This document shows positions 1 to 36,759 of a DNA stretch of 36,759 bases, piece by piece. Below the pieces are notes generated by a model. The model saw only the letters and a program-made list of their open reading frames with translations, did not search any database and was not told the origin of the DNA. Within the stretch, counting starts at the first letter, position 1. Each line of letters opens with the position of its first letter. A program made the position numbers and the translations under genes. The stretch is from a virus. The stretch lies in the IMG/VR virus record IMGVR_UViG_3300009151_000181, positions 1 through 36,759 of that record; one strand, 5' to 3'.

Positions 1-459
1 ACCAGATAGTTTACGAATTCTATCTAGTGTTTCTGAAATATCTTCTCCAAAACGTTTTTGATATACATTAGAATCCATTGAATTTCTACTACCAATAGTT
101 TTCATTCCCTCACCGGCTAGCAATAAATCATACATTAATTTAATAACTTTTACAGGAGAAGTCAATGTGTCAACTCTATCATAGAAATAAGCAATTTTTT
201 CAGGCTTCATTCTACGAGCAGGCTTGCCTTTAATTAATTCTTTAGCACGTGCCTTAAGAGTGGCAAAATCACGAATTTTTTCTAATTCATGTATATCATT
301 TATATCAAAATTATCACCTTCAATATCTTCATCTACTTCTTCTTCCCCGGGCATATCGCCAGCTTTAGCAACAAATTGTTGAGGTGTCATAACTTGAACA
401 CCATTAACTGCTCCGGGTAGCTTTGGCGTCACACCTTCGTATAATTCTTTAAAGTTCAT
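1..459 (-). CDS. Partial protein, probable virion/internal type (first 153 aa)
   Basis: Reads leftwards from the ATG at 459 and leaves the window with no stop, so only the first 153 residues are visible. I do not recognise a domain. The N-terminus MNFKELYEG has L-Y-E at residues 6-8, matching the [L/I]-x-E rule of the T4 prohead protease, as in the upstream gene. Residues about 39-55 are very acidic and are followed by a Lys/Arg-rich helical part. Its start codon overlaps the stop of the upstream gene in an ATGA junction (456-459), which fixes the start and implies translational coupling. A head-internal or structural role is inferred from this N-terminus and the neighbour only. Confidence 0.75.
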   Translation of the reverse strand, partial: MNFKELYEGVTPKLPGAVNGVQVMTPQQFVAKAGDMPGEEEVDEDIEGDNFDINDIHELEKIRDFATLKARAKELIKGKPARRMKPEKIAYFYDRVDTLTSPVKVIKLMYDLLLAGEGMKTIGSRNSMDSNVYQKRFGEDISETLDRIRKLSG

Positions 460-1352
460 TTTTTAAGATTCCTAATTTTCTGTTCTGCCAACATTACCAA
501 TTGTTCTAATTGCTCTACACTTTCACAATGCCATCTACGCAAACTCTTATTGATGTTACTGTTTGGATCATTTGCTGTTTTAGCACCGGTACGATGTTTC
601 TTCATACCTCGCATTCTAGCACAGAATGATTTGCGACGGGCGGCGGCCTTGCTACCTTTTTTAAGTTTGCTTGGCTTAGTTGTAACTGCTGTTTGAATCT
701 TGCTACCAGGATGACTACGGCGATAGCTAGCTACACTCTTTTTACTCATGCCACCCACACGCTTGTGATTGTACTTTGACCAGTTCTCGCCTTCGTTTAA
801 TTCTAAATCACTGTGATTAAACGCAATGTATGTGTCACCATTAACATCACCTGGACGAATTAAGAACACACCTGCATCGTCATCACCTGATTCATCTTGA
901 CCAATTTCCCAACCCATTGCTTCCAATGTTCTTTGTGCTTTAGCCATTTGTTGTTCTGTGCCCAACCACCATTGTGCGGCAAGTTGACGTAATATTTCTT
1001 CCTCATCAGGTTCACGGTCATCATCACTACCAAGTGCAAATTCATCTAAGTAACCTTCATCAATATTTGGATTACCAATTTGCTCTGCTACACTATTTAA
1101 ACGGTCATTACTAGTTGTGACATAACTATACATCCAACCATCTAAACTAGTACCACTGTCTAGTTTTTCTTTGATTTTTACAGCATTTCTAATTATTTCA
1201 CGAATCTCACCCTGAGCCATGCCATTGACTTGTTCATCTTCCATTGCATAGCCTTCATTTTTAGGCTTTTTACCAGCTTTCTTCATGGCAATAGCAATGG
1301 CAGCTTGCTGTGCTGGATTGGCTGCTTCATTGATAAATTCTTTTATTCTCAT
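456..1352 (-). CDS. Putative internal virion protein with prohead-protease-type N-terminus
   Basis: 298 aa. The first nine residues, MRIKEFINE, end in I-N-E before Ala10. This resembles the capsid-targeting peptide of T4 internal proteins (MKTYQEFIAE in my recollection), which gp21 cuts after [L/I]-x-E. Next comes an Ala/Lys stretch (11-30), a mixed acidic middle part, and a basic C-terminal motif at about 239-276 running from RKSFCARMRGMKK to RRWHC, with Cys244 and Cys276. That motif recurs in many phage proteins (DUF6321-like, from memory). The strongly basic tail suggests DNA contact inside the head. It is transcribed leftwards, divergent from uvdE; a late-type box lies at 1408-1415 on this strand. 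Packaging and cleavage are inferred. Confidence 0.75.
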   Translation of the reverse strand: MRIKEFINEAANPAQQAAIAIAMKKAGKKPKNEGYAMEDEQVNGMAQGEIREIIRNAVKIKEKLDSGTSLDGWMYSYVTTSNDRLNSVAEQIGNPNIDEGYLDEFALGSDDDREPDEEEILRQLAAQWWLGTEQQMAKAQRTLEAMGWEIGQDESGDDDAGVFLIRPGDVNGDTYIAFNHSDLELNEGENWSKYNHKRVGGMSKKSVASYRRSHPGSKIQTAVTTKPSKLKKGSKAAARRKSFCARMRGMKKHRTGAKTANDPNSNINKSLRRWHCESVEQLEQLVMLAEQKIRNLKK

Positions 1353-1370
1353 AGTATTATCCGTAAATAG

Positions 1371-1399
1371 TTGACTTTATTGCGTAGGTATGTTACACT
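1371..1399 (+). promoter_or_regulatory. Sigma70-type promoter for uvdE
   Basis: TTGACT at 1371-1376, a 17-bp spacer, and TACACT at 1394-1399. The predicted start near 1406 lies downstream of the in-frame ATG at 1390, so translation should begin at the ATG at 1429. Confidence 0.6.
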
Positions 1400-1407
1400 A
1401 CATGTAT

Positions 1408-1415
1408 TATTTATC
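1408..1415 (-). promoter_or_regulatory. Possible late promoter (GATAAATA) for the leftward genes
   Basis: The minus strand reads GATAAATA, one mismatch from the T4 late box TATAAATA. The expected start near 1402 gives a leader of about 50 nt before the ATG at 1352, with an ACGGA sequence in ribosome-binding range. It shares the intergenic space with the divergent uvdE promoter. Confidence 0.4.
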
Positions 1416-1428
1416 ACTTTGGACTACT

Positions 1429-2460
1429 ATGCACTCTTTTGACATTACTACTAAACGCATTGGCTTTGCTTGTAAATTTGCTGAAATCAACAAGAAGGGA
1501 GAAATTGCGTCTGTCGAGGGTCTGAATACAGGTGGAACTACACTTGCTTGGGCACAGCGTAACAAGCGTGATGTTGTAGAACAAAAAATCATTGATGTAG
1601 CAAAGAGTAATATTCTTGCTACTCACGCACTAGTTAAAAAGGTAGCAACGCTAGAACCCAGTCTACGTATGGTTCGTCTAACTAGTGATATGTTCAGCTT
1701 CTATACACATGATGATTACAAAGAATTCTGGCACAGTATTGATGTTCAATCTAGCTTAGAACGTTGGATGGCACCTATTGGTGAAACTGCACGTGCTAAT
1801 GATGTTCGGTTGTCATTTCATCCGGATCAGTTTGTAGTTTTAGCAAGTGACCGTGAAGAAGTAGTAAATAAGAGTATAGAAGAATTTGAATATCATGTTG
1901 ACATGGCTCGATGGATGAGTTATGGTAAACAGTTTCAGGATATCAAAATCAACGTACACATCAGTGGTCGTAAAGGTCCACAGGGCATTCGTGATGTGTA
2001 TGGTCGACTATCACCCGAAGCCCGCAACACACTAACACTAGAGAATGAAGAATACACACATGGACTATCTGACTGCTTATCGTTATCTGACCTCGTCCCT
2101 ACGGTCATGGACATTCACCATAATTGGATACGTGAGGGAGAATACATTGCCCATAATGATGCGCTTGTACAGCGTGTTATTGACAGTTGGCGTGGCATTC
2201 GCCCTACTTGCCATTACAGTGTTAGCCGCGAAGATGTACTCACAGGCCATTCCACTACACAATTACCCGATCATGGTGCGCTGATTGAATCGGGATACAG
2301 TAAACAGAAACTAAGGGCACATAGTGACTACTATTGGAACGAAGCGGTGAACGATTGGGCATTGACATTCTGTGATAACTTTGATATTATGTGTGAGTCT
2401 AAGGGTAAAAACTTAGCCAGCTTTAAATTACTTGAAAGATATAAATGTTTAACAAAATAA
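1429..2460 (+). CDS. uvdE: UV-damage endonuclease (UvdE/UVDE family)
   Basis: 343 aa from the ATG at 1429. A longer reading from 1390 would start upstream of the -10 box. The sequence fits the UVDE TIM-barrel family: an N-terminal R-I-G-F strand, HPDQF at residues 131-135, H177 in NVHISG, E205 in LTLENEE, D228/H230/H231 in MDIHHNW, and a late HSDYYW. These are the expected metal-binding His/Asp/Glu positions. Family members cut DNA 5' of UV photoproducts and other lesions, starting alternative excision repair. In a phage of sunlit water this would repair phage DNA. It has its own sigma70 promoter and its end overlaps the next start by 16 nt. Length is near the usual 300-350 aa. Confidence 0.93.
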   Translation: MHSFDITTKRIGFACKFAEINKKGEIASVEGLNTGGTTLAWAQRNKRDVVEQKIIDVAKSNILATHALVKKVATLEPSLRMVRLTSDMFSFYTHDDYKEFWHSIDVQSSLERWMAPIGETARANDVRLSFHPDQFVVLASDREEVVNKSIEEFEYHVDMARWMSYGKQFQDIKINVHISGRKGPQGIRDVYGRLSPEARNTLTLENEEYTHGLSDCLSLSDLVPTVMDIHHNWIREGEYIAHNDALVQRVIDSWRGIRPTCHYSVSREDVLTGHSTTQLPDHGALIESGYSKQKLRAHSDYYWNEAVNDWALTFCDNFDIMCESKGKNLASFKLLERYKCLTK

Positions 2461-2873
2461 AGAATCTATTTAAAAAACCTGAACCCCCTGCGGTAGTCAA
2501 GGAAAAGAAACCACGCAAGGTTAAAGAAAAGAAAGTTGAACCACAACTTACTGCTAAAGAAAAAGCAACAGCGGCAGGAGAACCTTATATCAACATCATT
2601 AAATTTGAAGTAGATCCCAAGGATATTAACAGTGGTTCAGTTGAATTAGACTTCAACGACAAGTTTGTATTGAATCTGATTCGTGCAGGTTACAAAATGA
2701 AAGATACTGATACAGACAATGACATCGTAGATCGTTACTGGACTAATTTGTGCAGAGCAACAGTACTAGAGACCTTTGAACAAGAGATAGCTGATCCGGA
2801 CAAACGGGCACCCGGAGATGTACGCAATGTAGTCACACGGGATTTAGGTAACGGACGTACTGAGGTAAGTTAA
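2445..2873 (+). CDS. Conserved phage protein with basic N-terminus
   Basis: 142 aa, starting inside the end of uvdE. Residues 1-40 are rich in Lys, Pro and Glu (probably disordered). Residues 47-142 look like a compact domain with the pattern INIIKFEVDP...VELDFNDKFVLNLIRAGY, then a helix with VLETFEQE. From memory, similar proteins occur in T4-like cyanophages and related marine or freshwater phages as conserved hypotheticals. No catalytic motif is visible. It reads directly into the next gene (TAA then ATG at 2874). Confidence 0.75.
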   Translation: MFNKIKNLFKKPEPPAVVKEKKPRKVKEKKVEPQLTAKEKATAAGEPYINIIKFEVDPKDINSGSVELDFNDKFVLNLIRAGYKMKDTDTDNDIVDRYWTNLCRATVLETFEQEIADPDKRAPGDVRNVVTRDLGNGRTEVS

Positions 2874-3458
2874 ATGCTAAAAAATATTGATTTATTCAAA
2901 CCAGATTTTGTAATTGATTGTTCAAAATTAAAAAATTGTAGAGATATCTATTCAAGTATGCGTAACAATGGAATTGTTAAAGCATACGTATATGGTATGT
3001 GTTTCAAGCCAGGACCATTGACATATGATTTCTCTAAGGTAGGGATGAGTTGCCCTGAGTTGGGTGAAAAGAGAGAACATCAAGTTGGTGAGCGTATCAC
3101 AAGACAGTTAAGTTGGGTTCCTGGTTGGGAAGAGGACCATGTTCGCAGTTCTCATGGTGCTGATTTCTGGGGAGGAATTGAACATTACTTAATTCCACAA
3201 GGCTTGTTACCCAAATCATTTAATAAGAATGATGTTACTATTGCAGTTTGGGATGTATCTAAACGAATGATTTTTTCAGATGTGCATGAAAGTGACGAAC
3301 TGAAGGCGACTGGTTGGGCTGAAGGTGAATTGGCAAGACAGTATAAAGATACATTTGGTAGATTACCTTATCTTAATGTACAAGACCCTACTAACACTAA
3401 GCACTATAAGAAGGGTTATATACCTAAAGCGGTGCATGAGTTGTTTGAAATGTTGTAA
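2874..3458 (+). CDS. GIY-YIG-like (T5orf172/Mug113-type) putative nuclease
   Basis: 194 aa. Residues 33-75 contain GIVKAYVYGM, then SKVGMS, then KREHQVGERI. This fits the GIY-YIG layout seen in T5orf172/Mug113-like proteins, where a Y-V-Y-x-M strand is followed by K-x-G-M-S and a downstream Arg helix. The rest (SHGADFWGGIEHYL, TGWAEGELARQY) is not recognised. Such proteins are often free-standing homing-type or DNA-processing nucleases, and the next gene is an HNH nuclease. The assignment rests on motif shape alone. Its stop codon sits inside a 9-bp hairpin (3448-3471) that may end transcription. Confidence 0.6.
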   Translation: MLKNIDLFKPDFVIDCSKLKNCRDIYSSMRNNGIVKAYVYGMCFKPGPLTYDFSKVGMSCPELGEKREHQVGERITRQLSWVPGWEEDHVRSSHGADFWGGIEHYLIPQGLLPKSFNKNDVTIAVWDVSKRMIFSDVHESDELKATGWAEGELARQYKDTFGRLPYLNVQDPTNTKHYKKGYIPKAVHELFEML

Positions 3459-3471
3459 AAATACAACATTT
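3448..3471 (+). terminator. Hairpin, possible terminator
   Basis: Perfect 9-bp inverted repeat AAATGTTGT / ACAACATTT with a 6-nt A-rich loop, spanning the stop codon of the upstream gene. The T run after the stem is only three long, so termination efficiency is uncertain. A new sigma70 promoter starts 8 bp further on. Confidence 0.45.
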
Positions 3472-3478
3472 GCTACGG

Positions 3479-3507
3479 TTGACAAATAATCATTTTGAGT
3501 GTATAAT
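3479..3507 (+). promoter_or_regulatory. Sigma70-type promoter for the HNH gene
   Basis: TTGACA (3479-3484), 17-bp spacer, TATAAT (3502-3507). Both hexamers match consensus exactly. The GTGTATAATA context around the -10 box is shared with the early promoters near 15 kb. The predicted start near 3514 gives a leader of about 21 nt. Confidence 0.8.
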
Positions 3508-3534
3508 ATGGTTATATTAACTTAGAAAGCGTAT

Positions 3535-4128
3535 ATGACAAGACAAGTTAGCGAGAAAAACAAAGACAAAATTGTTGTACCTTTAAACAAACGCCCAATT
3601 TGTAAGACTTCTGGTTGCAATAATAAAACGCAACATCTTGGTACATATAAAGCCAATGGATATCCCAATTTTCGTGCATATTGCGTAACATGCCACGCAG
3701 ATCGGCGTCTAGCTTTTCAAGCAAATGCATCGTTGGTTGACCGCCGATCTCTTCCTAGTTGCGAAGTTCCTAATTGCCGTAAGCGGGTAGAAGTATTTGG
3801 TAGTGACCATTATGGTAATATAAAATATACTGTATTTTGCAAAGACCATGCATGTACTATTAATGGATATTCATTGTGGCGCAAAACATACTGTGAGAAC
3901 ATTGACGGCCGTTTAGGATTTACTTGCACAACTAATATTGTGTGGGAGGGAATGTTAGATGTAGATCACATCAATGGCAATCCAGAAGATAACAGACCAG
4001 AGAATTATCAAACATTATGTAAATGTTGTCATGCATACAAAGGTAACAAGAATGGTGATTATAAAACACCCGGTCGCAAAAAACTCAAAGAAGCAAAAAA
4101 GAACGGAATGTTCACAGCATTGGTTTAA
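3535..4128 (+). CDS. Free-standing HNH endonuclease with zinc-binding Cys pairs
   Basis: 197 aa. The C-terminal HNH module is clear: D144-H145 in LDVDHINGNP, N157 in RPENYQTLC, and H166 following C162/C164/C165. Upstream Cys pairs (C23/C28, C50/C53, C76/C81, C102/C107) suggest one or two additional zinc-binding knuckles. Enzymes of this type cleave DNA with a beta-beta-alpha metal site and are typical mobile homing nucleases of T4-like phages. It has its own consensus promoter and follows a hairpin, so it sits as an autonomous cassette between neighbours, consistent with a mobile insertion. Whether it still invades alleles cannot be seen. Confidence 0.88.
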   Translation: MTRQVSEKNKDKIVVPLNKRPICKTSGCNNKTQHLGTYKANGYPNFRAYCVTCHADRRLAFQANASLVDRRSLPSCEVPNCRKRVEVFGSDHYGNIKYTVFCKDHACTINGYSLWRKTYCENIDGRLGFTCTTNIVWEGMLDVDHINGNPEDNRPENYQTLCKCCHAYKGNKNGDYKTPGRKKLKEAKKNGMFTALV

Positions 4129-4131
4129 TCT

Positions 4132-4926
4132 ATGGCTAAAATGATACCATTTACTCTATTCAAAGAATCATGCAACGACCGAGGATATACCGAACGTATA
4201 TTTGAGGATCGTGGTGTGTATGTGTTATACTCTAATAATGGTATAAAATGTGAAATTAAAAAGAATCATTACACCATCGGTTGGTTAGCTAGACCAGAAG
4301 ATGTTAAAGTAATGCGCCAAAAATTTATTGAAGCTGGATTCTCTGAAAAATTTGGAAAACGTTCTGAAAAGCGCAAGGATGAGAAGGACTTTATCAATGT
4401 AAATTTTGATGGCGAGATACTTGAAAACTTTTGGGTACTTGTCGGAATCATCGAATCAATTGAAACTATTGTTAGAAAAGTTCGCGGTCAAGCAATCAAA
4501 CCGATACCACGTGAAGTATCCGAACGTAATATATTTGAAAAGATTGCTAAACGTTTTAAGTATTTTATTGATAGTGAAGATGGTTTTGGTTTAGAGAATA
4601 CTAGATCATTACTTGAGGGTGATAGTATTGACCACTTGATTACTATAGGTGAATCAGTTAATCGTACCAAAGAAAATACATACAGAGAACATATTGTCCC
4701 TTGTATTATGATTTATAATCAAGCAGTGACAATGACAATGGAAAAAGCTTCAATAACTGAAGTAGCACAAATGATTAAGACCAATCTTGCAATTGTTTTA
4801 ATTACCAATGAAGAAGCTAACTTATTAGACAATGAAATGGATATGCAAACTACAATGCCCGAAGGATGGAATTTTGGTGATAGCATTTTTGCTAGACTAA
4901 CTTCTGCCCAAATTCAATTGAAATAA
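4132..4926 (+). CDS. Unrecognised protein downstream of the HNH gene
   Basis: 264 aa, starting 3 nt after the HNH stop, so probably cotranscribed from the promoter at 3479. The N-terminal third (about 1-80) looks like a small alpha/beta domain ending in a basic segment (FGKRSEKRKDEKD). The rest is mostly helical, with no signal peptide, membrane segment or catalytic motif that I can identify. It could have travelled with the nuclease or be a phage protein whose promoter the cassette replaced. No function is proposed. Confidence 0.65.
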   Translation: MAKMIPFTLFKESCNDRGYTERIFEDRGVYVLYSNNGIKCEIKKNHYTIGWLARPEDVKVMRQKFIEAGFSEKFGKRSEKRKDEKDFINVNFDGEILENFWVLVGIIESIETIVRKVRGQAIKPIPREVSERNIFEKIAKRFKYFIDSEDGFGLENTRSLLEGDSIDHLITIGESVNRTKENTYREHIVPCIMIYNQAVTMTMEKASITEVAQMIKTNLAIVLITNEEANLLDNEMDMQTTMPEGWNFGDSIFARLTSAQIQLK

Positions 4927-4946
4927 TCTAAATAGTAGTATATAAT
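4918..4946 (+). promoter_or_regulatory. Sigma70-type promoter, predicted leaderless start
   Basis: TTGAAA (4918-4923), 17-bp spacer, TATAAT (4941-4946). Counting 7 nt from the end of the -10 box puts the transcript start at 4953, exactly the A of the exonuclease ATG. No Shine-Dalgarno sequence lies between. Confidence 0.65.
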
Positions 4947-4952
4947 AAACAC

Positions 4953-5954
4953 ATGACAACATACGCACTTATCGATACTGCAAATACTTTCTTCCGTGCT
5001 AGACACGTGGCATCACGTTCTAGTACATTGGAAGAAAAGATAGGCATGGCCCTTCACTTAACACTTGCGTCAGTCAATCAAGCTGTTCGCAAATACGGAA
5101 TCGATCATGTCGTATTCTGTCTCGAAGGCCGCTCGTTCAGAAAGGATCTCTATGCTCCATATAAAAAGAATCGTGTAGTAGATGCTATGTCTATTACTGA
5201 GGAAGAAGCCGAAGAGTCAAAAATGTTTTGGGAAACGTATGAAAAATTTACAACTTTCATTAAAGAGCGGACTAACGTGAGTGTCCTTCGTCACGAACGT
5301 GCTGAAGCAGATGACCTCATCGCCCGCTTCATCGCATTGCATCCAGCAGATCGCCACGTAATTTTATCAACGGATGGCGACTACGCACAGTTAATTTCTG
5401 AAACCGTTTCGCAGTACAACGGCGTGACTAATGAGCTAATCACATTAAAGGGCTACTTGAAAGAAAATGGTAAGCCTGTCATTGATAAGAAAACTAAAGA
5501 GCCTAAACTACTAGAAGATCCCGAGTACGGATTATTCAAAAAAATTATCAGAGGTGATTCAGGGGACAACGTGTTCAGTGCTTTTCCGGGCTGTCGTGAG
5601 AAAGGTACTAAGAATAAAGTTGGCATTCGTGAAGCATTTGAAGATAGAAACAAACAGGGCTTCAATTACAACAATTTTATGTTGCAACGTTACACAGACC
5701 ATGAGGGTGTTGAAGTACGAGTTAAAGATGCGTTTGAGAGAAATCGTACACTCATCGACTTGACTGCACAACCCCAAGAAATAAAAGATGCTGTGGATCA
5801 ACGGATTCGTGAAAGTGTCCGTATTGAAACTATTCCTCAAGTGGGCCTACATTTTCTAAAATTTTGTGGCAAGTATGAATTGACAAAAATTTCAGAACAA
5901 GCAGAAATTTATAGCAAATGGTTAAATACGCCTTATAAAGGAAATTTATTATGA
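4953..5954 (+). CDS. 5'-3' exonuclease / RNase H, flap-endonuclease family (T4 Rnh-like)
   Basis: 333 aa. Acidic metal ligands lie in the expected order: D8 (ALIDTANT), E118 with D120/D121 (AEADDLIA), D141/D143 (STDGDYAQL), and D202/D205 in the RGDSGDN turn that precedes the helix-hairpin-helix region. This is the FEN/T4 RNase H family, which removes RNA primers and 5' flaps from lagging-strand fragments. The ligase at 18885 would seal the resulting nicks. Length is close to T4 RNase H (305 aa). The predicted mRNA is leaderless. Its end overlaps the next start (ATGA at 5951). Confidence 0.9.
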   Translation: MTTYALIDTANTFFRARHVASRSSTLEEKIGMALHLTLASVNQAVRKYGIDHVVFCLEGRSFRKDLYAPYKKNRVVDAMSITEEEAEESKMFWETYEKFTTFIKERTNVSVLRHERAEADDLIARFIALHPADRHVILSTDGDYAQLISETVSQYNGVTNELITLKGYLKENGKPVIDKKTKEPKLLEDPEYGLFKKIIRGDSGDNVFSAFPGCREKGTKNKVGIREAFEDRNKQGFNYNNFMLQRYTDHEGVEVRVKDAFERNRTLIDLTAQPQEIKDAVDQRIRESVRIETIPQVGLHFLKFCGKYELTKISEQAEIYSKWLNTPYKGNLL

Positions 5955-6412
5955 AAACAAGTTGGACAGTTGATTTACAAGAAGACCCCTCTACCGGGGA
6001 CACTATATTAGAATTCCCACCAGATATGTTAGAACAAACAGGTTGGGGTGAGGGTGATTCATTAATTTGGAAAGATAATGGAGATGGAAGTTTTATGTTA
6101 ACTAAAAAAGAAACACAATGGGTTCTTGTAGAATGTGTCAGTACATTCCGTCAACGGTATATGGTTGAAGTGCCCGTGGGTACTGATGACTACGGCAAAG
6201 ACAAATCATTTTGGGCATTGGATACAGTAACAATGGAAGAAGCCAAAGAATTCAGTCAGGAGCACATTGGTGAACAGATTATCAGTCACCGTGTTGTTAC
6301 ATATGATGAGGCAATAGCCCTATCTGACAAAGACAATGCTTATGCTGTGTCTTGGGATAATGATATCAAAGTTAAAAACTTCTTTACAACATTGGCTGAT
6401 CAAGAAAAATGA
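5951..6412 (+). CDS. AbrB-like N-terminus fused to a small conserved phage domain
   Basis: 153 aa. Residues 1-55 (SWTVDLQEDPSTGD, PPDMLEQTGWGEGD, DGSFMLTKK) have the swapped-hairpin AbrB/SpoVT pattern found in antitoxin-type DNA-binding proteins and in many cyanophage proteins. Residues 56-153 start WVLVECVSTFRQRYMVEVP and include KEFSQEHIGE; from memory this module occurs alone in other T4-like phages. The protein therefore looks like a natural two-domain fusion. DNA binding is inferred. It is linked to both neighbours by ATGA overlaps. Confidence 0.75.
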   Translation: MKTSWTVDLQEDPSTGDTILEFPPDMLEQTGWGEGDSLIWKDNGDGSFMLTKKETQWVLVECVSTFRQRYMVEVPVGTDDYGKDKSFWALDTVTMEEAKEFSQEHIGEQIISHRVVTYDEAIALSDKDNAYAVSWDNDIKVKNFFTTLADQEK

Positions 6413-6636
6413 CCTTTACTACGCCAGACAAAACTATTAAAACAATACGTCAGGACGACCCTGACTTTCATATTCATAATGGATTTGTCATGGCGCCACG
6501 TGCTGGATTTGAAATTAGCAATGATTGTCCAAGACAATATAAACTTATGATTATGGAAGCTACTAAGAATGGTTGGCTACAACCAGTTGCATATGTGAAA
6601 GAATCAGAATATGTTTGGGAAAAACTAGGAGATTAA
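6409..6636 (+). CDS. Small conserved phage protein (75 aa)
   Basis: Starts in an ATGA overlap with the previous gene. The pattern HNGFVMAPRAGFEIS, then CPRQYKLMIMEATKNGWLQPVAYV, recurs from memory in T4-like phages of aquatic bacteria. It is a single small domain with no membrane segment or catalytic motif. Function unknown. Confidence 0.75.
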   Translation: MTFTTPDKTIKTIRQDDPDFHIHNGFVMAPRAGFEISNDCPRQYKLMIMEATKNGWLQPVAYVKESEYVWEKLGD

Positions 6637-6637
6637 T

Positions 6638-6868
6638 ATGAACGACAAAGACATGAACAACATCTATTACATTCTAAACCGAACCCCTGAGCAATTAGAA
6701 ACTTGGTGGAATAGTATGGATCAAGAGGATCAAGAATATGCTATGTGGATTATTAAAGCATATAGACAAGAACTTAACAGGATGCAAGTTATGTATGATG
6801 ATTTAGTATCAGAAGGAAGTGATACATCATTGGCTAAAGACTATTTAAAAAAGTTTCAATTACAATGA
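6638..6868 (+). CDS. Small conserved phage protein (76 aa)
   Basis: Acidic helical protein with Trp-rich turns (LETWWNSMDQEDQEYAMWII). An AGGAG sequence lies 9 nt before the ATG. It ends in an ATGA overlap with the next gene. No recognised function. Confidence 0.75.
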   Translation: MNDKDMNNIYYILNRTPEQLETWWNSMDQEDQEYAMWIIKAYRQELNRMQVMYDDLVSEGSDTSLAKDYLKKFQLQ

Positions 6869-7329
6869 AAAAGATTTACTATGAAAAAGTTGGTCGTAAA
6901 TACGTTCCTGTAGCAGAATATGACAATGATTTTTTAGACAGTTTTACCAAAGGTACTCATCTTGTCATGAGTTATCCCGGTGGGACTAGTCGCAGGTTTA
7001 ATATTGATCCAGCACATGCTCCAATGATTGCAGCCGGGCGCGTAGCTGAAGATGCCATCTGTCGTGCTATCAGTAAAGCAAGTGAACTACGCCCTCAGCA
7101 GACTCCTATTACACTAGGACAAAAGAAAGCATGGGAAAAGTTAGCTAAAGAATTTGGATCTGAGCTTGCTACACTATCTGGTTTATGCATCCGTGATTGT
7201 GCTGAAGCAGGCGTAAAGGCTATGATGCTAGAAGCCGACAAATTAATGTCAAACCCATCAGTAAAGAAAGCATATGAGCACTTCCAATTGGTTTGTGAAT
7301 TAACCAAGGAACACAATGAATCTAGCTGA
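6865..7329 (+). CDS. Conserved phage protein (154 aa)
   Basis: Begins MKKIYYEKVGRKYVPVAEYD, then a central segment PGGTSRRFNIDPAHAPMIAA and a long helical tail. Similar proteins are, from memory, common hypotheticals in uncultured T4-like phages. There is no signal peptide and no obvious active site. It overlaps both neighbours (4 nt upstream, 14 nt downstream), consistent with a single operon of coupled genes. Confidence 0.75.
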   Translation: MKKIYYEKVGRKYVPVAEYDNDFLDSFTKGTHLVMSYPGGTSRRFNIDPAHAPMIAAGRVAEDAICRAISKASELRPQQTPITLGQKKAWEKLAKEFGSELATLSGLCIRDCAEAGVKAMMLEADKLMSNPSVKKAYEHFQLVCELTKEHNESS

Positions 7330-7582
7330 TTACTTTGAAAAAAATCGTTACAAACCTGTCTATGAGTTTATGGCACGTGTAACCGGTATGCATGGAAAGA
7401 TTCGTTGGATAGGAAGTGTCGGCAACGATACTGTTATCAGCGACCAAGTAGGACCTATGTTACACATACACCTTGACTTACCATTAAAGATTGATAGTAA
7501 ATATACATATCATCTCTTTGTGAAACACAAAGGTGTAAAAAGATTGACAAATTTTAATGACGAAAAAGTTTCCAAACGATAA
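7316..7582 (+). CDS. Unrecognised 88-aa protein
   Basis: Starts inside the previous gene and its end overlaps the radical SAM gene by 26 nt. Predicted beta-rich middle (GKIRWIGSVGNDTVISDQVGP) with a Lys-rich C-terminus. The tight overlap suggests cotranslation with the radical SAM protein, but nothing marks it as a substrate: there is no leader/core layout and no Cys/Gly-rich tail. Confidence 0.6.
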   Translation: MNLADYFEKNRYKPVYEFMARVTGMHGKIRWIGSVGNDTVISDQVGPMLHIHLDLPLKIDSKYTYHLFVKHKGVKRLTNFNDEKVSKR

Positions 7583-8819
7583 TGTAACTTGTATATCACC
7601 TTGGTATGAATTACGCATTGATGCTAATGGAGCATTAAGATGTTGTCATTCAATTAGACAAGCACAAGCTGAACAAACTAGTCTAAGTTTCTTGGATTGG
7701 TTCAACCACGTCAATAGTACCAGAACTAATATTATTAATGGTGATGAAAGTATTGGTTGTAGTGCCTGTTATTATAATGAAAAGAATAATTTAATCAGTC
7801 ATAGAATGCAACGCAACATGCAGGCTGCAATATATCACGGCGAATACTTTAATGAAAGTTTAGAACAAAGCCCTGCATATAAACGAATGAATAGCAATCA
7901 AAAGATATATCCAGCATTCATGCATATTACATTAAGTAATCTTTGTAATTTAAAATGTAGAATGTGTTTCCCTCAATATAGTTCTCAGTTAACAGATGCA
8001 TATAAGAAAATAAATTGGTTGAATAAAGACGAACCTACATTAGTTGATTGGACTACTAACGATAATAAATGGAATGAGTTTTTAGAATTAGTACAACATA
8101 ATAATCAATTAATGTCATTGCATTTCATGGGCGGGGAACCACTATACCATAAAAGATTTTACGAGTTTATCGACTACTGTATTGAGAATAACAAAACAGA
8201 TTTTCACTTGACATTTGTTACCAACGGTACAATATACAAAGAAGAACTATTTGACAAGTTAAAACATTTCAAATCTGTTCAAATAGAGATTAGCATAGAG
8301 AACCTAAACATTACAAATGATTATATCCGTATAGGTTCTGATTTTAGAACAGTACAAAAAAACATATTGAAGTTTATCGATAAACAAATGCATGTTGTAT
8401 TACGTACAGTTCCGCAAGCACTAAGTATTAGTAATTACGATACAATATTAGACTTTGCACTGGAACATAATCTAGGACTTGATAGTAATGTACTTGACAA
8501 TCCTCAACATTTAAAGTGTTTTGTCCTCCCAAAACAACTAAAAAATGAGATAGCAGATAAAATTAGGTCTAAATATATACATATATTATCATCAAATAAC
8601 AATTTAAATGAGATTGCGTTATTTAGGTCAGCATTGGGAATAAAGAAACATATTGAATCATTACTTGTTAGGTTGGAAGAAGTTGAACCGAGTGATATTG
8701 AACAATTAAGACAGAAATTTATAAAACACAATATAGAGTTGGATACTGTGAGCGAATTAAAATTTGCTAACATATACCCAGAACTATTGAATTTTTATGC
8801 AAAATATAGTACTATTTAA
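7557..8819 (+). CDS. Radical SAM protein, twitch/SPASM-like N-terminus
   Basis: 420 aa. The radical SAM cluster motif C-x3-C-x2-C is C130, C134 and C137 in SNLCNLKCRMC. A G-G-E motif (192-194, FMGGEPLYH) that binds the methionine carboxylate side follows. Residues 11-71 hold CISPWYELRIDANGALRCC plus the pair C68/C71, the pattern of a twitch-type accessory Fe-S region placed before the barrel. Related phage proteins are widespread, with no proven substrate; relatives in other systems modify peptides or proteins. Flanking overlapped small genes at 7316 and 8797 are candidate partners. The last 100 residues are helical and less conserved in appearance. Confidence 0.88.
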   Translation: MTKKFPNDNVTCISPWYELRIDANGALRCCHSIRQAQAEQTSLSFLDWFNHVNSTRTNIINGDESIGCSACYYNEKNNLISHRMQRNMQAAIYHGEYFNESLEQSPAYKRMNSNQKIYPAFMHITLSNLCNLKCRMCFPQYSSQLTDAYKKINWLNKDEPTLVDWTTNDNKWNEFLELVQHNNQLMSLHFMGGEPLYHKRFYEFIDYCIENNKTDFHLTFVTNGTIYKEELFDKLKHFKSVQIEISIENLNITNDYIRIGSDFRTVQKNILKFIDKQMHVVLRTVPQALSISNYDTILDFALEHNLGLDSNVLDNPQHLKCFVLPKQLKNEIADKIRSKYIHILSSNNNLNEIALFRSALGIKKHIESLLVRLEEVEPSDIEQLRQKFIKHNIELDTVSELKFANIYPELLNFYAKYSTI

Positions 8820-9093
8820 CGTAACGCATGATAAACCTATCACTATAAAACATAATGGTGTTATAGTTGATAGTAATGAGTTAGAATGTGTATATGGTAC
8901 AAACGAATTAACCATAGAGGGTATTGACTATGTAGTAAATGACTTGTCAATGTTTAATATGGGTAATGGTGAGATAGTTAAACACGCAACAAATGAAAAA
9001 GGCGTATGGACATTGAAATATGAATATCCCGTGTTCAGTTGGTTGCATAAGATATTACAACATGGATGGTTATTAAAGGAAGATAATGAATAA
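8797..9093 (+). CDS. Unrecognised 98-aa protein coupled to the radical SAM gene
   Basis: Starts 22 nt before the radical SAM stop, so it is translated from the same message. Beta-rich N-terminal half (IVLFNVTHDKPITIKHNG) and a hydrophobic aromatic C-terminus (YPVFSWLHKILQHGWLL). Close coupling makes it a candidate partner or substrate of the radical SAM protein, but no motif supports this directly. Confidence 0.6.
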   Translation: MQNIVLFNVTHDKPITIKHNGVIVDSNELECVYGTNELTIEGIDYVVNDLSMFNMGNGEIVKHATNEKGVWTLKYEYPVFSWLHKILQHGWLLKEDNE

Positions 9094-9550
9094 ATCGCTA
9101 ATTGCAAAACCTGTAGTTAAAAATCAATTTTGGATTGTAACTAATGGAGAAGAAAAAGTAGGTAATGTCCTTGCTGATGGCTCGGGCTTTGAACTCAAAT
9201 TAAATGGTAATAAAACTCATTATAAGAATACGAAGGCTATTGAGCGTATTACTAATATTCGTTTTGAGAATGTAACTAAACTCAAGACAGTCGAGAAAGA
9301 CTTACCCTTTAGTGAATATCCTACTACTCCTAAGGTATTCAATAGTATACTAGATGTAAGACGTAAACTACACTTGTTTACAAAAACAATAAAAAGTAAG
9401 TGTTATTATGCCGCAGGATGGTATGCAGTTACGCAAGGTAGTGAGAGTAAAGCAATTTTCTGCCCTAAATATATCTTTATCCAAAGATATGAGTACACGG
9501 GTCCATATAAAACTAAAGATGAGGCAGAAAATGTGCTAAATAGCATATGA
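9086..9550 (+). CDS. Conserved phage protein (154 aa)
   Basis: Preceded by AAAGGAAG in ribosome-binding range. It begins with a KPVVKNQFWIVTNGEEKVGN strand pattern, has a central EYPTTPKVFNSILDVRRKLHLFTK, and ends in YTGPYKTKDEAENVL. The pattern is familiar from T4-like cyanophage hypotheticals, without known function. Its stop overlaps the next start (ATGA at 9547). Confidence 0.75.
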   Translation: MNKSLIAKPVVKNQFWIVTNGEEKVGNVLADGSGFELKLNGNKTHYKNTKAIERITNIRFENVTKLKTVEKDLPFSEYPTTPKVFNSILDVRRKLHLFTKTIKSKCYYAAGWYAVTQGSESKAIFCPKYIFIQRYEYTGPYKTKDEAENVLNSI

Positions 9551-9756
9551 TTATAATAAATCGATTTATTGACAGAGTTTCAGCCAGTGAAGGGAAAACG
9601 GGAACAACCGTAATACTTCCCATGGAAGAAGCAAGAATGTTACGTGATGAAATCGCTAAACTACTGTCAGACAATTACGATTTATTAAACAAGAAAAAGG
9701 AATCCATTGACAATGCAGTTATACAAGTTGAAGTCAATGGTGGTAAATGGTCATGA
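9547..9756 (+). CDS. Small helical phage protein (69 aa)
   Basis: ATGA-coupled at both ends. Residues 25-55 form an amphipathic helix (EEARMLRDEIAKLLSDNYDL) likely to be a short coiled coil. No recognised function. Confidence 0.65.
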   Translation: MIIINRFIDRVSASEGKTGTTVILPMEEARMLRDEIAKLLSDNYDLLNKKKESIDNAVIQVEVNGGKWS

Positions 9757-10046
9757 GTAGAACACAACCTAAATTATTATTAGAGATTGTAGATAAAGTT
9801 ACATATAAATGCGACCAAATCGTAGAGGCCGCAGGCATATGGGCAGTATTTTATGATAATCAACCAATCAATCTAAAATCACAGCACTATCAGGATCCTG
9901 ACGCTACGCCTAAATATAAAAAGACTAGCTTCAGTAATCCTGGACATGCTAGAAATCTTTGTCGTAAACTCAACGCACAATTCAAAACAGATAAATTTAC
10001 AGTTGTCTTTATGAATCAAGGCACTTGCGTTTATCCAGATGAGTGA
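9753..10046 (+). CDS. Small conserved phage protein (97 aa)
   Basis: The ATG at 9753 overlaps the previous stop (ATGA), matching the junction style of this operon. An ATG at 9747 in the same frame would add two residues. Contains AAGIWAVFYDNQPINLKSQ and a C-terminal NPGHARNLCRKLNAQF pattern typical of small aquatic T4-like phage hypotheticals. Function unknown. Confidence 0.7.
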   Translation: MSRTQPKLLLEIVDKVTYKCDQIVEAAGIWAVFYDNQPINLKSQHYQDPDATPKYKKTSFSNPGHARNLCRKLNAQFKTDKFTVVFMNQGTCVYPDE

Positions 10047-10446
10047 CAGAAAATCACTAAAGCAAATAATAACTGAAGCAGTAGCAAACGAACTGCCCGA
10101 TGAGTTGCGTGAGGAACGTGATTCACCTGTAGATGGATTACTATTTAAATGGTGGCAGACAGGTAGACAGGATGGATTACGATTAACCGACTACGGTGAT
10201 CTAGCATTCAGAATGGCTGAGATTGAATTCTATCAATACGACCTTGCTTCACGATCGGCCGATACATATCATGCATGGGTAATAGAACTCAACAAAAAAA
10301 TCAAATGCCCCTATTACATGGGGGTAAATAAAGATGGAAAGAAAAGTAAACCATTCATTAGATTCTATGATAGCAAGATTGCCATGATGGTTAGTCTATA
10401 TGGAAACGTGAATGAATACTTAGATTCAATAAAGGTAAGAAAATGA
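10039..10446 (+). CDS. Conserved phage protein (135 aa)
   Basis: Starts 8 nt before the preceding stop. The N-terminus MSDRKSLKQIITEAVANEL contains I-T-E at 11-13, which could be read as a protease site, but it lies deeper than in the three clear examples. The middle has WWQTGRQDGLRLTDYGDLAF, followed by a C-terminal part with FIRFYDSKIAMMVSLYG. No catalytic motif is recognised. Its stop overlaps the next ATG (ATGA at 10443). Confidence 0.72.
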   Translation: MSDRKSLKQIITEAVANELPDELREERDSPVDGLLFKWWQTGRQDGLRLTDYGDLAFRMAEIEFYQYDLASRSADTYHAWVIELNKKIKCPYYMGVNKDGKKSKPFIRFYDSKIAMMVSLYGNVNEYLDSIKVRK

Positions 10447-10607
10447 CAGAGAAGAAAAGTTCTAATCCATTTATCAACATGGCTAATGAGGCTAAGAAGA
10501 ATAGTCCTAGATTGCCAGACGCAAAAGCCGCAAAACAAAAAGTCCCTAAACCAAACAAAGGTTTTGGTGGCTCATCAGTAATTCGTAGAACTGGTCGTGG
10601 TGGTTAA
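10443..10607 (+). CDS. Small basic phage protein with Gly/Arg tail (54 aa)
   Basis: Starts in an ATGA overlap with the previous stop. The sequence begins MTEKKSSNPFINMA, then Lys/Pro-rich, and ends in PNKGFGGSSVIRRTGRGG. The tail pattern is familiar from T4-like aquatic phages. A positively charged, probably disordered protein of this kind may bind nucleic acid, but this is unproven. Its stop codon shares a TTAA with the stop of the convergent gene on the minus strand. Confidence 0.72.
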   Translation: MTEKKSSNPFINMANEAKKNSPRLPDAKAAKQKVPKPNKGFGGSSVIRRTGRGG

Positions 10608-11098
10608 TAGCCCCAAAGACCTTCGTTACGCATACGTCGGATAGTATATAGGTATGTACTACATATAGCATAAGCTTTGACTTTTACCATAGTTAATAGA
10701 CTACGATCATTTATCTCCGGTAAAAACATAACACTATTTGTGTTGATAGGTACAGTACCCGGAGTAATCAATTTACCATTGCTAGCAGTAGCATACGGCG
10801 GGGGCGGCGTAGATGCATCAAAATGAAAATAGTTTGGATATAATTTAGAAGGTTGTGTCGCAATCCAAGTTTGCATATCAGTGTTTTTAGCATTGATCCA
10901 AAATCTATTACCTTGTATGTACTTTTCAGTTACTTCAATTATAGGTTGATTGTTGCCCACATATAATTTATTATCTATTCTCCAAACATCAATTAAACAG
11001 GAAAAACCCTTTTGTTGGGCTTTGCTTATTTGCGGCGGAGTGTTGGCATCCTCATAGTTTGAACCATCATAGATTCCTTGATAAGATATATAGAACAT
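10604..11098 (-). CDS. GDPD/PI-PLC-like protein lacking its catalytic residues
   Basis: 164 aa. The layout follows phage and bacterial GDPD-like proteins that begin ISHRGNxxG, then VEIDVW, LYLGHD, WIHCKN and a late GICS-Y. Here the matching segments are ISYQGIYDG (Y6, Q7 for His-Arg), CLIDVW (L35 for Glu; D37 kept), LYVGNN (N49, N50 for His-Asp) and WINAKN (N69 for His). The fold-forming flanks are kept while the metal and acid-base residues are gone, so hydrolysis is unlikely and a binding or structural role is inferred. The late-type box CATAAATA sits so that transcription should begin at the ATG. The family call is from memory of the pattern. Confidence 0.7.
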   Translation of the reverse strand: MFYISYQGIYDGSNYEDANTPPQISKAQQKGFSCLIDVWRIDNKLYVGNNQPIIEVTEKYIQGNRFWINAKNTDMQTWIATQPSKLYPNYFHFDASTPPPPYATASNGKLITPGTVPINTNSVMFLPEINDRSLLTMVKVKAYAICSTYLYTIRRMRNEGLWGY

Positions 11099-11102
11099 AC
11101 TA

Positions 11103-11110
11103 TATTTATG
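11103..11110 (-). promoter_or_regulatory. Late promoter CATAAATA, predicted leaderless start
   Basis: Minus-strand CATAAATA. With the T4 late spacing the start falls at 11097, 1 nt from the A of the ATG at 11098. No Shine-Dalgarno sequence is present. Confidence 0.6.
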
Positions 11111-11144
11111 TCAACGGAATTAATAGCTGCCGCGTTATATATAT

Positions 11145-11162
11145 GTAGACGCTAAAATCTAC
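11145..11162 (+). other. Leader hairpin before the secreted Ala/Pro protein
   Basis: GTAGA / TCTAC inverted repeat with an 8-nt loop, 26 nt before the ATG at 11189. A very similar GTAGA...TCTAC hairpin lies in the hsp20 leader at 27482-27505. It may protect the 5' end of an abundant message. Confidence 0.35.
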
Positions 11163-11188
11163 TTCATTAACCATAAAGGAAACTTAAA

Positions 11189-11452
11189 ATGAAATCAGTT
11201 GCAACACTTATCGCTACTTTGGTAGCAACAGCATCTTTCGCCGCAGAACCAGCTAAGGCTCCATCGGCACCGGCAGCTCCTGTAGCAGCCGCACCAGCCC
11301 CGGCAGCTCCTGCTAAAGCAGAAGCTCCCAAGACTGAAATGAAGTTGGCTAAGAAGAAAGAAGACAAGGCAGCTCCAAAAGCTGACGCACTTAAAGCAGA
11401 TACTAAAAGTCAAGCTAAGCCTGCCGAAAAAGCCGAAGCTACTAAGAAGTAA
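11189..11452 (+). CDS. Secreted Ala/Pro/Lys-rich small protein
   Basis: 87 aa. Residues 1-19 form a typical Sec signal (MKSVATLIATLVATASFA) with an A-x-A type cleavage site before AEP. The mature part is almost only Ala, Pro, Lys and Glu, so it is probably disordered, and it turns from Ala/Pro-rich to Lys-rich. Similar small periplasmic proteins are frequent in Burkholderiales and Methylophilales, so this may have been taken from the host. AAAGGAAA lies before the start. It could coat or crowd the periplasm or the peptidoglycan; no function is known. The gene ends 4 nt before the next open frame, which has no normal start codon. Confidence 0.8.
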   Translation: MKSVATLIATLVATASFAAEPAKAPSAPAAPVAAAPAPAAPAKAEAPKTEMKLAKKKEDKAAPKADALKADTKSQAKPAEKAEATKK

Positions 11453-11456
11453 TACA

Positions 11457-11681
11457 ATAAGACTTACATTAATCAGATTTCACGGAATCAATCCAATTGA
11501 TGTTCTGATTGATGATGAGGACATATTAGTAAATTCTAGACGCATTGTTGGGAAGGTTGATAACCCTCCCGATGATGTTGAAGAGGAACTAAGTGATTAT
11601 ATAGAGTCTAGACTCAACCTTGCTAGGAATTTAGCAATGATGAAGTACAGACATAAATATCAGGATGAAGCTGTATTTTAA
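11457..11681 (+). CDS. Conserved-looking 74-codon frame with no ATG/GTG/TTG start
   Basis: The frame from 11457 to the TAA at 11679-11681 reads IRLTLIRFHGINPIDVLIDD, EDILVNSRRIVGKVDNPPDD and EELSDYIESRLNLARNLAMM. This has the composition and regularity of a real protein, and I recall similar small phage proteins starting with M-I/L-R/K-L. The first possible codon after the preceding stop is ATA (11457); only ATT, ATC, CTG and two very late ATG codons follow. The frame is also open upstream inside the secreted-protein gene (+1 frame, back to about 11340). Options are an AUA start, a +1 frameshift near the end of 11189-11452, or a sequence error or mutation. Its end overlaps the next gene by 17 nt. 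Confidence 0.5.
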   Translation: MRLTLIRFHGINPIDVLIDDEDILVNSRRIVGKVDNPPDDVEEELSDYIESRLNLARNLAMMKYRHKYQDEAVF

Positions 11682-12420
11682 ATTTAATATTCTACCTGAA
11701 TTCATAATACATTCACGTGTGAATTCTGTAATAGAAGGTTATGGTTTGGATACGGTTTCTGACTGTCTAGACAAAACTCACTTTAAAAATTACCCATATA
11801 AAGTTGAACACAAATTCAATGACAGGGGATTTAGGGACGATGTTTGGCCTGTATCTAACTTAGATGAATGTATATGGTGTGTGGGAGATAGTTTCACAGT
11901 AGGCATAGGATCTCCTAGAGAACATACATGGACTTATCTATTACAAGAAAAAACAAAAATAAGAACAATTAATATTAGTATGGATGGTGCTAGCAACACA
12001 TGGATTGCTCGAAAAGCATCAAGCGTTATTGAGTCTATCGTACCAAAAAATTTAATTATCCAATGGTCTTATATACATCGTAGAGAACTTTTTGATACTC
12101 GATTGTCAGATGAAAACCGAAGACTGTGGTATGATGAAGATTTATTTGACGGTGAAGACAACATTAATTTAACCCTAGATAATATAGCCCAAGTTGATAC
12201 TCTTGCAAAAACTCGAGGAGTCAATGTTATTCATACATTTGTACCAGATTGTGTTCCTAAGTGGGATAGAGAATTATTTTATGACAAAGTGAGACAATTT
12301 AAGATAGGTATCGTTGATTATGATGTGTTAGATAAAGCAAGAGACGGGCATCATTACGATATAAAAACGGCAGACTTGTTGACCGATAACATTGTCAACT
12401 CGGGTCTATTAAATATATAA
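11665..12420 (+). CDS. SGNH/GDSL-type hydrolase
   Basis: 251 aa. Block I is CVGDSFTVGIG with S76 as nucleophile; block II-like N-I-S-M-D-G-A-S-N follows; block V is D227-G-H229-H230 near the C-terminus (KARDGHHYD). This Ser-His-Asp arrangement is the SGNH esterase/acyl-hydrolase fold. There is no signal peptide, so it acts in the cytoplasm or in the virion. Phage members may de-acetylate surface polysaccharides or modify glycans, but the substrate cannot be read from sequence. It starts inside the preceding frame and runs up to a late promoter. Confidence 0.8.
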   Translation: MKLYFKFNILPEFIIHSRVNSVIEGYGLDTVSDCLDKTHFKNYPYKVEHKFNDRGFRDDVWPVSNLDECIWCVGDSFTVGIGSPREHTWTYLLQEKTKIRTINISMDGASNTWIARKASSVIESIVPKNLIIQWSYIHRRELFDTRLSDENRRLWYDEDLFDGEDNINLTLDNIAQVDTLAKTRGVNVIHTFVPDCVPKWDRELFYDKVRQFKIGIVDYDVLDKARDGHHYDIKTADLLTDNIVNSGLLNI

Positions 12421-12441
12421 TTATATTGCAGGCTACAAGCA

Positions 12442-12449
12442 TATAAATA
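12442..12449 (+). promoter_or_regulatory. Late promoter TATAAATA
   Basis: Exact TATAAATA followed by GTAGTG. The predicted start near 12455 gives a leader of about 58 nt with a 5-bp hairpin (12463-12481) and a strong AGGAGAT ribosome-binding site, features of a highly expressed late gene. Confidence 0.75.
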
Positions 12450-12462
12450 GTAGTGAAGTTAC

Positions 12463-12481
12463 GAGTTCTTCATAAAAACTC
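12463..12481 (+). other. Leader hairpin
   Basis: GAGTT / AACTC with a 9-nt loop, about 8 nt from the predicted late transcript start. A possible 5' stabilising structure. Confidence 0.3.
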
Positions 12482-12512
12482 AACACTTAAACACACACAT
12501 AGGAGATATAAA

Positions 12513-12782
12513 ATGTTTAACACAGCAACTTACGCCTTTATTGACGGCGTTTCAGATTTTAAAAAGAAAATCGTAGAACAAACAGTTCAACACGATGGCA
12601 TTAAAACAGCATTAAACGGTTTTGTTGATGCACAATCAAAATATACTAAACAAGCCGCAGATGCAGGAATGCAATCTATGATGAGCTTGGGTATGATTTT
12701 CATGAGCAAAGAATATTATACTGGTTTAGCAGATCAATTCAAGACCCTAACACCATCATTCAACGCTACTAAGGCTAAGTAA
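12513..12782 (+). CDS. Phasin-like small helical protein, strongly expressed late gene
   Basis: 89 aa from the ATG at 12513, which has AGGAGAT 8 nt upstream. An in-frame ATG at 12453 lies before the predicted transcript start and is rejected. The protein is an amphipathic helix set (FVDAQSKYTKQAADAGMQSM) resembling phasins, the surface proteins of polyhydroxyalkanoate granules; the likeness is of composition and pattern only. It could instead be a small virion protein. The exact late promoter, hairpin leader and strong ribosome-binding site all point to high late expression. It leads into a chain of micro-genes. Confidence 0.75.
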   Translation: MFNTATYAFIDGVSDFKKKIVEQTVQHDGIKTALNGFVDAQSKYTKQAADAGMQSMMSLGMIFMSKEYYTGLADQFKTLTPSFNATKAK

Positions 12783-12783
12783 T

Positions 12784-12972
12784 ATGATTAGTCTTTTATT
12801 AACAGTAGGTGTAATAGCCGGAATAGGCGTTGTATGTCCTTTGGTTATAAAAACAGATACATATGGATCTAGATTAGAGGAATATATTATCAGTAAGAAT
12901 CCCAAGGATACTTCTGATGTAGAACGTCTAACCAGAGAATATGATTTATCAGCAAACAAGAGGTTCCTATGA
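12784..12972 (+). CDS. Small membrane protein (62 aa)
   Basis: Starts 1 nt after the preceding stop. Residues 2-23 are a single hydrophobic segment (ISLLLTVGVIAGIGVVCPLV), followed by a charged cytoplasmic or periplasmic tail. No recognised family. It ends in an ATGA overlap with the next micro-gene. Confidence 0.65.
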   Translation: MISLLLTVGVIAGIGVVCPLVIKTDTYGSRLEEYIISKNPKDTSDVERLTREYDLSANKRFL

Positions 12973-13052
12973 ACAAGATAAAACAATTTTTTACAAGTAT
13001 ACTTGAAGCCATCCAGTCTATCAAAGATTACAAAGCGGGTAGAATGAAATGA
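12969..13052 (+). CDS. Micro-protein (27 aa)
   Basis: MNKIKQFFTSILEAIQSIKD followed by YKAGRMK, a basic amphipathic helix. Tiny proteins with a similar FFxxILEAIQ pattern occur, from memory, in many phages. It is ATGA-coupled to both neighbours, which supports real translation. Confidence 0.55.
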   Translation: MNKIKQFFTSILEAIQSIKDYKAGRMK

Positions 13053-13147
13053 GATTCATTGATGACCTAATCATGCTACTCAAATGGGCTAAGGACGGTT
13101 GGGAAGTACATCCAATCATTACTGATGAATTCAAAGGTTGGATATGA
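13049..13147 (+). CDS. Micro-protein (32 aa)
   Basis: MRFIDDLIMLLKWAKDGWEV and a short tail. Amphipathic helix with Trp residues, perhaps membrane-associated. ATGA overlaps at both ends. No known family. Confidence 0.5.
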   Translation: MRFIDDLIMLLKWAKDGWEVHPIITDEFKGWI

Positions 13148-13245
13148 ATCAATGGCAACCAATGACTGACGAAGATTGGGAATGGGTTAATCATGGCACA
13201 TTACCAAAACCTGTTGACATTCCAGTCAAAACACAATACAATTAA
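13144..13245 (+). CDS. Micro-protein (33 aa)
   Basis: MNQWQPMTDEDWEWVNHGTL and a Pro-rich end. Last member of the ATGA-coupled micro-gene chain. No known family. Confidence 0.5.
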   Translation: MNQWQPMTDEDWEWVNHGTLPKPVDIPVKTQYN

Positions 13246-13273
13246 CACACATACACTTTTTTAAGGAAATAAA

Positions 13274-13543
13274 ATGACAGATTACATACCAAAACTGCCA
13301 GAAGTTAAATTCAATAAAAATGGCTACGAAATTCGTACCGATATTTTATCAATGGCTAAGGACCTAGTAGGGCAAGAATATCATGCTAAGTATATGGGCT
13401 GGGAAGTCAGTGCTGAACGTGATGAGAAGACCGGACAAATTGTTAACAAAGTAAACATGCCAGAATTTCCAGGACTAGATAAGATCCTTGAAACCGCTGA
13501 AAAGATGTATGGCTTTGTAAATCAAGGTACAAGTAAGAAGTAA
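13274..13543 (+). CDS. Conserved small phage protein (89 aa)
   Basis: Preceded by TTAAGGAAAT. The pattern VKFNKNGYEIRTDILSMAKD, then GWEVSAERDEKTGQIV and PEFPGLDKILETAEKMYGFV, is one I recognise as widespread in T4-like cyanophages and pelagiphages, where it is a conserved hypothetical in the late region. It is followed by a terminator hairpin. Function unknown. Confidence 0.82.
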   Translation: MTDYIPKLPEVKFNKNGYEIRTDILSMAKDLVGQEYHAKYMGWEVSAERDEKTGQIVNKVNMPEFPGLDKILETAEKMYGFVNQGTSKK

Positions 13544-13554
13544 TTCTTTATGTG

Positions 13555-13579
13555 AGGGCTCTTTTTAGAGCCTTCCTTT
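13555..13579 (+). terminator. Intrinsic terminator-like hairpin
   Basis: GGCTCT / AGAGCC stem with a TTTT loop, extended by an A-T and a G-T pair, then a pyrimidine run (CCTTT). It ends the late unit that starts at 12442 and lies just before the next late promoter. Confidence 0.6.
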
Positions 13580-13584
13580 ACGGA

Positions 13585-13592
13585 TATAAATA
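13585..13592 (+). promoter_or_regulatory. Late promoter TATAAATA, predicted leaderless start
   Basis: Exact TATAAATA. T4 late spacing puts the start at 13598, exactly the A of the downstream ATG. No ribosome-binding site is present. Confidence 0.72.
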
Positions 13593-13597
13593 TCTAC

Positions 13598-14704
13598 ATG
13601 AATGTATTAATATTAACTCCCGATCGTGTAGGTAGCACTCTACTACAACGCCTGATAACTGTTTACATGAATGCACATGAATATGACAAACCAGTTATTA
13701 ATTTGCATGAACTCACTAATGGTATAGATTTATATTACAGTGATGTATATAACAGAGAAGTATTAGGTAAGCCTAGAAATGGCAAAGAATGGGGATACTA
13801 CCAATCATTGGAAGAAGTAGTAAACAACTTATCAAAAGCTGACCACTATAAAACAGCTAGACTTGCATTATACCATTTAAATAACAGAAATGATAGTACC
13901 GAAGATAAAACTCAATTTTATAATTATATTAATGATAATTTTTATATAATATCCGCACGTAGGAATAATCTATTTGAACACGCTATCAGCTGGGGCATTG
14001 TTACTGCTAGTAAAAAATTAAATGTGTATACTCATGCTGAAAAAATAGATACCTTCTATAACATATACAAAAATGGCATAACTATTAATGAGACAACATT
14101 GAAAAATTATTTGTATAGTTACAAAGAATATCTTAAATGGTCTGATACTCATTTTAGAGTAGCAAGTTATTTTGACTATGAAAAAGACTTAAAAGATATT
14201 GAAAAATATATATTGAATTTAGATATATTCCCTAATAAAGAAAAGAAAACATGGAATGATATATTCAATATTGAGTGGAAAGACTGGAATAAATGCCATA
14301 AACTAATTAGTGATGTTGGTTCAATGGATCCCAAGTTATTAGAGTATGCCGGTCCTAAAACTCCTAGCACAGAGTTAGTATTAGATAAACTTAAAAACAA
14401 TTTAAGTTTATTAGATCAAGATTATTTATTAGAACATAGTAAAAAATATATTGCCGCACACAAAGGTATAGGTCAATTAGTACGCAATGGTACATTAGTT
14501 ACCGGCATACCAATTAAATTACAAACTATGGCTGAAAAGAAAAAAGTAATCAAGAACTTTGATGAATGTATTGAAGTATATAATAAATGGGTTGATGAAA
14601 ATAATTTGGGTATTAAATATACCAATGACGAGTTAAAGCAAATTGCCAACGAAGAAGTAAAAAATTGGTACAACGAAGTGCCAAAAAACTTATTACTAGA
14701 ATAA
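13598..14704 (+). CDS. Sulfotransferase-like P-loop protein
   Basis: 368 aa. The N-terminus LILTPDRVGSTLLQRLI matches the 5'-phosphosulfate loop of the sulfotransferase superfamily (usually PRSGSTLL). The later stretch YIISARRNNLFEHAISWGI matches the 3'-phosphate motif (R-x-N, then S-W). These enzymes move sulfate from PAPS to sugars or proteins; related predicted proteins occur in aquatic T4-like phages. Acceptor unknown. The C-terminal 130 residues are helical and charged with no match I can name. Its mRNA is predicted to be leaderless from an exact late promoter. Confidence 0.75.
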   Translation: MNVLILTPDRVGSTLLQRLITVYMNAHEYDKPVINLHELTNGIDLYYSDVYNREVLGKPRNGKEWGYYQSLEEVVNNLSKADHYKTARLALYHLNNRNDSTEDKTQFYNYINDNFYIISARRNNLFEHAISWGIVTASKKLNVYTHAEKIDTFYNIYKNGITINETTLKNYLYSYKEYLKWSDTHFRVASYFDYEKDLKDIEKYILNLDIFPNKEKKTWNDIFNIEWKDWNKCHKLISDVGSMDPKLLEYAGPKTPSTELVLDKLKNNLSLLDQDYLLEHSKKYIAAHKGIGQLVRNGTLVTGIPIKLQTMAEKKKVIKNFDECIEVYNKWVDENNLGIKYTNDELKQIANEEVKNWYNEVPKNLLLE

Positions 14705-14764
14705 TTTATTGACTACCTATTCCTAGCATAATTACTAATATACAACTTTATTAAAGGAAACCAA

Positions 14765-14962
14765 ATGTCAGAAAAAACAGAACCATTAACATTATCAATG
14801 AGCCAAGCTGATTTAAGTGTTATTGCAAGCGCAATGGAAAAAAATGTCACTGGATTACAGGAAGAATTTTCTACATTAGAAAAAAGAGCCATTATAATCA
14901 AACAAGAGATTGACCGTCAGGTAGCTATGCTTTCTATAATGAAATTGAAACTAGCAGAGTAA
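14765..14962 (+). CDS. Small coiled-coil protein (65 aa)
   Basis: TTAAAGGAAACC precedes the ATG. Residues 15-60 have heptad-like spacing (MEKNVTGLQEEFSTLEKRAI), so a short coiled coil is likely. It is followed by a GC-rich hairpin at 14984-14999. Function unknown. Confidence 0.68.
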   Translation: MSEKTEPLTLSMSQADLSVIASAMEKNVTGLQEEFSTLEKRAIIIKQEIDRQVAMLSIMKLKLAE

Positions 14963-14983
14963 TACTCAAGTATTACATTTTTA

Positions 14984-14999
14984 GCCCCTCTTTTGGGGC
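14984..14999 (+). terminator. GC-rich hairpin, weak terminator
   Basis: GCCCC / GGGGC with a 6-nt loop. T-rich sequence lies before rather than after the stem, so it would work better on the minus strand. It separates the late block from the early promoter array. Confidence 0.4.
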
Positions 15000-15016
15000 G
15001 ATCCCACACCCAAAAT

Positions 15017-15045
15017 TTGACAATAAATGGACATTGTGCTATAAT
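15017..15045 (+). promoter_or_regulatory. Early-type sigma70 promoter, array copy 1
   Basis: TTGACA (15017-15022), 17 bp, TATAAT (15040-15045). The spacer starts ATAAATGG. Downstream AGAATCTTAAACAGT is shared with the copies at 15940 and 36466. Confidence 0.85.
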
Positions 15046-15077
15046 AGAATCTTAAACAGTAAAGAAAAGGAAACGAA

Positions 15078-15350
15078 ATGTCAGCACTTACAGAATACAC
15101 ATTGGAAATCTACAAAATAGACAAGCGTACCAAAGAGGGTAAGCGACTGGTTGCAAAACAAGATTTTGCTCCTAGTACTAAAGACTACATTTCTTGTGTA
15201 GCCGAAGGTAAGCGTAAGTTGGGTTTAGTTGTTGAAGTGTTTGAGACCTTTGTTACCCGCAAAAACTTGATGGGTGGCAAGTCATTCCAAGAACGCTATG
15301 ACACTCCTTACTATTGCTCACCCTCAAGCGAATCGTACTGGTCAATGTAA
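15078..15350 (+). CDS. Small conserved early protein (90 aa)
   Basis: AAAGGAAACG precedes the ATG. The protein has an N-terminal strand (YTLEIYKIDKRTKEGKRLV) and ends FQERYDTPYYCSPSSESYWS, a tail I recall from T4-like phages of aquatic bacteria. It has a private strong promoter and is probably an early host-takeover gene. No biochemical function known. Confidence 0.8.
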   Translation: MSALTEYTLEIYKIDKRTKEGKRLVAKQDFAPSTKDYISCVAEGKRKLGLVVEVFETFVTRKNLMGGKSFQERYDTPYYCSPSSESYWSM

Positions 15351-15353
15351 AGG

Positions 15354-15382
15354 TTGACAATAAATGGATTTGGGTGTATAAT
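15354..15382 (+). promoter_or_regulatory. Early-type sigma70 promoter, array copy 2
   Basis: TTGACA (15354-15359), 17 bp, TATAAT (15377-15382), starting 3 bp after the previous stop codon. Spacer ATAAATGG then TTGGGTG. The predicted start near 15389 rules out the in-frame ATG at 15314 for the next gene. Confidence 0.85.
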
Positions 15383-15412
15383 ACTTGTATTGACTTAACT
15401 AAAGGACTAAAA

Positions 15413-15679
15413 ATGACTAAGAAAATCTCTATCAAAGTATTCGGTGATCCCGGACACGCTTGGGCACGTTTCCCCAAAGCTAAGTTGGTTAGTCTTGGTA
15501 TCGCTGATAAGATCACTCCTTACAGTTACCAAAATGGTACTAATGCTTTCCTTGAGGAAGACTGTGATTTGTCAACACTGATGGCAGTTCTTAAGGCCAA
15601 AGGTTATGAAGTAAAATTTAATGAGAGTTTTACCAACAAACAAAGCAAAATCCGCGGTTATTGCTCATACAAAATTTGA
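15413..15679 (+). CDS. Small conserved early protein (88 aa)
   Basis: The start at 15413 is chosen because it lies after the promoter and behind AAAGGAC. Sequence features: a VFGDPGHAWARFPKAKLVSL segment, ITPYSYQ, and LEEDCDLSTLMAVLKAKG. I recall similar short proteins from freshwater and marine phages. No catalytic motif. The next promoter starts inside its last codons (15676), showing how compact the array is. Confidence 0.8.
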   Translation: MTKKISIKVFGDPGHAWARFPKAKLVSLGIADKITPYSYQNGTNAFLEEDCDLSTLMAVLKAKGYEVKFNESFTNKQSKIRGYCSYKI

Positions 15680-15704
15680 CAATAAATGGGCATTGTGCTA
15701 TAAT
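15676..15704 (+). promoter_or_regulatory. Early-type sigma70 promoter, array copy 3, leaderless start
   Basis: TTGACA (15676-15681), 17 bp, TATAAT (15699-15704). Plus one falls at 15711, the A of the next ATG, and no Shine-Dalgarno sequence is present. This copy overlaps the stop of the preceding gene. Confidence 0.85.
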
Positions 15705-15710
15705 TCATTT

Positions 15711-15935
15711 ATGAAATCAAAAATCTTTATTAATCAACGTGACAATGACAAGTATTTCAAACAGAAAATGCCTACATGGCGCAATGGTTTCTGTGAAATA
15801 GTCCGTAATGTCACGATTGAAAAGGACCCGCACGACATTTACCTAGACGGTGAGTGGGGTTACATTACGGTCTATGGCCGTAAGATTTATGTCACACGGG
15901 CCGGCACTGAATTTGCATTTGAAATTCGTGGCTAA
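15711..15935 (+). CDS. Small early protein (74 aa), predicted leaderless
   Basis: The start at 15711 coincides with the predicted transcript start; an upstream in-frame ATG at 15621 would lie before the promoter. Sequence is beta-rich and charged (DIYLDGEWGYITVYGRKIYV). No recognised family. Confidence 0.72.
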   Translation: MKSKIFINQRDNDKYFKQKMPTWRNGFCEIVRNVTIEKDPHDIYLDGEWGYITVYGRKIYVTRAGTEFAFEIRG

Positions 15936-15939
15936 AAGG

Positions 15940-15968
15940 TTGACAATAAATGGTTTTGGGTGTATAAT
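15940..15968 (+). promoter_or_regulatory. Early-type sigma70 promoter, array copy 4
   Basis: TTGACA (15940-15945), 17 bp, TATAAT (15963-15968), 4 bp after the preceding stop. The leader carries AGAATCTTAAACAGTT and a CAGGAG ribosome-binding site. Confidence 0.85.
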
Positions 15969-16002
15969 AGAATCTTAAACAGTTAAACAACAGGAGTTAA
16001 AA

Positions 16003-16260
16003 ATGTCAGCATTAAACACATATCTGGTACGTAAGAACGCATACGCTACAATCTTTGGTGCTAAAGCACTTACTTTAGACAATGCTACTGACCGTCAGAA
16101 GATTGCCGATAGTATTGATTCAGATTTGAGTCCCGAGAATCTTACATGCGACGGCGAGTTGCCCCGTAGTTTGGTTCAGAAACGTTATAAGGAATTGACA
16201 AAGGCGGCACGTGAATTGCAAAAGTTGGACCCATCTGTTAAGTTTTACGAATTTGTTTAA
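16003..16260 (+). CDS. Small early protein (85 aa)
   Basis: CAGGAGTT lies before the ATG. Mostly helical, with a conserved-looking middle (DNATDRQKIADSIDSDLSPE) and a basic helix near the C-terminus. Not recognised. It heads an operon that continues through the OB-like protein at 16270 and the HFGVEE paralogues. Confidence 0.72.
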   Translation: MSALNTYLVRKNAYATIFGAKALTLDNATDRQKIADSIDSDLSPENLTCDGELPRSLVQKRYKELTKAARELQKLDPSVKFYEFV

Positions 16261-16269
16261 GGAGTAGAC

Positions 16270-16923
16270 ATGGCTCGCTATCAGAAACCCGTTCTTAATC
16301 TTGTGGCCGACAACGTGTGGGGTGCGGCATGTCAGGCACAACGATTCAATGGCAGTTATGTTAAGTTGAGTGTTTTGACTGAAGAAGACAAATCCTCTAA
16401 CAAACTATCCAATAGTCAACTGATAGAAACTTTCATGGTTGATTCTAGTTTGATTACTGAAGAAGACATGGCACAAGGCAAAAAAGTTCGTGCTTTTTAT
16501 CAAGCATTCACTTTCAAAATCTTGCAAGGCAAACACCTAAATGATTTTGACAATACTGCAATGGTGATTGCCAATCGTGATGTTATCACTAGCAATTATG
16601 ATGTTGCGGTTATCGCTAGTTTGCCTAGTTGCTATGAACGTGGTGTTAAGCGTCAATCAGTAGACCGGCGTATTAACTTTGCACGTGGTGGCTTTATAGG
16701 TTCTCTTGGTAAGAAGGTTTCAACAAGTGTTGAAGTATTGAGGTCAGTGTACTCACAAACTTACAATGTAAATTTTGTAACCGGTATCAATAGTGATGAC
16801 CAAGTTGTATTCTTTGCTTACAAGAAAGAATTGGAAGCAGGAAAGATGTACGACATTTACGGCAATGTGAAAGCACACCGTGATACTACAACCCAACTTA
16901 ATCGTGTAAAGGTGATTGCATGA
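16270..16923 (+). CDS. Conserved phage protein with OB-fold-like C-terminus
   Basis: 217 aa, with GGAG before the start. Residues about 165-217 (DDQVVFFAYKKELEAGKMYD, then VKAHRDTTTQLNRVKVI) resemble a recurring phage and plasmid module, G-x-x-V-x-F-x-x-x-x-x-L-x-x-G then G-x-V-K-x-H-x-x-x-x-x-T-x-L-x-R-V, which looks like an OB-type nucleic-acid-binding strand set. The N-terminal half is not recognised. A role in early DNA or RNA transactions is inferred. It ends in an ATGA overlap with the next gene. Confidence 0.7.
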   Translation: MARYQKPVLNLVADNVWGAACQAQRFNGSYVKLSVLTEEDKSSNKLSNSQLIETFMVDSSLITEEDMAQGKKVRAFYQAFTFKILQGKHLNDFDNTAMVIANRDVITSNYDVAVIASLPSCYERGVKRQSVDRRINFARGGFIGSLGKKVSTSVEVLRSVYSQTYNVNFVTGINSDDQVVFFAYKKELEAGKMYDIYGNVKAHRDTTTQLNRVKVIA

Positions 16924-17147
16924 ATACAGAATTGATTCAGAAATTAGAGTCGCAATGTATCGTCCGTGAAATGCGAGGTACTAATGCGTTTGATAATTAT
17001 ATGGTTGATCGGTTCGATACTGAAAAGTTTGCAGAACTGATTGTTAAAGAATGTGACCGATATGCACGTAGTGCATGGGAACATGGCCCGTTGTTAGGTA
17101 GAGATTTACTAATCCATTTTGGAGTTGAGGAGATGAATGATGAATAA
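16920..17147 (+). CDS. KFAELIV...HFGVEE family paralogue (75 aa)
   Basis: Contains KFAELIVKECDRYAR and near the end LLIHFGVEE, the signature shared with genes at 18061, 18387 and 18569. Such short helical proteins are common, often repeated, in phages and have no assigned function. The codons for FGVEE include GGAGTTGAGGAG, which acts as the ribosome-binding site for the next gene. Confidence 0.78.
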   Translation: MNTELIQKLESQCIVREMRGTNAFDNYMVDRFDTEKFAELIVKECDRYARSAWEHGPLLGRDLLIHFGVEEMNDE

Positions 17148-17370
17148 AGATATGCAAATTTTGTTTAAGCAAGCAGGTGGTTATATTGAAACTGATGAAG
17201 AGGGTAATATTTTTACCTATGCACATGATTTTGATCCTGAACAATTTGCCCGATCACTAGTTATGGAGTGCTATCAGACATTAATCAATCATGGTTATAC
17301 GGATGCGGCACATGTGTTAGAAACAGAGTTTGCTGAAGAATGGCAAAAATATGAATTTCCGGAGATTTGA
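17137..17370 (+). CDS. Diverged member of the same family (77 aa)
   Basis: Starts inside the previous gene at 17137 (a second ATG follows at 17140). QFARSLVMECYQTLINHGYT corresponds to KFAELIVRECA in its neighbours, but the HFGVEE tail is replaced by TEFAEEWQKYEF. Probably a diverged paralogue. Confidence 0.7.
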   Translation: MMNKDMQILFKQAGGYIETDEEGNIFTYAHDFDPEQFARSLVMECYQTLINHGYTDAAHVLETEFAEEWQKYEFPEI

Positions 17371-17371
17371 A

Positions 17372-17500
17372 ATGACAAATTTATTAGTGGGTTTTATTCT
17401 TGGTATTGTTGTCTCAACGGTAGGCTTTAGTGGTATCGCTAAGATGGCTGACAGAGGCGTGGACAAGGTTAAAGAAGTAACCATCGAACAAGCCAAGTGA
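17372..17500 (+). CDS. Small single-span membrane protein (42 aa)
   Basis: MTNLLVGFILGIVVSTVGFS forms one membrane segment, then a charged amphipathic helix. CCGGAGA lies 10 nt before the start. I recall short proteins with FILGIVVxTVGFSG from T4-like phages. Role unknown; a holin function is not supported, as there is only one span and no lysis neighbour. Confidence 0.65.
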   Translation: MTNLLVGFILGIVVSTVGFSGIAKMADRGVDKVKEVTIEQAK

Positions 17501-17529
17501 AATTTAAACGCAAACAACTGGAGGATAAA

Positions 17530-17955
17530 ATGGGTCTAGATATGTATGCTTATGTTGCCGGCCGAAAAGGTCAACAAAGTGAATATTATGAAACTGCTGA
17601 GTTTGACAAAACCATGAATGAGTTTGTAAGCAATACGGTGAATAAACCATATGAGATTGCTTATTGGCGTAAACATCCTAATCTACATGGTTGGATGGAA
17701 CGTCTTTGGGAGCGCAAAGGAAAACCCGGTGCAGGAGAAACTGAAACATTCAATGGCATTGAGTTAGAACTAAACTGGGATGACTTGGATGAGCTTGAAC
17801 GAGCAGTACGACACGGTCAACTTCCAGACACACAGGGTTTCTTCTTTGGGAATCCTGCAGACAGTCATTACTATGAGCAAGACCTTGAGTTTGTAAACAA
17901 CGCTAAGGCAGAAGTGTTCTTAGGATTGAAAGTATTTTACAACAGTAGCTGGTGA
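17530..17955 (+). CDS. Conserved MGLDMY-type phage/bacterial protein (141 aa)
   Basis: The ATG at 17530 is chosen because it follows GGAGGATAA and gives the typical N-terminus MGLDMYAYV. The pattern continues with EIAYWRKHPNLHGWMERLW, a middle acidic helix, GFFFGNP and KVFYNSSW at the end. This family is widespread in phages and bacteria, sometimes misnamed phosphoglycerate kinase in databases; no enzymatic motif of that kind is present. Function unknown. Confidence 0.82.
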   Translation: MGLDMYAYVAGRKGQQSEYYETAEFDKTMNEFVSNTVNKPYEIAYWRKHPNLHGWMERLWERKGKPGAGETETFNGIELELNWDDLDELERAVRHGQLPDTQGFFFGNPADSHYYEQDLEFVNNAKAEVFLGLKVFYNSSW

Positions 17956-18068
17956 TGTATATCACAAATAAATACGATTCAGTTAGGTTGCCATATAGCG
18001 AAGAAATGTTAGAATGGTTATTGGCAACTTATCCTAAATCACAATATAGAGTAGTAGAAGATGAATGA
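17955..18068 (+). CDS. Micro-protein (37 aa)
   Basis: Its ATG overlaps the previous stop by one base (TGATG), and its own stop overlaps the next gene. MYITNKYDSVRLPYSEEMLE, then an aromatic helix and an acidic end. The ATAAATAC string inside it (17967-17974) resembles a late promoter, but it lies in codons for TNKY. Confidence 0.5.
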   Translation: MYITNKYDSVRLPYSEEMLEWLLATYPKSQYRVVEDE

Positions 18069-18390
18069 AAATATCAAAGCAGGTGCAGATATTCACGCCG
18101 GTGACGGTGGATACAGTTTAGGCACACAAGAAAAGCATGACGAGTTTGTCAAAGGTCGTAATCAATCATTAGGTAAGATGCGAATTCGAGAATTAATGAC
18201 GCAAGCTGGTACTGACACTAGCGGTAAGTGGATGGGTATTGAACATGCTGAAAAGTTCGCCGAGTTGATTGTTAGGGAATGTGCCAATCATTGTGATTTA
18301 CTATTAGATCATAAGATTAGTTCAGAATGGTCAAGAGGAACACACGATTGTTCCAGAGCGATTAAACAACATTTCGGAGTTAAAGAATGA
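18061..18390 (+). CDS. KFAELIV...HFGVKE family paralogue (109 aa)
   Basis: Longest copy. An N-terminal extension (residues 1-55) precedes EKFAELIVRECANHCDLLLD and the tail IKQHFGVKE. Its last 18 nt, TTCGGAGTTAAAGAATGA (18373-18390), hold both the ribosome-binding site and the overlapping start of the next gene. Confidence 0.78.
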   Translation: MNENIKAGADIHAGDGGYSLGTQEKHDEFVKGRNQSLGKMRIRELMTQAGTDTSGKWMGIEHAEKFAELIVRECANHCDLLLDHKISSEWSRGTHDCSRAIKQHFGVKE

Positions 18391-18572
18391 ACGAACGAAT
18401 TTTAGAATTAGCAAGACAAGTATGGCCTGATCCTAATACCAGCCATGTCAATCACAAAAAGTTCGCCGAGTTGATTGTTAGGGAATGTATGGACACGGTG
18501 GCTAATTGTAAAGGTACAACCAAATTTGACCATTGGAATACAATCAAAGAACATTTCGGAGTTGAAGAATGA
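18387..18572 (+). CDS. KFAELIV...HFGVEE family paralogue (61 aa)
   Basis: MNERILELARQVW, then KFAELIVRECMDTV and IKEHFGVEE. ATGA-coupled at both ends. The 18-nt tail cassette is at 18555-18572. Confidence 0.78.
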   Translation: MNERILELARQVWPDPNTSHVNHKKFAELIVRECMDTVANCKGTTKFDHWNTIKEHFGVEE

Positions 18573-18766
18573 ACGAACGAATTCGACAACTTGCTGAACA
18601 AGTGGATAAAGAGTTCAATAGTCCTTATGACAGGCACAAAGCAATTGAGAAGTTTGCTTTGTTAATTGTGAAAGAATGTCAGAAATTAAATTCAAAAGAA
18701 TTGTCAATCACGGCCATTGAACGGTTGCTACCATTGTATAAAGAACATTTCGGAGTTGAAGAATGA
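18569..18766 (+). CDS. KFALLIV...HFGVEE family paralogue (65 aa)
   Basis: MNERIRQLAEQVD, then KFALLIVKECQKL and YKEHFGVEE. It shares its first bases (ATGAACGAACGAATT) with the previous copy, indicating recent tandem duplication. The tail cassette is at 18749-18766. Confidence 0.78.
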   Translation: MNERIRQLAEQVDKEFNSPYDRHKAIEKFALLIVKECQKLNSKELSITAIERLLPLYKEHFGVEE

Positions 18767-18888
18767 TTCCATGGTATAAGAAATTATTGCTTATGATTAT
18801 AGCACCTTTTATTATTGGTGCTTGGTGTGTAATGAATCCCCGTAAAGTATGGGTACAGGCTAAAAAAGATTTTGGAGTTAAAGAATGA
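18763..18888 (+). CDS. Small membrane protein ending in FGVKE (41 aa)
   Basis: MIPWYKKLLLMIIAPFIIGA gives one membrane span, followed by a basic segment and the terminal FGVKE. It lacks the KFAELIV core but has acquired the same tail, whose DNA (TTTGGAGTTAAAGAATGA, 18871-18888) carries the ribosome-binding site and start of the DNA ligase. Confidence 0.65.
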   Translation: MIPWYKKLLLMIIAPFIIGAWCVMNPRKVWVQAKKDFGVKE

Positions 18889-20231
18889 GTGCAAGTTGGA
18901 TTAATAAATTAAATGAATCAGATAGCCGTCTTCATAAGGAAGATATTATCAAACAAGCATTAGAGGCAAGTGTCCTCGGTAGCATTAATAGTCAAGTGTT
19001 TTTAGGCTTTCTCAAAGCCTGTTACAATCCCTACGTAACATTTGGTGTCAAACAGATTCCTGACACAGTTGGTATTGTTGATGCAGAAAATCCCTGGACT
19101 GAATTCAATGAATTAATGGTGCAACTTAGTCACCGTAGGTTGACAGGTCATGCCGCACGTGATGCTATTCAAAGTACGGCTGAACGATTTGATAGTGATG
19201 AATGGAATACATTCTTAGCACCTATATTGCGTAGGGACTTACGTGCAGGTATCAGTGATAAAACAATCAACAAAATTTGTAAGGGCACTGACTACGAGAT
19301 TCCAATCTTTGGTTGCCAACTAGCAACTAACAGTGAAGGTCGTCCTGAGATGAAGGGTACGAAACGTCTTGAGCCTAAGTTGGATGGTGTTCGTGCATTG
19401 TTCACTGTTATCCCCAGTGACTTTGATATCACTGTAGTTTGCTACAGTCGCAACGGTAAAGTGTTTGAGAACTTTGGTCACATCGAAAATCAGATTCACG
19501 ACAATTGGACCAAGATGGTTCGTGCGTGTAATGGTGTAGACCAAGGTCGTAGTCTCGTTGATGGTTTTGTACTTGACGGTGAAGTGATTGGACATAGTTT
19601 CCAAGAACTTATGCGACAAGCACGCCGAAAAACTGACGCACAGGCAGAGGATAGTGTATTAAACATCTTTGACATTATCCCTCTCGCAGACTTCCGTCGA
19701 GGTCATTGGAACGCACAATTGCGTAAGCGTATTGCTTTGCTTGATAGTATGCGCCCAGTTGTTGATACAATGCCCAATGTTGAACTACTGCCACACATCA
19801 TGGTTGACTTAGATACAGCCGCAGGTAAGGATCAACTTGAGCGTTATGCTAAGGACAACGTTAATGCAGGATTTGAAGGCATTATGATTAAAGAATTAGA
19901 AGCCCCATATCAGTGCAAGCGTAGCACTGATTGGATGAAGTGGAAGCCCACTATTACTGTAGACTTAGAGGTTGTAGGTGTTGAAGAAGGTACTGGACGT
20001 AATCTTGGACGCTTGGGAGCACTTGTTTGTGCAGGTGTAGATGATGGGAAAGAAATTTCAGTCAATGTTGGTAGTGGCTTTAGTGACGGTGATAGAGATG
20101 ATTACTGGAATAATCGCAATCTGGTCATTGGCAGAACTTGTGAGGTACTGTGTGATGTGATTACACAAAACCAAGATGGTACATACAGTTTGCGCTTTCC
20201 ACGCTTTGTTAGATTCCGTGATGACAAATAA
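18885..20231 (+). CDS. ATP-dependent DNA ligase
   Basis: 448 aa. Motif I is EPKLDGVR, with K165 as the adenylated lysine. Motif III is LDGEVIG, motif IV GFEGIMIK, and motif V MKWKP; an OB-fold domain follows (EVVGVEEGTGRNLGRLGALV). The N-terminal 130 residues form the DNA-binding helical domain (SHRRLTGHAARDAI, RRDLRAGI). It seals nicks in phage DNA and would pair with the 5' exonuclease at 4953 in Okazaki fragment processing. Size is near T4 gp30 (487 aa). Its start overlaps the preceding stop and uses the GGAG in the FGVKE tail codons. Confidence 0.93.
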   Translation: MSASWINKLNESDSRLHKEDIIKQALEASVLGSINSQVFLGFLKACYNPYVTFGVKQIPDTVGIVDAENPWTEFNELMVQLSHRRLTGHAARDAIQSTAERFDSDEWNTFLAPILRRDLRAGISDKTINKICKGTDYEIPIFGCQLATNSEGRPEMKGTKRLEPKLDGVRALFTVIPSDFDITVVCYSRNGKVFENFGHIENQIHDNWTKMVRACNGVDQGRSLVDGFVLDGEVIGHSFQELMRQARRKTDAQAEDSVLNIFDIIPLADFRRGHWNAQLRKRIALLDSMRPVVDTMPNVELLPHIMVDLDTAAGKDQLERYAKDNVNAGFEGIMIKELEAPYQCKRSTDWMKWKPTITVDLEVVGVEEGTGRNLGRLGALVCAGVDDGKEISVNVGSGFSDGDRDDYWNNRNLVIGRTCEVLCDVITQNQDGTYSLRFPRFVRFRDDK

Positions 20232-20234
20232 ATA
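20227..20234 (+). promoter_or_regulatory. Late promoter AATAAATA, predicted leaderless start
   Basis: AATAAATAC overlapping the ligase stop. T4 spacing puts the start at 20240, exactly the A of the next ATG. No ribosome-binding site is present. Confidence 0.6.
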
Positions 20235-20239
20235 CATGT

Positions 20240-20791
20240 ATGATAATAGAACCTGTATGCCATAAATTGTTTCAAGTAACTGATATATTACCTGAATCAG
20301 CATGTGAAGAAATTAAAAATCTTAATTGGTTAAATTTACCGGCTGAAAGTCCTCCCTTACAAGAACTGATGATACGTAAAAGAATCAAAGATGAAGAAAT
20401 TCCAACTTTAGTTAAAATAAATCAATTACTTGAAAAGCATGGAAAGGAAATAGGCAAACTGCTAAATCTTAAGTTTAATCACATACGCACACTTTGGTGG
20501 TTAGACTTACCCGGATTTACATCGGGTATTCATATTGATAGTACAGGTTGCCCTGCATTGCAAGCATATTGGATCGGTCCTAGTAGTGAGTATGGTACAC
20601 ATTTTTATACTACCGGAGATTACATTCCCAAACCTGCTAATTTAATTAAAGGTTTTGACTTTATTCCAAACACCGGCTATTTAAATGATTTAGCAGGGTC
20701 TGATTCTGAAAAAATATATCACGGGATGTTAAATCCTGTACCCGAAAATACTTTCAGAATATCTTCCTATACTCAGTTTTGGACTGAGTAA
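20240..20791 (+). CDS. 2OG-Fe(II) oxygenase-like protein
   Basis: 183 aa. H98-x-D100 in GIHIDSTGCPALQAYWIG and H161 in KIYHGMLNPV form the iron triad; R173 in ENTFRISSYTQF fits the 2-oxoglutarate binding arginine. Such proteins hydroxylate or demethylate nucleic acids, proteins or small molecules and are common in aquatic T4-like phages; the substrate is unknown. The predicted mRNA is leaderless. Its last codons form a terminator hairpin. Confidence 0.78.
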   Translation: MIIEPVCHKLFQVTDILPESACEEIKNLNWLNLPAESPPLQELMIRKRIKDEEIPTLVKINQLLEKHGKEIGKLLNLKFNHIRTLWWLDLPGFTSGIHIDSTGCPALQAYWIGPSSEYGTHFYTTGDYIPKPANLIKGFDFIPNTGYLNDLAGSDSEKIYHGMLNPVPENTFRISSYTQFWTE

Positions 20792-20795
20792 TTTT
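20771..20795 (+). terminator. Terminator hairpin overlapping the end of the oxygenase gene
   Basis: ACTCAGT / ACTGAGT perfect 7-bp stem, 5-nt loop, followed by AATTTT. The stem encodes the last codons of the protein. Confidence 0.6.
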
Positions 20796-20805
20796 ACCAA
20801 TTTAA

Positions 20806-20834
20806 TTTACAACAAGTTATATTGATGTTACAAT
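20806..20834 (+). promoter_or_regulatory. Sigma70-type promoter
   Basis: TTTACA (20806-20811), 17 bp, TACAAT (20829-20834), one mismatch in each hexamer. Start near 20841, with ACGGAG before the ATG at 20867. Confidence 0.6.
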
Positions 20835-20866
20835 CGTAGCATCATAAACTAATTACGGAGAACATA

Positions 20867-22162
20867 ATGGTAACAATCGTTAAACATGAGTGGCATCAAC
20901 ATGATAGACAATATGCAATTGAAATTGATGAAACACTATTAAGTGAAATCTATTCTGACTTAGATGAAGATGAGATTAAACAAAAACTCGCAGAAATTGA
21001 ATCCGGTGAACTCGACTACGAAGAAGTTTTTAGCGATGCCAGCGAAAATGATGTTGACATTGAATGGGAATTTCAATATGATGATTGTTGGACTGACCGT
21101 AAGGGTGGGTATGATGTTACCTACGAACTAGGTGATGAAGACAGTTGGCACAGTGAACCTGAATCTGATCCGCCAACGCACAAGTGTACCAACTGTAAAT
21201 TTGAGGGTACCGAGTATGAGGGACAGTGGACATGGGAAGACAAAGACGGAAATGAATTAGATATAGCAAAGTATGTGTGCAAATATTGCGAGAGCGACTT
21301 GGCATTGACTGAGTTTGGTATTCAGAAAAAGAAAGAATCTGACGAACGTTCTGCACGTTGGGACACTGAAGCTAGCAATGAAGAAGACGAACTAGTTGAT
21401 GCTGTTGAATTAGAGGAAGCATTAGAAGAACTTAAAACAGAATTTGAAAAATTGTCAACAGAAGATAAAATTCCTGCAAAGTGGCCCTTTGATAATCTTG
21501 TTCTCAAAGAGGATGAAGAAGAAGATTTATTGAAAGAAGTTTATCCAGAAGATACTTACACAATTCGTATCTGGGGTCGTACACGTGAGATTGGCGTTCA
21601 CAAGATTAAGAAAGCACAATACGAATACTGGAGTGATGAAGACCACGAAAGTGATTTAAGTGATGCACTCAATGAGAATTATGATTACGAAGAAAATGGT
21701 ACTCCCAAAGCGGCACAGTTTGATTTACCTTACTATGAGTACCAAGACAAACATTCATTCTGGGGCTTTGATCAAGATGATACTCATATGACTATCACTA
21801 ATAGTGAAGGTGAAGAAATCTATGAAGGTGACTTAGAATCATTCTTTAGTGAAGCACACGGTGAAGAAGATAGTCGTTGGGAAACATCAGAAGAACTTGA
21901 AGAACTCTATCCAGAACATCTAGGTAAGGGTTACTGGTTGATGTGGACTCAAGGTGGTAAGGGCAGTTGTATTCAAACAAGTATTGAAGGTGTGTTCGAA
22001 CCCAAGAAACTTAAAGCACTTAACTGGGATGTTCAAGGTACAAGCGTTGTTACCCGATTAGTATATGACGGTGATGAACTTGATGACGAGGGCATGGATA
22101 GTGAACATGACAACTGGCGAGGTCAGTGGTCGCAGTTTGATGTATATCATAACAAGAAATAA
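20867..22162 (+). CDS. Very acidic protein with a zinc-ribbon-like insert
   Basis: 431 aa, very rich in Asp and Glu throughout. C-x2-C pairs in KCTNCKF (near 107) and YVCKYCES (near 137) suggest one zinc ribbon. Other landmarks are a long acidic helix (EEALEELKTEFEKLSTEDKI), YTIRIWGRTREIGVHKI and a C-terminal WLMWTQGGKGSCIQ. I do not recognise the family. Strong negative charge can reflect DNA mimicry, but the regular pattern could equally be an ordinary multi-domain cytoplasmic protein. It has its own sigma70 promoter and leads a three-gene unit. Confidence 0.72.
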   Translation: MVTIVKHEWHQHDRQYAIEIDETLLSEIYSDLDEDEIKQKLAEIESGELDYEEVFSDASENDVDIEWEFQYDDCWTDRKGGYDVTYELGDEDSWHSEPESDPPTHKCTNCKFEGTEYEGQWTWEDKDGNELDIAKYVCKYCESDLALTEFGIQKKKESDERSARWDTEASNEEDELVDAVELEEALEELKTEFEKLSTEDKIPAKWPFDNLVLKEDEEEDLLKEVYPEDTYTIRIWGRTREIGVHKIKKAQYEYWSDEDHESDLSDALNENYDYEENGTPKAAQFDLPYYEYQDKHSFWGFDQDDTHMTITNSEGEEIYEGDLESFFSEAHGEEDSRWETSEELEELYPEHLGKGYWLMWTQGGKGSCIQTSIEGVFEPKKLKALNWDVQGTSVVTRLVYDGDELDDEGMDSEHDNWRGQWSQFDVYHNKK

Positions 22163-22164
22163 TC

Positions 22165-22395
22165 ATGGCATATAAAACAATTTACACAGAGGTTGAAGTT
22201 GATGTTGACTTGTCAGAGTTTGACGATAGTGAATTGATTGACGAACTAGAATCACGCGGTATAAGTCAAGTGAGTAATCCATCAGACATTAAAAATTTAC
22301 TAGAAGCAATTTGGTTGAAACGCCGTAATGGCAATACTGATTATCAAAATGAGTTAGAACAACTGATTTGGATGGGACTTGGTAAAGTTTTATGA
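22165..22395 (+). CDS. Small acidic conserved protein (76 aa)
   Basis: Starts 2 nt after the previous stop. YTEVEVDVDLSEFDDSELID followed by ELESRG is a pattern I recall from many phage and prophage proteins. The C-terminal half is helical. Function unknown. ATGA overlap with the next gene. Confidence 0.75.
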   Translation: MAYKTIYTEVEVDVDLSEFDDSELIDELESRGISQVSNPSDIKNLLEAIWLKRRNGNTDYQNELEQLIWMGLGKVL

Positions 22396-22595
22396 TGACA
22401 GAAGAAATGCAACGATGTGTGGGTAAAACTTACACATTTGAAGATGGCAATAGCATTACTGTTATACAAATCAAACGCCGTGATGAAGAACAACACTGGG
22501 TCACGTATTCTGTAAATACTGGTCCGGGTGTTCCTGCTAAATTTGTTTTAGAGTGGGAACAGTTTAAAGAACACTATATTCACCTGTTTCCATAA
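22392..22595 (+). CDS. Small unrecognised protein (67 aa)
   Basis: Begins in the ATGA overlap; a second ATG is at 22395. Beta-rich (GKTYTFEDGNSITVIQIKRR) with an aromatic C-terminus. No recognised family. Confidence 0.65.
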   Translation: MMTEEMQRCVGKTYTFEDGNSITVIQIKRRDEEQHWVTYSVNTGPGVPAKFVLEWEQFKEHYIHLFP

Positions 22596-22621
22596 TATGT
22601 AGATTAATAGGTTATAATTCA

Positions 22622-22629
22622 ACTAAATA
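22622..22629 (+). promoter_or_regulatory. Possible late promoter ACTAAATA, leaderless start
   Basis: ACTAAATA, two mismatches from TATAAATA. The predicted start at 22635 is 1 nt from the A of the ATG at 22634. A TATAAT at 22613-22618 lacks a good -35 box. Confidence 0.4.
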
Positions 22630-22633
22630 TTAG

Positions 22634-24295
22634 ATGCGCTTAAAATTTCTATCCTTCTCAAATCTCACTCTATTAGTAGCACTCTGTCTTAGTTCAGTGG
22701 CTGCCTGGTATAGTATCATCGGCTTAACCGCTATCTTTGCAGGTGCGGTTATCCCTGTTATCATTATGGGTACTATCCTCGAGATAGGAAAGATTACCAC
22801 AACTGTTTGGCTACGCAAGTACTGGGGTCGTTGTGGGTTCTTGCTTAAACTATACCTAGTACCTGCTGTGATTGCACTAGCATTATTAACTTCTATGGGC
22901 ATCTTTGGTTTCTTGTCAAAAGCACACATGGAACAAGGCATGATATCAGGTGATGTGCAAAGTAAAATTGCAATATATGATGAAAAAATCAAAACCGAAA
23001 AAGAGAATATTGAAGCAAACCGTAAGGCGCTTAAACAGATGGATGAGGGAGTGGATCAAGTATTGGGACGCTCAACAACAGAAACGGGTGCTGAAAAAGC
23101 TGTGGCTATGCGAAAAACCCAGCAGAAAGAACGTGCTAGACTTCAAAATGAAATACTACAGTCGCAAAAGTCTATCGCGGGACTTAGTGATGCACGTGCG
23201 CCTATTGCCGCCGAGGTACGTAAAGTTGAAGCAGAAGTTGGGCCAATTAAGTATATCGCGGCGTTAATCTACGGAGACAATGCTGACCAAAATATGTTGG
23301 AAGCGGCAGTACGTTGGGTTATTATACTATTGGTTATTGTATTTGATCCTCTTGCTATTGCATTAGTGTTAGCAGCCAACGCAAGTAAAGAATGGGATGA
23401 GGAGGGTGACAGCCCTCTAGGGGATAAAACACCATTGACCCCCGCTGTCACAGAACCTGCATATGAGCCTGATGATGGTCCTATTAACGAAGAAGCATTA
23501 GAGGCACTACGTGAACGTGCAAAAGAAGAACTACCGAGCGGTAAAATAATTACTAAATCAGAGTTATTCCCGTCAGACCCTACTATAAATTGTTACAAAT
23601 GTGGTACTGAATTAATAAATGCTCCTGGTATAGGTCTTTTCTGTCCTAATAAAAAATGTGAGGTGTTAGATAGCGTAGACAATTCTAATATAACATGGGA
23701 ATATATCTCACCTGCATCAGTGAACGTTGAACCAGAAAAGTCTATATTAGAACAACATCCATACTTAACTAAAGGTTTTGACCATTTTGAAAATTTAAAG
23801 CCAATGGTATATAAACCAGAAGCAGAAGCCGAACCAACCGCAGATACTGAAACTAAAATTGATGACGTAACTAGCATGGAAGTAAAACAAGATTTACCCT
23901 TTACTGAATTACCGGGTGGATATGTATCATATGAGGGCAAACATATACAGCGAGATGCTTTATTCAGTCAGCATCCAGAATTTTTAAAATTATCGGCTGA
24001 TGCAAGCCAACCAGTTAATAGTAGTTTTGGAACTAAGTTCCCTGACATTGCTAATAAAGGTGATGTCTTTACCAGAGTAGATGTATTGCCTAATAAAGTA
24101 TTTAAATATGATAGCAGAAATTGGATTGAGATTAGTAAAGAAACATCCAACACATACCTTTACAATACCAAATACCTTGATTACCTTGTGGAAATGATTG
24201 GTAAAGGTGAATATGATCCTGAATTACTATCAGACAATGAACGTGCTCAAATTGAAGACCATATTAAACTCAACAAACTTAACCAAAGTCATTGA
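22634..24295 (+). CDS. Conserved T4-like phage membrane protein with coiled coil and zinc ribbon
   Basis: 553 aa. Four membrane segments at about 11-30, 31-52, 70-93 and 226-248, with a long coiled coil between the third and fourth (108-205). The motifs VIIMGTILEIGKITTTVWL, TSMGIFGFLSKAH and VGPIKYIAALIYG are ones I recognise from a membrane protein widespread in T4-like cyanophages and pelagiphages; its role is unknown. After the last span come a zinc-ribbon-like C-x2-C / C-x4-C (C320, C323, C337, C342) and a C-terminal module (DVLPNKVFKYDSRNWIEI, GEYDPELLSDNERAQIE) that recurs in other phage proteins. Located in the host inner membrane. Confidence 0.82.
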   Translation: MRLKFLSFSNLTLLVALCLSSVAAWYSIIGLTAIFAGAVIPVIIMGTILEIGKITTTVWLRKYWGRCGFLLKLYLVPAVIALALLTSMGIFGFLSKAHMEQGMISGDVQSKIAIYDEKIKTEKENIEANRKALKQMDEGVDQVLGRSTTETGAEKAVAMRKTQQKERARLQNEILQSQKSIAGLSDARAPIAAEVRKVEAEVGPIKYIAALIYGDNADQNMLEAAVRWVIILLVIVFDPLAIALVLAANASKEWDEEGDSPLGDKTPLTPAVTEPAYEPDDGPINEEALEALRERAKEELPSGKIITKSELFPSDPTINCYKCGTELINAPGIGLFCPNKKCEVLDSVDNSNITWEYISPASVNVEPEKSILEQHPYLTKGFDHFENLKPMVYKPEAEAEPTADTETKIDDVTSMEVKQDLPFTELPGGYVSYEGKHIQRDALFSQHPEFLKLSADASQPVNSSFGTKFPDIANKGDVFTRVDVLPNKVFKYDSRNWIEISKETSNTYLYNTKYLDYLVEMIGKGEYDPELLSDNERAQIEDHIKLNKLNQSH

Positions 24296-24320
24296 CAACT
24301 AGTTACATTTAGTGTATAAT
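24292..24320 (+). promoter_or_regulatory. Sigma70-type promoter for the lipoprotein pair
   Basis: TTGACA (24292-24297), 17 bp, TATAAT (24315-24320). The GTGTATAATA context matches other early promoters here. It overlaps the preceding stop codon. Start near 24327, with ACGGAG before the ATG. Confidence 0.8.
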
Positions 24321-24351
24321 AACTCTATCTGTAACTACAAACGGAGTATAT

Positions 24352-25020
24352 ATGAAACTCAAACTTTTAGCAATCTCAGTAGCACTAGTGTTAGCTGGGT
24401 GTTCATCAACTAGCAAAAATGCAAGTGTAGAGTCTGCGCCCATTACTGCTATAAATTCACAAAAACTTACCTCTAGTTTTAAACGACAAGGCATCAAAAT
24501 TGAATGGTCTTGTTCATGGGGTACAGGCATGTTTGGGTTGACTGATGCACTATGCGTCAAGGGTGAAATTCAATCTATTGAAGTAACTGGATATGCAAAT
24601 AGCTTTGGCAATAGTGAAGCATTGCGTGAACGAGCATTTATTGCCGCAGAGATGGATGCCAAAGCACGATTGATTCGGTTTATGAATGAGGGCGTTGGCT
24701 CTAATAATTTTGCTAATACTGTCACAAAGAACGTGGAAAAAGCACAAGACCGCATTAAGAATCGTATTAGTGCTGATGAAGCAGTTGAAATGAGCGATAC
24801 TGATGCAGGCAAAGACACAAACTTTGCTGTACGTGAAAATACAAACGAGGTTGTTCGTACATTAAGTGAGAGCATTCGTAACAACGCTGAAGGTAAACTA
24901 CGCGGTGCTTTGCTTAAAGATGCTGAAATTGTAGATAGACAAACTGTTAAGGCAGTTATTCGTTGGGATCATAATACTGAACGTGCCGCGATGTATATGC
25001 GTAAGCGTTTTGGTAACTGA
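24352..25020 (+). CDS. Phage-encoded lipoprotein (LPP20-like pattern)
   Basis: 222 aa. Residues 1-17 are a lipoprotein signal with lipobox LAGC (Cys17), so it should be lipid-anchored, probably in the outer membrane since Ser-Ser follows the Cys. The body has EVTGYANSFGNSEALRERAF, then AAEMDAKARLIRFMNE, an alpha/beta repeat pattern like LPP20/FlgT-N proteins. Two Cys residues (WSCSWG and ALCVKG) could form a disulfide. It overlaps the next gene by one base. A role in envelope remodelling or superinfection exclusion is inferred from location only. Confidence 0.78.
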   Translation: MKLKLLAISVALVLAGCSSTSKNASVESAPITAINSQKLTSSFKRQGIKIEWSCSWGTGMFGLTDALCVKGEIQSIEVTGYANSFGNSEALRERAFIAAEMDAKARLIRFMNEGVGSNNFANTVTKNVEKAQDRIKNRISADEAVEMSDTDAGKDTNFAVRENTNEVVRTLSESIRNNAEGKLRGALLKDAEIVDRQTVKAVIRWDHNTERAAMYMRKRFGN

Positions 25021-25991
25021 TGAAATACCTAGTAGTACTACTAAGTTTTATTTGCAATATTGTTTTAGCACAGCCAATTCGTGTAGAAGGTATTGGTAGT
25101 ACACTACAACAGGCTAAAGATAACGCATTTAAAACTGCGGTAGAATTGCAAATCGGTTTTGTTCTAGTCAATGAACTAGAATCAAAAGACAACAATCTTA
25201 TACGCAATTACATTATAAATTATAGTGCGGGATATGTTGATAGTTATAAAATTATCACCACAAACTCATATGATGATAAGGTAATTATCATTGTTGATGT
25301 TTTGGTATCATCTAGTAAAATTGCAAATAGAATTTTAGGTACTAGTACTAATCCTAAACTGTTTGACAATCAAACACAAAATACACGATATGAAACTTAT
25401 ATCCAATCAAAGATCAACGGAGATAAGTTGTTACACAGTGTACTAAATGATTATCCACGTAAGGCATTTATAGTACAACAAGGTCAACATAAGTTTGGTG
25501 TAGATACAAATCGTAATCCTTTTATTGAAATAGGATTTGTATTTCATTGGAATTATAATTATATTGAATCATTAAATGAAGCACTATCTTTGTTAGAAGA
25601 TGGTAGTAACGGATTGTTTAAAACAAGCCCGGGCAATGTGATAGTTATGGCCAAAGATCCAAAAGATTATGTCTTTGGAAAAAAGAATCATTATAAATTT
25701 AATGATGTATTGACAATGCATACCATTATTGATAGATTTAACAATCACATGCCTAATATACAATTGGTCATATACAATCAGAATAATACAGTTTTTTATA
25801 AACAATGCTACACACCAGAGTCATTTACAGGTAGAAAGCCTGGATTATATTCTATAGGGGATACCCTTATACTCTATGGTAATCAAACAGAAAACAATAT
25901 AATAAGAATTCATCTATCAAACATCGGGGATGCATTGAAATTTATAGAACGAATTGGACTTAGTGTTGCCGATCACGAAAGTTGTAAGTGA
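25020..25991 (+). CDS. Secreted FlgT-N-like protein
   Basis: 323 aa. Sec signal at 1-17 (cleavage after VLA-Q is plausible). Residues 20-60, IRVEGIGSTLQQAKDNAFKT then AVELQIG, match the FlgT N-terminal/LPP20 pattern V-x-G-x-G-x-x-x-x-x-A-x-x-x-A-x-x-x-A, found in periplasmic flagellar and outer-membrane proteins. The rest (about 110-323) is unrecognised, with Cys pairs late in the chain (QCYTPE, ESCK). It is translationally coupled to the lipoprotein (TGATG), so the two probably act together in the periplasm. Confidence 0.72.
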   Translation: MKYLVVLLSFICNIVLAQPIRVEGIGSTLQQAKDNAFKTAVELQIGFVLVNELESKDNNLIRNYIINYSAGYVDSYKIITTNSYDDKVIIIVDVLVSSSKIANRILGTSTNPKLFDNQTQNTRYETYIQSKINGDKLLHSVLNDYPRKAFIVQQGQHKFGVDTNRNPFIEIGFVFHWNYNYIESLNEALSLLEDGSNGLFKTSPGNVIVMAKDPKDYVFGKKNHYKFNDVLTMHTIIDRFNNHMPNIQLVIYNQNNTVFYKQCYTPESFTGRKPGLYSIGDTLILYGNQTENNIIRIHLSNIGDALKFIERIGLSVADHESCK

Positions 25992-26015
25992 ATAATAAAA
26001 CAGATAAGTAAAACT

Positions 26016-27218
26016 ATGTCAACAGAAACAAAACTAAACCATTGCACATTTTGTGGTGCCCATAAAGAAAAAGTTAAAAAACTCATTGTCAGTGAAGAGG
26101 TGGCAATTTGCAGTGATTGCGTAGACCTATGCAATAAATTGATGATGGATGATAGCCATGAAAAAATAGAACCAACGGAACACAATGTATCCTACGATCC
26201 AGAGTCTATCAAAGAATTTTTAGACCAACACATCATAGGACAAGATAGTGCTAAGGGTGTGTTAAGTGTAGCAATTGCTAACCACTATAAACGAATCAAC
26301 AAGCCACCAAAAGATTTAGAAATCTCTAAGGGTAATGTTTTGTTAGTAGGACCCACTGGATCAGGTAAAACATTGCTTGCTAAAACAGTAGCAAAATACT
26401 TAGAAGTCCCCTTTATTATAGCAGATGCTACAAGTATTACTGAAGCAGGTTATGTAGGTGATGATGTTGAATCAATGATTAGTATGCTAGTCAATGCCGC
26501 CGGCGGCGATCCTAGACTAGCAGAACGCGGTATTGTGTTTGTTGATGAGATTGACAAGATTGCTCGCAGAGGTGAGTCAGCAAGTGTTACACGTGATGTA
26601 TCCGGTGAGGGTGTGCAACAAGCATTACTTAAATTAGTTGAAGGTACTATATGTCGTATTCCAGCAAGTGGTGGACGCAAACACCCCGGTGGTGATATGC
26701 TTGAGATTAATACAAAAGACATTCTGTTTATTGCAGGTGGTGCGTTTGTAGGATTAAAAGAAATTATCAACAACCGCGAGAATGGAACAAGTATTGGCTT
26801 TGGTGCAGAGATTAAAGATAATCGCAAAGAGTCAGAATTGACAAATGTGTCGCCTGATGACTTAGTTAAATTTGGAATGATTCCTGAGTTTATTGGTCGT
26901 TTTACTACTACAGTAAGTGTGAGTGATTTAAATAAAGAAGAATTGATTAAGGTTCTTAAGGAAGTTAAGAACAACTATATCGACCAATACAAATATTTGC
27001 TCAGTTTAGACAACATTGCAATAGACTTTAATGAAGATGCATTGGATCAACTAGCAGAGAATTGCTTAAAATTAAAGACAGGTGCTCGTGGATTACATAC
27101 TGAAATTGAACGCACATTAATGCCACATATGTTTAACACTAAAAAGTACCGTGAAAACAATGTTACCGAGATAAATATAGACAGAGATTTAGTTTTGGAG
27201 CCAAAATCATTAGCATGA
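26016..27218 (+). CDS. clpX: ClpX, ATPase subunit of the ClpXP protease
   Basis: 400 aa (E. coli 424). Complete by motif: C4 zinc domain (C10, C13, C32, C35), Walker A GPTGSGKT (112-119), pore loop GYVG (145-148), Walker B VFVDEIDK (174-181), RKH loop (221-223), IGF loop for docking on ClpP (260-262), sensor region GARGLHTEIE. It should unfold tagged substrates and feed ClpP. The phage also encodes ClpP (31486), ClpS (28054) and Hsp20 (27539). GATAAGTA at 26003-26010 has the same distance to the ATG as the leaderless late promoters, but it is a weaker match. Its stop overlaps the bS21 start. Confidence 0.96.
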   Translation: MSTETKLNHCTFCGAHKEKVKKLIVSEEVAICSDCVDLCNKLMMDDSHEKIEPTEHNVSYDPESIKEFLDQHIIGQDSAKGVLSVAIANHYKRINKPPKDLEISKGNVLLVGPTGSGKTLLAKTVAKYLEVPFIIADATSITEAGYVGDDVESMISMLVNAAGGDPRLAERGIVFVDEIDKIARRGESASVTRDVSGEGVQQALLKLVEGTICRIPASGGRKHPGGDMLEINTKDILFIAGGAFVGLKEIINNRENGTSIGFGAEIKDNRKESELTNVSPDDLVKFGMIPEFIGRFTTTVSVSDLNKEELIKVLKEVKNNYIDQYKYLLSLDNIAIDFNEDALDQLAENCLKLKTGARGLHTEIERTLMPHMFNTKKYRENNVTEINIDRDLVLEPKSLA

Positions 27219-27430
27219 GTGGAAGAAAAGTATTAGTGCAAGACGGCAACACAGAAAAAGCATTACGGAAATTCAAAAAGAAGATTACTGATTCTGGGTT
27301 ACTGCAGGAAGTTAGGGATAGACAAGAATTTGTCAAGCCCACTATCCGTCGTAAACTTGCAAAAAGTCAGGCAAAAAGACGCTGGCAGAAATACTTGCGT
27401 GACCAGAGTCTTCCTAAGAAAGAATTTTAA
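27215..27430 (+). CDS. rpsU: Ribosomal protein bS21
   Basis: 71 aa, the normal bS21 length. The pattern fits: EKALRKFKKKITDSGLLQEV, then DRQEFVKPTIRRKLAKSQAK with a basic C-terminal helix ending SLPKKEF. Betaproteobacterial bS21 proteins end in a similar QLPKK-x-Y (from memory), pointing to the host group. bS21 sits near the anti-Shine-Dalgarno end of 16S rRNA and affects mRNA selection at initiation. Phage copies have been reported in pelagiphage and large metagenomic phages. The ATGA overlap with clpX means the two are co-translated. It may replace host bS21 and bias ribosomes toward phage messages; this is inference. Confidence 0.9.
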   Translation: MSGRKVLVQDGNTEKALRKFKKKITDSGLLQEVRDRQEFVKPTIRRKLAKSQAKRRWQKYLRDQSLPKKEF

Positions 27431-27468
27431 GTTCCAAAATAGTAGATTTTTTACGTGTTTTTAGTTAT

Positions 27469-27476
27469 AATAAATA
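27469..27476 (+). promoter_or_regulatory. Late promoter AATAAATA for hsp20
   Basis: AATAAATACG. The predicted start near 27482 gives a 57-nt leader that opens with a hairpin and ends in AGGAG before the ATG. Confidence 0.6.
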
Positions 27477-27481
27477 CGTGT

Positions 27482-27505
27482 GTAGATGCTCATGGTGAGG
27501 TCTAC
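27482..27505 (+). other. Leader hairpin of hsp20
   Basis: GTAGA / TCTAC outer stem and CTCA / TGAG inner stem with a 3-nt loop, at the very start of the predicted late transcript. It does not cover the ribosome-binding site at about 27528, so a thermometer is not indicated; 5' protection is more likely. Confidence 0.4.
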
Positions 27506-27538
27506 TTATACAGTCATCTTGCTTAATAGGAGAAAAAT

Positions 27539-27988
27539 ATGACAAAAACTTTAACCCTTCGTTCCCTCGACATTCCACAACTTCACAAATTTGGCATCGG
27601 TTTTGATAACATGTTTGATGAAATTTTACGTGTGAATGCACAACAATCCAACAACAACTATCCACCATATAACATCGTTCAAATTAATGAAGATGAATAT
27701 ACGATTAGTATTGCTGTTGCAGGCTTCAGCCAAGACGAGCTATCTATTACTAAAGAGAAAAATATCTTAGTAATTGAGGGCAAACATGCTGATACTATTG
27801 AGGAAGAAGAAATTAACTATCTACATAAAGGTATTAGCGAACGCAATTTCCGTCGTGAGTTTCGACTTGCCGAACATGTGGTGGGAATCTATTCTACATT
27901 AGAATTGGGTATTCTAAACATTCATTTAAAACGTGAGGTTCCTGAAGAACAAAAACCCATGACTATTGCTATTAATTACATTAAGTAA
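27539..27988 (+). CDS. Hsp20 small heat-shock protein (IbpA-like)
   Basis: 149 aa. N-terminal arm with IGFDNMFDEIL, alpha-crystallin domain from YPPYNIVQINEDEYTISIAV through GFSQDELSI and LVIEGKH to the conserved GILNIHLKREVPEE, then an extension ending with I-A-I, the I-x-I type anchor. These holdases bind unfolding proteins and pass them to ATP-dependent chaperones. In T4-like phages Hsp20 is recurrent and may aid capsid assembly. It lies between bS21 and ClpS under its own late promoter. AGGAG precedes the start. Confidence 0.93.
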   Translation: MTKTLTLRSLDIPQLHKFGIGFDNMFDEILRVNAQQSNNNYPPYNIVQINEDEYTISIAVAGFSQDELSITKEKNILVIEGKHADTIEEEEINYLHKGISERNFRREFRLAEHVVGIYSTLELGILNIHLKREVPEEQKPMTIAINYIK

Positions 27989-28002
27989 TATAATAGAAGT
28001 TA

Positions 28003-28010
28003 GTTAAATA
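28003..28010 (+). promoter_or_regulatory. Possible late promoter GTTAAATA for clpS
   Basis: GTTAAATAC, two mismatches from TATAAATA. The predicted start at 28016 lies inside the hairpin at 28014-28035, so the fit is imperfect. Confidence 0.35.
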
Positions 28011-28013
28011 CAA

Positions 28014-28035
28014 GTGTGCGGGGTAACTCGCACAC
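28014..28035 (+). terminator. Hairpin between hsp20 and clpS
   Basis: GTGTGCG / CGCACAC perfect 7-bp stem with loop GGGTAACT, followed by ATTTAAAAAAG. Either an inefficient hsp20 terminator or a leader structure of clpS, as there is no real T run. Confidence 0.45.
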
Positions 28036-28053
28036 ATTTAAAAAAGAAAAATT

Positions 28054-28359
28054 ATGTCCAAATCAGATACAAAAGTCAAGATTAAACCAATAGTTAACTT
28101 GGTAGAACCTCCTCTTTATAAAATCATTTATATCAATGACACGGTTACAAGCATGAACTTTGTGGTTAACAGCCTGATTGGCTATTTTAATTACAATGAA
28201 GATACAGCTACTTCATTGACTCACAATATACATAACGAGGGTAGTGCAGTCGTTGCAGTTCTTCCATATGAAATTGCTGAACAAAAGGGAATTGAGGTTA
28301 CACTAGATGCACGAAGCCAAGGATTTCCACTACAAGTCAAAGTAGAAGCAGAGGCTTAA
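28054..28359 (+). CDS. clpS: ClpS, N-degron adaptor
   Basis: 101 aa (E. coli 106). PPLYKIIYINDTVTSMNFVV is the ClpS core start. The Asn-Asp pair that holds the substrate alpha-amino group is kept (IND), as are the Thr and Met of the pocket (TSM) and the pocket His in NIHNEGSAVV. The end QGFPLQVKVE matches H/F-P-L-x-x. Thus N-degron recognition should be intact. ClpS usually delivers N-degron substrates to ClpA, and no ClpA is encoded here, so it must use the host ClpA (also blocking other ClpA substrates) or work in an unusual way with the phage ClpX. Its stop shares TTAA with the convergent gene. Confidence 0.92.
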   Translation: MSKSDTKVKIKPIVNLVEPPLYKIIYINDTVTSMNFVVNSLIGYFNYNEDTATSLTHNIHNEGSAVVAVLPYEIAEQKGIEVTLDARSQGFPLQVKVEAEA

Positions 28360-29057
28360 ACCTCTATATCTATTCGTTTGGGCCAATAAGGTTCTTTACC
28401 AAAACAAGAATTGTTGACATAATTAATATTATCTATTGTTGTGTCAACACTCTTATCATAACTCCCGTATACCCAATTACTTACTTTGCTTTCAGTATCG
28501 CTAAGTAGTGTATCTTTTAGCGCAAAATATTCTGTTATATTATGCGGTTCTTCTCCAAAAAATAATTCTGGACTTGGGGCTGAATGTGTTACTACTAAAA
28601 TCTTTTTCACATCCAAATGTAGTTGAAGTTTTGCTAAACTAAGTCCTAAATACTGAATATCTTCTAGGTGCTGGGCATGTAGATGCATTTTTTCTAAGTC
28701 TGAAGTTAATTCTATCTTATTTACATACCATCCATTACAACCTAGTATTGCAACACCATTAATGATAACCACATATTTATGCAGGAAAGAAACTTTAGGG
28801 ATAGTTTTGCACAATCTAGTTAATTCATCATTTCGGTGTTTTACAAAGTGCATAGATTCGTATTCAGACGATCCTGCAATGTAGAACACACCTTGATAGA
28901 ATCTACTAAGATGAAGTAGCGTTTGATGTATGATCCTCAATTCGTTGCTGATATTGCCGGCTATCACTAGATATAAACTGGTAGCCTTACCTTCCCAATC
29001 AAAGTGGTCCTCAGCGTCCAAATTAAGGTCGCTGATTACATCAAACCCTATATTCAT
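28356..29057 (-). CDS. Metallophosphoesterase-fold protein lacking its metal ligands
   Basis: 233 aa. The order of motifs follows the calcineurin-like phosphoesterase family, but the ligands are replaced: D10-L-N12 (usual D-x-H), AGN at 33-35 (usual G-D), AGSSE at 61-65 (usual GNHE), THSAP with H158 kept, and GSYD at 198-201 (usual GHxH). The closing region NNSCFGKEPYWPKRIDIEV also follows the usual ending. At least five metal or catalytic positions are lost, so hydrolysis is unlikely. A ligand-binding or virion structural role is inferred. It is the second gene of a minus-strand pair with the membrane protein at 29057 (one-base overlap). Confidence 0.75.
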   Translation of the reverse strand: MNIGFDVISDLNLDAEDHFDWEGKATSLYLVIAGNISNELRIIHQTLLHLSRFYQGVFYIAGSSEYESMHFVKHRNDELTRLCKTIPKVSFLHKYVVIINGVAILGCNGWYVNKIELTSDLEKMHLHAQHLEDIQYLGLSLAKLQLHLDVKKILVVTHSAPSPELFFGEEPHNITEYFALKDTLLSDTESKVSNWVYGSYDKSVDTTIDNINYVNNSCFGKEPYWPKRIDIEV

Positions 29058-29371
29058 TAAGCTTGTGGCTTAGCTTTTGGCTTAGCCGGAGCTTTTGCTT
29101 TAGCCGGAGCTTTTGCTTTAGCCGGAGCTTTTGCTTTAGCTGAAGTTTTTGTAGCTATTGTGGCTTCTGTTCCCAATGGGATCACTTCTACTACAGGAGC
29201 AACTTCTTCCACTTTTACAGGCTCAGCGACTACGGGTGTTGTTGAAACAGGTAATTCAACTTTGTACGGAACTTCTTCAATTGTTGATTCTGCTTGTTTA
29301 CGTTTTTGATTAACGCTATAGATCCAATAACCTACTAAACCTAAAATGATTGCTACTAAAATAATTTCCAT
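29057..29371 (-). CDS. Membrane-anchored protein with AKAP repeats
   Basis: 104 aa. Residues 2-20 form one membrane segment (EIILVAIILGLVGYWIYSV), followed by a Pro/Val/Glu-rich linker and a basic tail with three KAKAPA repeats encoded by 18-bp tandem DNA repeats (29084-29143). The predicted topology puts a long extended tail off the membrane, in a TonB-like or spacer style. AGGAG precedes the start. Function unknown. It lies upstream of and overlaps the dead phosphoesterase, suggesting a shared role. Confidence 0.75.
   Translation of the reverse strand: MEIILVAIILGLVGYWIYSVNQKRKQAESTIEEVPYKVELPVSTTPVVAEPVKVEEVAPVVEVIPLGTEATIATKTSAKAKAPAKAKAPAKAKAPAKPKAKPQA
29084..29143. repeat. 18-bp tandem repeat, about 3.3 copies
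   Basis: Unit AGCCGGAGCTTTTGCTTT starts at 29084, 29102 and 29120, with a decayed fourth start at 29138. It encodes the AKAP repeats of the membrane protein on the minus strand. Copy number may vary between strains by slippage. Confidence 0.85.
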
Positions 29372-29389
29372 TTTTATCTCCTAAACATA

Positions 29390-29397
29390 TATTTAAT
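29390..29397 (-). promoter_or_regulatory. Possible late promoter ATTAAATA for the minus-strand pair
   Basis: Minus-strand ATTAAATA. The predicted start near 29384 leaves a 13-nt leader containing AGGAG before the ATG at 29371. Confidence 0.4.
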
Positions 29398-29458
29398 CGG
29401 GTAAGATACCTAAAGTTTTTTTCCTGAAAAGTGTGTAGTTTCCATAATAACAATGTAT

Positions 29459-29466
29459 CATAAATA
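29459..29466 (+). promoter_or_regulatory. Late promoter CATAAATA, leaderless start
   Basis: CATAAATAC. The predicted start at 29472 is 1 nt from the A of the ATG at 29471. No ribosome-binding site. Confidence 0.6.
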
Positions 29467-29470
29467 CATG

Positions 29471-29962
29471 ATGTTCAGAACCACTACTATCGCCAATCTT
29501 ATGCTTGAGGAATTGCCACCAATTACCTATCAAAAACGGCTTTATTATAGGACCGATCATGGTGAGGTAGTAGTATTATACAAGATGTTAAATAAATTAA
29601 TTTTCAACAATAAATTAATAATGCCCGAGATTGAAGTAATGCCTCGTTGTAGAAAGTATTGGGGAATGTGTTTTGCAACCATAAACATGCCCACCAAGAC
29701 TGAGAGTTTTTGCAAGATCAGGTTGATGGATAAATGGTATTGCAAACAATGGCTCATCACAGTGTTAGCACATGAAATGTGTCATCAATATCAATGGGAT
29801 GTACAAGGGGTGCAAAGACTTAATGAGGGTAAACAACCTATTATGAGTCATGGCCCTAGTTTCTTTGTGTTTAGAGATAAGTTAGCAAAGCATGGTATTT
29901 CACTAAAAAGCGCACATAGTCGTAGACGCTGGTTCAAACATCAAAACTTATTTAAGTGTTAA
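29471..29962 (+). CDS. SprT-like zinc metallopeptidase
   Basis: 163 aa from the ATG at 29471, chosen because the late promoter predicts transcription from there. In-frame ATGs at 29453 and 29468 lie upstream of it. The zinc motif HEMCH is at 101-105 (VLAHEMCHQYQW) with the SprT-type third ligand region SHGPSF (H127). The flanking FNNKLIMPEIEVMP and WGMCF strands fit the family. Related enzymes (SprT, Spartan) act on DNA-protein crosslinks; phage members are common but uncharacterised. A basic tail (KSAHSRRRWFKHQ) could bind DNA. Confidence 0.85.
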   Translation: MFRTTTIANLMLEELPPITYQKRLYYRTDHGEVVVLYKMLNKLIFNNKLIMPEIEVMPRCRKYWGMCFATINMPTKTESFCKIRLMDKWYCKQWLITVLAHEMCHQYQWDVQGVQRLNEGKQPIMSHGPSFFVFRDKLAKHGISLKSAHSRRRWFKHQNLFKC

Positions 29963-29966
29963 TTCT

Positions 29967-29974
29967 GATAAATA
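29967..29974 (+). promoter_or_regulatory. Late promoter GATAAATA
   Basis: GATAAATACTATA. Start near 29980, leaving a leader of about 12 nt before the ATG at 29992. Confidence 0.6.
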
Positions 29975-29991
29975 CTATATAGGTATATATT

Positions 29992-31416
29992 ATGAGAGCA
30001 CACCAATTTTTAACTGAAGCACCACTTACCCCCGGAAGTTTGTTTGACCCCCGTCACTTAAAGTGGAGACCACAAAACTTTCTTAAAAAGTTAGAAGCAG
30101 GTACGCCATTTGTTGACAAAGATGGTGTTAAGTATTATCCGGACGATGGAGAATTTTCAAGAATTACTCCTATTGTTACTCAAACACTAAAACAACTTGC
30201 AACACAACCCAACGCACCTTTACCAAGCATTGTAATCAATACTACTGATGCAGGACCGGTGCCAGTAAGTAAATTTCAAAAGGCTGACTTAGAAACAGAA
30301 AAGGGTAAAAAGTCAAGTGAGGTTAATGTTCAACCATTGGGCATTGGCATTGCGGCTGATCCTATCAACAAACCGGGTACAAAGCCAAAAGACAAAATAA
30401 CAATGACAACTGACGAAGAAATTAAAACTGCGTTGGACAAACATCAAGAAATTAAAGCAGGTAACTTGTATGATGTTATCATGTCAAATAAAACACTTGA
30501 CTCTGCAGGTTTATTAGGCAAAGCAATTAAACAGGCTGCAACTGAAATGAATAATAGCCAAGTACCTGTTATTAAACAATACGATGAAGCTATGCAAAGA
30601 AAGATTGCTATTGATGCCGGTGAGTATTTAGGTGTGCTGGCAATGGTTAAAGATGTTGCTGAATTCCCTAAGAAGGCCGCCTTCTTAAATTTTTTGCGCT
30701 CACCTGATTTTGGTAATTTATCTCTTATTTTCCCCGGTGAACAGAATTCACCACTAGGCGATAGTTACGGAGTTCAAAATGCAGAAACTGGCCACAACAT
30801 TATTATCAGTAGTAAAGGTGGTAAAGGTAGTACTGCTTCAGGTGCGGCACCTAGTCTAGGTGGATTGCGTACATCTGTTGACAAGCGTAAAACAAAAATT
30901 AAAAAAGGCAATGCACTTGATTTCATAAATCACATTATTCAAGTTAGCCCAACATCGGCACAAGGTTTTGCTGGTATGAATTGGATTGCAAATAATTATC
31001 CAGAAGCTGTACCAGAAAAGTATAGAAAATTAATTCCCTTTTACAGTGAAGATATTAAGGCAGTTTTGAAAAATATTCGTACTAAGAATGCAGAACCAAT
31101 GCCCAAAAAATTCTTACCATTAATACAAGCACCAAGTATCCAAGCAAGTAAAGGTACTGATGGTGGTAAATTGGTATATGTAGTAACCAAAGATTTGGTA
31201 GACGCTATTAATACCGGTATCATTAAAAACTTTAGAACAACTGTATTAGAATTACTAGATGAAAACTTTGTACAAATATTCTCACGCATTGTAGGTGGCA
31301 AACTAACTACCAAGGTATTGTGGCCTGGTAAAGTAGACGGCAATGTAGTATTACATACAAAAATTGCACCCGGTGAACCCGGTAAAGCTGGCTTGAGTTT
31401 TAAGGTTACCGATTAA
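29992..31416 (+). CDS. Putative internal virion protein with prohead-protease-type N-terminus
   Basis: 474 aa. The N-terminus MRAHQFLTE-A ends in L-T-E at 7-9, the third protein here fitting the [L/I]-x-E rule of the T4 prohead protease. The following LTPGSLFDPRHLKWRPQNFL then KKLEAGTPF pattern is one I recall from uncultured phage proteins without function. The centre has Lys/Gly-rich low-complexity (SSKGGKGSTASGA); the C-terminal third is a mixed fold (VLWPGKVDGNVVLHTKI). No catalytic site can be named, though some relatives may be nucleases. Packaging into the head with removal of the first nine residues is inferred. It is driven by a late promoter. Confidence 0.75.
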   Translation: MRAHQFLTEAPLTPGSLFDPRHLKWRPQNFLKKLEAGTPFVDKDGVKYYPDDGEFSRITPIVTQTLKQLATQPNAPLPSIVINTTDAGPVPVSKFQKADLETEKGKKSSEVNVQPLGIGIAADPINKPGTKPKDKITMTTDEEIKTALDKHQEIKAGNLYDVIMSNKTLDSAGLLGKAIKQAATEMNNSQVPVIKQYDEAMQRKIAIDAGEYLGVLAMVKDVAEFPKKAAFLNFLRSPDFGNLSLIFPGEQNSPLGDSYGVQNAETGHNIIISSKGGKGSTASGAAPSLGGLRTSVDKRKTKIKKGNALDFINHIIQVSPTSAQGFAGMNWIANNYPEAVPEKYRKLIPFYSEDIKAVLKNIRTKNAEPMPKKFLPLIQAPSIQASKGTDGGKLVYVVTKDLVDAINTGIIKNFRTTVLELLDENFVQIFSRIVGGKLTTKVLWPGKVDGNVVLHTKIAPGEPGKAGLSFKVTD

Positions 31417-31428
31417 TACCAAAATCAT

Positions 31429-31457
31429 TTGACTTCAACACAGACTTCTGATATAAT
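31429..31457 (+). promoter_or_regulatory. Sigma70-type promoter for clpP
   Basis: TTGACT (31429-31434), 17 bp, TATAAT (31452-31457). Start near 31464; AAAGGAAG precedes the ATG at 31486. clpP can thus be made early, apart from the late genes around it. Confidence 0.8.
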
Positions 31458-31485
31458 AGTGTAAACATTTTTATAAAGGAAGTTT

Positions 31486-32073
31486 ATGAGTCTAGTCCCA
31501 ATGGTAATCGAGCAAACCGCTAAAGGTGAGCGTAGTTACGATATATACAGCCGTCTATTGCGCGACCGTGTTATTTTGCTAGAAGGCGAAGTACATGATC
31601 AAATGGCCAATCTTATTGTTGCCCAACTCTTGTTCTTAGAGTCTGAAGGTGACAAAGATATATCAATGTACATCAATAGTCCCGGTGGTTCAGTTACAGC
31701 AGGTATGGCAATCTATGATTGTATGCAGTTCATTGCTCCCGACATTCACACTATTGTTATGGGTCAAGCATGTTCAATGGGTAGCTTACTTGCACAAGCA
31801 GGTGCTAAAGATAAACGATTTATGTTGCCAAACGCACGACATATGATTCATCAACCTTCTGGTGGCGCCCGTGGTCAAGCAACTGATATGTTGATTCAAG
31901 TGGAAGAAATGCTGGCAATGAAAAAGAACCTCACACAAATCTATGTTAACCACAACAGTGCAGGCAAGACATTCGAACAACTAACTGCTGATATGGAACG
32001 TGATAACTTTATGTCTGCACAACAAGCATTAGCATATGGTCTAATCGACAAAATCATCGATAAACGCAGTTAA
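31486..32073 (+). CDS. clpP: ClpP, proteolytic subunit
   Basis: 195 aa (E. coli 207 with propeptide). Catalytic triad is complete: S97 in GQACSMGS, H122 in MIHQP and D173 in ERDNF. The handle region and [16 protein letters not shown] are conserved. The N-terminus [20 protein letters not shown] starts at the mature axial loop, so little or no propeptide is expected. It should form the tetradecameric chamber with ClpX (26016), whose IGF loop is intact. An uncommon Cys precedes the active serine (A in most relatives). It has its own sigma70 promoter. Confidence 0.96.
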
Positions 32074-32080
32074 ATACGCT

Positions 32081-32142
32081 TTACCCATCTTGTAGTCAGT
32101 AATTTACTAATCATAAATACAATATGACTAACAGATGGGTAA
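32081..32142. repeat. 10-bp inverted repeat flanking the late promoter of the 967-aa gene
   Basis: TTACCCATCT (32081-32090) and AGATGGGTAA (32133-32142) are perfect complements. The right arm can also pair with CCCAT at 32143-32147 across the start codon (ATGGG-TAA-CCCAT), so two exclusive hairpins are possible. Confidence 0.6.
32112..32119 (+). promoter_or_regulatory. Late promoter CATAAATA
   Basis: CATAAATAC between the arms of the inverted repeat. Start near 32125; transcripts from it would lack the upstream arm. Leader about 21 nt. Confidence 0.6.
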
Positions 32143-32145
32143 CCC

Positions 32146-35049
32146 ATGGATGAATTAGATCCGCGTAAATTATACGAACTTTCGGAATCTCTCAACGAAC
32201 TTACCGGTACAGTAAAATATACCGGCACAGCCATGCAGTCCATGTTGGGACCTCAGGCTGAAGCAAACAAGAAATTAAAAAACTCAGGTAAAAAACGTGC
32301 CAAGGTTGAAGAACAGGCGGCTGAACAACAAGCAAAGCAGTTAACCAAACAGGAAGAATCTCAAGCAAAACAGAAAAAAATGCTTGATGATGAGTTACGA
32401 TATCGCGGCTACGCAATAGATGCAACAGGTAACTTAACTAAAACAACCACATCACTAAGTGGTGCTCAAAAGCAATCACTAGAAGCATTGGATAAGCGTA
32501 TTGCCAAAGAGCGTGAACTTGCTGAAGTAATTAAAGATCCAGTCAAATCATTTAGAAGCATATCAAGCAGTATAAACAGCCTCGACGGTGTTATGGGCCA
32601 GATGCAGGAGAAGATGTTTGAGATGACTGGTAAGAGCGTGCCAATGGCAGCAGGTCTTATCGCAGCCACAGCAGTTGTCGGTGGAGTAGTTAAAGCCGCA
32701 ACCGGAATGGCTGACTCACTATATAAAGGTGAACGTGGTGCTAAAGTTGGTGCTAAAGCAGTTAAAGATTTAAATGATTCAGTAACTAAAGCCGCATATG
32801 GTATCAGTGCGGCACTGATGTTTATGCCCGGATTGGGAATTGTTGCTAAAGTATTAGGAGCCGCAATTGGGCTGTTTTCTTTGGCAATGGAGGGTTCCAC
32901 AAAACTAATAGAAATGGGTGCAGAGTATAACGATAAGGTATACGATTCATTCAATAAATTAAGCGAGACGGGGTTAATAACAGCTAAGGGCATGAGTGGT
33001 GTTAGTAACACCATGGAAAAGCTAGGAGTAACAAGTGCTGAAATAGAGAAGATGAATTCTCTATTAGCAAGCAACTCAAAAGACTTAGCATTATTTGGTG
33101 GGACTGCGGCAGGTGGATTAGAAAAATTCACAGAAGTTGCCGGAACTATTTCACATCCAGCAAGTGAATTAAACAAAAAATTAATGTTGCTTGGTATATC
33201 AAGTGACGAACAAAGAGAACATACATTAAAGTACATGGCTTTGCAAACACGCATGGGCATGACGCAAGGCAAGACACAAGCTGACCTAGTTAAAGGTTCT
33301 GTTGCCTACATGGAAGAACTAGATAGAATTGCTTCTATCACTGGAATAGGTCGTAAAGAACAAGAAGAAGCACAGAAGCAGGTAATGGCTATTGAAGAAT
33401 TACGTGCGGCAATGTTCCAAGCTGAACGTAGTAGTGATACTAAACGACAAAAAGAATTAGAAACAGCATTTAAATACTCTAGCCGATTGATGGCTGAGGG
33501 TAGAAAGAAAGAAGCGGCCGGTGTTGCTAAGTATTATGCCGCAGGTAAAAATGTTGTTGACAGTGATTCGGCAATGGCAGCACAGAATAGTGCAGGTGCT
33601 ATTAAAGCTATTGGTGAAGGTAAAGAAGGCGAAGATGTTTATCAAGAAGGCATCAAGAGTGCTAAAGAATCTGCTATACGTACAGCAGGCACTAAGCGAA
33701 TTGGCGGTGATGTGTCTAATCAAATTGGAGACTTCAATGCTACACTAGATGCTATTAAACGTAGTGAGAAGTCGCAAGAGGAAATGAAGAAACTGGGTCT
33801 AAGTCCAGAAGCATATGCTAAAAAACTTCAAAAAGAAAAAGAAGAAAAGCCTGATCCAAATTTAGCAAAGAATGTTGATGCTATGCAGATACAGCAGAAG
33901 GCTGGTTTGACAATGGATCAAGCGGCAAAGGCAATGGATGGTGCAGGTCTTGCAATGGCATCATCAGTTAAGGCATTTAATGAGGCAGTGAAATTATTTA
34001 ATCAAGCTTCTGGTACTGGCCCAGCACAAGGAGCCGCAGTAGAGAAAGCTAAACAAGCAGATACAGCGGCATTGAATAAACAACAAGCCGCAATGGATGC
34101 TAATAAGAAAACGCAAAATGATCCAACTGCAACAAAAGCACAAAAAGAATCTGCACAAAAATCAGAGGATGATGCTAATAAAGAGTCAATGAAGGCAATG
34201 GCGGCTAAGAGAGAAGCCTTCCTAAAAGAACAAAATGAATTACGTGAACTAAACAAAAAACAACGTGGTTCCGGCAAAGAAGTATTCAAGACCATGGAAG
34301 ATGCACGAAAGGCTGGAGCCGCACCAAAAGCTGAAACAGCTCCGACGGCGGCTGCACCAAAAGCTGAAACAGCTCCGACGCAGGCTGCTAAGCCGGCATC
34401 ATCACCTACGCCATCACCCGGTGCACCTTCAGAAGGTCACAGTGAAGGGGGTACAGAAAAATCAGCACCACCGGCTGCGCCAACATCGGCTCCACCAGTT
34501 TCATTAAAATCAAGCTCAACCAAAACTGATTTATTAATAGCAAATGAACCAGTCACTGCTGATAAGCCATTAAGTAAAACACAAATGTCAATAATTGAGC
34601 TTGGTATTAGTCAAGGAAATAAATTCTCTGACATGGTAATGCAAAAGTTCAATTCTCAAATGTTTGGTGCCAAACCAGTAGCTCCAAATTCTAAACCTGT
34701 GGGTGATGTTGAAATTCCAATTGACAAGGCTGCGACCGGGGGAGTATTTGACGGGCCGGGTAAGAATTCAGTAATGCTAAACAATAGCACTATGGCTGCA
34801 AATGATATATTAGCTTCACTCAGAGAATCATTTGGTAGTGTTCAAAAGAAATCAGTTGAGAGTGAATTACCAAAATTAACTAAATTTAATACAATGACTT
34901 CTTCAAGTAGAGGTATTTCAACAAATAGTTCAATGGACATACTAGAAAAATTTACTGACATTATGGAACAGAAACTATCCGACGTTATAGATGCTATATC
35001 GGATAACAATAACATTAAAGAAGAAATCTTACTTTACAGTAAAGCATAA
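32146..35049 (+). CDS. Large virion protein, tape-measure-like
   Basis: 967 aa. Order of regions: helical start (1-40); Gln/Lys/Glu-rich coiled coil (40-90); helical part; hydrophobic Ala/Gly segments at about 166-190 and 217-250 (AAGLIAATAVVGGVVKA, MPGLGIVAKVLGAAIGLFSL); long charged helical stretch; Ala/Pro/Lys-rich linker (about 720-790) with an 11-residue repeat APKAETAPTAA; then a C-terminal domain ending in a coiled helix. Long helices plus membrane-active segments are typical of tape-measure or internal virion proteins that thread into the host membrane. It is the longest gene here, driven by a late promoter. Exact role is not proven. Confidence 0.75.
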   Translation: MDELDPRKLYELSESLNELTGTVKYTGTAMQSMLGPQAEANKKLKNSGKKRAKVEEQAAEQQAKQLTKQEESQAKQKKMLDDELRYRGYAIDATGNLTKTTTSLSGAQKQSLEALDKRIAKERELAEVIKDPVKSFRSISSSINSLDGVMGQMQEKMFEMTGKSVPMAAGLIAATAVVGGVVKAATGMADSLYKGERGAKVGAKAVKDLNDSVTKAAYGISAALMFMPGLGIVAKVLGAAIGLFSLAMEGSTKLIEMGAEYNDKVYDSFNKLSETGLITAKGMSGVSNTMEKLGVTSAEIEKMNSLLASNSKDLALFGGTAAGGLEKFTEVAGTISHPASELNKKLMLLGISSDEQREHTLKYMALQTRMGMTQGKTQADLVKGSVAYMEELDRIASITGIGRKEQEEAQKQVMAIEELRAAMFQAERSSDTKRQKELETAFKYSSRLMAEGRKKEAAGVAKYYAAGKNVVDSDSAMAAQNSAGAIKAIGEGKEGEDVYQEGIKSAKESAIRTAGTKRIGGDVSNQIGDFNATLDAIKRSEKSQEEMKKLGLSPEAYAKKLQKEKEEKPDPNLAKNVDAMQIQQKAGLTMDQAAKAMDGAGLAMASSVKAFNEAVKLFNQASGTGPAQGAAVEKAKQADTAALNKQQAAMDANKKTQNDPTATKAQKESAQKSEDDANKESMKAMAAKREAFLKEQNELRELNKKQRGSGKEVFKTMEDARKAGAAPKAETAPTAAAPKAETAPTQAAKPASSPTPSPGAPSEGHSEGGTEKSAPPAAPTSAPPVSLKSSSTKTDLLIANEPVTADKPLSKTQMSIIELGISQGNKFSDMVMQKFNSQMFGAKPVAPNSKPVGDVEIPIDKAATGGVFDGPGKNSVMLNNSTMAANDILASLRESFGSVQKKSVESELPKLTKFNTMTSSSRGISTNSSMDILEKFTDIMEQKLSDVIDAISDNNNIKEEILLYSKA
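34321..34380. repeat. 33-bp direct repeat in the Ala/Pro linker
   Basis: GCACCAAAAGCTGAAACAGC... begins at 34321 and again at 34354 with identical first 27 bp. It encodes APKAETAPT twice. Recent duplication in a disordered linker. Confidence 0.85.
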
Positions 35050-35067
35050 TTCAAAGGTCGTATCAAA

Positions 35068-35718
35068 ATGGAAAAAACAATAGCACTATTCATTAATCAT
35101 CCCGAATGCTCTCAAGATTGTTGCGACGGTATGATACAGTCACTTGGACAAGACTATAATATCAAACTATTTAGGGTCAATGAATGTAATAGTGAAACAT
35201 TATCATCAGTTGATATGGTCGCATTTCCAGGTGGTATTGGTGATGCCAGTTCATATGATAAATTTTTTAGAAGAAAAGCACAAAATGCTGTAGCAGATTA
35301 TGTGCAACAAGGTGGACGATATTTAGGAATATGTATGGGTGCGTATTGGGCTGGAAGTTATTACTTTGACATACTTGATAATGTTGATGCTGTGCAGTAC
35401 ATACGACAACCAACTAGTGATATCAAACGATCCTATAGCACTATTGCGTCAATTAACTGGAACAACCAATCTGAAGATATGTTTTTTTATGACGGGTGTG
35501 CATTAGTTGGTGACACTAGTAAATTTAAAACTATTGCAACTTATGCAAACGGTGATGCGATGGCTATCATACAAAACAGAATAGGCTTGATAGGATGTCA
35601 TCCTGAAAGCCAAGAGTACTGGTACAAAGAACCCAGGCAATATATTAATCAATACTGGCATCAAGGCAAACATCATTCGTTACTATTAGAATTTGTCAAT
35701 CAGTTGATGACACAATAG
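35068..35718 (+). CDS. BPL_N-type class I glutamine amidotransferase-like protein
   Basis: 216 aa. FPGGIGDASSYDKFF, nucleophile elbow GICMGAYWAG with C89, and H178/E180 in GLIGCHPESQEYW give a complete Cys-His-Glu triad of the class I amidotransferase fold. The arrangement resembles the domain named after the N-terminal part of fungal biotin-protein ligase. Phage members are known only by sequence; no glutamine-using synthetase partner is adjacent, so the reaction is unknown. AAAGG precedes the start. A strong terminator follows. Confidence 0.83.
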   Translation: MEKTIALFINHPECSQDCCDGMIQSLGQDYNIKLFRVNECNSETLSSVDMVAFPGGIGDASSYDKFFRRKAQNAVADYVQQGGRYLGICMGAYWAGSYYFDILDNVDAVQYIRQPTSDIKRSYSTIASINWNNQSEDMFFYDGCALVGDTSKFKTIATYANGDAMAIIQNRIGLIGCHPESQEYWYKEPRQYINQYWHQGKHHSLLLEFVNQLMTQ

Positions 35719-35739
35719 TTAGAGTATAGAAATCAATAG

Positions 35740-35760
35740 AGCCCCAAAAGGGGCTTTTTT
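35740..35760 (+). terminator. Strong intrinsic terminator
   Basis: AGCCCC / GGGGCT stem with AAAA loop and a run of six T. The best terminator in the window; it closes the late virion unit. Confidence 0.9.
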
Positions 35761-35768
35761 AATGGCTA

Positions 35769-35817
35769 AAAATGAGTACTTTTGTATCTCAAAAAGGTAA
35801 ACTTTAGTACTCATTTT
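35769..35817. other. 12-bp perfect inverted repeat in an intergenic region
   Basis: AAAATGAGTACT (35769-35780) and AGTACTCATTTT (35806-35817), separated by 25 nt. A second small hairpin, CACCT-CCC-AGGTG, follows at 35818-35830. The 235-bp space between genes (35719-35953) otherwise holds only the terminator and a promoter; no convincing reading frame was seen. Confidence 0.7.
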
Positions 35818-35894
35818 CACCTCCCAGGTGCTTCAAAATCGCTAGAGGTTTTAGGGACGCATACTGACACACTTCTATCGGAATTCGCCAAAAC

Positions 35895-35923
35895 TTGACA
35901 ATAAATTGTTTTGGGTGTATGAT
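35895..35923 (+). promoter_or_regulatory. Early-type sigma70 promoter, array copy 5
   Basis: TTGACA (35895-35900), 17 bp, TATGAT (35918-35923). The spacer ATAAATTGTTTTGGGTG matches the copies near 15 kb. Start near 35930; ATGGAG precedes the next ATG. Confidence 0.8.
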
Positions 35924-35953
35924 GCAGTTTTACACACACATGGAGTTAGTTAA

Positions 35954-36469
35954 ATGAGCAAAGTACTAATTGGCTTAGCAACTATATCAGCGGTTGCAAT
36001 TCTAGGAGTTCAACAATATCAACTTGCTACCATCTCAGAAGATGTAGCCGAAATCAAACAAGCCTTCATTGCACAAACCACCGAACGTGTTTCATATAGT
36101 GAAAGTGATGAAGCATGTCTTGCTAAAAATATTTACTACGAAGCCGGTATTGAAAGTGACCATGGTAAGTATGCTGTAGCACAAGTTACACTAAACCGAT
36201 TGAAGACAGGTCGTTGGGGTGATACAATTTGTAGCGTGGTCTATTCCAAAGCACAGTTTAGTTGGACATTAAAAAAGAAACTAGAAAAACCCAATGGTCA
36301 AGCATGGGCTGATAGTCAATGGATTGCTCATAGAGTATTGGGAGGTGAGCGTGTGCCTCCTCTCAGTGAAGCCATTTTTTACCATGCTGATTATGTAAGT
36401 CCGTATTGGAAGAGTAGTGTTGTAAAAATACAACAAGTTGGCCAGCATATCTTCTATACCAAAATTTGA
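35954..36469 (+). CDS. SleB-type cell-wall hydrolase with N-terminal membrane anchor
   Basis: 171 aa. Residues 4-22 form a membrane segment or signal anchor (VLIGLATISAVAILGVQ). The Hydrolase_2 (SleB) domain starts at about 54: EACLAKNIYYEAGIES with the probable catalytic Glu (E63), then AVAQVTLNRL, ICSVVYSKAQFSW, and an ending HIFYTKI. These enzymes cut the glycan backbone of peptidoglycan. The anchor could hold the enzyme in the inner membrane facing the periplasm. Early-type promoter expression is odd for a lysin, so a role in wall remodelling rather than final lysis is possible. Confidence 0.87.
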   Translation: MSKVLIGLATISAVAILGVQQYQLATISEDVAEIKQAFIAQTTERVSYSESDEACLAKNIYYEAGIESDHGKYAVAQVTLNRLKTGRWGDTICSVVYSKAQFSWTLKKKLEKPNGQAWADSQWIAHRVLGGERVPPLSEAIFYHADYVSPYWKSSVVKIQQVGQHIFYTKI

Positions 36470-36494
36470 CAATAAATCGTTTTGGGCTTATAAT
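36466..36494 (+). promoter_or_regulatory. Early-type sigma70 promoter, array copy 6
   Basis: TTGACA (36466-36471), 17 bp, TATAAT (36489-36494), overlapping the preceding stop. It is followed by AGAATCTTAAACAGTAAAG, the same leader as copy 1. Confidence 0.85.
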
Positions 36495-36526
36495 AGAATC
36501 TTAAACAGTAAAGAAAAGGACTAGAA

Positions 36527-36759
36527 ATGACACAAGTTTATGATCGTTTGACAGAGCAGGAAAAACGTGAAGTTCGTATGTATGGCGTTACCGAAGCAGG
36601 TATGCGTGAATCTATAGAACAAAGTATTACTTTTAAATTCTCAGGTCCTGCAATGATCGCCGCTAGCCTGATGAGTGACGCCCAGGAAATGATTAATCCT
36701 GAATACGGTGATGTTGACTATATGCGAGCCGAGGATGCCCGTCAATGTCTGAATCGTGC
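36527..36759 (+). CDS. Partial early gene (77 codons visible)
   Basis: The ATG at 36527 follows AAAGGAC. The visible part reads MTQVYDRLTEQEKREVRMYG, later FKFSGPAMIAASLMSDAQEM, and runs off the right edge without a stop. I recall this FSGPAMIAAS-MSDAQEM pattern from short proteins of aquatic phages. Function unknown; early expression is inferred from the promoter. Confidence 0.75.
   Translation, partial: MTQVYDRLTEQEKREVRMYGVTEAGMRESIEQSITFKFSGPAMIAASLMSDAQEMINPEYGDVDYMRAEDARQCLNR

Follow-up and report, generated by a model that had tools for sequence, protein, structure and literature searches.

Promoter-to-start spacing predicts leaderless mRNAs from both promoter classes in an uncultivated lineage of T4-superfamily jumbo phages

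Using a 36,759-nucleotide stretch of viral DNA (IMG/VR record IMGVR_UViG_3300009151_000181; the window) and its relatives, we find that the best explanation for the position of many ATG start codons is that this phage makes leaderless mRNAs from both of its promoter classes, alongside a leadered build carrying a Shine-Dalgarno sequence (SD), and we give this sequence-based reading a probability of roughly 0.88. Computed directly are the spacing from promoter to ATG, its conservation, the ATG-only character of these starts, the absence of an SD, and an upstream terminator in a tenth of cases; the primary 5′ ends, the translation of leaderless-type mRNAs and the ribosomal route are what we infer. 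In the mechanism that we propose, sigma70 and T4-type late promoters would each come in two builds. In the leadered build, transcription would start about 11-28 nt 5′ of the start codon, with a leader that usually bears an SD; in the leaderless build, RNA polymerase would start at the A of the AUG itself or 1-3 nt from it, and ordinary host ribosomes would begin at this 5′-terminal AUG.

The window is a 99.97% match to part of a 524,565-base IMG/VR contig (G001), and the GC content of the genome is 37%. Judged by its predicted proteins, its source is a T4-superfamily jumbo phage of an uncultivated, PA5oct-related lineage: the phage has homologues of T4 core virion and replication genes (gp17, 18, 20, 21, 23, 43, 44, 41, uvsX, uvsW, 46 and 47), and its TerL and capsid protein are kin to those of known members, the nearest isolates being Phosso (50.7% identity) and PA5oct (48.7%) by TerL and Vibrio 2.275.O (66.7%) by capsid protein. 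A megablast query with 20 kb of the window found no match among phage records. A ligase query of IMG/VR returned 199 related stretches, and TerL queries, which cover the lineage and its PA5oct-related kin, returned at least 600 matches. Searches with phmmer identified a homologue of the late sigma factor gp55 (E = 3.2e-6) and detected none of T4 gp33 or gp45. Our clade set comprised 180 contigs or loci (4.04 Mb), with repeated contexts counted once and some IMG/VR loci overlapping whole contigs. Throughout, d is counted from the first base after the box (taken as 1) to the A of the ATG.

According to PMC1524935, the late box of T4 occupies -13 to -6, which puts the predicted +1 at d = 6, and the box of phage Aeh1 is CTAAATA. 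Boxes of this T4 type (TATAAATA-like, about 6 nt before the predicted +1) occur in the clade as ATAAATA and CTAAATA, and less often as ATAAGTA. Among the 209 ATAAATA boxes of G001, an ORF-opening ATG stands at d = 5 in 18 and at d = 6 in 24 (42 together), where 20 permuted 7-mers give an expectation of 1.1 at each distance (about 2.2 together). The interval d = 9-16 holds seven such ATGs in all, i.e., background, and a second mode follows at d = 17-23 (43 cases, mostly with an SD). Of the 14 ATAAATA boxes in the window, 5 are followed by an ORF-opening ATG at d = 5-6, where the permuted controls, scaled from G001, predict about 0.15. Across the clade set, ATAAATA is followed by ATG at d = 5, 6 and 7 in 104, 119 and 48 cases (reverse complement: 2, 1 and 5), and the late box is also found 17-28 nt before an ATG, often with an SD in between. 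Many of these rows are orthologues of the same genes (in G001, 81 starts fall into 61 families), so that the clade counts are not independent events. In the two largest clade contigs, leaderless-type starts account for 79 of 618 ORFs (G001) and 28 of 271 (G019), or about 10-13% of ORFs of at least 60 codons; this final tally takes one start per non-overlapping ORF, within its first 30%, and the count of 81 starts in G001 took any ATG.

The +1 of a sigma70 promoter lies about 7 nt past the -10 hexamer. Sites fitting the consensus (TTGACA, 16-18 nt, TATAAT) are abundant, with 54 in G001 matching at 12 of 12 positions, and among sites matching at 11 or more positions across the clade the ATG is at d = 6, 7 and 8 in 1, 39 and 2 cases. 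For either class, the spacing peak falls where the +1 is expected.

Our analysis of the window (Table 1) followed up an earlier note, made from the sequence alone, which had placed the ATG exactly 7 nt past two sigma70 promoters (4918, 15676) and exactly 6 nt past two late boxes (13585, 20227), within 1 nt of the latter spacing at three more (11103 on the minus strand, 22622 and 29459), and at the exact spacing between a weaker box (26003) and clpX. All eight sites are present, at d = 7, 6, 5 and 6, respectively; two further sites had escaped it (11652 to ATG 11665, d = 6; 9535 to ATG 9547, d = 5). Its prediction of leaderless expression from both promoter classes is borne out, as a prediction, by spacing, conservation and contig-wide controls. 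A terminator-like hairpin lies shortly 5′ of late box 13585.

Table 1. Promoters and predicted leaderless genes of the window, with two leadered genes for contrast (fractions are of non-self homologues).
Feature	Position	Strand	Details
sigma70 promoter TTGAAA-17-TATAAT	4918..4946	+	ATG 4953, d = 7; d = 7 in 9/14
5′-3′ exonuclease (T4 rnh-type), predicted leaderless	4953..5954	+	Pfam PF02739, phrog_107, T4 rnh match
Late box GCTAAATA	9535..9542	+	ATG 9547, d = 5; d = 5 in 25/28, d = 7 in 1/28
69-aa protein, predicted leaderless	9547..9756	+	no PHROG match
Late box CATAAATA	11103..11110	-	ATG 11098, d = 5; d = 5-7 in 19/19
164-aa protein, predicted leaderless	10604..11098	-	phrog_34507, function unknown
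Late box CATAAATA	11652..11659	+	ATG 11665, d = 6; sole homologue d = 9
251-aa protein, predicted leaderless	11665..12420	+	no PHROG match
Late box TATAAATA	13585..13592	+	ATG 13598, d = 6; three homologues d = 6, 5, 2
368-aa protein, predicted leaderless	13598..14704	+	no Pfam/PHROG match; sulfotransferase-like in earlier note
sigma70 promoter TTGACA-17-TATAAT, TG before -10	15676..15704	+	ATG 15711, d = 7; d = 7 in 7/7
74-aa protein, predicted leaderless	15711..15935	+	no Pfam match
Contrast: sigma70 promoter, leadered SD-bearing gene	15940..15968	+	ATG 16003, d = 35
Late box AATAAATA	20227..20234	+	ATG 20240, d = 6; overlaps ligase stop codon
183-aa protein, predicted leaderless	20240..20791	+	no Pfam/PHROG match; oxygenase-like in earlier note
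Late box ACTAAATA	22622..22629	+	ATG 22634, d = 5; d = 5-8 in 32/33
553-aa protein, predicted leaderless	22634..24295	+	DUF4407 match below cut-off
Contrast: sigma70 promoter, leadered gene	24292..24320	+	ATG 24352, d = 32; mostly SD-bearing
Variant late box GATAAGTA	26003..26010	+	ATG 26016, d = 6; d = 5-7 in 12/23
ClpX homologue, N-terminal zinc finger, predicted leaderless	26016..27218	+	Pfam PF07724, PF06689
bS21 ribosomal protein gene, 3′ of clpX	27215..27430	+	PF01165 at G001:63744-63896 (same place), phrog_21469
Late box CATAAATA	29459..29466	+	ATG 29471, d = 5; another ATG d = 2; d = 5-8 in 12/16
SprT-like protein, predicted leaderless	29471..29962	+	PF10263 (29453-29959); no PHROG match (29471-29959); start from homologues

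For most window genes, homologues in divergent phages keep the box-to-ATG distance (matches of at least 99.5% identity, hits starting after residue 5 and coverage below 40% were excluded). ATG 15711 sits inside a longer ORF (from 15621), and 7 of 7 non-self homologues keep this ATG; the ORF listed from 29453 begins upstream of its own box, and homologues favour the start at 29471. The 20240 gene has no non-self homologue in the set. Among ClpX homologues without a called box, 8 of 10 carry GATAAATT in its place (read by eye), and the exonuclease arrangement is lost in 5 of 14 homologues. Using the same identity cut-off, d = 5-8 is kept in 57 of 64 non-self rows for TerL and in 54 of 56 for a 558-aa gene. 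Losses occur here also: TerL of L167, at 96% identity, instead has a leader with an SD, and d = 21-25 is seen for TerL of L227 and for the 558-aa gene of L222 and L234.

We scored an SD as AGGA, GGAG or GAGG within -16 to -5 and relied on homologues, since the in-leader count of the clade set is near empty by construction at d ≤ 8. Non-self homologues of the predicted leaderless window genes have an SD in 0/28, 0/19, 0/33, 0/16, 0/7, 0/3 and 0/1 cases, with 1/14 for the exonuclease and 1/23 for ClpX; TerL (1/65) and the 558-aa gene (1/57) are similar, these two counts including self and a second G001 copy. The leaderless-type genes therefore lack an SD, and the check set by the earlier note, conservation of distance without a ribosome-binding site, was passed, as were the contig-wide controls. 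Its statement that genes with longer leaders have an SD holds for most: among the 28 non-self homologues of the 24352 gene, 25 keep d = 29-36 and 20 have an SD, and the 16003 gene has d = 33-35 and an SD in 18 of 18, but the gene at 32146 is leadered without an SD (d = 27 in 3 of 3).

Start codons at d = 5-7 in the clade set show the AUG preference over GUG and UUG expected of leaderless mRNAs, both after ATAAATA (ATG 271, GTG 0, TTG 5) and after CTAAATA (112, 2 and 1). Within the 70 nt 5′ of the box, 39 of 402 leaderless-type and 17 of 315 leadered starts have an intrinsic terminator, compared with 4 of 800 controls; these controls are random in-frame ATGs, mostly intragenic, and the fairer contrast, with leadered starts, is less than two-fold. 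For genes with such a terminator, the box is the likely main source of mRNA. A T directly precedes the ATG in 273 of 402 leaderless-type genes (by spacing, 51% at d = 5, 72% at d = 6, 92% at d = 7 and 81% at d = 8) and in 155 of 316 leadered genes, and the mean folding energy of the 5′ region is -1.8 in leaderless-type and -2.4 in leadered genes and -4.7 in the controls; both features are also common in leadered genes and are therefore not specific to the leaderless type. In leadered promoters, T-A steps occur 4-5 nt after the box in 118 of 316 and 6-7 nt after it in 116 of 316, and likely represent start sites at the same distances as leaderless-type ATGs.

Several of the boxes are found where an upstream gene ends (20227 overlaps the stop codon of the ligase gene), and 5′ coding regions are A-rich, as would be expected if the boxes, themselves A/T-rich, were translation signals on longer mRNAs from upstream promoters. 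We consider this very unlikely, given that each of the two unrelated promoter types has the offset that is canonical for it, that the sigma70 sites have a -35 hexamer at 16-18 nt, that the same late box is also used 17-28 nt from the ATG, that a terminator stands just 5′ in 39 of 402, and that permuted and reverse-complement motifs of equal composition give no peak. Chance or gene calling in an A+T-rich genome (GC 37%, with starts picked by ORF rules) is a negligible prospect and was rejected by these motif controls: G001 has 42 starts where 2.2 are expected, and the clade set has 223 at d = 5-6 compared with 3. ATAAATA starts at d = 5-7 are also absent from T4, Vibrio 2.275.O and 80 P-SSM2-like loci, and the spacing is kept in diverged sequence.

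As several boxes fall inside the last part of an upstream ORF (9535, 20227 and homologues of a 64-aa gene), leadered read-through mRNAs may also exist, and a dual mode, in which read-through, operon or coupled mRNAs are made too, with the box supplying an additional leaderless mRNA at a time of its own during infection, is possible although somewhat doubtful; the intrinsic terminators just 5′ of some boxes speak against it. For genes without such a terminator it is compatible with our preferred reading. Leaders that are very short (1-5 nt) and not exactly zero seem unlikely: they would suit the late-box spread of d = 5-8 and the spacing of d = 7 in many TerL genes, which would leave 1 nt if +1 is at d = 6, but the T at -1 for d = 6, 7 and 8 fits a start on the A (T is also common in leadered genes), and the sigma70 promoters have a narrow peak at d = 7. 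The late-box spread would require either a start site floating over 4 nt or leaders of 1-3 nt.

The earlier note had called such expression unusual for a T4-like phage, and our survey agrees, with T4 and the isolated jumbo relatives that were searched at or near background. T4 late promoters (gp55 sigma, TATAAATA) share with the clade the box, the +1 offset and core genes including the gp55 homologue, yet none of 65 ATAAATA boxes in T4 has an ORF-opening ATG at d = 1-12, compared with 42 of 209 at d = 5-6 in G001. Leaderless-type starts open only 0.2-1.3% of ORFs in T4, Vibrio 2.275.O (1 of 473), P-SSM2 and PA5oct (3 of 405), no d = 5-7 start was found within 200 kb each of Atu_ph07 and Phosso, and GAP32 and 121Q show no excess over a d = 10-11 control (pattern counts only). 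Such starts are present in uncultivated contigs whose TerL is 53-60% identical to that of PA5oct. In the pelagiphage HTVC008M, 14 of 183 ORFs are of the leaderless type. Like the clade, it has a bS21 gene and a peak of ATGs at d = 6 after ATAAATA, seen at 9 of its 45 boxes and at 23 of 220 across 80 related loci, but it forms a separate lineage on the TerL tree. The starts are therefore not unique to the phage of the window, occurring in the whole uncultivated lineage and in HTVC008M and its close kin. The "leaderless" label on that tree is crude, one d = 5-7 start after [AC]TAAATA sufficing, and it counts T4, P-SSM2, PA5oct and Phosso as positive on the strength of 1-2 starts each, compared with 25-46 leadered ones.

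Leaderless translation has been described chiefly in certain bacteria and archaea, and single leaderless phage genes exist, e.g., lambda cI with its AUG at +1; the clade differs in having a genome-wide class. Bacterial leaderless mRNAs, common in Mycobacterium tuberculosis and Deinococcus deserti, begin with or close to their AUG, lack an SD and prefer AUG as start codon (reviewed in PMC9031893); the clade, in contrast, is a phage lineage that would make them from late as well as sigma70 promoters, with 5′ ends that are predicted. A published survey of pelagimyophages was unable to identify late promoters (PMC7029224), and a remark in PMC5312081 holds that phage transcripts are often leaderless. 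Among the literature matches listed, which covered few subscription papers, we found no description of a genome-wide leaderless class in T4-type phages.

The suggestion in the earlier note that the phage has its own mode of initiation is not supported: IF2, IF3 and an S1 domain were each found in 0 of 7 phage records (some of them fragments), and ordinary 70S ribosomes are known to initiate on leaderless mRNAs (PMC9031893). A bS21 gene is present in 4 of 7 records, PA5oct and HTVC008M among them, and bS21 as the sole cause is unlikely because PA5oct carries it with few leaderless-type starts. Scanning bacterial genomes with bS21 turned up 32 relatives, all weak (34-50% identity) and scattered over Bacteriovoracaceae, Bacteroidia, Margulisiibacteriota and other groups.

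More speculatively, leaderless mRNAs (TerL, ClpX, the nuclease and others) might form one translational regulon that escapes the SD-dependent 30S route, with the capsid protein and sheath keeping their SDs in a second; the phage might shift the balance during infection, e.g., via its own bS21 or the 70S pool, and the trait might have arisen separately in the jumbo lineage and the pelagiphages, matching hosts with favourable ribosomes. Taken jointly, we consider these proposals improbable. Leaderless starts would appear to mark a class of genes built into a phage lineage common in IMG/VR, giving a testable link between phage-type promoters, the choice of start site and the ribosomal route. Recognizing them would improve start calling in related phage genomes, and the isolate HTVC008M offers a system in which leaderless starts may be measured.

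All eight promoter-ATG pairs from which an earlier note had predicted leaderless phage mRNAs, under both sigma70 and T4-type late promoters (ATAAATA, CTAAATA, less often ATAAGTA), are present in the window, and two further sites had been overlooked (Table). When the distance from box to ATG was compared among homologues, the check that the note had proposed, it was mostly kept, with 0 or 1 Shine-Dalgarno (SD) match per gene.

Table. Promoter-ATG sites and neighbouring elements of the window (d, distance from the box to the A of the ATG, counted as 1 for the base right behind the box)
Element	Position	d	Gene	Non-self homologues
Sigma70 sites 4918 and 15676		7
Late box	11110-11103 (minus)	5	10604-11098	d = 5-7 in 19/19
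Late box	22622	5	22634	d = 5-8 in 32/33
Overlooked site	9535	5	9547	short spacing in 26/28, 25 at d = 5
Late box	29459	5
Late box	13585	6	13598	spacing kept in 2/3
Late box	20227	6	20240	none found in comparison set
Late box	26003	6	ClpX	12/23; 8/10 without a called box have GATAAATT at that place
Overlooked site	11652	6	11665	0/1 (sole homologue, d = 9)
			15711	d = 7 in 7/7
			Exonuclease	d = 7 in 9/14
			SprT-like	short spacing in 12/16
Leader AGAATCTTAaaCAGTaAAaAAAaGGa	15040, 15963, 36489 (+)		small genes
bS21 gene	27215-27430 (+)
Head-maturation-protease-like gene	31486-32073 (+)

Across the clade, 57 of 64 non-self TerL rows have d = 5-7, and for the adjoining 558-aa gene d is 5-8 in 54 of 56. 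Upstream of the box, the sequence varies greatly among TerL rows and is partly conserved for the 558-aa gene. Exceptions comprise L227, L222 and L234, with d = 21 or 25; L238, with d = 9; three TerL rows that have GTAAATA at the position of the box; PA5oct, where no box was found; and four exonuclease homologues with a called start at least 26 nt further downstream. At one IMG/VR locus (L167, match 9493-11037), TerL is 96% identical to leaderless-type ones yet is preceded by an SD leader, with no late box in the nearest 60 nt; its initiation mode appears to have been swapped recently.

The window, an IMG/VR virus record of 36,759 bases, corresponds, at 99.97% with 10 mismatches, to bases 36,515-73,273 of the IMG/VR contig G001 (IMGVR_UViG_3300027749_002876, 524,565 bases). 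This contig encodes homologues of T4 gp55, 17, 18, 20, 21, 23, 43, 44, 41, uvsX, uvsW, 46, 47, 30 and rnh, and our search with T4 proteins found no homologue of gp33 or gp45. The isolates nearest to its TerL are the T4-superfamily jumbo phages Phosso (50.7%) and PA5oct (48.7%), and those nearest to its capsid protein are Vibrio 2.275.O (66.7%) and PA5oct (64%). G001 looks like two related phage genomes joined in inverted orientation: its two parts (L091-L117, whole contig) share stretches about 65-91% identical and a repeat of 4,089 bases at 99.6%. Because two genomes appear to be fused, we handled it as two related phages. It also carries two tRNA clusters, with 30 and 25 tRNA genes.

Following the 209 ATAAATA boxes of G001, an ATG opening an ORF of at least 60 codons occurs at d = 5 in 18 cases and at d = 6 in 24, against a chance level of 1.1 each (from twenty permuted 7-mers, normalised to 209 sites); d = 9-16 holds 7 ATGs in total, which is background, and another 43 form a second mode at d = 17-23. 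In a clade set of 4.04 Mb, made up of 180 contigs and loci with each repeated context entered a single time, ATAAATA gave 104/119/48/23 ATGs at d = 5/6/7/8 against 2/1/5/3 for its reverse complement, and CTAAATA gave 48/48/16/8, with no comparable peak for GTAAATA (7/5/2/2) or TTAAATA (5/5/2/4). The 27 cases that ATAAGTA gave at d = 6 belong to clpX and to a few further genes that recur. Start codons at d = 5-7 of ATAAATA were ATG in 271 cases and otherwise TTG (5), and an SD-like motif was present in 107 of the 153 leaders at d = 17-23. Among sigma70 sites with at least 11/12 matches, 39 had the ATG at d = 7, one at d = 6 and two at d = 8; their leadered mode lies at d = 28-35, where 269 of 306 have an SD-like motif.

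Sigma70 promoters begin transcription about 7 nt past the -10 box. A passage of PMC1524935 places the late boxes of T4 at -13 to -6, so that the late +1 is d = 6. The A of the ATG falls at the expected +1 of each of two promoter types despite their different offsets, which points to leaderless mRNA. In leadered late genes of the same phages, T-A steps are most frequent at positions 4-5 and 6-7 past the box (118 and 116 of 316), suggesting that transcription starts there, and T directly precedes the ATG in 273 of 402 leaderless-type starts versus 155 of 316 leadered genes. Of 402 leaderless-type starts, 39 have an intrinsic terminator in the 70 nt upstream of their box, as do 17 of 315 leadered starts and 4 of 800 controls (random ATGs, mostly within genes); for the 39, the box is very probably where transcription begins anew. 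Mean folding of the first 40 nt of ORFs was -1.8 kcal/mol for leaderless-type starts, -2.4 for leadered ones and -4.7 for controls; being common to both classes, weak folding marks real starts and not leaderless ones specifically. Leaderless mRNAs are characterised, in a passage of PMC9031893, by AUG preference, weak structure and nearness to the 5′ end.

The earlier note had further supposed that the phage would have its own mode of initiation, an idea that gained nothing from our search of 7 records, some of them fragments, for phage IF2, IF3 and S1, which found none. A bS21 ribosomal protein gene lies directly downstream of clpX, and bS21 also occurs in HTVC008M, PA5oct, the clade contig G019 and both halves of G001; it was not found in T4 or in the contigs G020 and G021, which are possibly fragments. 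The gene is unlikely to be the sole cause, since PA5oct has it too, yet has few leaderless-type starts. On the sequence evidence, the most economical reading is that promoters would be positioned so that RNA polymerase begins on the AUG, and that ordinary host ribosomes would initiate on the resulting mRNAs.

Other elements of the window include a leader shared after sigma70 promoters, with the consensus AGAATCTTAaaCAGTaAAaAAAaGGa. It recurs in G001, where the -35 matches at 5/6 or better in 26 of 27 sites, and at 5 sites in G019; G020 had no such leader, and the five isolates checked had none behind a -35 of that quality. It is possibly a common 5′ regulatory element. The head-maturation-protease-like gene (phrog_94, E = 2.8e-51, with weaker matches to ATP-dependent protease families) shares the window with the phage ClpX.

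Counting one start per non-overlapping ORF, and as leaderless-type [AC]TAAATA at d = 5-8, ATAAGTA at d = 6 or sigma70 (at least 10/12) at d = 7, we found such starts in 79/618 ORFs of G001, 28/271 of G019 (263.7 kb), 17/233 of G020 and 14/183 of HTVC008M, as compared with 3/405 in PA5oct, 4/299 in P-SSM2, 1/252 in T4 and 1/473 in Vibrio 2.275.O. The 81 starts of G001 before the one-per-ORF restriction belong to 61 families. TerL and ClpX are of this type in G001; so are, in G019, two proteins that match virion proteins and one of 997 aa that matches baseplate wedge proteins. In G001, an SD precedes gp23 (capsid protein), gp18 (sheath) and gp21 (protease); for the portal gp20 the late box stands at d = 18 and there is no SD, and the core genes uvsX, uvsW, nrdA, gp43 and gp4 have neither box nor SD at the starts examined.

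Around TerL, at 80 loci per group, ATAAATA at d = 5/6/7/8 numbered 11/44/14/31 in uncultivated PA5oct-related loci (control 0/0/0/0), 0/23/5/5 in HTVC008M-like loci (control 2/1/0/0) and 0/0/0/1 in P-SSM2-like loci. The late genes of P-SSM2-like loci (L488-L567) have a box-to-ATG distance of 20-35 nt, mostly without SD (3 of 70 with SD at d = 17-30), by sequence a third style besides the leaderless and the SD-led one. HTVC008M with its nearest kin shares the trait with the jumbo lineage from a separate region of the TerL tree (62 rows). With a crude presence label, 7 changes are required on this tree, and well-supported branches force 5 of these, which suggests that the leaderless-type trait was gained or lost repeatedly, perhaps through host matching.
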